From Tribonema minus (taxonomy: Eukaryota; Sar; Xanthophyceae; Tribonematales; Tribonemataceae): DNA of 64,000 bases. Position 1 is the first letter of the stretch, and each line of letters begins with the position of its first letter. The notes under the pieces are model-generated. The model saw nothing but the letters and a program-made list of their open reading frames with translations, ran no database searches and was not told the DNA's origin. The position numbers and the translations under genes were made by a program. The stretch covers positions 679,445-743,444 of the forward strand of contig JAFCMP010000526.1 in assembly GCA_017506865.1 (NCBI GenBank), written 5' to 3'. Of the stretch, positions 1-64,000 are shown piece after piece.

Positions 1-3000
1 GCAGTGTGTGGGCGCTTTGACAATGTCGTGAAATGCTAGGAAAGGCGCAGCACGCTTGAACCACCTGGTTTAGGAGACAACTGAGAGGTCACGCACGCGG
101 GAAGTACGCATGCACCTAAGTTAAGGTTAGGGTTGGGATTAGGGTTGAATCAAAACGCCGCGCACCTGAAACACTCACGTCAAACCTGTACCTGTAGCGT
201 GCTGCGTGTTCAACCGCAGCCAGCATAGTTGAAGTGCGACAGAGCTCCTCCAAGCAGTGCGCTGTGACAGCGCATGGCGCGCGCCGCGCCCGATCGAGGG
301 CCGCCCCCTCCATGCACATCACACCTCGGTGCTCAGCAGCAGGGTAGTTGTGCTGAGCGCTGCCTCCGCACGCGCGCTTTGTTGAGCGCTGCCTCTGCGC
401 GCATACGCCTCAGTGCTCAACAGCACGCCAGCGCTCACGTGCACTTGACGCACCGCACCGCGCGCAATCCGCTTTGCTGAGCACTGCCCCCGCACTTGTC
501 TCGTGCCTCAGTGCTCAGCGCCCAGTAGCGCGCAGCAGCGCTCCTCTCACCTTCGCGAGGCGCGCGGGGCGCGATGCGCGGCGCGACAAGTCACTTGGGC
601 CGCCAGCTGGCGCAACTGGCGCTACTAGCTGGCGATACCTCTTTGGGGCAAGGGGTCTAGTTTGGGCGCTAACCCTGAGCTCCCACCAGCACTGCAGCAG
701 CGCTCCTCTCACCTGCACGAGGCGCGCGCCCCACTGCGCGAGGTGCACGGCCTCCGCCTCGCTGAGCGCTGCCTCTGCGCGCTCGACGCCCGTCTCCCAC
801 AGCGTGTAGGCGCCGGTAGCGGCGAGCGCGTCGCAGTGCGCCGCGAGGGCCTGCTCGAAGGCGCGCAGCTCGCGGCGCAGGCGCGGCACCTGCGGGAGCG
901 TCACGCATGTGTTGAAGTTGAGCGTGTCGACTTGAGTGACAGTGTGCGTGGGGATGTGGCGGCGTTGAGTTCGATGTGCTGTACTTCTAGATAGTGCAAA
1001 GGAGAACACATAAATTGTGTCATGTCGCGCATTGATCACATCTTTGAGAGGTGTCAGTGATGCTGATTCACACACCGCTAAAGTGCTGCAGTTGAACTAC
1101 CTCATTCTTGTTGTGTTCTCCGGCAAGTGCATGACGGCAGACTGTCATTTGTTAGGTGCTACAATGACATCATTAGACGTACAGAAGCTGGCATACCTCG
1201 CTTCTGGTGTTTGTAATTGTTTGAACGTTTCCACAGAGGCATGACCTACCACAAACTGCATGGTGCAATGGGCGATTGATCAAGACTAGTCAGGTGGCCT
1301 CGAGCATGTTCTGATGCACTTGCATAATGCATTCAAAGCCAGGCACGGCATCACAGCTGCTGAAGAGCAGCACATGCACTTGCATCTAATTGACGCTTTT
1401 CAAGGGACTTGCAAAGCGAAACTATGGGGAGTCACCAGGAGCAGCAGCACAGATCAGAGTCACACGCTGCTCAGCTGCGACGATAGGTCCATATATGACT
1501 TCAACACGTGATGCACATGAGCTTCGGGCAGAGCAGGAAGCCCACAATTTTAATGTACAGAACAGCAACGCTCGCCTCAGTCAGTGGAGCGCCGCCACCA
1601 CCGCACAAAGAGCGCGCGCAGCAACATTAACTTGAAGTATGCCATGCCAACTCTCACCTGGGCCTTCAGGAGGGGTGCCAGGCGCAGCTCAAGCTCCGGG
1701 ACCTCAGTGCTCAGCTTTGTCAGCAGAGCGATGCCACGCGCCAGCTTTTTTGTTCTTCTCCCTTGGGATCTTCTTAAGGCAACATCAACTCGAAGTGTGC
1801 CATGACAACTCTCACCTGTGCCTTCAGCAGGGGCGCCAGGCGCAGCTCGAGCTCTGGCACCTCAGTGCTCAGCTCCGTCAACAGAGCAATGCCACGTGAG
1901 AGCGCCTCCTCGGCAGCGGGCGCATGTGCAGTCTCCAGCCGCAGGCGCGCGAGCATCACGCCGGCGCGGTCTGCTAGCAGCTGCATTGCGAGGGCGGCGG
2001 CGGCAGGTGTGGGGTCGCATGAGCAGTTAGGATTAGGGTTAGGGTCAGTGCTAGTCCTAAGGTGATTGCAAGTGTCATATAGAAGTACAACCCTTTTCTG
2101 GGTTAGGGTTAGGGTTAACGCTAAGGTGGCTGCACGAATCACATTCACGGGTTGTCGGCATGCAGTAGCGGTGAAGCGGAGCATCAACACCAGCCTGAGC
2201 AGGGCGCGGAGCTTAGAATTAGAGTTAGGTTAGGGTTAGGGCTAGGCACGCAGCCGCGTGTCGTGAGAACATGTCGCGCGAGGCTGACCAGCATCGACAT
2301 GTTCAGGCCGGCAAGCCATCGCCGCCTCATGAAAGCCCAGCTGGATCTACTCGCCTGGATTCACCCAACAGCAGTACCATACATTCTCACCTGTGTCAGC
2401 AGCCCCATGAGGCTGCACTTCGATTTGTCTCATGTTGCTTGGGATGACATGGAGAAAAGTGGGTTGCCTTGCTGCCCCATGAGCGCAGTACCATGCGATG
2501 AGGGTCTCATGGCACTCGTGCACACATGCCGACAAGTGACCACACCTGTCAAGGAGGACTTTTTGAAATTACAGGCTACTGACGGCCCTTGCCGCTCACC
2601 CATCCTGGATCCATCGCTTGCAGTAGAGTATCACGGTCTTGCGACAAGCAGGTGACGCATACGGTTCGCGATGATGACATAGCTTTCCCTTTGCACATCG
2701 GGGGCTGGCACATTCAATATTGTTTGATGTGAGCAGCACGTCAGTGCTCAGTCATGACACCCCGCGCCGTTGCGCAGCCGACGCGTGACGACGCTCCGGC
2801 AGATGCAGGCCCTGAGTGCTCAGTGCTCAGCACTGACGTGCTCATGCCCTCAGCGCTACGCGCGTAGCTACGGCCAGAATGATGCTTGAGGTGCGCAACT
2901 AATGGTGACTCTCCTGCAGTGCGGCTCTCGCGCTGCTGCACAGCTACGCACTGGCGATGGCCTGGCACAGTGCTCAACTCTGCCATCCTCATGCTGTCGA

Positions 3001-4562
3001 AGGATGCCGCACGGCTACAGCCGGACTGATGCTGACGATGCTCAAGCATGACACATCTATGACTATGATTGCCAAATAATCTTTAACTTCAACTGGTGAC
3101 TCGCCTGCAGCGCGGCGCCTCTGCGGCGACATCTTCGCACTGCTGCACAGCTAGCGTTGATAATGGTCTGGCACAGCGCTCACCAACTCTGTCATTCTTG
3201 CGCTGTCTACGGCGCTGGCACGGCTACAGCCGGACGGATGCTGATGATGCTAAGCATGATATTTCTATGATGATGCGCAGGATCTTCAACTTCAACTGGT
3301 TTTAGCCTGCAGTGCGGCGCCTCTGCGGCTGCGGCGACATCTTCGCACTGCTGCACAGCTACGCGTTGTATGGCCTGGTATACTGCTCAACTCTGCCATC
3401 CTCGTGCCGTCAACAACGCTGGCACGGCTACAGCCACACTGATGCTGATGATGCTCAAGCATGGTAGTACTTGTAGGATGATGCGGCGGATGGTCTTCAA
3501 CTTCAACTGGTGACTCGCCTGCAGCGCAGCGCCCTTGCGGCGACATCTTCGCACTGCTGCACAGCTACGCGTTGATGCTGATGATGCTCAAGCATGATAC
3601 TTCTATGAATAAGATGCGGGCGATCTTCAACTGCAACTGGCGACTCGCCTGCAGCGCGGAGCCCTTGCGGCGGTGCAGCGACGCCCAGCGCTTGACGCGC
3701 GCGAGCGTCGGCAGCGGGTCCGTGAGGCCCGAGAGCGGCACGCGTACGCCGTCGCGGATCTGCGGCGCGCGCGCACGTGGGGGGTAAATATGTATTCAAG
3801 AGCTTCATGGAACAGCATTGAAGTTCATGAGTCAACATTGGTATGCATGTATGATGGAACTATGGTGCTGTGCAGGTGCAGGCAAGATGCCTGAGCAGGC
3901 GCGCTTCTCTGTCATCAATGCGACGAGCGGGAAGCAGCTGGCTTGCGGCTTCAACTTCTACTTCAGCTTCGAGACCCAAGGCGGACAACGCGCCACGGCT
4001 TCGGCTTTCAGAGCACCAGTCAGAAATTCAACATGCACTCGCCACGCGCAAACCCCTGGCCCCCTCCTTGCGAGCACTGCACACTACACCCCAAGCCTAA
4101 CCCTAACCTCAACCCTAAATGCCTCCCTACCCCTCCCCCACCCCTTTCTCAAACCCTCACCCCCCTGCGTTGCCAGCTCATGAAATCGGCGTTGCCGCGC
4201 CCCCCTGTGCCAATGCGAACCTCCCCTTGCGCGCACCTGCTCCACGGCGGCCAGCAGCAGCGCAGCGTCGCTCCGCGCGGCAGCGCTCATCAGCGCCCCC
4301 CCCAGCGCCCCGTGCCCCGCCGGAGCATCCGCCGCGAACGCCGCCACGAGCGGCGTCCCCCTCACCGCCCCCGGCACGCACCCCCCGCCCCCCGCCAACT
4401 TCACTTCAACGATGTAGCGCCCGGGTTCCGGCGGGCGGAAGACGACGGAGTAGGTGCCGTCGGCGTTGTCGGCGATGCCGCGCACGGGGATGCGCTGCCG
4501 CGGCAGTAGCGCGGCGGCGGCGGCCTCCGCGGCGTCCGCGCCGACGTCGTCGTCGACTGAGC

Positions 4563-4594
<32 letters not shown>

Positions 4595-7500
4595 GGAGCG
4601 GTGGCGGGCCGCGAAGGGGCGGCGTTGGCGTCGGCGTTGTTATCATCGTCGCTGCCGTCGCTGTCTTCCGGCGCCAGGGGGTCTGCGAGGCGCAGGGCAA
4701 TGCGCGCACGCATTGGCGGCGGTCATTGGCGGCGGTCGCTTGATGCCCACAAGTGCGTATATGCCAGTTCACTGCTTAAGTTTGTGCAGTCACGATTGAG
4801 GCGCAGTGTACGTCAGCGGTCGGCTAGAGGCAGCACTCGCCACTCTGCGTCGCCGCCAACAGGTACTTTTCAACATCACCGAGCGTCAAGCTTCCGTAAA
4901 GCGTGGTGGGTCATTTGCTGCCACGACGTTGTGCAAGAGGCTTGCGGCATACGAACTTTGGCTCCCATTACTTGGTGTAGATGGATGTGGCCAAGCACAA
5001 CATTCATTGCATTTTATCTTCAACTAGTGTGGACCACCCGCAAGCAATGAGTGACCTGAAGCGGCAGAAGGCAACAAAAGTACCTCACTCTGACACTGCA
5101 CGTGTACGTGCGGATCCCTCAGCAGTGCATCACAGTGATCCTGTACACACTTCAACACACGTACTTCAACACAAACACTTCTACACCCACACTTCAACCT
5201 GCATCAGCGCTCACCGTCGTCCGCGCGCGCCTCCTCCACCAGCAGGTACACCGCGACCTCAAACGTGTCGCCGCCGGTCGTCCGATTCGCATTCGCGCCG
5301 TCGCGCGCCTGTATGATGAACTGAGCATCGCCACCGCAGCGCGCGCCGTGCAGCACGCCCGGACCGTAGGCGACGCAGAAGGCGGCGTCGGTTACGGGAA
5401 CGAGCGTGTACACAGCGAGCGTTGTGGAGAAGCCCTGGCCGCCCAGGGCGACTCGGACCTGGGAGTGGGAAAGAGTAGAGTCGGGGTCACGGGGGGTTAG
5501 GGTTATGCGGAGCACTGCCTTGGGGGGGCTGCTGCAGTGCGCAAGACGTCGTTGGGGATGACGTGTGCGCTATGATGAGGGAAAAGCACTCATGTAGGAC
5601 AGGGGCATTGTCTTCTGTCGGGGGTGTGGTGCTGCGGAAGCACTGCCTTGAGCACTGCTGCAGTGCGCGAGGCAACCTCAGGGAAGACGCGCGCAATTCA
5701 CTATGCATAATGGAGACACTGTGATGTCAGAGAAGGCATGTTCTGTCTGCAGATCCTGTCCAACGCTGCTGCCGTATGAACGTGAATACATTGAGATGCT
5801 GCTAGCTGGCGGCTTGACAGTGCATTTACGCGCATGGAGACCCTTGCTGCACTTGAATGACTACAACAGAAGCTCATCCTGCGAAGAACACATGTAGATT
5901 CATCTGCTGGGCGTGGGCAAGTAGACCAGATTGACAATAATGAGACTTGCAATGATGCAGCCTCATCCAACATGCCAGCTCTGTGTGCGGCATGCAAAAG
6001 TGCTCATGGTGATGGTGCAGTGTCTCCTCTCCTATCCTTTCTTCAAATGGTACAGCAGCATTAAAAAGCGACATGTCACAAGTGCAATTACCTCACCATG
6101 ATGTGTGACACTGTTGCGCGATGTGCATTGGCACACACCCGACTGCCATTGTACGACAACACACAAACAAGGAATCCACACGGCAACGGCAATTGCAACG
6201 TCACTGCAAGACCATCGTCACGTCCACTTGATGCACGCACTCACATGGTGACGACACCTGCATGCCAATGCAATCCATCATTGAATTCAGCTCACGCACT
6301 TTACAACAATCACCCACAAACACACAGCACTCCACATGAACACAAACAGCCGCGGCACACGCACCTCCACCTCCCCGGGCACAAACCCCTCCGCAGCAAA
6401 GTCCGGCGTGACGCACGTGACGCATGACTGCGAGAAAAACGTTCCACGCGCCGTAACTGCCGCCGCCGCCGCAGACCCGCCCCCTCGCCCCCCGCCCGCC
6501 CCGCCGCCGCGCGCCCTGAAGTGCACCTCCACCTGATCCGTCTTGCAGAAGTCCAGGCCCAGGACCTGCAGCGGCGCGCCGCCCGTGACGGCGCCGTGAT
6601 CGGGCGTCACGCCGTGCACCGTGTACGCGGGGCCCACGAGGGCGCCCACGTCGAGCGCGTGCGCGTCGCTCAGCCAGCGCCCCCCCCACCCCCGTACAGC
6701 AGCAGGCGCGTAGCCGCGGCCTGGTACACGAGCGCCGCGTCGCTGCGCGCGGTGGGCGCGGCGCCGCGCGCGCGCGGCGGCGGCGCCGCCCAGCGCAGCC
6801 CGCCGCCGCCGCCGCCGCCGCAGTCGAGCACCGCCACATCGTCGCGCAGCGCGCCGCGCGCGCTGGCGCCCGTCAGCGCGCCGCCGGCGCCGCCGAACAC
6901 GAAGACCTTGTGGTAGGGCTGGCCGGCGACGGCGACGGCGGCGCAGTTCCAGCGCGGCTCCGGGAGGTCGGCGCCTGCGACGCGCGACCACACCGGCGCC
7001 ACGGGCTCCGTGTCGAGGGCGTAGATGTCGGCGAACTCGGCCGCGGTGGAGCGCCCGCCGAGGACCAGCAGGCGCTGGTCGACGGCGACGGCGGCGTGGC
7101 CGGAGCGCGCGCGCGGCGGCGCGCCGCGCGCGGCGACGCGCAGCCAGGCCAGCGTCGCGCAGTCGAGGCACGCGACGTCGTCCAGGTCGCGGTGGCTGTA
7201 GCGCGGCCCGCCGTAGCCGCCAAAGACCCAGAGCTTGCCGCTGATGAAGGTGGCGGAGTGGCCTCCCCTCGCGCTGGGCGCGGGCGGCAGCGGCGCCGCC
7301 GCCGCCGGCGCCACGCCCGAGGTTTGCAGGTCGAGTTGCCGCCAGTCGCGTGTGATGGTGCTATACAACCAGGTGTCGTTGAGGCGCACAGAAGAGCTCT
7401 CGTACCCGCCGAACAGCAGTAGCCTGTTCTCGCCGATGTCGGTGGTGGTGTGGCGCCACCGAGGCGAGGGCCAAGGTTTGCCGTGTTTGCGTAGCACCGA

Positions 7501-7695
7501 GGACCATTCCAGATGAGAGCTGCTGATCTTGGCAAGCCAGAACTCTGCTGTAGGTCCTGCTGGCTCCTCTGCTTCTGCAAGGCCTCCAAACATGTAAGCA
7601 TGGGGACCCATGATGGTGAGAGTATGGCCTGAGCGTGCCCTCGGCAGCTCCTTGCCTGCTCCCACCGTGCTCTTGATCTCGCTCCAGGTCAGCAT
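1..7695 (-). CDS. ODA11: Outer-arm dynein alpha heavy chain, N-terminal part (kelch, IPT and filamin domains), runs off the left edge
   Basis: Heavy chain of the ciliary outer dynein arm; this N-terminal part precedes the tail and motor. Exons, minus strand: 7695-6365, 5458-5215, 4682-4237, 3759-3649 (GC donor), then 1980-1816 and 889-713 after a repeat-filled interval where further exons may be missed. Exon 1 begins MLTWSEIKS and carries six kelch repeats (for example ARSGHTLTIMG, LLLFGGYES, KLWVFGGYGG), then WLSDAHALDV and an IPT/TIG segment (VHGVTPDHGAVTGG). Exon 2 has the filamin-type Ig signature CVAYGPGVLHG and FIIQARDG with TTGGDTFEV. Exon 3 completes that Ig domain (ADNADGTYSVVF, GRYIVEVKLAGG) after an acidic and poly-Gln insertion. 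The order kelch, IPT, Ig-FLN and several phrases match the Chlamydomonas alpha heavy chain as I remember it. Later exons are helical, as in dynein tails. Exon 1 is one base short of a whole number of codons (C5 run at 6689-6693). The motor lies outside the window. Confidence 0.85.
713..889 (-). CDS. Dynein heavy chain tail exon (helical, 59 codons)
   Basis: Minus-strand exon flanked by acceptor CTCCCGCAG and donor CTCGTGCAG|GTGAGA, phase 0 at both ends. It encodes an Ala/Glu/Arg-rich helix (RRELRAFEQALAAHC, WETGVERAEAALSEAEAVH). Composition and position suit the dynein tail, but I cannot match it residue by residue, so membership of the dynein gene is inferred from strand, phase and spacing. 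CTCAACTTCAAC lies about 20-30 nt upstream of the acceptor. A degenerate copy of the exon end and donor follows near 535-560. Confidence 0.6.
1622..1737 (-). repeat. Partial copy of exon 1816-1980 with its splice donor, inside the following intron
   Basis: About 100 bp of the 3-prime half of the exon, the CAG|GTGAGAGTTG donor and about 25 nt of intron recur here, offset by about 160 bp from the original. The copy still reads GIALLTKLSTEVPELELR-like, with a few substitutions. No acceptor is obvious in front of it. Confidence 0.8.
1816..1980 (-). CDS. Dynein heavy chain tail exon (helical, 55 codons)
   Basis: Minus-strand exon between acceptor CAATGCAG and donor AAGGCACAG|GTGAGAGTT, phase 0 at both ends. 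It encodes a heptad-like helix (LLADRAGVMLARLRLE, ALSRGIALLTELSTEVPELE) ending in LAPLLKAQ. The last half of the exon with its donor is duplicated in the downstream intron at about 1639-1737. Assignment to the dynein gene is by strand, phase and position. Confidence 0.6.
2029..2252. repeat. Interstitial telomere-like TTAGGG arrays in dynein introns
   Basis: Three short degenerate arrays of TTAGGG (2029-2058, 2101-2120, 2214-2252) occur within 230 bp. Similar fragments lie near 122-150, 4095-4118 (CCCTAA strand), 5500-5512, 34740-34790, 35553-35572 and 49778-49797. They suggest a TTAGGG telomere in this genome. They are internal and degenerate, so this is not a chromosome end. Confidence 0.75.
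2903..3636 (-). repeat. Four-copy tandem array built from a dynein exon end plus its GC splice donor
   Basis: Units begin near 2903, 3093, 3297 and 3508 and lead into the true exon end at 3649. Unit length is about 190-210 bp except the last, which is about 130 bp. Read on the minus strand, each unit repeats the exon 3-prime end (GCGGCGCTGCAG-like), a donor-like GCGAGT (GAGAGT in the oldest-looking copy, TAAAAC in another), then CAGTTGAAGTTGAAG and shared intron sequence. The array is in the intron just downstream of exon 3759-3649. Confidence 0.85.
4564..4594 (-). repeat. Coding (CAG)10 microsatellite, poly-Gln in the dynein filamin domain
   Basis: Ten CTG units on the plus strand encode about ten Gln in the dynein gene. 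They sit next to an acidic DSDGSDDDNNADANAA stretch between the two halves of the filamin-type Ig domain, so this is a disordered loop insertion. Confidence 0.85.
6365..7695 (-). CDS. ODA11: Dynein heavy chain exon 1: kelch propeller plus IPT domain, with a 1-nt frameshift
   Basis: First coding exon. The start at 7695 is chosen because MLTWSEIKS directly precedes the first kelch repeat, and the donor GAG|GTGCGT follows at 6364. Length 1331 nt is one less than 444 codons, although the start and the next exon require phase 0. The reading frame of the sixth kelch blade (TRLLLYGG) runs into a stop just after 6680, whereas the WLSDAHALDV continuation is in another frame. One extra C in the five-C run at 6689-6693 would join them. 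An eight-C run lies beside it at 6680-6687, so a homopolymer miscall is the simplest explanation, but a real frameshift allele cannot be excluded. Confidence 0.8.
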
Positions 7696-8929
7696 GCTGC
7701 ACCACCACGCACTCCATGAGCTGTTGGTCAAAGTATCGCAGCAACAGCTGCAGCGCAGTCAGGAGCGCACGTCAGGATCCAACACTCCCCCCACGATCAT
7801 CAATGAAGGTGATGACCCCGGCGCGACGCCTGTTGCAAACCCTAAACTGAAGTTCTGTCAAATTCAAGCCCTAGCACACGATGTGGCAATCGTGGCAATT
7901 GCAATCGTCGTCGTCGCAGTAGCAGTTTATTCAGTTCACTTCATGTTAGGTATTACTATGTGCAGCACGTAACATGTATCCACATGAGGCACACATCATG
8001 TATGTGACCGTGTGCGACGACCCTTTTGTAGACAAATCATGCAACTCGTGTTTTCTGTGTGCTGGGGGTACATGGCCATGGAGGTGCGGCACTGTTGCAC
8101 TTGGTTTTAGAAACATGTCTTCTTGCAGAGCAAACGATTTTTGCTGACCTTCCCCCCCCCCCCCCCTTCTCACCCAACTTCAACATTTTAAACATGAAAT
8201 GCGGAAGGACTCTCTAAAGAGAGCTGTTTGCTTCGTTGCGGCAAAGCTTCGACGGTAGTTATGGACGGGCAGGCGCGCAGTGGCACATCGCAGGCGCAGA
8301 TGGGTGGGTTGGGCATCAAGCGGGTGACCTCGCTGAGGAAGCGGCAGCTGAGCTTGTGGCTTCCCTGCTACAGCAAAGATGGTGGAATCGGGTCAGCTCA
8401 CGGTGAGTATAGCCGCGGAGGTGATCGTGCTATGCGAGGCGCGGCGGAGCGTGGTAGTAGAGGATGAGCGCTATGATGTCGCTGGCGCGTCATGAGGCGA
8501 TAGAGCGCTGTCGCTGGGGGCGGCATAGATTTTTCTGCCCTCAGCTCACCCGCCCTCGCACTTGATAGCGACATCAGAAAGTGGTGCGCTTGGAGGCCTT
8601 CTACGGTCAAATTATGAGCTCTGTTGCCGGCTCTCGCGCAGCGCGGCCGCGTCTCAATGGCGGCCATCACTCAATTGAGCTTCCCGAGCGTAGTACATAC
8701 GTGAAAGCCTCCAAGTTGCGATGTCGCGTGTCGTCGTTGTGCTTTTATTTCACCGCACTTCGGGCATCCTAGCGTCGTATGCGATCTTCCTGCATGAGTG
8801 AATTGCTCTAGCGCTGCCAGCTGCTGCTCAGGCTCTCGCCATGTTGCTCACTCTTCGTGCCCTGTTTCTCGGCCTGTACGCTCCCGTTCAGCCGATGAAA
8901 GCTACCTGGGCAAAAAGGCTTTGGACGGG
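7696..8929. other. Intergenic region between divergent dynein and kinase genes
   Basis: The two genes point away from each other, so this interval must hold both promoters and 5-prime leaders. I see no confident exon. A poly-C run of about 14 nt ends near 8166. No TATA-like or other core promoter element could be assigned with confidence. Confidence 0.5.
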
Positions 8930-11712
8930 ATGGAATCCACGCAGACCTCCACTATGAGCACCGCCACGGTGGATACCGTGCTGTCCTCGGACAAGTCCAG
9001 CATCGGCACGGATGTTGAAACGCATTCCTCGGTGTCCTCGGCGGCGAGCTTTGCGGAGCCCAGGCAACACTTTATGCGCAATGCGAAGGGGAGGCTGTGC
9101 TTGGGCCCATACGAAGTGAGGCGGACGCTGGGGGCGGGCATGCAGGCGAAGGTGGTGCTGGCCAAAAACGTTGAGTCGGGGGAGTACGTTGCTCTGAAGG
9201 TGAGGATCTTGATCGACTGAGCAGATCGCGTTTTGCAAGAGGTTCGTTAGCATGGAACTACGGCACAATCGCTTCGTGCCGTGGCTTCTGTCTTGGCCGC
9301 AGGAAGCGCTTCACAAGCGCTTTGACAGGACTGGTCATGGCAATGTTGGCGTCACTTGTAAGCTTGTGCAGCGCCGGACATCAACATGTCCCTGCTGCAG
9401 CTTTCATCTCCCGGCTTTGTCCTGGCATCGTTCCATGTTTGTCCTTATCAGATCTCTTCTCATGAAATCTGCCTGCAACAGTCAGCGTATCATGGCAGTC
9501 ATGTGTCCGGAAGTGGTCGCTAACCTCTGCTGGGCATCTGTTTGTGCAATGTGGTTGCTGCCAGGTGATTGACAAGCACAACCTATCTCTGCGATACCAG
9601 GAACAGGTGAGCAGGACGTCTGTCACGTGGACATTGCTTGCACCGGTTCATTGCTCAGCATTGAAATGGTTGCAAGCCATCACCCAGACATCATCATCAT
9701 CATGCTACCTTTGATGTGTGCACACCAACATCACCTGCAGCCCACATGCCAGCACCGTTGCCTCACATCAGCCAGCCAGCGCCCACCATGCGCACCCTAT
9801 CCTGCTACCCTACCCCTTCCCCCCTTTGTCGCTCACCCCCCTGCCCCCCCCCCCCCCTCCAGATCAACCGCGAGATCGTCGCGCTGCGCTCGGTGAGCCA
9901 CCCGCACGTGCTGCGCCTGCGCGACGTCGTGTACGAGGCGCGCCTGCCGTCGTCCGACCCCGCGCAGAGCCGCGACTCGTGCGTCCTCGTGACGGAGCTC
10001 TGCACGGGCGGCGAGCTCTTCGACCTCATGCTGTACCTTGGGGGGTTCCCGGAGCCGGTCGCGCGCACGTACTTTGTGCAGCTCGCGGGCGCGATCTCCG
10101 CGTGCCACGCCGCCGGCGTCTACCACCGCGACCTCAAGCCGCAGAACATCCTCCTCGACGCCAACTTCCAGCTCAAGGTCGCCGACTTTGGCCTCAGCGC
10201 GCTGCACGCCGCCGGCAACGACCTGTGCTACACGTACTGCGGGACGCGCTCGTACATGGCGCCGGAGATTCTCGCAGGCGCGGCGTACTCGGGCGGCAAG
10301 GCGGACGCGTGGAGCGTCGGCGTGCTGCTGTTCATCCTGCTCGCGGGGTCGCCGCCGCTGCGCAGCGCGACGGTCGACGACTGGTGGTTCAAGGCGCTGC
10401 TGCTGCGCCGCGCCGACAAGTTCTGGCAGGCGCACGAGCAGATGACGCCGGCGTTCCCGCGCAGCGCTCAGGTACGTGCTGCTGCTGCTGCTGCGCTGCG
10501 CGCACTGCTGCTGCGCTGCGCGCACGCGGACAACGACAGAAGCTGTCTGTTGAAGCATAAGTTGTGAAAAGGGTCATGGCATGCGCTGTATCCTCTTGCC
10601 AGCACGCGGTTCACGCGCCTGTATGCAAGACCCCTCTGTGCGTGTGTGTGTGTTTGCTGTTAAGGCTGTGTTTGCTGCACTCGCATTGCTGCTCTGCCTG
10701 CTGCGGCGCACACCCTCATACACACACACACACCCTCCCTCACACACGCGCGTGCGCACCCCTCGGCGTCGCTCGCCCTTCAACGCAGGGCATCGTGTCG
10801 CGCCTGCTGGTGGCGGAGCCCGCGGAGCGCGCGCACGTGGATGAGCTCGTGGACGACCCCTGGCTGCGCGGCGCGCTCATGTCGCCGGAGGCGCTGCGGC
10901 TCGAGGTGATGGATCGACGCGAGCGCGCGGCAGAGGCGCAGAAGGCGGCGGAGGCGGCGGCGCTCGCGCGGCGCGAGGCGGCGCTGCGGCAGCGCTGCGA
11001 GGGCGGCTTCGACGCGTTCGCCGCCGACACGCGCCGCTCGGCGAGCGCCGCCAGCAGCAGTAGCAGCAGCGGCGTCGGCGGCGGCGGCGGCAGCGCCGCG
11101 CTCGCGCCGCCGCTCGACACGTGGCGGCAGCGCGAGGACGTGCGCGTGTACGGCGACGCGTTCGGCGCGCGGCCGAGCGGCTTTTACGTCCTGGAGGAGG
11201 GCTGCGCGCCGCTGCTCGACAGGCTGCGCGCCGCGTGCGCCGCCGCCGGCGCCTCGAGCGTCAGCAAGGCGGACACGTGGACGCTGCGCGCCGTGTTCCA
11301 GGGCGAGGCGGCGGCGCCGGCCGGTGCCGCCGCGCCAGCGATGCTGCGGCGGCAGACCGCGCTGGAGCTGCAGCTGGCGCTGTACACGGCGCAGCTGGAC
11401 GGGCGCGAGGTGGCGTTCGTGCTGGCGGAGCGGCGCGCGGGCGACGCCTTTGCCGCGCGCGCCGCGCTGCGCGCCGTCGCCGCCGCGCTGCCCTCCGCCA
11501 TCCCGCCGCAGGGCGCCGCCGCGGACGACGACGACAGCAGCGCTCAGCCCAATGCGGCAGCAGCGCTCGACGCCGGCCTCGCGCGCCTTGGCGCCATGGG
11601 CCGCGAGCTCCTGGGCGACCTGGACGAGATTGAGGCTGGTCCCGTGGCGGCGGCAGCGCCGCCGTTGCCGCTGCCGCTGCCGCCGCTGGCCACGCCGACC
11701 GCGGCGCACTGA
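8930..11712 (+). CDS. Ser/Thr protein kinase, CAMK/AMPK-like, with C-terminal KA1-like domain
   Basis: Exons 8930-9199, 9565-9606, 9863-10471 and 10789-11712 are all phase 0 and give 614 aa. The ATG at 8930 (MESTQTS) is the first in-frame one. A Ser/Thr-rich N-terminus precedes the kinase domain: glycine loop LGAGMQAKV (67-75), VALK lysine 90, Glu 108 in the C-helix, HRDLKPQN with Asp 194, DFG 212-214 and APE 237-239. All catalytic residues are present, so it should be active. The TYCGTRSYMAPEIL activation segment is typical of AMPK/CIPK/Chk1-type kinases. The C-terminal part (DTWTLRAVF, TALELQLALYTAQ, EVAFVLAERRAGD) resembles a KA1 or CIPK regulatory fold; this is inferred from pattern only, and no clear NAF motif is seen. 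A low-complexity Ser/Gly linker lies between. Its pathway is unknown. Confidence 0.85.
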
Positions 11713-13858
11713 GCCAGCGAGCGCTGAGCACTGCTCACCGTGCGCAGCGCTGCTGCGGCGGCGCGCCGAGGCCTGCTGAGCGAATGCGCTCACCACGCGG
11801 GCCCTCGGCGGCGCTGCTGCTGCGGAGCGCCGCCGCCGCTGCCGGGCCGTGCGCACGCCGGCGCCGCGTCGCGACGGGACGCGCGCCTCTCTCTGTGGTT
11901 TTTTCGCGCTGAATGCAGCAGCGTCTCGCCCCGGGGGGGGGGGGGGGGGGGGGGGGGGGGAGCGCCCGCGTCGGCGCCGCGCCCCCCTACCCGCCCCCCC
12001 CCCCCCCCTTGTCCTCACCGCCATGATTGCAGACAGCGGCGCACACGTGACGCCTGCCCAATCCGAAGGGCAGAGCGCGGCCAGCACTGTGCCGCACGCG
12101 GCACGGGGGGGCACCTCAGCCCCCCCCCCTCTTCTGAGCGCGCCCTGTCTGCTTTTGTCCCTGCCCCCCCCCCCCCCCCCACCCCCCTGCCCCCCGGTTT
12201 TCAGAGAATGCGGGGCGCCGCAGCACCCCTGTGCCGCGCCCCCTGACCACTGCACCCAGCGTGGCCCCGATCACGATTCCGCTGTACAGTTGGAGAGAGA
12301 GTGTACCATAGTCTGGCGCTTTTGGCTCGGCAGCGGCAACAGTGCCTGCTGTAGAATCCCCTCTTTGACGCAGTCCCCTGAGAGCCCGGCTTATACCAAT
12401 ACAGTCAGTAGGTTGTGTGCGTGTCATGCTGCGCTGCTGTCGCGTGCCGTGCTGCTGCTGCTGCTGCTGCGCTTGTGCAGTGTGTGTGTCCTGGCGCCCG
12501 ATGTGTTGCGGTCGCTCATCCGCACCTGCTTGATGATTCTGCAGTGCTGTCACAAGCTGAGAGTCACGTGCTGCCATTGGCAGAGGGTTTGATGGGCCTG
12601 CTTATTCACGTTGCTGTTGAGCCACCGACACACTTCAGCTGCATGTAATGTATGAATGCAACATACTGACATGGCTGCGGATGGTTCTTCTGTAGACGTG
12701 GCCCAAGTAGGTGATCTCGTGAAGACAAACGGACGTTTGCCGATGCCAACAAATGTCAGTGTGTATGCCCACTGCCAGCTTGTGAGAAGTCAAAAGGTGT
12801 AGCATGTATTCTGCATCATGCAATGCCACTAATGCTGTGTGTGACATGGTCCCCAAGAAGACCAGCAGGCATATGAGGGTGATTTCAAGCCTGAACAGCA
12901 GATGAAATGAAACACTGTGAAACACGCATGTTGTGGATAGAAGACAAGTCTGGGCAGGCAGAGTATGCAAAGAGCTATGTCGGGCTTCGCATCTTTACAT
13001 TATAGTCCTGGTGTCATAGATGGTGCTCAGTGACAGTAGCTTAGGAGGTGCGCAGTGATAGTAGGTAATGCTCAGTGACAGGAGCTTGGCCTCTACATAA
13101 CACAAGGCTTGAATTCAGTCCAGATTCATCGCAGACTCCTCGATGTCATGCGCCTTGCACCCTGCTACGCCTGATGCGCTGTACCTGCCTGCTGCATCGT
13201 CATTACTGCACCACCATCGGAGCAAGCGGACACGCATAATCCCCCCCTACACATATCATAGTTGTATGAGCGGTGGTTTTGTGCCAATGGGGACGTCACC
13301 AGCCCGGCTAGAGTAGCGGCAGGTACATGACACGTTTTGAGTTGTTGCGTGGCATGCACACAATTGTGCTTGCACCCCTGGCGGTCGTAATTGAAGTCTT
13401 GGGGTCACCGAGCTCATGAAGAGCGGGCACACGGGCGGTTCTGGGAGGACGCATTGCTGCTGTAGTGTGTAAACATTGGCTTGCAGAGCATCGAGAAAGC
13501 GCCTGTCACGCCGTATTACCCACGAGCATTCTCCTGTAGCCTGCGAGCACCATGGCAGTTGCAGTGATTCATGGAGTGAGCATCACGCAATCTGTGCGAC
13601 AGTCTCAGCACCCAACACCTGCACAACATGCAACATGCTGCCAGATCGCTGCTGTCAAGTGCCAACATGCACGCCGTTGATACATACAGCGCGCAGCAGC
13701 ACAGACAACAGCGCATCCGCATGAGGCTGGGGAATCTGGCCTTTGCTGCCCATCCCCGCCCGTCCTCTGCCGCACTCCACGGCAGAATCAGCGACCGCAG
13801 CACAAGTCAGCTCTCTTACCACTTCAACTGTTGACGCGCCATGCCGCTACAACTTCAC
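11713..13858. other. Kinase 3-prime flank and gene-poor interval
   Basis: 11713-12250 stays very GC-rich, with a G28 run at 11933-11960 and C-runs near 11995-12010 and 12165-12182; it may be 3-prime UTR. From 12.3 to 13.8 kb composition becomes balanced. I find no supportable exon, only short open frames without splice signals or family resemblance. Confidence 0.45.
11933..11960 (+). repeat. G28 homopolymer
   Basis: Twenty-eight consecutive G residues just downstream of the kinase stop, followed within 60 bp by C runs. Comparable tracts lie at 30496-30522 (G27) and 39363-39384 (C22). True lengths are likely to be unreliable in any assembly. Confidence 0.9.
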
Positions 13859-16341
13859 CTTCAAAGTAGACGCGCCCGTCTGCGTCCGGGCGGCACTCCT
13901 GCAGCAGCTCGGCCGCCTCCTCGTCAGTCAGCCGCTCGCATTCGTGCGTGAGCACGCGACGCAGGTCGGCGGCGGCGATGAAGTCGCGCCCATCGCGCGC
14001 GCGCCGCCCGGTGCCGGCGTGCAGATCGTGCCACGCGCGCACGACGGCGGCCTCGCCCTGCTCTGCGCCACGCCGTGCGCGCACCTGCGTATCGTGCGTA
14101 CGTGCGTCATCAGAGGGCTGCTATTAGTGAAAAGAGGTTTGGCGCGGCACGCACCTGCGCATTGCGCGTGTAGTGCGTGCGTCGTGAGAGGGCTGCTACG
14201 TACCATTGAGCAGAGGTGTGGTTTCAGAGTGCACCACTGGCACGGCGGTGCAGTGCAGTAAGATCAGCGTGCAGGTCGGCGGCCTCGCTCAGCGCCACGC
14301 CGCGCGCGCACTGCGGGTTGCGGGGTCATACGCCTCTGCCGTGAAGTGCTGCTGCGCTTCGTTTCATGTGCCTGAAAGCAAGCGAGAAGTGTGGCAGCAG
14401 TTGGCTGCAGAGTGTGCCGTCGTCATGGCGGCGTGGTGGCGTGCTGGTCGCGCCATGTGCATGCACAACCTGGCCCTGCACGCACCTGCACATCGCATGT
14501 GCATGCATGTCGCGAGAAGGCCAGCCTTCAGGCTGATACTGAGGGTATCGGTATCAGAGAACACCGTCATCGTGGCGGCGCGGTGCAGTGAAGTCAACAT
14601 TCACACCGCGCCACTATCGTACGCACGCGACGACGACAACTTGCTGCTCAGTCACGGTGCACAATGGCGCCGCAAGCACATGCAAGTGCGTGCAAGAGAA
14701 AGGCGTCTGGATCCTGTAGTGTGTGGTGGCGTCGTCTTGCTGCACGTACCTCTGAAATGTAGTAGCCCCTAAAGACGCCATACGTAACGCATGGCCGCTC
14801 TGGGTCAAGCCGGGTAAGCGCGATCAACTGAGCAGAGGGGAGGGCAGCAGCACACAACAAGGGTGATTGGAGCTGGCACGATCGCTGCCGCCCCGCTATA
14901 GATGCCGGCACATGTGGGAGAATCACTGTGGATGGCGGCACTGGCAACATAGGTTGCATCGATCTGTGTGCTTCTCTTGCTATTTTAAAGCGTAAGTCTC
15001 TGTTTGTGGAAGCATCTGAGACTGTAAGAGGACAGTACCGTACATTTCCAACACTTGTAGCATTGGCGTGCATTGAGCCACTTCATGACTGTATAACGTG
15101 CTCTGTCAACTGCGAAGCGAATGGACACTAGACACTGACTGCACGAAGCTATGGCGTGCACGGTGAGCGGGGCAACGTGCACATTAGCTGAGCAATGTGA
15201 ACGTGAGCGGAGCCATGTGCACGTAGTCCCCCGCCTAGACCCCACACAATCACGGCAGCCGCGCGGTACCCCAGGCTCAGCGCAAGCGATTTCGCGACCT
15301 TGCCTTGTCAACACAACATTCTAGGCTCAGAGCGAATAACATAGCGAGCGTTTAACGACCTTTGCCTCGTCAAAACAACACCTTGGACTCAGAGCGAATG
15401 ATATACTTCGAAGTACGTGACCTTGCCTGGTCAAAGTCGCGCTGAAACTGCACGTCATCGCACTTGAGGCCGACGGCGAGCAGTATGGCGCGGAACTTGC
15501 GCAGGCACGCCGCGGGGTCGCTTGGCAGCATGGGCTCCATGACCTGCAAATAAGGCATGTGTGGAAGCAAGAGGAGCCGTGCTCAGGACGTGACGGTGTT
15601 GCGTGTGCGCGCCCTTGAGAGGCGTTGTTGAAGTCAGGGATCAAGCATTGTGTCTGGGCCTGGTTGAGTACAGGGCCTTTCGAGTTTATTAAAGTGTGTG
15701 TATTTGGATGAGTCAGTGTGCCACTTGAGGTTGCCCAGCTGATAGTTGCTGATGGCTCAACGTAACCATCCTTTTGTTGCTGCATGCAAGGTATGTATTT
15801 GTGGCAAAAGAGATAAGACCACATGGAGACAACTGACACTGATACAATATCGTGCTTCCACCATGGCAGTGGCCGTAAAAACTGGTGTAATGAGCTACAA
15901 CGGCACTGCAGCGGCTGTTGTATACAAGAACTTAAGCTACAAATGATTGAATCGGGTTTGCAATAGAGCAACAAATGCTTGGGGGGTCAACAAAGTAGGA
16001 CCACCATGTCAATGGAAACCATGGACAATGCGTACGCGTCAGCCATACCTGGCTGGATGCCACTAGCATCAGCAGATTGGTGTCTGTCAGCAGGCATCTT
16101 GCAGCGCAGTACCGAAACAGTGACTGGAGCACAGTGAGTCCGTCGTCGCAATCACGCGATTCCTGCGACAGGACGACAACTCTCAACCAGTACACCCTGA
16201 AGCTGCCCGATGATCTTTCAGTACGCGTTTGCGCGTCACTGTGAGTAAAAGCTGAAGTACCTGGCTGCGCGTGAGGGGCGCCGGCAGCTCGGCGTGTATG
16301 ATAAACGCGCCCCGCAGCATGCGCTCCTCATCCACCGACAT
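13859..16341 (-). CDS. EF-hand protein, three exons seen (partial)
   Basis: Minus-strand exons: about 16341-16261 (possible start MSVDEERMLRG), 15543-15427 and 14084-13859. Phases agree (0, 0, then phase 1 out). The last exon has a calmodulin-like segment: FIAAADLRRVLTHE followed by RLTDEEAAELLQE and a second loop PDADGRVYFE. Loop position 1 is Arg instead of Asp, so calcium binding there may be weak. Ending the exon at GAAG|GTGAAG in phase 1 lets the next exon supply the usual Glu at loop position 12, which supports the donor. The middle exon (LRKFRAILLAVGLKCDDVQF) is not recognised and ends in a GC donor (CAG|GCAAGG). If the 13859 donor is not used, the frame stops at 13824. The 3-prime exon was not found. 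A calmodulin, centrin or dynein light-chain relative is possible. Confidence 0.55.
14085..14320 (-). repeat. Repeated copies of the EF-hand exon acceptor and exon start in the upstream intron
   Basis: The acceptor region of exon 14084-13859 with its next nucleotides recurs at about 14151-14195 and, with more exon-like sequence (the CTCGCTCAGCGCCACGCCG stretch), at about 14270-14320. A weaker echo lies near 14478-14520. Copies diverge with distance. Confidence 0.6.
15300..15426 (-). repeat. Tandem copies of a GC splice donor region
   Basis: Downstream of exon 15543-15427 on the minus strand, the exon end and donor (TTTGACCAG|GCAAGGTC) recur twice more as TTTTGACGAGGCAAAGGTC and TGTTGACAAGGCAAGGTC. 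Each is followed by shared intron sequence (TTCGCTCTGAGYC), with a period of about 60-65 bp. Confidence 0.8.
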
Positions 16342-17054
16342 AATCTCCTCTGGGCTCCCAGGGCAGCACGGCGGGGCGTCCGTAACAGCGCCGTGTGCCG
16401 AGTCTTGCACCCACGTCTGAGCGTCGCTGCAGCTGCCTGCAGGGCTGCTGCTGCTGCCGCTGCTGCGCGGTGGTGTTGGTGGGCAGCAGATGCAACGTGC
16501 TTGAGTGCGGTTGCGGGTTCTTTGCGCAGCTCATGTTCTGGGTGTTGGATTGATGCGGTAGAGCATAGGGGCAGCTTGAGACCTGCCACACACGCTACCA
16601 TGAGCAGATTACCTCTGAGACAGCAAGCAGTAGTCAGCACATTGTAGCTGCTGTCGGCTGTGCTTGCACGCAGGGATTCGTAGGCGGTTCTGAGTGCATG
16701 GCATCACACAGCGTACATGCCATTGGCCCCCTGCAAAAATGGACTTTGTGCCCCTGGTGTCGCACCGTGATCAGACATCGATGACGCAGCATGGCAGGTC
16801 GCTGCTGCATGCAATGGGTCAACACTCACCTTGAGTGGTCGCCAGCTGGCTGCCGCTTCACAGGTGATTTGATCTGCAATGGACAGAAGACACCGAGACC
16901 CCAAGGAGTCAGCTCAAGCGTACCAAGGTATTGGTGCAGGCCCATGTGCGTCAAGCATGTGCAGCAGGGACAAGTTTACACAGTAGTAGCGCTGATCACA
17001 GATGCAGTTGAAACCATCATTTGACCGTGCAGGTAATCTAATCCATACCCGCAG

Positions 17055-17294
17055 CCTGCCACCTCGCTGCAGGCCTCTTCGTGAAGGCGTCCCTCTGTCT
17101 TGCCCACTGCTGTCCATGTCCTCACTAGAATCATCAGTGTACTCACTGGCGCTGCTGCCATCGTCATTGCCTTCTCCAGCATCATCGCTGCCATCCACAT
17201 CGTTTCCCCCAGCATCATTGTCAACCGCCTGCTGCTGGCACAAGACAAAATAAAGGAAGCGGAGCACCAATGCAGCAACCAGTGCGGTGAACAT
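17055..17294 (-). CDS. Possible signal-anchor acidic protein exon
   Basis: From an ATG at 17294 the frame reads a hydrophobic helix (MFTALVAALVLRFLYFVL) and then a strongly acidic Asp/Gly/Ser stretch (GGNDVDGSDDAGEGNDD, EYTDDSSEDMD). Possible donors are CGG|GTATGG near 17055 or CGAG|GTGGCA slightly earlier. It could be the first exon of the EF-hand gene to its left or of a separate membrane protein. No family match is recognised. An acceptor-like CTTCTTCAG lies directly before the ATG, so it could also be an internal exon. Confidence 0.3.
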
Positions 17295-17945
17295 GTCTGA
17301 AGAAGAAACATCAAGTGATCTTCTCGTGAGAAGGCACACTCCTGATCATGTTACGATGATATACCAACGAACTGGCCAGGCGCAGCATGTGCAATGGTCA
17401 CCGTGGGCGAGCCTGCTGATTTCCCCGAGTGTGCGCATCCACATTTCAGCCTTCCAGGAAAAACCTCACAAGTGCAGCGATTGCAACTGCTGGGCTTACA
17501 TACCTCATCGTCGCTGTTGCAGCTTTCACGACTCATGCTGCTGCAACTTGCAGATCAACAGCACAACCTCGCAGCACGACACGAACAGACCTCGCTGAAC
17601 TTCCACAGTTCAGACGTTAGGTTTAGGGCTTGGTCTGCACCACAAACGAAAGTGAAGAAGGTGGAAGAAGGGTGGTGTGTCTCGCGCGAGGCAGGCGAGC
17701 GTTCGTAGAGCCTCCCGGAGCTGGCGAAGGTAACGCGGACTGCAACGGACCCTGGCTTTAATCTCGCCTGCCACTACAGGTGAGGCACGCCAGCCCCAAG
17801 TACAGGCAGAGCATGTGCGAACGCAAGCCAACACTCGCGATGCTGCCTCTAGCATCCGTCGTGCTGCTTCTCGCCCTTCTGCCCTTATAGCACATCTCCA
17901 GGCATTGATTTCTCCTTCATTCTCCTCTGACAGCGGTCTGACAAG

Positions 17946-20900
17946 ATGGGCAAGAAGAGCAAGAACGATGCGGACGAAGGGCTGACTCGTATTGCGATCG
18001 TCAATGCCGACAGGTGCAAGCCCAAGAAGTGCAGACAGGTGAGCAAGCCTGCCGCTCGGGTTTTGATTTCCACCGCTTTTGGTACAGCACTTCCTGGCAG
18101 TCCCGGTCTGTAGTTCTTGTAGCTCGTTCTGTCAGCGCTTGTAGAGATTGAGTGTGCTGCATACAAGCTTGAGTAGATGATGCCCCGTGCTACACAGCCT
18201 TCACTGTTGTATCCTTCGTAACTCAATCATTCTTGTGTCGCCTGCCAGTTTCAAGCCCCATCGCACTTCAACTGCACACCGACAAAGCTTCATCAAGCAC
18301 CTTGGTCAAGCTGGCTGCAAGCAGCGCTTGGTGCACTCATCGGAGTCTCATTGCCTATTGAAAAACTCGCAGCTGCGAGTGTCGCGCGAGCACTGATCAG
18401 TGCTGCTGCCGCTGCTGCCGCCGCCGCGCTGTCTCTTGCAGGAATGCAAGAAAATGTGTCCCGTGGTGAGGATGGGCAAGATGTGCATTGAGGTTGTGCC
18501 CACCAGCAAGGTAAGCACCATTCGCAAAGAATCACTACTTTCATGCACATATAAAAACCGCATGATACATGCACGCTGGCACTCCGCAAATGCAAGTGAC
18601 AGCGCAGTGTTTACATTACAACACACCCTCAACACCGGCTACCGCGGCTGCAATGCGTCGCTCATCGCGGCAACTGTTGGATCACGCTGACCACGCATGC
18701 CGCCCGCAGCCGGCGCGCATGCGCACTTGCTGAGCGCTGCTGTGCGCTCATCGCACACCACAGCCTCAGCGTCATTCAGCTGACCCCATCGCTCGCAAGC
18801 GCGCGCAGCGCTCACGCTCACGCGCCCGCGCCGCGTGCGCAGATTGCGTACATCAGCGAGGAGCTCTGCATCGGCTGCGGCATCTGCGTCAAGAAGTGCC
18901 CGTTCGACGCGATCGCGATCATCAACCTGCCCAAGAACCTCGAGGCGCAGACCACGCACCGCTACGGCCCCAACTCCTTCAAGCTGCACCGCCTGCCGAT
19001 GCCGCGCCCGGGCCAGATCCTGGGGCTCGTGGGGACGAACGGCATAGGCAAGTCGACGGCGCTCAAGATACTCGCGGGCAAGGTGAAGCCGAACCTGGGC
19101 AAGTTTGACGCGCCGCCGGACTGGCAGGAGATCCTCACGTACTTCCGCGGCTCGGAGCTGCAGAACTACTTCACGCGCATCCTCGAGGACAACCTCAAGG
19201 TGAGCTTCAGGGGGGGGGGGCGCCCGCGCGCGTGGGCGGGGGCGGGAGGGGGGGGCTGGGGGCTTCGTAGGCGTGCTTCCAAGGTCAAGGTGATCTTTGG
19301 AGGGGGGGGGGGGGGGCTTGAGGATACCCTCAAGGTGAACTGGGGAGGGCGGGGCAGGGGGGGGGGGGGGGGGGGCTTCGAAGGCGTGCTTTCAAGGTGA
19401 TCTTTGGAGGGGGGGGGGGGGGGGGGTGGCGGCTGCGGAGGTGTGCTGCGGAGCGGAAAGGCGCGCATGGAGTGCGTCTGGGGGGAGATGATGGCTGAGC
19501 GATTGCTCGGGCCTGGGCACTGACCGCCACACAACTTGAAGTGGTGACACGATTCTGCTGGCACGGAGTGTGGGAGCGCGCATTTGGCGGGAGGCACAGG
19601 AGGGGTGCGCGCTGGCTGATTGCTGGCGCGTCACTGTTGGAGTGCCGCAGGGGTGCAGGCGCGCGCCAGTGCGCAGGCGTACATGCGCCAGCTGGAGCAT
19701 TCGTGATGCATGACGTGTAGTTGATAATGTGTACTCGATGATTCGGCTGGAGCGCCTCTTTCTGCGTCATGGCGCAGGGCCCTACGTGTATCCCGCCATA
19801 CCCTTGCGCCCAATACATACTGTTGCAACGTAGAGAGCTGCTGCATTCTACGTGTTGCTCCACGTCAGTCGTGGGCTGCTAGAAGTGAACGTGTTGTGGT
19901 CTGTCTACCGGCAAGTGTTGCCGTAACCGTCAAGCGTGAGCATGTAACTGCCATTTGCTCCAATACATACAATCCCCAATAAAATATGTCATGCCCCATA
20001 CCATGCCCCCTACCCTACCCCCGCGCAGGCCATCATCAATACATACGCATCCCAATACATACGCACATGCCCTATACATACCCTACCCCTACGCAGGCCA
20101 TCATCAAGCCACAGTACGTGGACCACATACCGCAGGCGGTGCGCGGGAAGGTGCAGGAGATCCTGCTGGCCAAGAACGAGCGCGACAATGTGGACAAGCT
20201 GCTGGACGACATGGACCTGCGGCACGTCATGGTGAGCGCTGCTGCCCAAACCCTGGTTTGGGGGTTAAGTACATGATATGGCACTTGCGCTTCCAGATGA
20301 GAAGGACCTGCAGCACTGCGAGCGCTGCTGGCTGACTGTAACCCTGCGCCGTGGAGGCTGTGTGATCGGGGGAACATGGTGCGCTCATGAAATGTTACGG
20401 ACGCAGTGTGCAGCCTAGAGAGCATGCCTGTTCTACCAGGGAACTTCAACTTCAGTCGAAGCGCTTTTGGTGTGGAGTGCCGTGCGCGTCTACAAGGCCC
20501 TGGGCCTGCTCAGGTGTATTGCAATTATCAGAGACCGCCAGTTACGGAAGCTTTGAGGAGTCCTTTGCGTGTATGCGCAAGCCCATGGCCGCAAGCGCGC
20601 AAAGCAGTACCACCGAGCGCACGTATTTAAGCTGTTGTATTTGTGCTCTGCAGGTCTCGTGACGTGCGTCACAGGCACTGCATGCTGGCCGACGCGTGAT
20701 CGCGTGACTGTGCGCTGGCGGCAGCGCAGCGCACAGTTACCAATGACATGTGGCAGCGCTCAGGCGATGACATGTGGCAGCGCTCAGGCGATGACATGTG
20801 GCAGTGTTCAGGCGATGACATGTGGCAGCGCAGGCGATGACATGTGGCAGCGCTCAGGCGATGAAACACTTCAAGTGGCTGACAGTTACAAAGAACGCAA

Positions 20901-23900
20901 GCGCACCATCAGGCTTTCATCTTGCCTGTAACCATCTTGGCTGTGCCGTTTTGCATATGCACGGCACAATGTCAACGGACCGCAGAGGGTATACCTGCAG
21001 GCAAGTCTGCCGCATGTATGTATGAATGGCGATCTGCACTCCTGCTGCTGCAACATGACCTGATGCACTGTCACGCTGTTGTGCTTTTTGTGCTGGCGCC
21101 ACTTTCACAGGACCGCGAGATCTCGGTGCTGTCAGGAGGAGAGCTGCAGCGGTTTGCTATTGCGGTGGTGGCGGTGCAAAAAGCGGTGAGCACACGAGCA
21201 GAGTTTATGGCCGTGGCTGACCAGTGAATGCTGTGAGTCGTGGCGGGACGAGTGCGCCAGATAGAGCTTTTTGTGCAACGACGACTGCCCTTTTCTAAGA
21301 AACGAACATGGCGCAGCGCATCACTGCCTGTTCGCCGCTGCCAGTGTTGACCATGACCCTGTGCTCACTACAGTAGTGCCATTTGACAAGGCTGCAGCTG
21401 ACAATCGACGTATTCAAGGGTGTAGATATGGTGACGGAAGATCGTCATTTGGGGACACTGCTGCGACAGCTACTGCCGCTAATCTACTGAAACGTGCTAT
21501 GGTAGTTCAACGTCAAAGTTGACAGGTCATGTGCGAAGCACAACGGAGACGCGTCGCAATAGCGACAGCATCGGCGCATGAAGAACAGCCAGGCTGCATG
21601 GCTGAATAGTTGACACCAAGAATGAAGGCGCAACAAAGGCAGGCATGTAGACTGTAGAAGCGGCTCAGTGAGCAAGAGACACTACGTGACAGGCGGTTGA
21701 GATCACTAGTAGCTGTAGAAGTACATGGCAATACTTGACCTGCTTGCCATAATTCAACACCTGCGGGCGAAGAGGAGGTTCACAAAGCACCCAAAGTGTA
21801 AGTGTGACTCCACTGTTGCTGCACCAACAACAGCGCCAAACATGCCAGCGCTGTTGGCAGCATCGTGCGACTATGTGTGTACAGGGATCTGTGCTGAAGC
21901 GAGAGTTCAGGAGCACCTCTGTACTCTCAACTTCAACTTCTCAATGATCTGACAGTCATCCTGACCTTTGTTGTGACCATGAGAACAAGTCTCCGACTCT
22001 TTCGACCTAAGTCTCGCTCAGGCAGCTGTTGAACTTCAATTTCAAATGCCGTGCTCAATCGTCAGCTGCCGCCTGCCCCCCCCTCTCAGGGTGTATACAT
22101 GTTTGATGAGCCCAGCTCGTACCCGGACGTGAAGCAGCGCCTCAACTTCAACCTCTGCACACGTCAGCGCTCAAACTTGAACTCTTGTTTGCCCCCTCCC
22201 TCCCCCCCCACTGAGGATGTGTACATGTTTGACGAGCCCCGCTCATACCTGGACGTTAAGCACGCCTCAACTTCAACCTCTCCAGATGTCAGTGCTCAAA
22301 CTTCAACCTTGGTCCCCCCCTTCCCCCCCCCTCCCTCCTCCCTCCCTCAGGACGTGTACATGTTTGATGAGCCCAGCTCGTACCTGGACGTCAAGCAGCG
22401 CCTGAGGGCGGCGGCAACGATTCGCGAGGTCGTAGACCCCGCCGGCGCAGGCACGCAGCGCTACGTGCTCGTCGTGGAGCACGATCTGGCCGTGCTCGAC
22501 TACCTCAGCGACTACATCTGCTGTCTCTACGGCACGCCGAGGTAAATCAAAGTCAGAACAGACAACCGGTTGAGGCGGGTTGAGTGTCTCTTTACGGCAC
22601 GTGGGAGGTGAACAAAACGGCGGAGACGTGTTGAGGTTCTGGTATGGCGGCATCAGGACTGCGCTGCGTGCGTGCGTGGCTGCCGCGGTGGCAGCCAGCC
22701 GCATTTGGGGTGTTTGAAGCAGGCGCGAAGATGTGACGCTGCGGCACCAGAACCCTGGTCGTGTGACAGCTGTAGTGTGTCGAGCGTGATCTGTGCGATT
22801 TCATTCTCAGTGCGGCACACCGAGCAGTGGCAGTGGCGTGTCCAGACGCTCTTCCAGCGGTAGCTGTGATGTGATGCGGTTGTTGAACATCACGGTCAGC
22901 AGCAGTGTCAGCTTGTCATGCTACCCGTACCGCGTCGTGTCACCAGCACAGCATCGCGCCAGTGGCGTGCCAGAAGGACGCAGTAGCATGCATGAAGGCA
23001 TCAGGTCTCACCTGCTCAGGCGCAGCGTAGAGTACAATACCTCAACATATTGTCAGCGCAACCATCAACCTTGTGTACTGCTTTCAATGTCTCAGTCACC
23101 TAGCGTGAGCGCAAAAGCACGCATCTCAATCACATGCCAGCGCAACCCCTGAACTCGTCGTCTTTCCGCAAAACCTGAACTTCAACTTGTTGATCTCCCT
23201 GTCGTTCCTGCTGCGTGCAGCGCCTACGGCGTGGTGACCATGCCCTTCAGCGTGCGCGAGGGCATCAACGTCTTCCTGGCGGGCTTCGTGCCGACGGAGA
23301 ACTTGAGGTTCCGCGACACGTCACTCGACTTCAAGATGACCATGACGGCGGAGGAGCTAGGGCAGAGCGACTGCACCGCGCTCTACAACTACCCCAACAT
23401 GACCAAGACAATGCGCTCGCCCAACGGCGCGCAGTTCATACTGCACGTCGAGGCGGGCAGCTTCACCGACTCGGAGATACTGGTGAGTCGGAGTCGGGGT
23501 CAGTGGTACGTGCATCCCTCTGCAATTAATGAGCTGCATGATTTGACTGTAAGGTTGGGCCATGGATCGAAGCACAGTACATACTGCACGTCCATGCGGG
23601 CAGCTTCACCGACTTGGAGATACTGGTGAGTCAGAGTCAGAGTCAGCCCTGTGCGCATCGCTCAACATGCAAATGTTGCGATGCATGATGTAATTGTAAA
23701 GTGATGTTGCCCAACGGCGTGCACTTCATACCGCACTTCACCGACTCGGAGAATTCGTGAGTCAGAGTCGGAGTCAGTGCTGTGCGCGTCGGGCAGCGTG
23801 CGCCTCGAGACGCGCATGACTCAACTGCACGTCAGACGTGTTGCTGTAGGGCATGGGGTGTGGCGCGCTGCTTGCCGAGGCACGCGGCATTGGCGACTTA

Positions 23901-26900
23901 AATGAGACTCGCAGATCTTGGCGAGTCTGAGTCTTCCGTCTGCATTGCCCGGGGGGTACAGGCGACGCATCTGTGACTCAGCTCGATTGCTGTGTCACAA
24001 TGCGGTGCGCGCGTTATGTGCTGCATGTCGGTGCGTGTAGCTTCAAGGACTTCAGGATCTTGATGAATCTGCCTTCCGTACTGCTCAGCGTGCATGGTGA
24101 TGTGCGCTGCGTGCTGGCATTCCCGTGGCAGCTGATCACGCATGTTGAGACAAGACGCATGCGCGTGCTTAGGCGCATGCACAGCACAAAGCTTCGAGGA
24201 AGCGGCAGCACCACAGCAACGCAGAACACTGCTTTCACCTTGAACCTGGGACATTTCAAAGCTCACAAGCTCACCCCGTGTGGTCGCTCGTATGCACATG
24301 TTCAATGAACGATCTACATAGTCACACGAGCACATTTGACATGCTGATGGTCCGTGTTGTGTGTGTTTTTTCCTGAATTACTGCTTCAGGTCTTGCTGGG
24401 AGAGAATGGTACCGGCAAGACCACCTTCATCCGCATGCTGGCGGGCCTGCTCAAGTCTGACGAGCAAGCAGACGCTGAGGCGGAGGGCGACATGGACAAG
24501 GTACATTCGAGAAATCTTTGTTTTGATGCTGCCACAGTGCTCAGCAGCCGTTTGCTCGCTTTGTACCACTTTCCAATGCGTTGGCGTAAGGCAAGTGGGC
24601 ACGCGCAAGAAGGCATGATGCCTTAGAGAGCTCGAAGTTGATGTCACGACGTCGGCCACAGTGCGACTCAGCATGCAAACGCTCAGTGGTTAACTCAGCA
24701 CCAGTGAACCTGAAACCTAATCAGAGCATCGTCAGGAAACATTGCATGCGGCAGTGAGCAGCCTTGTGGTGAAGCCTGCTGTCACCAGCTCTGCACTCAC
24801 CTTCACCATAGTCCACTCACCGTCACCACCGCCTGCCTCCACAACTGCCACAGGCGGACTCACTGGGCGTGCCGACGCTCAGCGTGAGCTACAAGCCGCA
24901 GAAGATATCGCCCAAATTCGAGGGCACGGTGCGGCAGCTGCTGCACAAGCGCATCCGTGACGCGTACGTGCACCCGCAGTTTGTGACGGACGTCCTGCGG
25001 CCGCTCAACATCGAGGACATCATCGACAATGACGTGCAGGTATGTACTGCTTCTTGAAGTTTGCACACGCACCTCCAACCCTACTGGTGACCTCATGCAG
25101 CCCCCACTGCTGGTGCGTGTGTATTCGCCTCAACACAAACCCGCACACACACAAATACATCCACACACACACACACCCGTGCATGTGTGTACTATGTCTT
25201 GAAGTTTGTACCTGATGCTGACCTCATGTAGCCCCGCTGCCAGTGCGTGGCTGTGCCCCTCGACGCACACACACACGTGTGACCCAGTCTTTTCCCGTTT
25301 TAGTGCAACAACCAAACAGTGGTTGATGGTACCCTTTGTCTGCCGAGAATTATTTGCGGTTTACAGGGCCTTCTTGCTTTCAACGCGCCACTGCTATGAA
25401 ATGGCAGTCAGAGCGCCCTGCAGTCTGCTCACTTGGCATTGCTCAATACTGGCAATGGTCAGTATATCGCACATCCAGGACCATTGGTCCAACCGTGACC
25501 AGAGCTTTGATCTTGCATGCTGCTGTGGTGGTTTGCTGCAGAATCTGTCAGGTGGTGAGCTTTGGGTACCTTGTAATGCGCTGCCATGCCTCGAGCGCAG
25601 CTCGCTGCTCGTGTTCTCATTCGGCGTTGCTCAGTACTGGCAATGGTCAGCTCCCTTACATCGCACACCCAGCACCATTGATGGCCTTCAGTCGAACCGT
25701 GACTAGAATTCTGATCGCCTGCAATACTGCCGTGTCGTTCGCTGCAGAATCTGTCGGGTGGCGAGCTCCAGCGCGTGGCCATCACGCTGTGCCTGGGCAA
25801 ACCCGCGGCCATCTACCTGATCGACGAGCCCAGTGCGTACTTGGACAGCGAGCAACGCATCGCGTGCTCAAAGGTATGTCGTTTGAAGTCTTTGCAATGT
25901 TATGACAAGAGAACATGTGTGTGCGCACTACAGCAATATGGGATAGAGGTGAGATCAAGCGCGTTGCTGGACAGTGTGCAGCGTACTTCATGTTTGAAGT
26001 TTTGTTGTGGCGAGCGTTGTGCCCTCCCCTCCCCCCTTCCTATTTGCTGCATGTTTACCACATCGCTTGAAAAGCCTAGCTAGTTTTCCTTAGATGCCAG
26101 TGAATGGTGCCAAGGCCTATGCTGAAGACGCAAGATTGCTTATATACCACAGTTTTTTTGTAATTGCCGCAGTTCACATCGACTGAGCACGTGCCTGCCT
26201 GCGCCCCTCATTACAGCTCATCAACCGGTTCATCATGCACGCCAAGAAGACAGGCGTGTATACCACAGTCTCAGCTTTTGATTGCAGTGTACTCCGACTG
26301 AGCACGTGTCTGCCTGCGCTCCTCTTTGCAGCTCATCAAGCGGTTCATCATGCACGCCAAGAAGACGGCGTTCATAGTGGAGCACGACTTCATCATGGCC
26401 ACGTACCTCGCCGACAGGGTGGTGGTGTACGATGGCCAGCCGGGCATTGAAACCACTGCGCATGCACCACAAAGCCTGCTTACAGGTAGGCAAAAATGTG
26501 GACTTTGGCTTGAGATCGTGTTAGTATTGTGGGACGTAGGGTCTACAACATTGTGTGCAATAGCTTGGTCAAAGCTTGACGGCGGTGTCCTGAAAATGCA
26601 GGCGCCCTATAGTGGTGTCTGCGAAAGGCTTGCATAGCGTACATGTGCTGGGTGTCTGCGTTGGTTCGAAGGCAGTTCAGCGGTGGATGGTGTCAGTTCA
26701 CTGGCAGCTTTCGACATGCAGGCTTGTGAAGTTGCACGGGATGACTGCTTTGTCCTTCCACGTTTTGTCGATGCGTTAGAGTGCCCTACAGCTACCAAGA
26801 TGCGCTGTATGGACAACACCTTGGCGGCACGGCGCGCATGCGTCGCATGTTCTGGGCTGCAGAAGCGGACGCGATCCGTGACGCAATGCGCCGCCATGCG

Positions 26901-27193
26901 CCTTATTTGGTCTCTGGCCGCTTCCACGGCGTCTCTCGCAGCCTGCACTTTGGCGCTTCCTGATCAGTCACGCATTGCCCGCTCACTACCTGGTGCAAGC
27001 ACATGACCCCCGCTTCCACTTCGTCGCGCCCCCCCCCCCCCCAGGCATGAACACCTTCCTGGAGCAGTTGCGCATCACGTTCCGGCGCGACCCCACCAAC
27101 TTCCGCCCGCGCATCAACAAGCCCGACTCCATCAAGGACCGCGAACAGAAGCTTAGCGGCAACTACTTCTTCATGGACGCGTCGGATGACTGA
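17946..27193 (+). CDS. ABCE1: ABCE1/RLI1 ribosome-recycling ATPase, complete, 12 exons
   Basis: Cytosolic iron-sulfur ABC ATPase that splits ribosomes after termination and acts in initiation. Exons: 17946-18038, 18442-18510, 18843-19199, 20097-20231, 21111-21185, 22351-22541, 23221-23482, 24390-24500, 24854-25039, 25748-25873, 26332-26485, 27045-27193. All phases join, giving 635 aa against about 600 in animals. Eight cluster cysteines sit at 24, 29, 33, 37, 63, 66, 69 and 73. NBD1 has GTNGIGKST (118-126), LSGGE (225-229) and [14 protein letters not shown]2 has GENGTGKT (398-405), LSGGE (495-499) and [10 protein letters not shown]. The C-terminus has FRRDP and SGNYFF. No essential residue is missing. 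The extra length includes an acidic insert after NBD2 Walker A ([12 protein letters not shown]). The start lies in ACAAGATGG context. Several introns carry copies of their own exon edges, annotated separately. Confidence 0.97.
19205..19432 (+). repeat. G-rich copies of the ABCE1 exon 3 donor region
   Basis: After the true donor (AACCTCAAG|GTGAGCTTC at 19199) the intron repeats CTCAAGGTGA-like sequence followed by long G runs at about 19262-19302, 19317-19345 and 19376-19408. The 19317 copy also keeps CTTGAGGATACC, a decayed form of the exon's CTCGAGGACAAC. The opposite strand is C-rich. Confidence 0.8.
20010..20040 (+). repeat. Copy of the ABCE1 exon 4 acceptor
   Basis: CTACCCCCGCGCAG followed by GCCATCATCAA duplicates the true acceptor and first codons of exon 4 at 20083-20107, about 75 bp upstream. 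The unit also contains repeated AATACATACGCAT-like sequence. It is a potential alternative 3-prime splice site, but it leads only into intron. Confidence 0.75.
20742..20864 (+). repeat. 24-bp minisatellite in ABCE1 intron 4
   Basis: Five tandem copies of a 24-bp unit containing GATGACATGTGGCAGCGC, with one copy shortened by 3 bp and one carrying two substitutions. Every unit holds the AGCGCTCA octamer or a close variant. There are no unique spacers, so it is not a CRISPR array. Confidence 0.9.
22080..22270 (+). repeat. Two upstream partial copies of ABCE1 exon 6 with acceptors
   Basis: Copies of the exon 6 start lie at 22090-22143 (acceptor CTCTCAG) and 22215-22266 (acceptor-like CACTGAG). 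The true exon starts at 22351. They still read [17 protein letters not shown] and [15 protein letters not shown], a duplicated Walker B and D-loop. Both break off at the same place, just before CAACTTCAACCTCT, and neither has a donor. Each unit ends in a C-rich tract before the next acceptor. Confidence 0.92.
23573..23800 (+). repeat. Downstream copies of the ABCE1 exon 7 end and donor
   Basis: The last 50 or so nt of exon 7 with the donor GAGATACTG|GTGAGTC recur at about 23573-23660 (nearly intact: GGCAGCTTCACCGAC then GAGATACTGGTGAGTC) and at about 23705-23800 (shorter, GAATTCGTGAGTC). A strongly decayed third copy is recognisable around 23985-24065. Divergence grows with distance from the exon. 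Confidence 0.9.
25040..25255 (+). repeat. Duplicated 5-prime part of ABCE1 intron 9
   Basis: Sequence directly after the exon 9 donor (TTCTTGAAGTTTGCAC, then GACCTCATGCAGCCCC) recurs about 155 bp later as GTCTTGAAGTTTGTACC and GACCTCATGTAGCCCC. CA-rich microsatellites follow each copy. Confidence 0.75.
25435..25772 (+). repeat. Duplicated ABCE1 exon 10 acceptor unit
   Basis: A unit of about 190 bp is present twice (about 25435-25567 and 25620-25772). The first copy contains GCTGCAG|AATCTGTCAGGTGG, a copy of the acceptor and the LSGG codons of exon 10, whose true start is 25748. TACTGGCAATGGTCAG and other blocks align between the units. Confidence 0.85.
25957..26000 (+). repeat. Decayed copy of the ABCE1 exon 10 end
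   Basis: GCGTTGCTGGACAGTGTGCA and then TTTGAAG mirror the end of exon 10 (YLDSEQR codons) and the first intron bases, with several substitutions and loss of the donor. Confidence 0.6.
26140..26258 (+). repeat. Upstream copy of the ABCE1 exon 11 acceptor and start
   Basis: A unit of about 117 bp is repeated. The copy has acceptor CATTACAG ending at 26216 followed by about 39 nt reading [13 protein letters not shown]. The true exon ([13 protein letters not shown]) starts at 26332. The shared intron part includes TATACCACAGT and GACTGAGCACGTG. Confidence 0.92.
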
Positions 27194-30100
27194 GTGACTC
27201 GTGCTGAGCACTCTGAGTCGTCCGTCTGTCTGCTAGCTTTGGAATCTACGCCGCCGTCCCGCCTATCACACCTGCCGGTCCTCCCTGTCGTGGCCACATG
27301 GGCTGAGCTCTGACGCAGTGGGCACCGTCGCAGCCTTTGCCAGACAAGCACATCCAACGGGTCGAGGAAACTCGCGGCTGTGGATGAGCTCGTGATCACA
27401 CCCGAACAACACGGTAGCTCACCACGGGGACGTGAGCGACGATGCTGCAGCTGCCACAGAGCTGCATGCTGATGGCAGCGCTCAACTGCAGAGCCAGCTG
27501 AATGGCTACTTTGCAGGTGCCAACTAAGCACCATGAATTGTTGGTATTTGCTCGTTTCTTTCTGCTCGCTGGTTTTGCTGTACACTACTTGCGATGCGCT
27601 GGTGTGCTGTTGGTGTCCCACTGTGACAATGACGCTAGTGGTTGTACGCGTGTCCTTGCCTAGGCTGTTGAAACTGCAGCTCAGGCATGCGAATATCTCA
27701 GTCGTGTGCTTCCGACTGTGTGAGGTGGAATGTGTGCAGCATTTCAGAGCACTGGCGGTTGCCACAGCGACACAGCATCAAATGCCACCTTTTCAGCCAA
27801 AGGCATTGACCTCTAAAGCATGGGCGTTTGTTGGGGCCAGCTCTAGCACATGGCAAAATTAGGTTGGTGCTGGAGCTTGTCAATGTTCAAGCGCCAATTG
27901 AGCAAAAGCAGTAGGTTAGCGCCAGTGCTCTTCATGGCTACAACACCGACCAAGGCGTCCACCATGAGTGCCAATCTGGCGAGGGTCCCCCCATTGCAGC
28001 TTGTGTGTTGCCTGCACAACTGAATGTCAAGGGGATCTTTAGGGCACAATGAGATGGTGTCAACATCCGTTATCTATCGCTCCAGCGATGACCACGAAGG
28101 CTTGCTTGGCATGGCTGGGCATGGCTGGGCATGATGATATGGTGGCAGCGTTTGCCACGACGACAGCAATTGCTAGGTCGAGAGTCTTTCGAGCAAAACC
28201 GACTACAAGAGTCGTAACGTATCATTGACCACCGCTAAGAGAACGGCAGCATCTCCGTCGCTACAATGTACCGGCATAGAAGGCTATGAAACGTTTGAAT
28301 TTGGTGAATATCCCCGCTGTGATGCTCATCTTACTGTACGCCTGAGGCCTCTGATGGATGAGAGATGCGTGCGCTTTTATTGCGATGAGAAACAAGATTT
28401 AGCGATGCACTCGACGTCGCGATGCACAGCGGTCTTCCACGAGGAGGGTCAGAGAGTACCTGCACGACCGTCAACTCAGATTTCGGGCTCCGCTCAATGA
28501 TCAGTTGCGGCGTGCCAGCGCAAGCCTCGCTCCGCTGCACTGCACACGGCAATCAATCGAACTTCAAGTTCCAGCGCAACGGAAAACCGTCACCTGCGAG
28601 GTGAGGGTGCTGCGCCCAAGACACAGTGGACATATTGATCTCAGAGCAGCGGGTCTGCTGTCACGACACGGCCCAACCTGTGCAGGCACAGTAGCAGTAG
28701 GTGTCAGTCTTCTCTGGTCTCGAGTGTGTCAGTCTTCTCTGGTCTCATCTACTGGGACTGCGCTGGCTAGCTCAAAGAGGGTTCTGGTGCCGAGCGTGAC
28801 CTATCCTAGGTGAGAAGGCAGGAGTGAGTGCCAAATTCCACGCGAGAGAAGGTCCAGAAGGGTGCTGTGATGCGGACGCGAGAGGCCAGGTCACTCACCA
28901 GCCCGCTGGATTCGAAGCTGACGCCTCCGTCACCTCACTCCGCACGCACGCACGCCGCTTTTGAGATGGTGTCGCAGGTCAATCGAGAGCTCTGATCTTT
29001 GAACCAGCGTGAGCTGAGCTCGTGGGGGAATCGGGGGCTGCGGGGGGACGGGGGGGGCATGCAGGTTCAACCCGCAGCAGTTGGATTGATGCCTTTGCTC
29101 AGGCATCAATAATTTTTAAGTGTCTGGTACCATGGTCATGTTGCTGTGCTCATCTGCAAGCTCAGCATTGGTCAATGACGTTTTTTATTGTGCTCTCAAG
29201 GGCCACTCTTGCTGTAGTGCTTGACCTGCTTGGACACATGCTACCACTGGCACGCAGACATGCACTGGCAAGAACATAGATGCAGAACATGTAGTGGAGT
29301 GCATGTGCTGTAGAAATTTACAATGTTTGAGAGTATGGGTATTAGCCTCACAGGCGCAGGACGTGCAAGCTTGTGTACTGTGCCCGGACTCGGAGTCGCT
29401 GGCAGCCGATCTGCCAGACCGTTTTGCAGGTGACGCAAACAGCAATGTCACTTAAATGAGTTGAGGCATGCTGCATGACCAAGGCGAAACAATGTCAGGG
29501 AACACCTGGAGAGGCTCTTGGTGCACTTATCATGCTTCAAAAGAAGTATGGCAGCGTTCGCCCTGTGTCCTGAGTCATCATTTGACTGGATCGGGACCAA
29601 CAGCGATATGCATTGCAATTTTTAGTCATTTTGTCACTGGTGGTGGCTAATGTTGAGTGTTGTGCAACCACATTACTTGCCATCAACTAAAGTCACTGAT
29701 GTGCCTAACCTGACATCACAAGAAGAAGTGTGAATGTGTTGACACATCTGGCACAATCACCTGTAGCATACTTGTCCCATGCCTGTACAGTGTTGTAGTC
29801 TTATTATGCAGCTCAAGGTGTGACTTCACACGCACTGGGTGATAGGTCACTCGAGCATGCATGTACTCAGCTGCACATCCCCAAAGTCCTGATGTTGTGT
29901 TGTATATTGTACCTGTACGCTACTTTGCAAACATTGCTGCAGCCAGATGCGGTGAGCGGCATTTTGCAGCTTGCAGTGAGCGATGATCGAAAAGCAATCA
30001 CAGCGTCGTCCCCGGTTCGTGTATGAATACACGATGCCACACATACTTGTGTTGGTATAAGTAGCCCCAACAGAGGCCAACTATTTGGCATGTCGATGCA

Positions 30101-30495
30101 GCTAACTGCATGCAGAAGTTGAGCTTGGCAGCACTCCAGCTGATGCCGCAATGCGCTGTGAGACTCCTAGAATGGGAATCGTCAATCCGCATCAGCATAT
30201 GCTTGCATACTCCTGTACCAAAGCATGAAAATCACACACGGACGAGAGATCATGATGAGGCATGTGCAAACATGCTTCTGCATTTGTCATGCTCTGCAGT
30301 CCATGGTCAAGGCACAATGCTGAGATGCGCTTGTGGCGCGTGTGCGCAGGGCTATGGGGGCACTCTAGGTGCATGTCGGATAGGTGTAGACAGGGTGGAG
30401 TGGGTGGCGGGGGAAGAGTTGATCGTAGATGAAGATGGTGATTTTTGGTGTGTTGTTGGTGGGGGGAGGGGGGTGGGGGGGTTGGGGGTTGGGGT

Positions 30496-30522
30496 GGGGG
30501 GGGGGGGGGGGGGGGGGGGGGG
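30496..30522 (+). repeat. G27 homopolymer within a G-rich tract
   Basis: The tract 30460-30522 is almost pure G with few T or A interruptions on the plus strand. It sits next to decayed GGGCCC-family repeat sequence. Confidence 0.85.
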
Positions 30523-30639
30523 AGGAGCCGGCAGTAAGCTGTCGGCCCCCCCGCCTGCAAGATGGGGCAGCTAAAGGACATAGAACAGGGCACACAAGAC
30601 GTGAGATTTTGTTCTCATAGACGCCGTCGTCCCGTATAT

Positions 30640-30712
30640 GCATGAGGGCCCAGAAACTCCCTCCGGTACAAAAACATGCAATGAGGGCCCAAAGACTCCC
30701 TCCAGTATGATC
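30640..30712 (-). repeat. Two tandem fragments of the GGGCCC repeat family
   Basis: ATGAGGGCCCAGAAACTCCC and ATGAGGGCCCAAAGACTCCC occur about 35 bp apart, each followed by TCCGGTA or TCCAGTA. On the minus strand they match the TACCGGAGGGAGTTTTTGGG box of the longer family members. Confidence 0.75.
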
Positions 30713-31483
30713 CATAGGAGAGCGATGCAGTGCAAGGTGGGACTCAAACCATAACCACTTGCAATCCAAGACTTGCTGCGTTTCTTGAGGACCGCAGAAA
30801 GACCGGAAAACTACCGACGACATCTACTGTTGCCTGCAAGTTAGCCGTGTACGTGGAAGCGGAAACGCCGCTCTGAAGGTCAACGTCGTGACCTAGTCCT
30901 CCGAGCGCGCAGACCTCGAATACGGTTTTTTCCGTTGCGGTACTTCAACAAGTTTAATGTGGATAGGATCGTGCTCGCAATATCCGAGGCTGCAAGCATG
31001 CCAAGTGCCGCTTGTGCAGCGTACAGCGAAGCAACGCCTTGCGCTGGCACGCCTGACTGATCACTGGGCCTCTGTCTTTTTAGAATGGATGCAGCCAAAA
31101 TTTCCTCTTATGCGGTAATGCTCTGCGGCAAAGGGTGTGCATGTGGAAGGTGTCAGAGTCAAATATCGCTGACGCACTGCCGTTGCACCGAGCATGTAGA
31201 ATATCAACGCGGAGCCTTCTACTTTTTTGTCAAAGCAAGCAAACCACACTTGAAGTAAATGAAGAAGTTTCACCGGAAATGAAACGGCTGAAGAGTTGAA
31301 CTTGGAAAATATGAAACGGCAGAAGAGTTGAAGTTGATGTGTGTGTGTCAGTGTATAGAGGCATGATCCTGCGTCACGCATGATGGGCTGGACGCATTGG
31401 TTAAAACGCAGTTACATGAATGTGTAGCAGCCCGTCTCGTGAAGTCAAGTCGGCCAGAAAATTCGACCGCGTCAGACACACCA

Positions 31484-31920
31484 GTAAGTCATGTATTGCG
31501 AGTGGTTATGCTCGTTGACCCAGCCTTCGCTTCCAAAACTAATGGCAAAATCATTCCGGAGGGCTTTGGGCCCTCAGAATGTAACATCGTGCTAACTCAA
31601 AAGTTCGCCGGCTTCAAGGCGCGTAGGGCGCTCCGGGCAATGCCATCGTTGGCTGGTTGATAAGAACAACCATTATTCTTATCCTCCAGCTCGTGAGCTC
31701 GTCGCCAGAACTAATAGGGGGCCCTCCGGGGGCCCCACCATAGCTCACCTTGTTTCACATGCAGCTCTCCAGCCTCGCAGGCGGGGGGGGCCGGCGCAGC
31801 CTGCCGGTCTCCTTCATTCCACCCCCCCCCACCCACCCCCCCCACCCACCCCCCCACCCCCCCTACCCCCCCCCGCCCCACACACACACACCCTCCCTCT
31901 CTGTACACACACCTTCCCAC
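31484..31920 (+). repeat. GGGCCC-family dispersed repeat, copy 1
   Basis: Starts near GCGAGTGGTTATGCTCGT, then TTCCGGAGGGCTTTGGGCCC, GTAGGGCGCTCCGGGC, the near-palindrome GGGGGCCCTCCGGGGGCCCC, and TCACATGCAGCTC followed by G-rich then C-rich tracts. It encodes the short reading IIPEGFGPSE shared with other copies. No transposase or reverse transcriptase is present, so it is non-autonomous if mobile. Confidence 0.8.
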
Positions 31921-34900
31921 TCCATCACGATGCAAACACACGCACAACATCGCCCCACCATCGTGGTGACCGTGTTGCAGATCACTTTCAATGCACTGAT
32001 GACAGCAATGTGCGAGCAGGAACGAAACCCGCACCTCAAGCTGCAACATTGCAGCTGCTCAAATTGGGAAATGCCCATTGTGTGTGAGAAGGGCCTTGAA
32101 TGACCTACATAGCCTAGCAATGGAAGTGCAATTTTAGGTCACCTGGCAGGCTGTTGCAGCCGGTGAATAACCCCCCCCCGGGCTCCCCTCATAGCCTCCA
32201 GCCTTGCAAGGCTCATTGCCAGCTGCAGTTGGGCCCCTCCGGCTGACAACATTTCCGTATGACGGGTGGGAGGGTGTCAGCTCTGGCTGTCGGCCTACAC
32301 TGCTCCTTCCTTCCGCCCGCACACACCACCAACCACCTGGTCCCCGCCCCATCTCAGCCTTGCACACAGCACAAGTCTTAGCCAAACACGTTGTGTGTGC
32401 CCCAATAGCGCTTCATGCCATCCTAACATAAGTGTCAGCACATGCGCATTCAGTACGATGATGGCTGGGTAGCGGCAAATTTCTACACAAGCCACCTCTC
32501 ATACGCTACAACGTATACCACTAGTACATGCACCGGCACAGGCACCGCGAGGCCAGACAACTCAGTCTTTCAATTCTAGCATGCAGTGGGCTTTGGCGAA
32601 AACATTTGCTGGCTTCAGAACGTGCACCGACTTCAAGGCAGAACCCAGCAATTATGCATGGCACATGAAACATATTTTCATTGCGAGCGCTTCGCAGACC
32701 ATGGATTGTTCAAAAACATGTGCATTTCGCTCTCAAAGATTGTGCCCATGGGCTCGTCCTCCCCCCCCCCCCCCCCATTCTCCCCGCAAACACACACAGT
32801 TCAAGACTCTCTCAATTGCGCCCGCATTCACATGCACACCCTTGAAGACTCTGCACATTGCTCCTGGAATTGTATGCGTCCCGAATTGCTCCGCGATTTG
32901 CCACCGCACATGGTGTGCCTGTAACACCTCTCTGAATTGTTCCTGCAGTTGCCTGCAACCCCTGGAGACTCATTTCTTGATGCTGCTGGTACATTTGCCT
33001 GCAACATGCGCCCTTGAACACGCTGCAAATTGCTCGAGGATTCGCATGTACGAATCCCCCCTTCCTCGCCCCCACCTCTCTATGAGCTTAGCACCAACAT
33101 CGCCTGGCGACCGGGCCATCCCCTCCTCCGTGGTACTGTCAGCTGCCGACGCCATGAGCCAAGCAGTAACCCATGCACATGTGCTCTAGGGGGCAGGGTG
33201 AGGCCCGCTTTCAACTGCGCGCTTGGCCGCTGCTGCTATCTCCCGGGTCTCCCGCACCCAAGGGGTCTTGAGGAGGGGCCCTGCTCCGTCAGCGGACCTA
33301 AGGCACCAATAACACACAGCAGCCAGTGAGATGACAGGCGCCACAGCTATCTTGAAAGTGAAGTTACATGAAAGCAAAGTGGCATGACAGCTACGACTTC
33401 AGGTAACGGTTGCAGTACAAACGCTTCCTGGCACGTGCACCAACCATGCATTTGCAGAAATCGGATTTCGTGCCTGAAACGCAGGGGAGGTCGATGCACC
33501 CAGGACGGCAGCGATTTCTTGCCATGTACGTTTACGCCGTGGCAGTCTCATTGCGCATGAGCCACGTGATTCTAGGCGCAAAACGTGTGCTGGCACCTGA
33601 TCGAAGCGTGCTCAGGTGTGTTGTAGCTCCGCATACAAGCACTGGACCGCACAGCGCTGGGTTGGGTGCACGAAAGAAAGATGCTGTTGGGTAAGGCTGC
33701 TGGCTAAAACTGAAAACACTGAGCTCAGACTACACCGGCTCGTTCATGCCACGCAAGCGCGCACAACATGCACCCACACAACCATCAATACGCACCCGCG
33801 CGACGCCTGGTCAACCGCTGCTGCTGCGCGTGGGGGCTCACTCAGGCTCCGTGGCTGAGCGTTGCGCGCCGTCTCCCCGTCACATGTGCCCTGGAGCGGA
33901 TTGTTGCCAGGAGGCCCAGCTGCCAGTGGCATGGGGTGGGGGGGCTGAATGGCTGAGCGCTGAGCACTGCTTTGCGGCGCAGCTGCCTGCCGCCCTGGCT
34001 GGTAGCCGCGGGTCTGCCGCTCGCAGGGGCGTCCGGGGCGCGCGCTCGCGCGTCACGGGAGCGCACAGGCTGGTGGCGCAGCGGCGGTGACGAGCAGTAG
34101 AAGAGAAGGAGGGGGTGTGAGCCCTGCACCGTGCTCGTGTAGTGTAGGTGAGCTGACGTGGACACTGAAGGGAGGCCACTTGTCAGATGCGAACTGCGTG
34201 CAGTTTCACCAGGCTGCGTACATGATGATCAAGCCGTTACTGCCAGCTGCTGCTAGTCCACCTCAGCACTTGTGCCGCTCCGATTTTATCAGCGTCATTT
34301 GAGTGCATGCTGCAGCCACAAACAGCAACTGATCTGTTCATGCCGGGTGTACGTTGATGAGCTGGCAAGGAAGGTTACATTCCAGAAACTCAAACAACCA
34401 ATCAAATAAAAAGCTGATCGCAAGAACATTTGTGGACAATACAGCGACGGCTATGCTATAAGAGCGCTCGATATTAGCGCGGTCACAGTAAAAAAGTGTC
34501 TGTGAGCTGGACACGGATCTGGTCGATATAAGAGCAGTTTGGTGCTGCTCGGGCCTGACCGCTTATATATGTGTCCACCTACCGCTCGCCGCTTCACGAC
34601 TGATGCTGAGCGGTGGTGTACCTGTACGTAGTATTCATGACTGCTCCAGCACATCACAGCCATTCAGCACATGCAACAGCCGCAGCTCTGCTTACGGCTT
34701 AATTTGCTGCCAACTGCAGATCCTGGCTCGAGCACCAACCCTAGCAAACCACTTCAAACCCTAGTGCTAGGGTTAGGGATGAACTGAAATTTGCCCTAAC
34801 TCTGCTCAAAGGCTCCAGTACGACATGTAAAGCAACTGGCGTGAGACTGACAACAATGGCAGCACGTCCTGCTTCACCACAGTGCACAAGGCGAAGGGGG

Positions 34901-35177
34901 GCTGAGGGGCTGGTGCGTCACCGCTGAGTAACACACTATCGTAATGCAGCAGTCGTACTGCAGTGATGTCCATGTGATGTGCACATCAAAATGCAGGTCT
35001 GATCGGAAGGTTGTACGCAAGTACACAGGTTTCTTGTCCTCCAGGCACAGGCGGCTGATTGCATTGCATCATCATAGAGATGTGCGAGGCTCAGCTTCCA
35101 AACAAGCCACGCATACCAGCCACGTGCAGAGCGGAGAATCTCTATGCCAGACGCACAATACTAGAGGGAAACCGTAC

Positions 35178-38100
35178 CTGGGGCGCTGGTGATGCTGGGG
35201 CGGCAGCGGCAGCGGCAGGGGCAGCGGCTGCGGGCTCGTGGAGCGCAGCGGAGAGCACGCCTTCTAACTCGCGTGCCCGAGTCGCTAGCTTCGTCCGCAA
35301 ATGGAAAAATTCGAGGTCCCGGGATGCAAGCTGCTCCTGGAGGCGAGCGTTGTCTGCGAGCTGCTCCGCCATTGTCGCCTGCGCGCCGGACCAGTATACA
35401 AGACAGTACGGCATCTTCAGCGCCATGCACACGATCACTCACCCGATGTGCATGCTCTTCCAGTATCGGTGTTGGTATGAAAGCTTCCAGAGAGGTGATG
35501 CCATGATGCTCGCTTTCTGCTGTCGTCAACCTTCCTAGCTGCGCACTACAAGTAGGGTTAGGTTTTGGGGTAGATCAGGTTGACCCATGCATATGACACA
35601 ACAGGAAGCCCACTGCCGCGTGTAAGGTCTCTGGCGCATGTCAACAAGTACCACGCAAGCTGAGCTTAACATTTCAACATGCACACTGAATAATGCGCGA
35701 GCCACGGTGAGTTAATCGCCCTGACACCTGGCGAGCGGAGCCAGGCAGACGACACATCAGCAGGCCACCAAAAATCATTTACTCAACTCCGTCGTGTTGA
35801 GCTCCTCAAGGTGTTGAATGTGTCTGAGGTAGAAGGCAGTAAATACCTAAATTGTCTGAGCAATTACTCGCTGATGCCTGCCCTCTCTCCTCCACAATGT
35901 CATTGGGAGCAGGCGCACGACAAAGTGCAAATACTCGCAACTCAATCACATACTTCCCTCGCCACACTTTTGGTATGCCGCAAGCACGGACAAGAGAAAT
36001 TCCAAACGCAGCACAAGCAACATGAGGTTGCAGAGACATTTCAGGCGAGGTACAACTTGACTTGGCACATCCAAGCAAGAGAGCACGCAACGACGCGTGG
36101 AGTACAGCTGCATATTGACAGCAGCATGCACCAACTGTCTACTGCCTGCGCAAGTGGCAGAGGCTTGCATGGGCGGTTTCCAAGGTGGCAGAGGCTCGCA
36201 TGGGCGGTTCCCAGGATGTTTGAGGAAGTGGGTTATTGCTCGGCTGCACACGACATCGATCATCAACACACACCTGAGAGTGCACCTCACGTGCAACAGC
36301 TACACTGCCTGAGACTCACATGTGCGTTGGCCAGCTTGTCGCGGAACGTCTCGAGAGCCTCGTTGCGCGCCGTCAGGGCGGCGTTCTCGGCTTGCATAGC
36401 TTGCAGCTGCTCCACGGAGTGCGCGTCCTGCTGCTGAGCAGCCAGGGCGTCATTGCGGGCCTGCCCAGCAATTCGCAAATTATGGCGAGCACGCAGGTGT
36501 GATTTTTGCTTTAGCAGGCGTGACCAGGGCAGGTGAGGTCAAGTTGTCACGCTTGAAGAGACGATTACGCTTTCTGGCATCGTACAAAGGATAAGAAAGG
36601 TTGTTCAGCCTCTTGCACTGTGAAGGTTGCTGGCCGCTCATACCCGCTTCGTCATGGTGGCATAGGCGCTCATGACTGGAAGCTGCAGCGTGCATGCAAC
36701 AGCTTCAGTAGTCGCTGCCGCTTGCAAATTGCTGGTACACGAAGCATGATCGCATGATGCCATGGCAACCTCAGCAGGCCAGCGACTGAAACAGCAAACC
36801 TGCATAATAGCAAAGAGCGAGAGCAAGCTAATTCTTATCCTGCACATTATGCAATTAATCGCATGACTGTTGAAGACACCAATTGGTTAACATGCGTGCA
36901 ACATCTGCCCTTGGCGATGCGGGCAAGGCTGAGGGCGAGACTTTGAATCGGGGTAAGGACTGAAGTCAGGACGAGAGCAGAATTAGGGCTATGTACGCAA
37001 GGGTTTGGCATGCGCATTGAGAAAAGCAGTGAGAGGTACGCAGGTAGGTAAGGTAGGCAAAAGTGGTGGTAGTATCACCAGTTTCAACATGTAGTGATAG
37101 TAGTATTGAATTTTATTGCACTCAAAGCTTCACCCATAGAATTGAATTTACATATTTGTCTACAGTACTGTGCCGATTGTACTTTGTAAAGAGTAGTCGC
37201 CACAATGCTGAATGCTGCTGGATGTTGAAGGTTGGCACTGCACTGCTGGCTGATAAGCAACGTTGCGCGCAGTTTTGTGCCAGGGAACACAGTATATGGG
37301 CACAGCGCGAGCAGTGAATTAAGGGTCATGGTGACATGCTGCTGATGCCTGCATCAACTGCCAGACTGAGACGTTACAAGGGCTTGGCGAGGCGCAAGCT
37401 GGATGTAACTGCCATGCAAGCGCTCGGAGCGTCACAGGCAGCATTACACAAAGGTGCAGGTGAGCTGGCAATGAGTTGCTTTCACGAAAGCAACTTGAGA
37501 GCAACTTATTCGCGCCTAATAAATTATCTGCGCCTACCGCACAGCTCCGCCATTCAGTGCTGCACCGTGAGGTTTTAGGTTTGAGGTTTTGTGATCAGCT
37601 CAAAAACTAGCTTAGCTTGAAAGTTGTCTGGATGATTATTGTTTGGCGGCGTTCTTCTTGCCATGGAAAGAGCTGCCACAAGGCAAAGCAGAGAATTTCA
37701 GCCATGCACTCAGATGTTTATGTATCAACAACCAAAGGGCGCTGCATCCGTACTGATGATAGCGGACATGGCAGCTGATGTTGCCGCATACACCGTCATC
37801 GACCCGCGGATGACACTGGTTGACAGGCTGTGCATCAAAGACACTAGCAGACAATCACTTACTGCTACTGCCACCCTGAAGCAACAACTCAGCGTGCTAC
37901 TTGACGTGCCGAGCTGTCCCTGTGTTGTTGATTGACACACACCTGTATCGAGACGGCCTCCAGCTCCTGGGTGCGTGCGCCCCGCCGCTCCACCTCAGCG
38001 ACAAGCTCATCGCGCTGAACAACAGCAATGCACAACACCAGGCCAATAAAGTTCATGAGCACCCACATTGCCAGCATTATGCACATGACTTCACCATAGA

Positions 38101-41100
38101 GTTCATGTTTGATGGCTCGTGATTTTAGCCAGGGTTTGCCAAAAACTGACAGCATGCTCGCCGTCACGGGAACTGATCACAATGCAATGTAGCAAAGCGT
38201 AGCCGTTACACGCCGAGGGTACGTATGGACTTGCCGAGAGTACTGTAACACAGCAAGGCGCTGCATAAGCGCTGATGGAGGTGCATTTTGCAGCTGATCG
38301 TCATTTTCAAACATATATCAAAATGCCCTGCCGTCATTACACTGCTTGACAAAGTGCGCATTGACGACAGTAGCAGGCGCTCACATGCCACTCTGAAGCA
38401 AATTCTGTCTGCTATACTTGGCGTGTCATTCTGTCAATGCATTGATGACTGACCCGCACCTGTCCCAAGAGGGCCGCAACCTGACCCTGCAGCTGCTCGA
38501 TACGTGCGCCACGATAGCCCACCTCCGTGCGAAGCTCATCGCGCTGAACAACAGCAACGTCAGGCAAACAAGGCTATGAGCTCTCAGGTGGCCAGATGAT
38601 ACACTTGCGTGCAACACAGAATGCGTACATGAGTTTCCACGGTCTCAAAATCGCTGTTTGATTGGACCTGATGAACTGCGACATGTCCATAAAATTGGCT
38701 GAAGGGGAAATGCAAGAAAATGAAGTGTACACCGCACGACCTGCATCAAACCCAGCGATGATGGGGGGCAACTGTATGGGCGTGCAGTGGAGTAATAAAG
38801 TTGGTAGTTGCTGTTTTCACAAGCGGGGAATGGAAATACTCTGAGCTACATCATGCTCAACTGCCTCTGTTGTACATGTGCTTGGTGTGTCAGTGATTTG
38901 GACTTGAGGTATGAGTTGAGGTACTGTTTTGCAAGTAAATCGAATGAGCAGGTGGCTTGCATGCGCACTGCCCGGCGTTGCATGGCTCAACAACGTGCAA
39001 TGTGTAGTGTCATCGAAACATACATACATCGCGTTCAAAGTGTAATAGCAACGCACAACAGGGGGCCAATCATGTGCATGAGCTCTCACAGGCCAATGGC
39101 TGTTGTGCATTGCTGTTGTTCAGCGCAATGACTGGGCCAACGAAGCAGAGCTTTGCGGGGTTCACAAGTGAAGCCTCCGAAGGCGTGTAGGGCGCTCCGG
39201 GCATCCAATCGCGGCTGGTTGATGAGAGCAATCTCATCCTCCGGTTCTCGAGCTCGTCGCAGGCAACCATAGGGGCCCTCCGGGGGCCCCACCATAGCTA
39301 ACTCGTCTCACATGCAGCTCTTGCCTGCAGACGGGGGGGGGTCGGCCTCCAGGCTGACTCCTCCCCCCCCCCCCCCCCCCCCCCACCAACCCCAACCCCC
39401 ACCCCCCTCTCCACCCACCCACGTACCCCCATTTCCCATTCCACATCCCTGCCAACCACTCCCTCCCATTCAGCCCGAACTTCCTTCTTGCAGCACCGGT
39501 GCACTGCAAAGGCTCTTGCAGCACCGGTGCACTGCAAAGGCTGCCGATGATCGCGAATGGGATCCACGAAATGCAAACAATCTCCAGCACTGCGCACAGG
39601 ATATCAATTGAGCAGGAGTGAGGCGTAGAGTATAGTATGTTTATGGCGGAGTGTAGGGGGGGGGGGGCAGACGGACGAGGACTGACAGCTTGCCTGCCGG
39701 CTCCTATCCCCGCCCATCACCCCTCAACCCCCACCAAGCCACCCACCATCGCCAGTTGCACTCCTTCATCCCCGCCACCACGCCACCACCACGCACTGCG
39801 CATCAATCATCAACTTCAGAGCGTACATCATGATTTGATCATACTTCAAAGTGTTCATATATATGAGCCTTCAGCGCTCTCGCGAAGTGTACACGCATCC
39901 TAAGTTAGTAATATTGCATCAATTATGAAGGCAAGGTATGCGTAGCTGTAACTGCTGCATGCGATAACGTCCAGCAACAAAATCTGAAGCCGTGTTGAGG
40001 TGATCCACATTTACACACCTGCTCCCATTTGAATGCGGGAAGAAATGGGCATCGCCATGGGAGGGCATTTTAGCATTTCGATGGCGCCAACAGCTGCCTG
40101 AAGTCCAGCATCTGGTTTGAACATGTGAGGCCGTCAATGAGGTTTCAGTGGTTAACCGTTAAACGGCGTCCTCCCCCCCCCCCCCCGCCCCCGCACCACA
40201 CCACACTTCAAGCACTCTCTACAGTGATCTTGACAATCATCTTGTCCAACCCCAAACCCAAGCAACACCTCACATGTACCATCACTGTGCTAAACACACA
40301 GTTGCAGAACACCTGCTCAGGTGCTCAATGACACTACTTCATGGATGCTGAATGTCATCCGAGCAACCCACATCACTCATGGAGTTGAGGGCGTGTGTAG
40401 AATGGCTACATCAGCCATTGCAAGTAGCCTACGCCGGCACATTTGGGGCACTCAAACTCTTGGTCATCTTCTACCGGACCATACATGCCGCCCGCAGATC
40501 TACACCAAGCCTATCACTTCGAGTACTATAAACAGAGAGCGTGTGCTGCTGATCTGAGTAGCGGGCACTGGCAGCACGCGGCCTGTCATACGCATCATGG
40601 CCTCCCAATCAACAGAGCTTCACAAGTAGGTACAGTACCTGCTTTTAGCATTTGCAAGCCAGTCAGTGTGCACCAGGGAGTCTCTCCAATGAGCGCTCTG
40701 GCAGCATGCTCGACAAAAGGATCTCCGACTGTCTGCTACTAGTCGTACATGTGCCACACAAGTGATCACAGCGTGCGCACATTACATTTTGCGCGCCCAC
40801 TCAACGACATGATTGTCCATCAGACATGCGCAATGCAAATTAGCAGGGTGAAGAATGCACAGATCCCAAGTAGGCTGCAGTCAAACTCTGGAAGAACGAT
40901 GCATTTCTTGGCATCAACTCATACTCCAATTTTATTTCAGAAGGCAGTTCATCAATGACGACCTAGCGACTGTGGATGATACAACCACACGCAATGATGC
41001 CATCACCCCCCCCCCCTCAGACACACACACGCCGTCTTTCCCTTGGATTCCATTATGGGACTTTTTGTCTCTCCCCCCCCCCTTCACACCCCCCCACCAG

Positions 41101-44100
41101 CCCGCCTCTCTGTACGTGCCACAACAATGATCGCTTGTGCCTATTGGTCAGCCCTTGTTGGCAATTGCACACGCACACGTGGTGAAACTCTCCATATCTG
41201 CAAGGACATTGTCCCCCTCCCCCCGCACCACCACCCATAAATGCTCTCTCACACACACCCTCTTCTTGAACTGCCTGTTTCCCCCCTCCTCTCTTCTCTG
41301 CTCCCCTCTCCCCCTTGTCACCCGCACACCAGGCCGCCTCTCTACGCGTGCGCTCATATTGAGCTGACCTGTGTCACTTGGCGCAAGTCCACAGTAACAA
41401 ACAGCGCATCAACTAAAGCACGCAGCTGCAAAATCTTTTGGAAGTAGCGCTTGGCTACAGTGCCCGCTCCTCGTTGACACCGCCACCTCAGCCGTGTCCT
41501 TGGTGCAAGTGCCCCCCCCGTCCTACGGCTGCTGAAAAAAAACTCAAGTCAAGAAACGATCGCAATTGCGCTGTTTACGAAGATCCGGCGGACGACCTCC
41601 CTCTGTTGTTCGACCTGCAGAAGCATCAGCACATGGTGGGCAGTGAGGTGATAGGCACTACAGCCGTTTGAAGTGTGAACCTGCATGCATACAGAAAGTT
41701 GGTGACACACCAAAAACTTTGCACAAAAGCGCCTTGACACGCAATCCAAAGCCGTAATTGAAAATCAAAAGCAAAAAACTTCCACACCTGAGGACATCAG
41801 AAGAAATTGATGTGACAAGAAGTGACAAGAAGGCAGGTCATTGCATGCGATGCATGTCAACATGCCTGGCAGAGCGGATGCATCAGCGCAACCGGTGACC
41901 CCCCTTTTGTGAGCAGGCAGAGTGCGGTAGCAAACATCCAGCCTCGAAACGGCATACTGCAAGAGGCATCAAGTGGCATGAGACTGGTGGACGTAGTACA
42001 TGCCATACAGGAGTTGCCATGCTCCACACGCCAGATGTTACAGCAAGTCTGGACTCAAGCCAAAGCGACCATTACAACAAATCCTGCAGCCCAGACGAGA
42101 TGCAAAATAGCGCCGTCGCTGTCATCAAACACAGGCCTGCACTGTTCACGCTTCCCCGCTTATCATACGCACCTGCGCACTGTCCCAGCAGTGGGCGCCG
42201 TGGAAGCCGTGGTTGGCTGAACTGTGCACGGCGTCAGCTCAGGCGCGGGCGCTGCCGCAGCATTGTTTACTGCGACAGCGGCAGGCACTGCTGCTGCTGC
42301 TGCCGCCGCCGCCGTTGCTGCTGCTGCTGCTGATGCTCTGTCCTCGGACGGCCACCGTGGGACGTGCTGATGACCGCTGCGACATGAACAGATCAAGGCG
42401 CAAATTGCATAGGTTACACAGTTCGCGCTGCACGCTGTCCTCCACATATATTCGCTCTACTGACATCACCCGCTAGCTACTGCCTGCTATTCAGCCTCAA
42501 CTTGTGATGGCTATACAACCAGTTGCCGCACTTTGACATATGCGACAAGGGGATTGCATTGCAGGTGTGTGCATGATACATACACGTCATAATGCATGTA
42601 GTGCATATCATATGGAGCCACTGTCACCAGATACGTACTCCAGAGGGCCGCAGCTGAGCTAAGGGCGTGCACACAACTTACATTTGAACCTTGGGGGTCA
42701 TGGTGTGCACAACACGGTGCACGAAAACATCAGCTCCAAACCCTTACTATATACGCACACGCACTTTGCTGCTGTGGTAACTGCTTGTAGAGGAGCAGCC
42801 TATGAAAAGGTTGACACATCCCACTACAGTTCTATGGAGATGTGAGTGGAGCTTTGTGGACAAGCGCCTGATACACTGTTCTGTACTCAAATGCAAGCCA
42901 GCAGCATGCTAACAGATGAAGCCGCTAGCCGAAGCCTCGACTACTGCCTGCCGCAAAAGCCCAGACTGCCATTGGCTCGTAGATGCCGCGCCGAGCGCAC
43001 ACGGTTTACATCCAGACTGCCTTGTGTACGTACGCACCCGTGCGACGCCTGGCGATTGGTCAGAGCAGCAGCAGCCGCCGCCGCCGCTGCTGCCGCACGC
43101 GGCGCCTCGCTGGCGCTCTGATGAGCAGTGACACGCCCGCCGCCCGCGCTGCTGCGCTGGCCGGCAGCAGCAGACCTCCGCGCCGGCGACAGTGCCTCAG
43201 CTGCTGAGCGTTGAGCGTTGATGCGGCTTCCAGCCGCCCCGCCGCCCTGAGGTGAGCTGCTCGCAGCTTCGTCCGGCGCACGTACGCCCGCAGCTTGGGG
43301 AGGCGCAATCTGGCGGCGCGCAAGCCACGACGAGCAGCGACATGGGGAGCAGGGGCAGCAAGCTGAGGTGTGCTCATGTAGATGAGGAGGTAATGTGAAT
43401 AAGGTACAGCGGGCAGGCCGCTCTTGAGTTGTCAAACTGCGGGCAGGTAGCCTTGCGGGGCTGCAGCCAGGCCAATGGTAAAGCAGCTGCTGGCGCCTAC
43501 CTCTGCGCGTTGGCTACGTACATACTGAAAAGTGCATGAGAGTCATCAGGTGAATAACGTGGCCAGAAGCATCATCACGACTTCTGTGCGCCAGTGCCTC
43601 AAGACATCATAAGCTCAGCAGAGAGTGAGCGAAGTGAGGAATACAATGGTCGAAATGCGCTCGTACTATCGCCGACCATACAGTGTGGGCTCATTACAAC
43701 ACAAGCCTTGTGACTTTGTGTGGGCTGGCGACATGGCAACATGCCGTTTCTTGGTGCAGTAGCCAAGGCACCATTCAATGCGGTTGTATGCATATTGGTA
43801 TGATGTGTACGGGGAGATGCACAAATACCAGCTTTTGTACACACATGAAGTAAGTCCATTAAAGTGCAGCAGGTGACTCACCGCACCGCCCAATGCGCAG
43901 TACAGCTTCGTCATGGCGGAAGTCACAGACCACACAGCACTACGCACGCGCGTCGCATTTCATCAGCGCAAATCCAGCCATATCGCCAAGTACAGAAAGA
44001 CAACATACCGGAGGCTCTTGGGCAGCTGATGCGGACGCCAGCTGCTCCCGCACTACAGCGAGTTCACGCTCCCAGGTCGACAGCTGCTCCTGCACAATGG

Positions 44101-47100
44101 CATTGGTGCGGCCCTGCGTCGCCAGCTGCGTCTGCGCGGCACGCGACCGCAGCACAGTGCGTCGGCCTCAGCACAGTGAACGCGGCAACTCGGACATGTT
44201 GCTTCATAGCCAGTTTCTGAGACAGCAGCTTCTTAGGAGAATTTGCCATGACATTGACAATGGCATCACCCGATAGTTTCGTCTGTGCCGTGAGTGATTG
44301 ACATAAGGCCAATGCACATGTAACGCCGGCGGTCCATTGGGATGTGAAGTCCCTGGCAGTTGCAGAAATGTATCAGCCAAGCTCAGCCCTTGATGTGTGA
44401 CATGTCTTTTTGATAAAGTGACAGAGTGACAAGCGCAAAACGAGAGAAAGCAGATCCCTCAAGTATTTACTTCAAGTATTGCTTGAAGTGTAAGTTCAAG
44501 AACCCATGCATGGGAGCATGCCTGACTGTTGCACTACATACTCAGGCGGACCATGTTTGCCGGCCAGCACACACGTAGCAGCCATGTGGCGAAGCCCGCT
44601 AGCTGCCGCCTCTGACAGTGCACTCAAGTGAATGTGGCAGTTTCTGGAGTGTGCCTGCAGCGTCATGCGGGCCAAAATAGCACCGCAGAACCCGGGACTC
44701 ACCTGTGCACGCGACAGCTGCTCCGCGAGGCTAGTCCGCTCCGCCGCGCGCGCCGCTTCCTCACAGACCAGCTGCGTGTGCTCATCCGCCAGAGCATCCA
44801 GCTGCTCTTGAAGGCGGGCCAGCTGCACTTCAAGGCTCCTCCGCTGCTCGCGGAGCTCGTTGTAGTCGTTGACCAGCTGCCTCAGGCGCCTGTGGACGTC
44901 GTCAGCCTGGAGCAGCACATCGAAGCCAGCGAAAGGCACAGCAGTGCATGGGTGAAAAAGCAACCAGCGATCATAAGGCTCATGGATGGCATCCGCTGAC
45001 CGTTGCAATGTCCAGCATGTGCCGCAGGTGTTGCGCCTTTGCTTGAGCATGGTCATGACTCTGTGCAAGTCTACACTGTCAGTGCCAGCAATAACAGTAT
45101 GATGCGGCGTTGCACTGATGACATAATTGAGGTCGATGACGCGGGTCATGCAAGATGATCATACAGAGCTGGAGGACCGGATTTGCCTTAGCATGCATGA
45201 TTGCACTTTGTGTGCACGAATCGCTATTTTGCGTGCATGCTTGCCTTTGTGTCACCACTTGTTCAAATCAGCAAATGGTCGCAGAAGCCAAGAGCACCAG
45301 CATGCAAAAATGATGTCAACAGCATAACTTGCAACGTGGCAAATAGGCCTTCTGACGAGGCCACAGGCTGCGTTGCATCCACCTATTGTCAACGCAGCTA
45401 CATCCATACAGCTGGTACTCAGCCTCACCTTGCGAAATCACAACCACACGGCCGTGCACGCAATGCTGATAGAAACGAACAACTTCGCAATTCACAAGAG
45501 TGCATTCCCTCTCAGCAAACCACCACACCTGTCGCAGGTGGAGCTCGATGATGTCATCTGCTTCGGCACCAGCATCGAGCAGCGGGCGTTCGCCACCAGT
45601 GTCATCGTCACCAAAATCCACTGCAGCCAGGCGCTCCGTCAGCCTCTGCGCTCGCGCCTCAGAGGCCGCCTGCGCCTCCTGCAGCATGACCGGTGTCACG
45701 ACATGCGCCATCATGAGCTTGAGACAGATGTCAATGCTGCGGCATGTGCCACTGGAAATGCACAGGCAGTATGCAAAACTTTGGGATTGCAATGACAGCA
45801 CGACCGCCGACTGGAGCCAGGGCCCTCATTGCTGGCATTCTGCACTCAGGGGCAGTGAGCACGCTTCTCACGCAACGGCAAGGCAAATAGTCATGCCGGC
45901 GCAACCAGAGCGCTGCGCACCGTGTCGCGGGATTGAGAACTGCTAGATGTTGTGCCTCCGAGCTGTACTGCTTTCATCAACACAAGTTGTGAGTAGTGTT
46001 GAATCAGTGTCAAGCTTCACGTATTCTGTAACAGTCGACAGACACGGTGTTGTGACCCGCGTGAGCAGACGCCATTGAGTACATGATCATGATCGAGACT
46101 ATGAGGACAGAATGTGATTGCTCGCCGACAAGTATTTACCCAATCTTGCTGCGCAGTACCATGCGCATGTAGCCTCTTTCGCGCCGCACGCGGGGGTCCT
46201 TTCATGCACTGCCGCGCGACCCTCATGTCAATGGCTCACTATACCATATGAGTGTATAAGCAAGCGCCTGCTCTTGGGCCCACAATACGGCCCTGTGAAC
46301 TGTTTGCCAGCCTCAAGTGTGTACTTGGCCACCTCGCATCAACAAAGCTCATAGACTACATAAACACCAATAATCCAATTCTCAGTAGACGCGGTATGCA
46401 CATCAGCAGCGCCTATTAAAACTGATTCTGCTGCTATATTTCACCTGAGCATTGCGGAGCGCTGCCCCCATATCGCTCAGATCCTCCCGCATGCCATTGC
46501 GCCTGGCGCGCAGGCGCTCGACGGTGTACTGCAATTCGGTACGTGTCATCAAAGAGCAGGGTTGAATGAGTTGTCTGTGAAACTTGAGAGTCGTTCAGCA
46601 CAGTGGCCTTCCCTGCTTTCAGAAACAGAGTCAGTGGCCCGCATGTCAGAGCGATCCGTGCTTGTGTGGAGGTGTCGAAAAGACGCGTGACCCACAAAGC
46701 CCCCATTGTGACGTGCGTGTCAGCGTCGACAAGTGATCGCCCACCGCGCAACAACGCGCACACACCACTCCAGTGAATGCAGCACGTGCACACATCGACA
46801 GTGCCCGTTGAGAGTGACGTCGCTGCTGATATTACCTGAGAGCGGAGGAGTGCAGCTTTCGCGCTGCGCAGCTGCACTTGCGCGTCATCGCGCTCCGCTC
46901 GCACAGCATCACGTTCTGCTTGCGCAGCATCACGCTCCGCACGCATGGTGTCGACCTGGGCCGAAAGAGCTGCCACCTGGTACATGGCAACAGAGAGCAG
47001 GGTCACATGAGTTGATGGCATACTTCAGGACGCACAGCTTGATTGCCGCAAGTGCTCAAACAGGAGCGGTGTCATGTGCAATGGGTAACTTGAAGGTACA

Positions 47101-50100
47101 GTACAAGCATGGAAACAACCAACTGCAAATGCAGATGTAGGGGTGTGAATCAGGATGGGGGTCACCCCAAATACGGCGTGCAATTCACCATGCCGAGGCA
47201 AGGCATGCGGTCACGCAACTCAGACGTGCTAGGATAGGCTGATGCACAGGTCCCAGTGGCCACCCAATGTAGCTGTTCCCAACATTGCACACCTGTCATA
47301 CTTGAAGTACCAAAACTTCAATCAGCAACTCTCTCTTGTCTCAGCAGCGACCAGAAGTTCAACTTGCGGCGATAGCCTTGCGCTACTGGGCCGAGCTTCG
47401 GCCAAGGTTAGGATGGCCAATGATGGGCACTGCTGCCGCAAGAGATGATGCGGTAGTTGTCTACTGCCGGAGCACTGCCTTAAGATCCAACATTATTTTT
47501 GCGCGCTGCCTGTTGCTACACTACGCGCACTTCACTTGACGCACAGGCCACGACCGCACAGCCACCTCTTGCGGCGCAAGACTGTCTGTCATTGGCGAAC
47601 GGTTGCAAGCATGTCATTACTTGTTGACCACAGGCGGCGTGACAGCGCGCATATGCAGAGGGGAAGCGCAGTGCTCGAGGAATGCAGTGTCTTAGGTTGA
47701 ACAAAGCAACAAGGCGCCAGCAGTGTACTTGTCACAGGAAGGGTTGCACATAGCCACCTGCAGAGAGGGGCAGCAACCGCCCTTGCACAATACTCTGCCT
47801 ACAGGTGCAGAGAGCGCTGCGTTATTTCCAGGCGCTGTGCGCACGTGTGCTGGCTGCGTTTGCACATGGAAAGTGTTGCGTAAATGCATGCTCACGCACA
47901 CACGCAGCAGCACGCACCTGTCTGTTGCGCTCGGCTCACTCTTTGTTGAAGTCGGTATTGAGCTGGTCTACCTCGTCTTCACGGTACACCTCCATCCTGT
48001 GCGCCTGAACAAAGCAACACGCAACAATCAAGTAGCACATGGAGACTGGCTTATTGGTGTTCTTCAGTGTGGTGCTGCATGCACATTCTTCTGCTTCATG
48101 AAGTAGAATTGGCAAGAGGCAAGTACGGGGGGGGGGGGGGGAAGACGTAAGCCACGGGCACCTGATTATGAAAAGGAAGTGGGGCGGAGAGAGGGGGGGG
48201 GGTCTTCGCCTTCGAGGAATTATGGAACGGGCTAAGCCTGTCTGCTACCACTGGCAGCGGTGGCGGGGGAATCACCATCCCCCCCCTTCCTTTCCCACAC
48301 AAACATTGCCAGTCCATCTTGACGACAAATGACATTGTTTCTTGAGTATGCCTGTGTGTCGCTCGTGATGCTCTATTTGCACCATTCTGCCTGATCCAAG
48401 AACGCACACAGCCACGCGTCGAGCCAAATGCACGCAACAGAGGAATGCCAGACCCTGACGGCCGGAAGCTGGCCGTTGCCACATTGCGTCTTCAATGTGC
48501 ACGCTTGCTGGCATTTGCAGCCAGTGGTGTTTTCCACAACACGGCAGAACGCGATGTACGCTCTCCGAGGCGCAACGCAATCGCGCGTCTTTCATACACA
48601 CTGACATTGTGTACAGCTGGGTGCTAGCCATGTACATTTGCAAATAGGTCAGTCCGAACATAGTTTGACACCTCAGGCGGGCCACAGTGGTGTGGCAATG
48701 TTGCAACTCACCACATCCTGGCTCTCGCCCCTCCAGTGCGTCGCCACATCTTCGAGCTCGAGCACTCGTGTTTTCTGCGAGTCGCCACAAACAAGGCGGT
48801 TTCGCAGAATCGAAATTATGGCTTGCTCAACCTATATGCACATGCACGAGCTATCGCGCGAACAAGCGTGCTGGTGTCAAGTAATGCAATACTGTAATGA
48901 TCAAGGCCACGGCACGATGTGTGGGTCACATCACGACGCATTCGTTTCAGTACGCCATACATGTGTCTGTGTCTACTTCAAGTACCAGACAGCTGTTGAA
49001 CTGCACAAAACCAACTTCTATAAATAGTCATGTACATTGAGAGGCATGCGCCAGTCTTGTGAACAAAGCGAAGCAAGAGCTGGCTCGGCGACAGGCCCAG
49101 CATGTGCAATATTGCACAACGCAATACTGCAGCGTCTGCAATTGTTTTTAAAAATGACTGCCTTTTCAAAGGTTTGTCGCCTGCGCTACGCCTCAGAGAC
49201 ACGTGCACCACTCACCACTGCCTCAAACACTGTCCTCGTACGTGCCAGGTAACCGATTGGCAAGGGGGTACTTGGCCAGATTGAACTACGGCATGTCAAC
49301 ATGTCACAATGCTTGTTCGCTCGAGTGGTGCCCAAAACTGCTGACTTGAAGTACCTGTTTGTCGTTGGTAGCTTTAAGCTCCTTGATGGTCGCGTCGAGC
49401 ACACCAGTTTCAATCTGCAAATATGAACACCAGGGGCGACAGGAGATTGAAGAAATTTGCGTGCAATTCTCCAGCCTTTTATAAAAACCTCACATGATTG
49501 GCACAAAATTGCGTGACGAGAACAGTGGCTTCATCAAGGGCAACGGCGGCAACCATGTGCGCAACCTGGACACATGTGCATGGTGTGCATTAGGTACACA
49601 GCACAGTGACGCGTAAAGCCTGTATGCAGCTGGATTCTTAAACATGCATATGATTCAAATGAAGAGCCGCTGCAAGGAGCGACGCAACGCTGAGTATAAT
49701 AGAAAGTGGAAGGGGTCAAGCTGTCAGAGCCACAACCTGACGTTTGTTTCAGGCCCCTATGTTTACATGCACAATTCCTAACCCTTACCCTAACGCTATG
49801 ACCGCGACGCTCAAATCAACGTGACAAATAGGCAGCACATGGTTGGCACAATGCAGAATCTGATGGATTTGTTGGACTCACCTAATCAACACAAGAAAGG
49901 AACATACTTCTGGCCCTACTTTGGCATCAACTTCAAGTTAAAGTGTGCCTTCCTGAGCACTGCCGGGCTCACGCATGGCGACATGTGCTCAAGCATACCT
50001 GCACTTCGCGATGCTGTATGAACCAATACTGCACTCCAACTCATGCTGGCAGAACGCTTACCGCCAGGTCATGCACTTTCCCCGCCTCAGCTTGTTGAGC

Positions 50101-51367
50101 CTCGAACATACGCAGGTACGCAGCTTCCACCTTTTCTATACGCGCGGCCAGCACGCCTTCCTGTTCCAGGCAAAGGCGGTGGGTAGGGGGCATGATACAC
50201 GCGTTCAAGTAATGAGCACTCTGGACATGGTTGCACAAACTTCATGTAGCTGTTGAATATCAATATTCACATTGATCAGCGCAAAGGTGTGAGTTCACCC
50301 TGCACCACGCTGGGTGGATTGCTTGAGCACCATTGTTGAAGTACTCATCGCCTCGTAGTGTTCAATGTGTACGCAAATATGGTTGGGTCAGAGTAGGGTC
50401 ACTTGACCACCAACTCCTGCTGCACGAGGTAGCACGACGGTCACCATTGGGACAGGTAGTATACACTTGGCCATGTGCAAGGAGTCCGCCATAGCGTGTT
50501 CATGGCCACCTTGGATGAATGTGCAATATGGATTGAAATCACCACAAGCAACACATACCATTTGAGCGCCCAGCTCCAGCCTCTCGCTCTGCCGCTGGGA
50601 GAGGATGTAAAAGCTGTCCGCACGGCTGCTGACCAACTTCCCGCAGTACCCCAGAAAATCCACTCGCTGACTGAGCGCCCTGATAGATGCTTGAGTAGAG
50701 GCACGCCAGTTGGTGTTCCAGTCAATAGACAGCCCTCTCTCCAGCTCATGAGGGTCGCAGAGGCCTTGTGCGGCAGAGACCTCCTCATCCTTGCTTTCTA
50801 TCTGCAGAAGCAAGAAGCACGCAGAAGGTCAAATAGGTGAACGGTGGGAAGCCAGCTGGGGCCAGCACTGTGAGCAGCACAAAGGGCGCAAAAGGCGTCT
50901 GGAGGCGTCATGATTTCGTAGAAAGGGGTGCACTGTAGACCAGCATCTGCAAGATATCTGACCACTGACATATGCGGTACCTTTGATGTGGCAAAACACG
51001 TTTCATAGTACAACAATACCAGTCAAGTCCTAGTGGCTCCAGCTCAGTACAGCCCACCATACCAAGCTGCACATAAGGGCAACTGACTTGTGATGACGTG
51101 CACGGCCATACATGAGTGAAGGACGACTGTGAGGTGCTGTTATTGACTGTAACATCCACAGAAGTGTAGAACGTCCTGTCATGTGCGCCTACCACTGACA
51201 GCGCTGGGCTCATTACAGTCCATGGCGTGCCATTTCGTCTCTTTTGTTGAACAACACCATCATCCAGATCCAGACTTGTGTGTGCAAGCGATATAATTTG
51301 AAGGGCTTGTATGTGCAGGCCGTACCTGCTGACGAAGCTCTACCTCAGCGGGGTCTGGGCCAACAAC
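35178..51367 (-). CDS. Large coiled-coil protein, at least 16 small phase-0 exons (partial)
   Basis: Minus-strand exons: 51367-51326, 50801-50559, 50160-50062, 49565-49494, 49414-49355, 48774-48712, 48004-47918, 46976-46836, 46528-46445, 45678-45529, 44906-44703, 44131-44009, 38543-38460, 38014-37943, 36460-36320 and 35378-35178. Each is flanked by AG and GT and is a whole number of codons in phase 0, about 620 codons in total. Nearly all encode heptad-rich helices (for example ELREQRRSLEVQLARLQEQL, MRAERDAAQAERDAVRAERD). It is probably a structural or scaffold protein (centrosomal, basal-body, Golgi or similar); the family is not identifiable. Exon 48004-47918 has an in-frame TGA (47938-47936). 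Exons 38543-38460 and 38014-37943 are related. More exons may lie at 42.1-43.4 kb (Ala/Ser-rich) and beyond 51.4 kb. The last exon was not found. Confidence 0.65.
37943..38543 (-). repeat. Whole-exon tandem duplication in the coiled-coil gene
   Basis: Exons 38543-38460 (RDELRTEVGYRGARIEQL) and 38014-37943 (RDELVAEVERRGARTQEL) share the acceptor GTTGTTCAG|CGCGATGAGCT and most of their sequence. An inverted fragment of the same acceptor and exon start (TTGCTGTTGTTCAGCGCAAT) is on the plus strand at about 39090-39132. Confidence 0.85.
38544..44008. other. Long intronic interval of the coiled-coil gene
   Basis: It includes a GGGCCC-family copy, C-rich tracts (40.16, 41.0-41.3 kb) and two GC-rich islands on the minus strand. 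One is at 42.16-42.37 kb (Ala/Thr/Pro-rich, donor GTGCGCAG|GTGCGT) and one at 43.03-43.40 kb (Ala/Ser-rich, ending near GCGTCGCACGG|GTGCGT). Both may be low-complexity exons of the coiled-coil gene, but acceptors and phases are not settled. Confidence 0.4.
39166..39600 (+). repeat. GGGCCC-family dispersed repeat, copy 2
   Basis: Shares GAAGCCTCCGAAGGCG, GTAGGGCGCTCCGGGC, CGGCTGGTTGATGAGAGC, the GGGGCCCTCCGGGGGCCCC core and TCACATGCAGCTCTTGCC, then a C22 tract, then CACCGGTGCACTGCAAAGGC and GATCGCGAATGGG. It aligns over its whole length, inverted, with the copy at 59453-60015. CTTGCAGCACCGGTGCACTG is itself duplicated inside this copy. Confidence 0.85.
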
Positions 51368-51714
51368 CTGCAAGCAATTGCAGCACATGGCGCGGCACAT
51401 GGCTCTACACATCAGGCAGGTTGAGTGACGATCGCGAGATGAGGCAAGAGGAGTTCTCGAGGAGATACTCACAGCAACTGCCAGATTTGACGGCAACGGA
51501 ATGCAGGTATGAAGGTCCCTTTTTCACACATCTGCTTCCGATGTCAGCAAAATGTACAAGTAACGTTGCTGGTAAGAACCAAGATTGACTGTCAATGTCG
51601 CCATGGCGACTGTGATACATCAGCACCACTTGAAGCATACCACAATGTAGTGGCCAGGCATCATGGCGAGCGAAATGCTGCTGCAGTCGTACAGAGGAGG
51701 CAAACCGAGCAATT
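51368..51714. other. Left flank of the retrotransposon
   Basis: AT-balanced sequence between the last recognised coiled-coil exon and the GC-rich retrotransposon frame. The element's 5-prime end must lie here or inside the frame, but no target-site duplication or promoter could be recognised. Confidence 0.35.
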
Positions 51715-54189
51715 GTGGCGCACACGCTCACGGCGCAGACGTCGGCATCGCTGGCGCTGGCGCGCCGCATCGCCACGACGCTGGCGGATCACCAGCGCCG
51801 CGAGCATCCGAATGTGCCTGCCGACTTTCTCGCGTGTATGCAGGCGGTCGACGATGAGTGTTCGACTCTCCACCGAGCCGGCGCGGGCACCTACTACGCC
51901 GTGGAACCCGAGCTGCTACTCTGCGCATGCGCCTCGTGCGGCGAGCCAGGGTGCGTGCGCACGAAATTGCACCAGCGCGACCACCTGTACAAGTCCCGGG
52001 GGGCGGCCGCAACGCAGCGGCCACACGGGCCCCGCGTCGCGCCTCTGCCCCCCATCCTCCCCCTCTCTACAGCCAGCGGCGGCGCGCGCGGCCCCGGCGC
52101 CCGCGCAGCTGCCGCTGTGGCTGCGGCAGGGCCAACATGGCGCAGCGCGCTTCCGCTCTGGACGCTGGCGCCGCTCTCGCCCGCGCGCGCAGCGCTTGAC
52201 GACCTCTCCTTTGACTATGTTCTGCAGCAGCAACTGGTGGTCGGCCGCTGCATTCGCCTGGAGCACCGCTCGGACTTCACAGCCGCCTTGACGGCCACGC
52301 TGGCGGGCCTCCGGGAAGCGCAGACGGCGGTAGCGCAGGCACACGGGGTTGAGGCAGCGGCACAGGCGTCCGCCACAGCCGGTGCATGGTGCAAGCTGCT
52401 GCATCTGCTGCCGTGCCTGCTGCTTGTACCCGACGGCTCCCTGCCGCGGGCGCACCGTTTTGCGGCCTTCGTGGCAGGCGACCTGGACCTGCTCACGCGC
52501 ACAGCGCTGGCCTTCTGCCGCCGCGGCGCCGCCCGTGCGTGCACGCGCCGCGCTAGGTCTATGACGGAGGCGGCGGCGGCAGTGCGGGAGCGCGCGGCGG
52601 CGACGGCGCGGCAGCCGGGCGGCGTCGGGCGTGCCGCGCGGCTGCTGGCGGAGGGTGCTGACACATCTGCCCCCCGCGACTCCGCTACCTTGCATAAACT
52701 GCAGGCTAAACACCCAGCTGGCGATGCGTCTGCGAAGCTGGATGCCGCGGCATCGCGGGCGCGCAGCTTGGTGGCGGCGGCGGCGCTGGCGGCGCCGGCA
52801 CCACTCAACTGCGCTTCATTCACGGCGGACGGGCTACGCGAGGCCATCCTCGCCGCCAACCCTGGCTCGGCCGCCGGTCCCTCTGGGCTGCGCAACTCCC
52901 ACCTCCAGCAGTGCGTCCGGCACACGGCGCACACGTCGGGGCGCACGGTTGACTGGCTCCTTGAGCTGCTGGCGTGGCTGGGTACCGCGGTGTACTCCAC
53001 CCCCGCCGCGCTGCCCGCCCCCTTTGGGCGCCTTCACGCGGCCGCGCGCCTCAGCGCTGTGGGCGAGAAGGCGCGCCCCATCGCGTGCGGCGACACCATC
53101 CGCCGCCTGTTCGCCCGCACCTTCTGCACGGACACCCGGGACCGCGCCTCCGCGCTGCTGGAACCAATTGGCCAGTTTGGGGTCGGCGCGCGGGGGGGCG
53201 CAGAGAGAGTGGCGCTCATGGCGCAGCTCACGCATGAGTGCGGCGGCGTGCTCCTTGCCATTGACGGCAGTAATGCCTTCAACGCGCTGTCGCGCTCGGC
53301 AGTCCTCACCGCGGTGGCCGAGCATCTGCCTGGCCTGTACGGCTACGTCGAGCACATCTACGGCCCCGGCCGGGCCCCTTGGCTACAATTTGGCCTAGAT
53401 GGGCACGCCGACGCCGCCATCATCCTCTCCCAACAGGGCGTGCAGCAGGGCGACCCATTGGGGCCGCTGCTGTTCACGCTGGCACTGCGCGGCACCATGG
53501 TGGCTGCCCGCGCCAAGTTCCCGCAACTGGCGCTTCCGGGCTACCTCGATGACCTCACCATCATGACGCCCAGCTGTGACGCGCCGGTGCTCGGCCACGT
53601 TGGCCGCGCGTTCTGCTTCATACAACAGGCGCTGAGCGAGCTCAACATTCAGGTCAACGTCACGAAATGCGCGGCGCTGGTGCCGGCCTCAGGCGGCGCC
53701 CGCGAGCGCGCCGCCGCCGTCTTTGCCGCCGCCAATGTCCCCGTACCAGTATGTGACGACGGCATCACGCTGATGGGGGTGCCGGTCGGCACCGAGGGCT
53801 TCGTGCGCGCGCAAGTGGCGGCGACCCTTCGTGCCCCCGGCACCGACCGCCTGGTCGCGGAGCTTGTGCAGATGGAGGATGTGCAGGCTGCCTTCTCCAT
53901 TCTGCGTCTTGCCGTCCCCGCCCGCGCAGGGCATGTCTCGCGCAATACAGCGCCATCCCTCACGCACGAGGAGCTACGGCGCTTCGACGCCATCACGCTA
54001 GCGGCCGTGGCCGCGCTGGCGCAGGAGCCATCGGCGGTTCTTACGCCGCCGGCCCACCAGGGCGCGCCGGCGGCGGGTGACGATTGCCGCGGCCCGCCGG
54101 CGGTTTCGGCGGCGGCGGCGCCGCCCTCTCTGTGGGCGGCGGCAGTGGCATGGGACGCGGCGCCGACTGGGGTGGGGAGGCCCCAGTGA
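51715..54189 (+). mobile_element. Non-LTR retrotransposon, reverse transcriptase frame
   Basis: An open frame of about 825 codons, intronless and very GC-rich. Reverse transcriptase motifs are in order: LLAIDGSNAFNALSR (motif A, about 513-527), QQGVQQGDPLGPLLF (573-587) and GYLDD (609-613) with both catalytic Asp. NVTKCAAL and ITLMGVPVG follow as in thumb regions. A Cys/His cluster (C70, C72, C75, C80, H86, H90) may bind nucleic acid. The frame has no ATG at its 5-prime limit; the first in-frame ATG is at 51838, so the N-terminus may be truncated or start otherwise. The frame ends at 54189 while the downstream domain continues in another frame. It lies on the strand opposite the coiled-coil gene and probably in one of its introns. 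Confidence 0.88.
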
Positions 54190-55658
54190 CGCTACCAGCA
54201 CATCAGCAGGTACGCGTGCATCTGCGGCTGGGGAGTGGTGGCTTTGGCGTGCTGGGCGCGGCGCCCCGTGCATGTGCCGCATTTGCTGCACGTTCCCTCG
54301 AGTGCATGGGGCCGGCACTGGCGGCATTTCCAGTCGCGGCACGCAGCCGCGTCCTAGAGCATGCCCGCTATGGCTTCACCTTCACCCAGATAGCTACCTG
54401 CCTGCAGCAGCTGCGCAGCGGCAGCGATGAGGCTGCAGCGGCCCTCGCACTGCTCCTGCCCACGGTCTGGTACCAGGACTGGCGCCAGGACGACGGCGCA
54501 TGGCGGGCGCTGCGCGATCTGCTGCAACGGGCAGGCGGAGCTGCGGGGCCGGGCATGCGGACTCGCGCCGGCGCGCGCCGCGCTGCTGCGCCAGCGGTGG
54601 CGCGCGAGCCAGGCTCTGCCCAGGCCCCGCCGGCCGCCGTGCTGCCGCGGCGTCAAGCGGCGCTATCACGGGTGCTAGACGCAGCGCTCGCCGCCATGCA
54701 GCTGCGTCGGCCTGAAGCAGCAAATGCGTTGGAAGCAGTCGCGGCGTGGCGCAGCGGCGCCTCTAAGGGGGCCATGGGTTTCTTGGCGCAATTGCCGAGC
54801 ACTGACCCAGCGGAGACCATGTCCCCGCCGGAATTCCGCGAGACGCTGCGGCGCCACCTGGGCGTGGAGCGCCCCGCCCCCGCTGCGGCGCGGTGCCCCA
54901 AGTGCCATAGACCAGTGGACTCGGGTGCCCACCTGCGCCGCTGCACACAAGGGCTTAACGTCACGCGACACAACTTGCTCGCAGACGCGCTCTTTCAGCT
55001 GCTCAAGCAGGTGGCCCACCTCCGCGGTCTCGACCGGGACACCCTTGCCCCCTTCCGCCGCTACGCGGCGCGCCACGGGTTCAACAAGTTCATGGACATC
55101 GTCTTTGGCAGCAACCAGGTCTGCCTTCCAGTCCCTAAAGTGCAGCCGAGCGCCGACGCGGTAGCAGCAGGCCGGTGCACTAAACTGCGCGGCGGCTTTG
55201 AAGTAGCTTGTTGCATAGACGTCACCATACGTGACAGCTCATGCCCCTCCCGCCTCCGTCAGGCTCAGGGGGGCGCGCGCGATGTGCAGCGCGTGCTTGA
55301 ATCGGCTTCGCAGGAAAAGATAGACACATACGTAGTCTCAGGGGCCCTGGACCCCACTACACACACCCTCTTTTCCGCAGCCTTTGACCACTTCGGCGCT
55401 ATGTCACGCGACACCCAAGCGCTGCTACACGCACTCGCCGAGCAGAGCTCGCAGGGCAGCTACAATCTCGCGCAGCGCGTTGCCTTCTGGCGCCGCCGCA
55501 CCTCCCTCGCGCTACAGCGCGCGCTCACACGTGTCGTGATCGACAACTGGAACGCAGTCATTGCCCCTGATGGCGACGTCAGCGCTTACCGCCGCATCGC
55601 ACTGTTGCAAGTGCCGCGGCCCTCGCCGGCCAGCGCCGAACCGCCGGCCCCTCCGTAG
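54084..55658 (+). mobile_element. Non-LTR retrotransposon, C-terminal CCHC and R2-like endonuclease frame
   Basis: This frame overlaps the reverse transcriptase frame by about 100 nt, shifted by -1 (or +2), and has no ATG at its beginning, so it probably continues the same polyprotein. It contains CPKCHRPVDSGAHLRRC (C271, C274, H283, C287 counted from 54084) followed by RHN, the arrangement found before the restriction-like endonuclease of R2-type elements. GFEVACCIDVTIRD (Asp 379) is a candidate for the endonuclease core; the usual (K/R)PD is seen only as QPSADAV. The stop is at 55656-55658. I see no poly-A tail, terminal repeats or target-site duplication. The frame break could be decay, a miscall in GC-rich sequence, or recoding. 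Confidence 0.75.
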
Positions 55659-55811
55659 ATTTAGTTATTGCAAGCCCGATTTATCGTGCGCGCAGCCCAT
55701 GCGGTCCAGGACATAATATACAACTTCAAGCATCATGAAGGTGAGTAAGGGGGGGGGGAAGGGGGCTGATTGACATATACCACTATGTTTGTCTTCAAAA
55801 GAAATACTTAC

Positions 55812-55948
55812 AGGTGTCGGAGGCACCCAAGCTTAACTTCATCTTCAGGTGGAGCAGTCGCAGAGTCGTCGTGGTCACCGTCTGCGCTCGCCGCACTCTC
55901 TTCATCAAACTCCCAGGACTTGTCCTGCACACTCTCTTCAGCGTAGTC
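55812..55948 (-). CDS. Acidic exon, possibly upstream in the coiled-coil gene
   Basis: Minus-strand exon with acceptor CTGCGCAG|GACTAC. It encodes DYAEESVQDKSWEFDEE, then AASADGDHDDSATAPPEDE. The strongest donor (CACCT|GTAAGT after 55812) gives phase 2, while GAA|GTTAAG at 55835 gives phase 0 like the other exons of the coiled-coil gene. It is probably an exon of that gene on the far side of the retrotransposon. No family is recognised. Confidence 0.45.
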
Positions 55949-57005
55949 CTGCGCAGGCGTACAGAAGCGTAGATCAGCAACATCTACGTCGACACGTGCA
56001 TTCAAATCAAGTTAATATATCGCACATATCAGTGATATCACACGCCGGTGCACATGGAAATTCATGAACGCAGCATGACAAAGTGTGACCGTCGAGCGCG
56101 CTGAGATGCCGTTGTAGCTGACACATGCGCCGCCCTTATTGCTGCAAGTCAAGCATGATCATGCAAGTATGTACACTGAGGCAACAGCGACACAGCCAAA
56201 GCGTGTGGTGGGCGCTTCACCACCGTCGCCCTTGAGGCTGTACTCTACGGCTCTGAAAAATCATTATTATGAGTGAAATGAAAAACGAATCAAAAGATTG
56301 TAGAGCTCTAGGTGACAAGGGATAAATAGCCGCAAGTGAGTGTTGTGCGCGAGGTGGGCACGGATTTTCCTCAGTACAAAATAATATAGTGCAAGCAATG
56401 CCTGGCGGCGCACGTGACGGAATGCAGCCATGTACTTGCAGCAGTGCACTCATCTTAGCACGTGTCTCACGCGCAAATGTTGGTGTGCAAAAACGGATGT
56501 CAGTGCTCATCACAAGAGGATGCATGCTTGTGCTGTGCCGGTTGTCAAAATCGGTGCCACATTTCCATATTTTAAGACTTGACAGTTGTCAACAACGTCG
56601 ACTCTTGAGAAATGAGAGGCGTGCATCTGTAGCTTACCATGATCCCTCAACGCACTGACGTTTTGGTGCTTGCCGGTTTTGCGTCCTGCCAGTGGCTGCA
56701 GTTGCGCCCACAAAGGACCTGCTGCGTACACACAAGAACATTCAGAGCGCCACAACGTCAATGTAGTTTTTGATGCATAACAGCACGCTTGATTACCGCT
56801 TGGCCTGAAGACCAAAGCAGAGCCGACTTGAAGTTGAAGTGTCAGCACAAGATGTTAAAGAGCCACCGATGATGATGGATTTTTAACGGACTCAAGTATG
56901 TAAAAGACAACTCTGACTCAGCCAGTCCATGTATAGCGCCTTGACGTCAACCGGATGATGTCCCAAGCGAAGCCTAGGATGTCCACATGTCATTGTAGGT
57001 ATACA

Positions 57006-57034
57006 TGTACGGCCAGCTGTCAGTGAACATGTAC

Positions 57035-57069
<35 letters not shown>

Positions 57070-57109
57070 CATGTATATGTACATGTATGTACGGCCAGCC
57101 GTCAGTGAA
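57006..57109 (+). repeat. ATGTAT microsatellite framed by a 21-bp direct repeat
   Basis: An (ATGTAT)n array at about 57028-57088 is bounded on both sides by GTACGGCCAGCYGTCAGTGA (57007 and 57090, one mismatch), and the right copy runs into a poly-A of about 16. The direct repeats might mark a target-site duplication or an expanded tandem unit. Confidence 0.85.
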
Positions 57110-57566
57110 AAAAAAAAAAAAAAATCAAGTCATGGCGCGTGCCGAATGCACACATCAAGGCATGTACTATGCTGCAGAACACCAGTGCAGTGCAGAGCCC
57201 AAAACCAAAATCAGGTGCTGTCACAGTACTCTTCACGGGCATGACCATATGGTTTTACCAGCGTTCCATGACGGCTGCTGGCAACGCATCTGCAAATGAC
57301 ATGCGCGTGCCATTCTGCAAGTCATATCTCGCCTCCTTGACTGCAGTTGCACATGCTCATTTGTTTACAAGGTCAGTTGCGCAGACCATGCCAGTCCGGA
57401 GGGCTGCTGCGAGACAGACATAATCACTCAAGACTGTTGCCCAGGTGCCCTTGGGCTCCTGCAGCATGCTGGGAACAAAATAGACAGGAACCTGCTAGAA
57501 TCTTTTGCATGCGGCATAGACATCCACACCTTAATCTAGGCCGGCTCGTGTCAGCCAATACTTTCT

Positions 57567-57620
57567 GCTCACATGGGAACATGCAGTCATGAAGCTCACA
57601 TGGGAACATGCAGTCATGAA
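57567..57620 (+). repeat. Perfect 27-bp tandem duplication
   Basis: Two adjacent identical 27-bp units beginning GCTCACATGGGAACATGCAG. With no differences it is probably recent. Confidence 0.9.
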
Positions 57621-57636
57621 CAACGTCAAGCCACAC

Positions 57637-57708
57637 CTCAGCAGACTGAGATAATGCCATTGGGCGGGGTGGGGGATCCAGTTCAACGCTTTCCGCAGCC
57701 GAATGCAT
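57637..57708 (-). CDS. Candidate first exon of the coiled-coil gene
   Basis: ATG at 57708, 24 codons (MHSAAESVELDPPPRPMA and LSQSAE), ending in donor CTGAG|GTGTGG at 57637 in phase 0. This agrees with the phase-0 pattern of the coiled-coil gene to its left. Support is only the start codon, donor and phase; upstream promoter signals were not recognised. Confidence 0.3.
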
Positions 57709-58385
57709 GAGAAAATACGAGCCAGGTACGGCGTTGTGGCATGAGAGCCTGGAAGCAAGCTTGGTGTGCTGACGCACGCGTAGACTGGACGTTGGAGACA
57801 CGTCCTAAAGGCAGGGAAGCCGAGCTGAAAGGCACTCGTCGCCAGGCGCAACGCGAAACAGTTGTTTTTCAGGATTTTGCAACAAGCGCTCCCCACAATA
57901 TGTCAGCTGATCGGACGTCCTCACGACATGTGCTGCCTCTCAGCAGCCATCAGCATGACACTGATGCGGAACGCGTTGAAGTCACTCGCAAACCACAATA
58001 CAGTGCTTGAGAGCAGCAAAAGCTACCGGCTTGAAAATCCCAAGTAAGGACACACATCAGATTGATATAACGCACCGAGTCGGTGACGTCCGGCGAACTG
58101 CCGCTGGGCTGCTTCTTCAGTGGCCTCTGCGTTGTTTGGCTCCAGGTGTCTGCCGGCGCAAGCGTGACTCCTAGTACAGTGTGTCCAAGGTGTCTTGAGG
58201 CAGCAGGCCGAGAAGATCTGGATTTACAGATGCTTTGCCACTCAGATCCCGCTGCCGTCAAGCTAGAGCCGTCCGAGGCTTTACTCCGCACTCCACAGCA
58301 GCCTTGATTTGCCGCAGATGCCTGTCGTCAAGGTTTGATGTGCTTTTCCGACTTTGACCAGCGCGAGCTGAGCTCAGGGGGTTCC

Positions 58386-58461
58386 GGCGGGTCACTCGTT
58401 GACGTAGGCGGGTCACTCTTTGGTTCTCTCGTTGATGTAGGCGGGTCACTCTTTGATGTAG
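58386..58461 (+). repeat. Short tandem repeat with GGCGGGTCACTC units
   Basis: GGCGGGTCACTCKTTGACGT-like units occur three times, at about 58386, 58408 and 58440, with GTTGATGTA linkers. No function is recognised. Confidence 0.75.
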
Positions 58462-59452
58462 TATGAAAATGGTGATTGTTCGAACATCACCAGTCTTTGA
58501 TTATGTGACATTACTGACCTAATGGCAGAGATGTCACTTTGTCACTGCATGATCAAGCGCTGCGTACTGGGCACTCTTGTATCTGCAATGTGCTGGAGCA
58601 GCACATGTGTGCGAAGTCGACTGCTGACAAAGCAAGCAATGGCCACTGGTGTACAACCATGAAGCAATCTTGAGAGTGCCCTGCCTGCATGTGCAGATGA
58701 TGCGACGATGCCAGACATCAAACATCACATGGTGATGGCATGAGAAGTTATGGGCATCAGGTAATGTACCAGCTTGATGTGGAGTCGTTGCGTGCCCTGA
58801 TGGCAGCAATACCACCGCATTTCAGCGCCACCGAGTTTCATGGCATGCCGCCATAATTCGCCTTGTCCGTGCTCTGCTGGATGTATCACCAGCATGCGCT
58901 GTCCAGAGCACGCATTTCACCTTTCCCATTCAAGCAGTGGCGCGATGATGCACTCAAAGTGCGCATGTGCGGCACACGCGCCCACGCTGCTGTAGTAGAA
59001 CTCACTGCCTCTCCGATTGTAACAAAATGTCCGCCCGTCTGACCGCCCGCAGCATTGTGGCCGTGGCATTTCCTCCCCAGCACTGTGCGCAACTGACATC
59101 GCGCCTATCCATAGAGCAATGATCGTCTCACAAAACCATCCCTCGACAACTGCCAACTCCATGAAATTCAGGTGCCTGTTCATACGCGCATCGCAGCGCC
59201 CTCTCGCCCCACGGGGGGCACCCCCATTGCAGCACTTCGCTGCCTCCACCGCGCAGATGTCTGCCTCGTGCACGCCTCCCGCCACGCAGCTGCAGCTTGT
59301 TGCACACAGCAGCACCAGCAATGTCAGGTCTTATTTGCTGCCCACCTCATGGATTGGCCACAGCATCCCATCTGTGTCGCCAAGCTTCCATGGAGCGCGC
59401 GTGTTCAAATAACTCGAGTACTCCTCACTCCTTCCTACGCATGTGATATTCT

Positions 59453-60015
59453 GTGCGCAGTGCGTGGAGATTGTTTCCCCATTCGCAATCATCGGCAGCC
59501 TTTGCAGTGCACCGGTGCTGCAGGACGCAAGAGGCGGGGTGAATGGAAGGGAGTGGTAGGCAGGGATGGGGGTGGGAAATGGGGGGTGCGTGGGTGGGCG
59601 GAGGTGGGGGGGGGGGGATGGGGGGAGGTGGGGGGGGGGGATGGGGGGAGGTGGGGGTGGGGGATGGGGGGAGGTGGGAGGGGGGTGGGGGGGGGGGGGC
59701 GGAGGCGGCCTTGGAGGCCGACCCCCCCGTCTGCGGGCAAGAGCTGCATGTGAGACGAGTTAGCTATGGTGGGGCCCCCGGAGGGCCCCCTATGGTTGCC
59801 TGCGACGAGCTCGAGAACCGGAGGATGAGATTGCTCTCATCAACCAGCCGCGATTGGTGCCCGGAGCGCCCTACGCGCCTCGGAGGCTTCAGTTAGCACG
59901 TTTAGTCTTACTTCTGAGGGCCCAAAAACTCCCTCCGGTATGATGCTGTCCAGTGGCACTTGACACTGGGTGGGTGCACGAGCATTACCACTCGCATGCA
60001 AAGAGTCACAATTTG
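59453..60015 (-). repeat. GGGCCC-family dispersed repeat, copy 3 (longest)
   Basis: Reverse orientation relative to copies 1, 2 and 4. It combines the left part seen in copies 1 and 4 (GCGAGTGGTAATGCTCGTGC, ATACCGGAGGGAGTTTTTGG) with the right part seen in copy 2 (G/C-rich tract, GCACCGGTGCACTGCAAAGG, AATGGGGAAAC). It therefore defines a full-length unit of about 560 bp. Confidence 0.85.
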
Positions 60016-60837
60016 TACTAGGTAACGGGTTTTTGCAATTTGTGAAGTAATGTGTGAAGTTACACAGCTGTGTGAACATGACGACAAGGAAGGCCTTCCC
60101 TTGCATTTGCGGAGGTAGGGGACGAGAAGCCCTGGTGCATGTGGCAGGTGCACGCTCACCAAAAGCGGGTCAGACATCACCTCAGCACATGTTTTGGCCA
60201 GCGTGGGTACCCCAACAATAAATGCTACTTTTTGCGTTGAACCTTCTTCATGGAAGAACGTGTATGCTGCGGGCAGGAGTCTGCCTTGCCGCTTCAAACG
60301 TGCGACGGTCACGCAGACTTCAACCGTTTCCCGCCGTTACGCATAACTTGAAGTAGACATGTGTGAAGAATCGTGTGTTATGCAGCGCGCCGTTGCAGCG
60401 TAAGACCCTATCATGACGACACACGATAGGCTTAGCGCACTGTGACCCCCAACCGTTGTGAGAGGATGCTGCCCTGCTGCGCTGCACGCAGCCGCAACGG
60501 AAGCCAAGTTGAGCTTCAACGATACTTGTGTTCGGCCATCCCGCGTACCTGATGATGTGTGCCACACTGTGTGGTCGCGTGTCAACCGACGGCAGGCTCC
60601 CTTGTCACTCTCAAGTTGGGGAAGCTAGAGAATTCTGCAAAGAATAACTTCGCGCCATTGTAAACAATGTTTTTTCATCACATGTGGTGAACGAGTTTGA
60701 CGCTGAGCACAGAAAGGGGACCTGCAAATTACGTGAAGTAGCTTCCTGTAAAGGAGCATCAGATTCCTTACATGTCTTCAAACTGGTCTAAAGTTGCAAA
60801 CCTGGCCTGAGTGCCAATTTCAAGCGAGACCGACTCT

Positions 60838-61110
60838 AAATTTGCGAGTGGTTTTACTGTCTCACCCATCCAGCAGCCATCATACCGGAGGGAGTTCTTG
60901 GGCCCTCAGGAATGTACATATGTAGGGCTGAAACAACGCCTCTGAAGGCGTAGGGCGCTCCGGAGTATCAACTGGACCTGGGGCTAAGCTCACTTGTGGA
61001 TGTACATTTGCAGCTTCCCTCCAGGGGCGGCAGTGGCTTCGTCGCCAAAACTCATAGGGGGCCTCCGGGGCCCTGCCCCCCCCCACACACACACCACCAA
61101 CCCCCATTCC
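60838..61110 (+). repeat. GGGCCC-family dispersed repeat, copy 4
   Basis: Contains TTTGCGAGTGGTTTTACT, ATACCGGAGGGAGTTCTTGG, CTCTGAAGGCGTAGGGCGCT and GGGGGCCTCCGGGGCCC followed by a C-rich tract. The middle is more diverged than in copies 1-3. Confidence 0.8.
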
Positions 61111-62181
61111 CGTCCTGATCCACCACCATCTCCCTCCCCGTCATGATCGCTCGAGCCATGTCGAATTATGCCTCACTCCGCTCATTTTCTGTTTCCTGTG
61201 GCGTGGCCTGAGTGTTGATGTTATTGGGACTCTGCGAGAAATGGGCATGCTTCGCTCGTATCTGCATGTCAACTTGAAGTTTGGCAGCGTGGTCGAAATC
61301 ATCAAGGGAAGCCCGCACGACAGCTCGCTTGCCACGTGCATCACCAATTTGCCAGCCTGGATATTGCCTCCAAGTACACAGGGCTGGCGCTGTCAACTGG
61401 TAGCTCTGATATCCCCCCACCGGCACACCAGCACCACCCCCAATCCACAATCATGGTTACCATGGCTGCAGCTTAAGCCAGGGCTGACTCCAACACGATC
61501 AGCCTCCAAGTTGTGGCACGGTGACGCTTGAACGTGAAGTTGCAGCTCGTGTACAGCAGCGGATGCAGTGTTGTGTTGAAAAGTAACGTCACCGACGGCG
61601 TCAGCCTGAAGGCAGCGCGGAGTTTGAGTGGTCAGACGGCATTGATCTGCCACACCACACATACCACGTAATCACACAACCACGGTGACCGTGTCACACC
61701 AACTGTTGTAGAGCTAAGCCACCTGCAGCAAGCTTGCCAACTGATGAGCTAGGCAACACCAAGTGCTGGAGGGAGCGGCTAGCCTGAGATCGGCAGCTTG
61801 CCCAGCGCCGGCGACCTGATGCACGCACCAAGTCAAATATGCCAACGGTGGTGAGCCAACTGGGGCAGGCGTGGTGAGCACCACAAACAGCGTCCTATGA
61901 TTTCGTGAAATGAGGTGCTTCAACAGATCATAATCAGTTGCCTCTGCTCGCTGACAGTTGCCTTTTTGTCCATAACGGTTGCCGCTGGCATACATGCACC
62001 ACGACATACCACAGCGCCAATTCAACTAGTGGAAGCCAGGCACGCCACCAGCACGTCCTGCTGGTCACCTGATCGCGCCAGCTGCTCTTTTGCCGCTGAT
62101 CGAGGCGGTGCAGGGTGTCCGCATGACTGGTTGAAGTACTTTACTGGTGCCGTATCGCCCCCGGGGATCTTTGAACTTAAC

Positions 62182-62262
62182 CTGTCGGCTGAGCGCCTTG
62201 ACGGACATTGCATAGTCTAGGTCGTCAGGATCTGCTCCTGGGAAAAAGATGCCTCGCTGCAT
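62182..62262 (-). CDS. Candidate 27-codon exon, unidentified
   Basis: Minus strand, acceptor CAACTCCAG and donor CGACAG|GTTAAG, phase 0. It reads MQRGIFFPGADPDDLDYAM then SVKALSRQ. A further possible piece (LSEKEKGAPRSIQ, acceptor TTACAG) lies upstream near 62380-62416. Both could be 5-prime exons of the coiled-coil gene or of another minus-strand gene divergent from the ankyrin gene. No family is recognised. Confidence 0.3.
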
Positions 62263-62491
62263 CTGGAGTTGTGATGCTAGCTTCCACGGGCTCATCCTCA
62301 GTGCCGACTCTTTGCTCACCGATTACATCCTCAAGTATTGTGCATGCCTTCTCGTTTGCATCGCTGGCCAGTGTGTGCACCTGGATCGAGCGTGGTGCTC
62401 CCTTCTCCTTCTCGCTCAACTGTAACTGTAACTGTCAGTTGTCGAACGAAGACGGGAAGTTGCCTCTGCTTTGTTGTGGTTTTGATTCGCA

Positions 62492-62705
62492 GGCGGAGGT
62501 CCTATCGGCTGCTGTCAGCGCCTCGACCTTTCTGCTCAAGCGAGGCGTACGTGAGGCCGCAGCTAGCAAGCCAACACGCGCAGTCCGTGACCCCTTTGAA
62601 CACATCTCGCAGGAGACTATCGCCAACTGCACCTACGAGCAACAGCCTCTGACGCCTTCTCCAACAGTGGTTGCCGCCATTGGACTAGCGGATAACCTAT
62701 TCTGA
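62492..62705 (+). CDS. Possible terminal exon of an unidentified plus-strand gene
   Basis: After an acceptor-like TTTTGATTCGCAG the frame reads AEVLSAAVSASTFLLKRG, later RAVRDPFEHISQETIANC, and stops at 62703-62705. The frame is open further upstream without splice evidence. It lies only 51 bp before the ankyrin gene's ATG, so it could instead be part of that gene's leader. Composition is less GC-biased than sure exons. Confidence 0.25.
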
Positions 62706-62756
62706 AACGCGCGTGCGACCTTCTGCCTGCACCAAACTTTAGCATTCATAGAGCAG

Positions 62757-64000
62757 ATGACGTCAAGATCACCGAGATCGCCCCACTCAGTGTCTTTCGC
62801 AACGATCGCTGAGGAGCCCAAGCTTGAGACTTCCTCACAAGAACCACCTGCTGCTGATGCTGCTCCGCAAGATGCAGCAGCACAGCCAGGCAAGCGCACC
62901 AGCTTCCTGGCCCGCAACAACACCACAAGCACGCCTGCAGCCATAGCAACTGCCTTAGCGGCGCCACCGCGACAGGCGTCCGTGACCCCACCGCTGTCAC
63001 CGACCAGCAGCCGGCGCGCTGTGGCAGGCACGCCCGCTTCATCGCCGCCTGCCTCACCCAGCAACGCCAGCGCCGCCGATAAACCCAGCAAGCGCACCAG
63101 CTTTCTGGCGCGCGCGGGGACGCAGGCGGCGTCGCCACGCTACAGCCTATCCCCCGCAGCGCAGAGGGGGGGGGCCGCGGCTGCGGGAGGCGAGAGCGCA
63201 GCGGCGGCGGCGGGCGCGAGCGCGGGCGAGGCGGATTTGAGCTTGCACTGGGCGTGCAGGGAGGGGGACATGGCGGTGGCGGCGTCGCTGCTGCAGCGCG
63301 GCGCGAAGGTCGACGCGGGCGACAGCAACGACTGCACGCCGCTGCAGGTGCGCGCAGCTGCGGCACGTCTCTGCTGTCGCATCTCACACAGCACTTTGGT
63401 GGCGTTGGTATCATGTCTGCGGCAGTGTGCGCAGTTTTGACATGGCAGCTGTCACGGGGCGTCGTTGACGTAGCGACGCCGATTGACGGACCAACAGCAA
63501 GACCATTATTATGCATGCTCCCACTGCACCGCATTACCATTCTTCGTGACCAGTTGCAACTGTCAGCAAATTGCCGCCGCAGCGCCGTGGGAGTCATGGC
63601 GACTCATGAACTGCGCGTTGACACACGCAGCGGCGCTTCTGCTCAATGGCAGGTTGCCAGCAAGAGCGGTCACGTGGACATTGCCCGCGCGCTGGTGGAG
63701 GCTGGCGCCAGCCTCACCGCAGCAGACTACAACGGCAACACGCCGCTGCACTGGTACGTGTGGCCGTGTTGTTGCTACCGCTGCCTATGCGCCGTGTGGT
63801 CAGCAGCACTGTGCACCTACCTTGTAATTGCGATGGAGAGCATGCACCGTATGGCAGGTGACATGGCCCAGTAGCCATTGCCGAATGTGAGCAAGCAAGT
63901 GGGCACAAGGGGTACAACCGCTTGACGTCAGTACTGAGCTGAAGTCTACAGCTTGTTTGCCTGTCCCTGGACCACATGGTCGCGTAGCTGATGTGCTTAA
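62757..64000 (+). CDS. Ankyrin-repeat protein, N-terminal part, runs off the right edge
   Basis: Exon 1 is 62757-63347 (197 codons, phase 0 donor CTGCAG|GTGCGC) and exon 2 is 63653-63753 (phase 2 donor CACTG|GTACGT). Exon 1 starts MTSRSPRSPHSVSFATI and has about 150 residues of Ser/Pro/Ala-rich disordered sequence in which KRTSFLAR occurs twice (about residues 47 and 111), a possible basophilic-kinase site (RTS). Ankyrin repeats follow: LHWACREGDMAVAASLLQRG with DSNDCTPLQ, then across the intron SGHVDIARALVEAGASL and DYNGNTPLHW. The intron falls between the TPL-type end of one repeat and the next. Further repeats should lie to the right; no later exon was identified before 64000. The target is unknown. 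Confidence 0.8.

Follow-up and report, generated by a model that had tools for sequence, protein, structure and literature searches.

Decaying tandem copies of splice junctions within introns of Tribonema minus, and their probable origin in junction-focused duplication

The window, a 64,000-nucleotide stretch of a Tribonema minus contig, carries on its forward strand a twelve-exon gene for ABCE1 (RLI1), at about 17946 to 27193, which was identified by phmmer comparison with PDB and is matched by proteins from xanthophytes and related stramenopiles. Exons 4–12 are placed exactly, and their spliced product (462 aa) is a full-length match to the transcript-derived EukProt protein P0001, tabulated at 100% with two substitutions seen by eye; exons 1–3 were placed by tblastn with P0001. 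GC content and intron style had pointed at first to a green alga, a reading given up in view of the xanthophyte and stramenopile matches; a search for RbcL yielded just two fragments, with stops. Within the ABCE1 introns lie partial copies of the adjoining splice junctions:

19199, +: end of exon 3
19200–19455, +: start of intron 3, donor-type repeats near 19285, 19330 and 19392 that combine TCAAGGTGA with G-rich intron; score 34, shuffle maximum 31
20002–20039, +: intron 3 acceptor copy with 11 bp of exon, scoring 49 (shuffle maximum 29); real junction 20096/20097
20097–20231, 21111–21185, 22351–22541, 23221–23482, 24390–24500, 24854–25039, 25748–25873, 26332–26485 and 27045–27193, +: exons 4 to 12
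20296–20330, +: intron 4 donor copy, marginal; score 27, shuffle maximum 26
22076–22142, +: intron 5 acceptor copy 1, 53 exonic bp, exonic identity 0.94, AG retained
22192–22267, +: intron 5 acceptor copy 2, 53 exonic bp with one gap, exonic identity 0.89 (shuffle test)
22337–22403, +: real acceptor segment of exon 6, junction 22350/22351 (self-comparison and P0001)
23419–23505, +: real donor segment of exon 7, junction 23482/23483 (self-comparison and P0001)
23572–23646, +: intron 7 donor copy 1, 54 exonic bp, GT retained (shuffle test)
23709–23791, +: intron 7 donor copy 2, decayed further
25178–25211, +: intron 9 donor-side copy; score 38, shuffle maximum 27
25428–25561, +: intron 9 acceptor copy, 20 exonic bp (real segment 25616–25767, junction 25747/25748; shuffle test)
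26143–26257, +: intron 10 acceptor copy, 40 exonic bp, head to tail (real segment 26259–26371, junction 26331/26332; shuffle test)

An earlier note on this DNA had reported boundary copies in ABCE1 introns 3, 5, 7, 9 and 10, with both ends affected in introns 3, 9 and 10. We compared 18 edges (both ends of introns 3–11) with 200 approximately dinucleotide-preserving shuffles each, and the copies in all five introns were borne out: the score exceeded that of every shuffle at the donor and acceptor of introns 3 and 9, the acceptors of introns 5 and 10, and the donor of intron 7. Both ends are thus affected in introns 3 and 9, whereas the intron 10 donor has no copy above chance (p = 0.14, 200 shuffles). 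Three further edges reach nominal significance only, with low scores of 22–25 (intron 6 donor, p = 0.045; intron 8 acceptor, p = 0.015; intron 11 acceptor, p = 0.030). The exonic part of the donor copies is merely 5 bp (approximately) in intron 3 and 7 bp in intron 9. P0001, a single transcript-derived protein, uses the exon-proximal splice sites of ABCE1 and contains none of the copies; because the exon-proximal sites are the ones in use, we see no sign of the shifting of splice sites that had been suggested.

Boundary copies had also been proposed in further genes of the window, where three loci, all on the reverse strand, were resolved:

1621–1896, −: donor duplication, real segment 1779–1896, copy 1621–1738; 88% identity, 81 exonic bp by our gene model
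2928–3682, −: donor array of ~208-bp units, 78–82% identity, within one intron
37810–38557, −: whole-exon tandem duplication including both flanks, 67% identity (read by eye)

The proposal holds for the first two and fails for the third, in which both exons are open and each has both splice sites (by eye), and which is no exon-edge copy. The two halves of the 1621–1896 duplication differ by nine synonymous changes to one nonsynonymous, and the copy may therefore be coding still, or have been so until recently. The gene containing the 2928–3682 array also holds Kelch and filamin domains in our gene model.

The generality of the pattern was examined in a non-random sample of 258 kb of the same genome with 30 gene models, all of them, apart from ABCE1 and a myosin gene whose exons are supported by a protein homologue (best 64% among the matches listed), produced by our own ab initio HMM, which such copies can mislead. 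For the myosin protein, the best 120 matches listed include no conspecific transcript. Low-complexity matches were excluded before counting, as were introns shorter than 100–150 bp from the edge-copy, intron-only-similarity and copy-identity counts. Predicted exons below 60 bp, many of which resemble copies mis-called as exons, were left out of the intron-only-similarity count and later ones. The overlapping loci L003 and L007 were merged or removed from later counts and are still present in the intron-only-similarity, coverage-profile and 53-copy identity counts.

Of 286 exon edges in this sample, 44 are copied within the adjoining intron, compared with 2 of 130 exon-interior control segments; edge similarity no commoner than that of random exon segments was the outcome named in advance as refuting the claim, and the comparison, run on these 258 kb, did not refute it. 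No edge matched another intron in 1,042 comparisons, nor another intron of the same gene in 291 (147 donor, 144 acceptor), and inverted copies were found at none of the 286 edges, against 44 with direct ones. The copies are direct, tandem and local, with spacings mostly of 85–230 bp (median 152). That donor copies lie downstream of their exon and acceptor copies upstream, as had been remarked, is correct but uninformative, since no other arrangement leaves the protein intact.

Local duplication arrays, counted over 81 kb of intergenic sequence, 117 kb of intron and 382 edges, number 89, of which 64 span an edge, 10 lie in intron interiors, 5 are intergenic, 3 are exon-interior and 7 are mixed. 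Their density at junctions is ~12–12.6-fold that of intron interior and intergenic sequence together (64 per ~57 kb versus 15 per ~169 kb; binomial p ~4e-19 with an assumed junction share of 0.32). Duplications cover 20–27% of exon bases within the first 30 bp of a splice site and 1–8% past 70 bp, with 2.2% for intergenic bases; intron coverage on the acceptor side is flat to ~350 bp, without a junction peak, which counts against a junction focus. These edge and array counts support a repeated, boundary-focused duplication process, as the earlier note had envisaged, and its suggestion that introns grow in this way is supported by the greater length of duplication-bearing introns (median 763 versus 515 bp, p = 3e-5), an association to which the greater room for detection in longer introns may also contribute.

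After exclusion of 8 of 88 copies whose end is over 8 bp away from the junction, 80 were analysed. The duplicated unit comprises roughly 20–80 bp from the exon and about 100 bp from the intron. Nearest acceptor copies peak at 50–58 exonic bp (11 of 20), which made a fixed exonic extent near 53 bp a candidate; because donors are broad (23–81 bp) and duplications detectable through the intron alone span 7–81 exonic bp (hand reading), we rejected it and claim no fixed length. Inspection of the breakpoints by eye gave no clear motif. On the intron side, 49 of the 80 copies exceed the null's 95th percentile in similarity; the other 31 do not. Exonic identity is graded, from 0.73 to 1.00, and is uncorrelated with intronic identity (−0.09; an earlier measure on 53 copies). 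Where the intron side can be clearly aligned (34 of 80 copies), mean substitution divergence is 0.142 on the intron side and 0.071 on the exon side. The expectation that divergence rises with distance from the real site is reflected in a weak trend and nothing stronger: in 45 non-independent comparisons within arrays, similarity is lower for the farther copy in 29, higher in 15 and tied in one (p = 0.049). Differences between copy and exon amount to 178 synonymous and 217 nonsynonymous (pN/pS 0.41), and 25 of 80 copies contain a frame-breaking gap, both of which support the earlier description of the copies as fossil splice sites. A few nonetheless look coding-constrained, with synonymous-to-nonsynonymous counts of 7:1 and 6:2 at C146:8400 and 5:0 at L005, in addition to the 1.6-kb copy in the window.

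These observations are probably best explained by recurrent small tandem duplications that are focused on splice junctions, are tolerated, and lengthen introns from their ends. Short direct duplications would recur across exon–intron junctions, and the exon-proximal site would stay in use after each (as in ABCE1 at the protein level and, we infer, elsewhere, presumably through exon definition), so that the extra junction would become intron, the protein would be unaltered and the duplication tolerated. The extra copy would then decay as free sequence beside a conserved exon, as the copies do in aggregate, while later rounds, and probably exchanges inside the array, would add or refresh copies; the intron would lengthen from its ends inward, a direction that we infer and with which the length association is consistent. 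The likeliest cause of the junction focus would be mutational, in the form of staggered breaks or repair events that strike the exon within ~80 bp of the junction or the intron within 150 bp of it. More tentatively, junctions could be mutational hot spots at which a process linked to splicing, to transcription or to the chromatin of exons repeatedly duplicates the interval from ~80 bp of exon to ~150 bp of intron, so that introns grow from both ends and keep a layered record of splice sites. The signature of break repair is thin, because only three clean head-to-tail junctions of at least 85% identity were found (overlaps of 1, 4 and −5 bp).

Other sources of the junction bias must be weighed against this. 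If small duplications arose at a uniform rate, exon-internal ones being purged and junction-spanning ones remaining visible for longer through their conserved exon copy, then exon-interior arrays should be rare, as they are (3 of 89), and the slower divergence of exon parts, at half the speed of intron parts, would help to reveal the junction copies; but the simulated gain in visibility from that slower decay is only 1.28–1.39-fold, compared with the ~12.6-fold excess seen, which after correction is still ~9-fold, or ~6-fold with every mixed array also counted against the claim. The bias persists, moreover, in intron-only similarity, where exon conservation is ignored: a pair touching a predicted splice site occurs in 23 of 46 duplication-bearing introns, with 6.6 expected. 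We regard a uniform rate as improbable. Coding exons might instead be the hot spot, for example as GC-rich or nucleosome-bound DNA, with duplications purged inside them and the survivors reaching into the intron; this predicts the same survivor pattern, and GC content is higher at exon ends than at intron starts (0.67 versus 0.54). Random placement would, however, leave about half of the units with an exonic share above 0.5, whereas 39 of the 45 nearest copies lying within 250 bp have a share of half or less, and copies were found at 2 of 16 stop-codon edges (one probably a mis-called gene end), where duplications could be tolerated, and at 0 of 14 start edges, numbers too small to decide; an exonic hot spot seems to us unlikely, if still worth considering. 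Arrays could also be kept or refreshed by exchange or conversion, with the exon serving permanently as the master and no focus required of the births. Among 31 copies with exonic identity of at least 0.93, eight adjoin intron without detectable similarity, and the five-unit array at C511:3208–3917 has exonic identities of 0.99, 0.96, 0.87 and 0.91; at C511:3274, the clearest mismatch, an exonic part of 99% identity adjoins a different intron, so that for copies of this type one simple duplication is an insufficient explanation. Yet exchange should keep intergenic pairs alike too, and the clearly alignable copies diverge on average in the 2:1 ratio that undisturbed decay gives, which leaves this account doubtful.

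The remaining readings concern what the copies are. As functional alternative splice sites or exon ends they might be expected to keep their dinucleotides, and AG is retained in 26 of 31 copies and GT in 27 of 40, with the 9:1 ratio at 1.6 kb pointing the same way; but retention at this level is near the expectation from decay alone, the overall pN/pS fits one constrained and one free lineage, the frame-breaking gaps are frequent, and P0001 lacks every ABCE1 copy, making general function highly improbable. An origin as mobile introner-like elements, or as dispersed repeats, was considered and is largely refuted: two cross-gene intron matches (113 and 147 bp, 72–74% identity) might be taken to favour it, but the remaining cross-intron matches are short or lie inside one gene, and the ABCE1 intron 5 array matches a single place in the 158-Mb genome (in a search that skips very common words). 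Assembly artefact, which the earlier note had named as a second route to refutation, is very unlikely, because the exonic identities are graded and the intact ABCE1 exons agree with the independent P0001; unit lengths and indels vary as well, and nothing was found in favour of an artefact.

The preferred reading, junction-focused duplication, has relatives among known processes. Gao and Lynch reportedly described, in PNAS in 2009, internal gene duplications that include splice sites, altering exon–intron structure and creating introns. The within-gene duplication of splice sites is shared; here, by contrast, existing introns are repeatedly lengthened at their ends, the extra sites fossilise, and no new intron was seen. 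Schiml et al. (PNAS, 2016) are reported to have obtained tandem duplications in plants when adjacent single-strand breaks were repaired; these are likewise direct and head to tail, roughly similar in size and with little homology at the join, but are not known to focus on splice junctions. Introner elements also act at introns in algae, but no dispersed copies occur here, in the sampled introns or, for the ABCE1 intron 5 array, genome-wide. In the Rogers model, introns are said to be gained by tandem duplication of AGGT-containing exon sequence, a likeness drawn by the earlier note. Local tandem duplication with splice-site sequence is common to both, but the model starts inside an exon and yields a new intron, whereas here the unit spans an existing junction, mostly with intron; since the introns pre-exist and at least 49 of the 80 copies have a duplicated intron side, so that the unit there is not purely exonic, the likeness is unsupported.

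Tandem duplication is among the proposed sources of introns in PMC2809761, which also relates that novel Daphnia introns are flanked by short direct repeats attributed to uneven repair of double-strand breaks (Li et al. 2009) and gives Drosophila examples of its own with direct repeats of 8 bp or more. Staggered-break repair is proposed there, too, for direct repeats at splice sites; those repeats, as described there, are short and accompany new introns, whereas ours are ~150-bp units, often in several copies, in existing introns. We found no description of splice-junction duplications lengthening introns among the titles and abstract openings listed, a search outside which most subscription papers lie, and nothing on such duplications in passages of a Coccomyxa and a Haematococcus genome paper. 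The arrays, graded in age and adjoining conserved originals, preserve intermediates in numbers and would let rates, directions and splice-site choice be measured; they bear on how introns become long and how splicing handles duplicated splice sites, and suggest that a mutational process can target exon–intron junctions.

Tandem exon duplication and mutually exclusive exons likewise put copied exon sequence into an intron. The edge copies differ in being partial, often broken in frame and decaying as free sequence, and they show no coding constraint overall, the exceptions being two in the window, at 1.6 and 37.8 kb, together with C146:8400 and L005; the pair at 37.8–38.6 kb fits tandem exon duplication.

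Segments spanning a splice junction, comprising an exon edge and its adjoining intron, recur as copies inside their own introns in several genes, as the earlier note had described; the observation, clearest in ABCE1, is borne out by self-comparison of the window and by testing exon edges against shuffled introns. We mapped the ABCE1 exons from PDB comparison, the transcript-derived EukProt protein P0001 and tblastn. The spliced product of exons 4–12 (462 aa) matches P0001 over its full length, at a printed identity of 100% despite two substitutions seen by eye, and then a Vaucheria-labelled protein at 87% and, among the next matches, Chrysoparadoxa australica at 80%. These matches point most probably to a xanthophyte, or something closely related, as the source. 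Copies are present at the donor and acceptor of introns 3 and 9, at the acceptor of intron 10, and at the intron 5 acceptor and intron 7 donor, each of these last two with the original and two copies; a donor copy in intron 4 is marginal against shuffled introns, and three further edges are nominal only. Introns 3, 9 and 10 had all been thought affected at both ends, which holds for 3 and 9; at the intron 10 donor, no copy rises above chance in the shuffled-intron edge test. The exon-proximal junction is the one used in ABCE1: P0001 has these junctions and lacks every copy, so these junctions are the spliced ones, at least in the assembled transcript. Counted by hand on exact exons, six arrays (clusters of such repeats) in ABCE1 alone touch a junction; the only interior one is a 24-bp satellite (p 0.025, assuming an estimated junction share of 0.42):

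window:20743-20864, 24-bp minisatellite of ~5 nearly identical units, inside ABCE1 intron 4

Our wider sample comprises 258,338 bp in 10 sequences of the same genome, search loci included (assembly of 158 Mb in 554 contigs; the window is the terminal 64 kb of the 743,444-bp contig C523). It is non-random: 164 kb form a single contiguous stretch including the window, 30 kb were taken at an arbitrary point of a different contig, and the remainder surrounds ABC-transporter matches. Genes were modelled with a simple self-trained HMM written for this analysis, with donors restricted to GT and predicted exons <60 bp excluded because many resemble intron copies mis-called as exons. Alignment to the homologue P0121 backs 10 of the 14 exons of a myosin gene, and P0122 alone backs one further exon; all myosin exons with edge copies lie within these 11, the alignments backing exons and not exact junctions.

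Within this sample, duplications are strongly concentrated at junctions. The suggestion that the copies exceed chance microduplication stands in the 258-kb comparison of exon edges with exon interiors, in which 44 of 286 edges, each 60 bases long, have a match in the adjoining intron (score at least 50) versus 2 of 130 for segments 70 bp further in. Duplication across junctions is direct and local; edges of other introns match in 0 of 1042 comparisons, and reverse-complement exon edges match their own intron in 0 of 286. On earlier gene models, which underlie both an intron-alone test and a coverage profile, a pair touches a predicted splice site in 23 of the 46 introns that hold internal duplications, where random placement predicts 6.6, and duplications cover 15.5% of intron and 2.2% of intergenic bases, with exon-base coverage declining from 20–27% within the first 30 bp of a splice site to 1–8% beyond 70 bp, and intron-side coverage dropping, next to donors, from 24% to 2% within 500 bp but staying flat to ~350 bp from acceptors. 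The 89 arrays in the 258-kb sample divide into 64 junction-spanning, 10 intron-interior, 5 intergenic, 3 exon-interior and 7 mixed; allowing a 150-bp target per junction, their density is ~1.1 per kb at junctions versus ~0.09 per kb elsewhere, a 12.6-fold excess that drops to 8.6-fold when all seven mixed arrays are assigned to elsewhere. Simulated decay and detection predict that junction duplications gain only 1.28–1.39-fold in visibility.

In all, 18 of the 30 genes carry copies: 80 of them, spread over 50 edges, of which 30 are donors and 20 acceptors. Successive copies are spaced by a median of 152 bp (5th–95th percentile 87–306); the nearest copy holds a median of 52 bp of exon (range 23–107), and this exonic stretch takes up no more than half the copy distance in 39 of the 45 nearest copies within 250 bp. 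Outer copies decay as free sequence. Differences from the real exon (178 synonymous, 217 nonsynonymous; pN/pS 0.41) and the frame-breaking gaps in 25 of 80 copies roughly match the expectation for a constrained exon and a free copy. In the 34 of 80 copies with a clearly alignable intron side, mean divergence is 0.142 on that side and 0.071 on the exon side, the 2:1 ratio that arises when both lineages drift on one side and a single lineage on the other. Of the copies that extend to 2 bp or less from the junction, 26 of 31 retain AG and 27 of 40 retain GT, a GT loss slightly above expectation (p 0.02, for an assumed kept share of 0.82). Introns bearing copies (43 of 175) have a median length of 763 bp versus 515 bp for those without, copies being found in 7% of introns 60–250 bp long and 40% of those >800 bp; this fits growth, though it is partly detection opportunity. 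Copies at both ends occur in 7 introns, with 3.7 expected.

We infer that introns may grow from their ends. Break repair would be the source of the duplications, their junction focus would be mutational in origin rather than selective, and duplicated junctions might be tolerated through exon definition. In brown algae, exon ends are reported to bear mammal-like splice-related signals (PMC12477816), which would be compatible with splicing by exon definition in this lineage. Among the recognised proposals for the origin of new introns is tandem duplication, and uneven break repair has been put forward to explain short repeats on either side of new introns (PMC2809761); titles cited in PMC3488318 deal with tandem arrays as a source of introns, and with intron sliding or tandem duplication. 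Among the titles and abstract openings listed by the literature searches, none describes splice junctions being duplicated repeatedly within introns that already exist.

Several observations complicate this picture. The reported increase of divergence with distance persists only as a weak trend (29 versus 15 comparisons, one tie), and a few copies appear coding-constrained from their synonymous versus nonsynonymous differences. Intron-side similarity does not exceed the null's 95th percentile in 31 of 80 copies; 8 of these belong to the 31 copies whose exonic identity reaches 0.93 or higher. Exonic and intronic identity were also uncorrelated across the 53 copies of an earlier measurement. Two features deserve separate mention:

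C511:3208-3917 (L004:3208 into L024), five-unit donor array on another contig, whose nearest copy shares 99% identity with the exon edge across 67 bp
window:37810-38557, minus strand, whole-exon tandem duplication that includes both splice sites, each copy an open frame by eye

The donor array is the clearest case of near-identical exon sequence yet a different adjoining intron, and a candidate for recent exchange; such combinations could reflect exchange or conversion within an array, fast intron change by indels, or a second duplication. The pair at 37.8–38.6 kb, earlier taken for an exon-edge copy, is instead a duplication of the whole exon, both copies of which are probably coding.

Other features accompany these in the sampled DNA. 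By eye, the donor of an array at window:3640-3660 (minus strand) looks GC–AG (CTGCAG/GCGAGT), a type outside the GT-only HMM; its copies lie at about 2913, 3105, 3308 and 3523, with GCGAGT kept in two of the four. Kelch and filamin domain matches fall at window:~4390-7700 (minus strand), in the gene model bearing the 2928-3682 array. Telomere-like repeats (CCCTAA/TTAGGG) lie inside introns at window:1980-2240 (minus strand) and elsewhere in the sample, single telomere-like 10-mers occurring in 9–13 of 179 sampled introns. Further repeats and fragments are:

58066-60753 and 119786-120096 versus 96534-97367 (164-kb C523 join coordinates; subtract 100000 for the window), two between-gene intron–intron matches of 147 and 113 bp at 72–74% identity, possibly a small dispersed repeat
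window:59580-59705, G-rich 23–24-bp minisatellite
window:57029-57088, ATGTAT hexamer array
G000:C334:714136-714324 and C112:516888-517037, two RuBisCO large-subunit fragments, each interrupted by a single in-frame stop, which may be plastid DNA transferred to the nucleus
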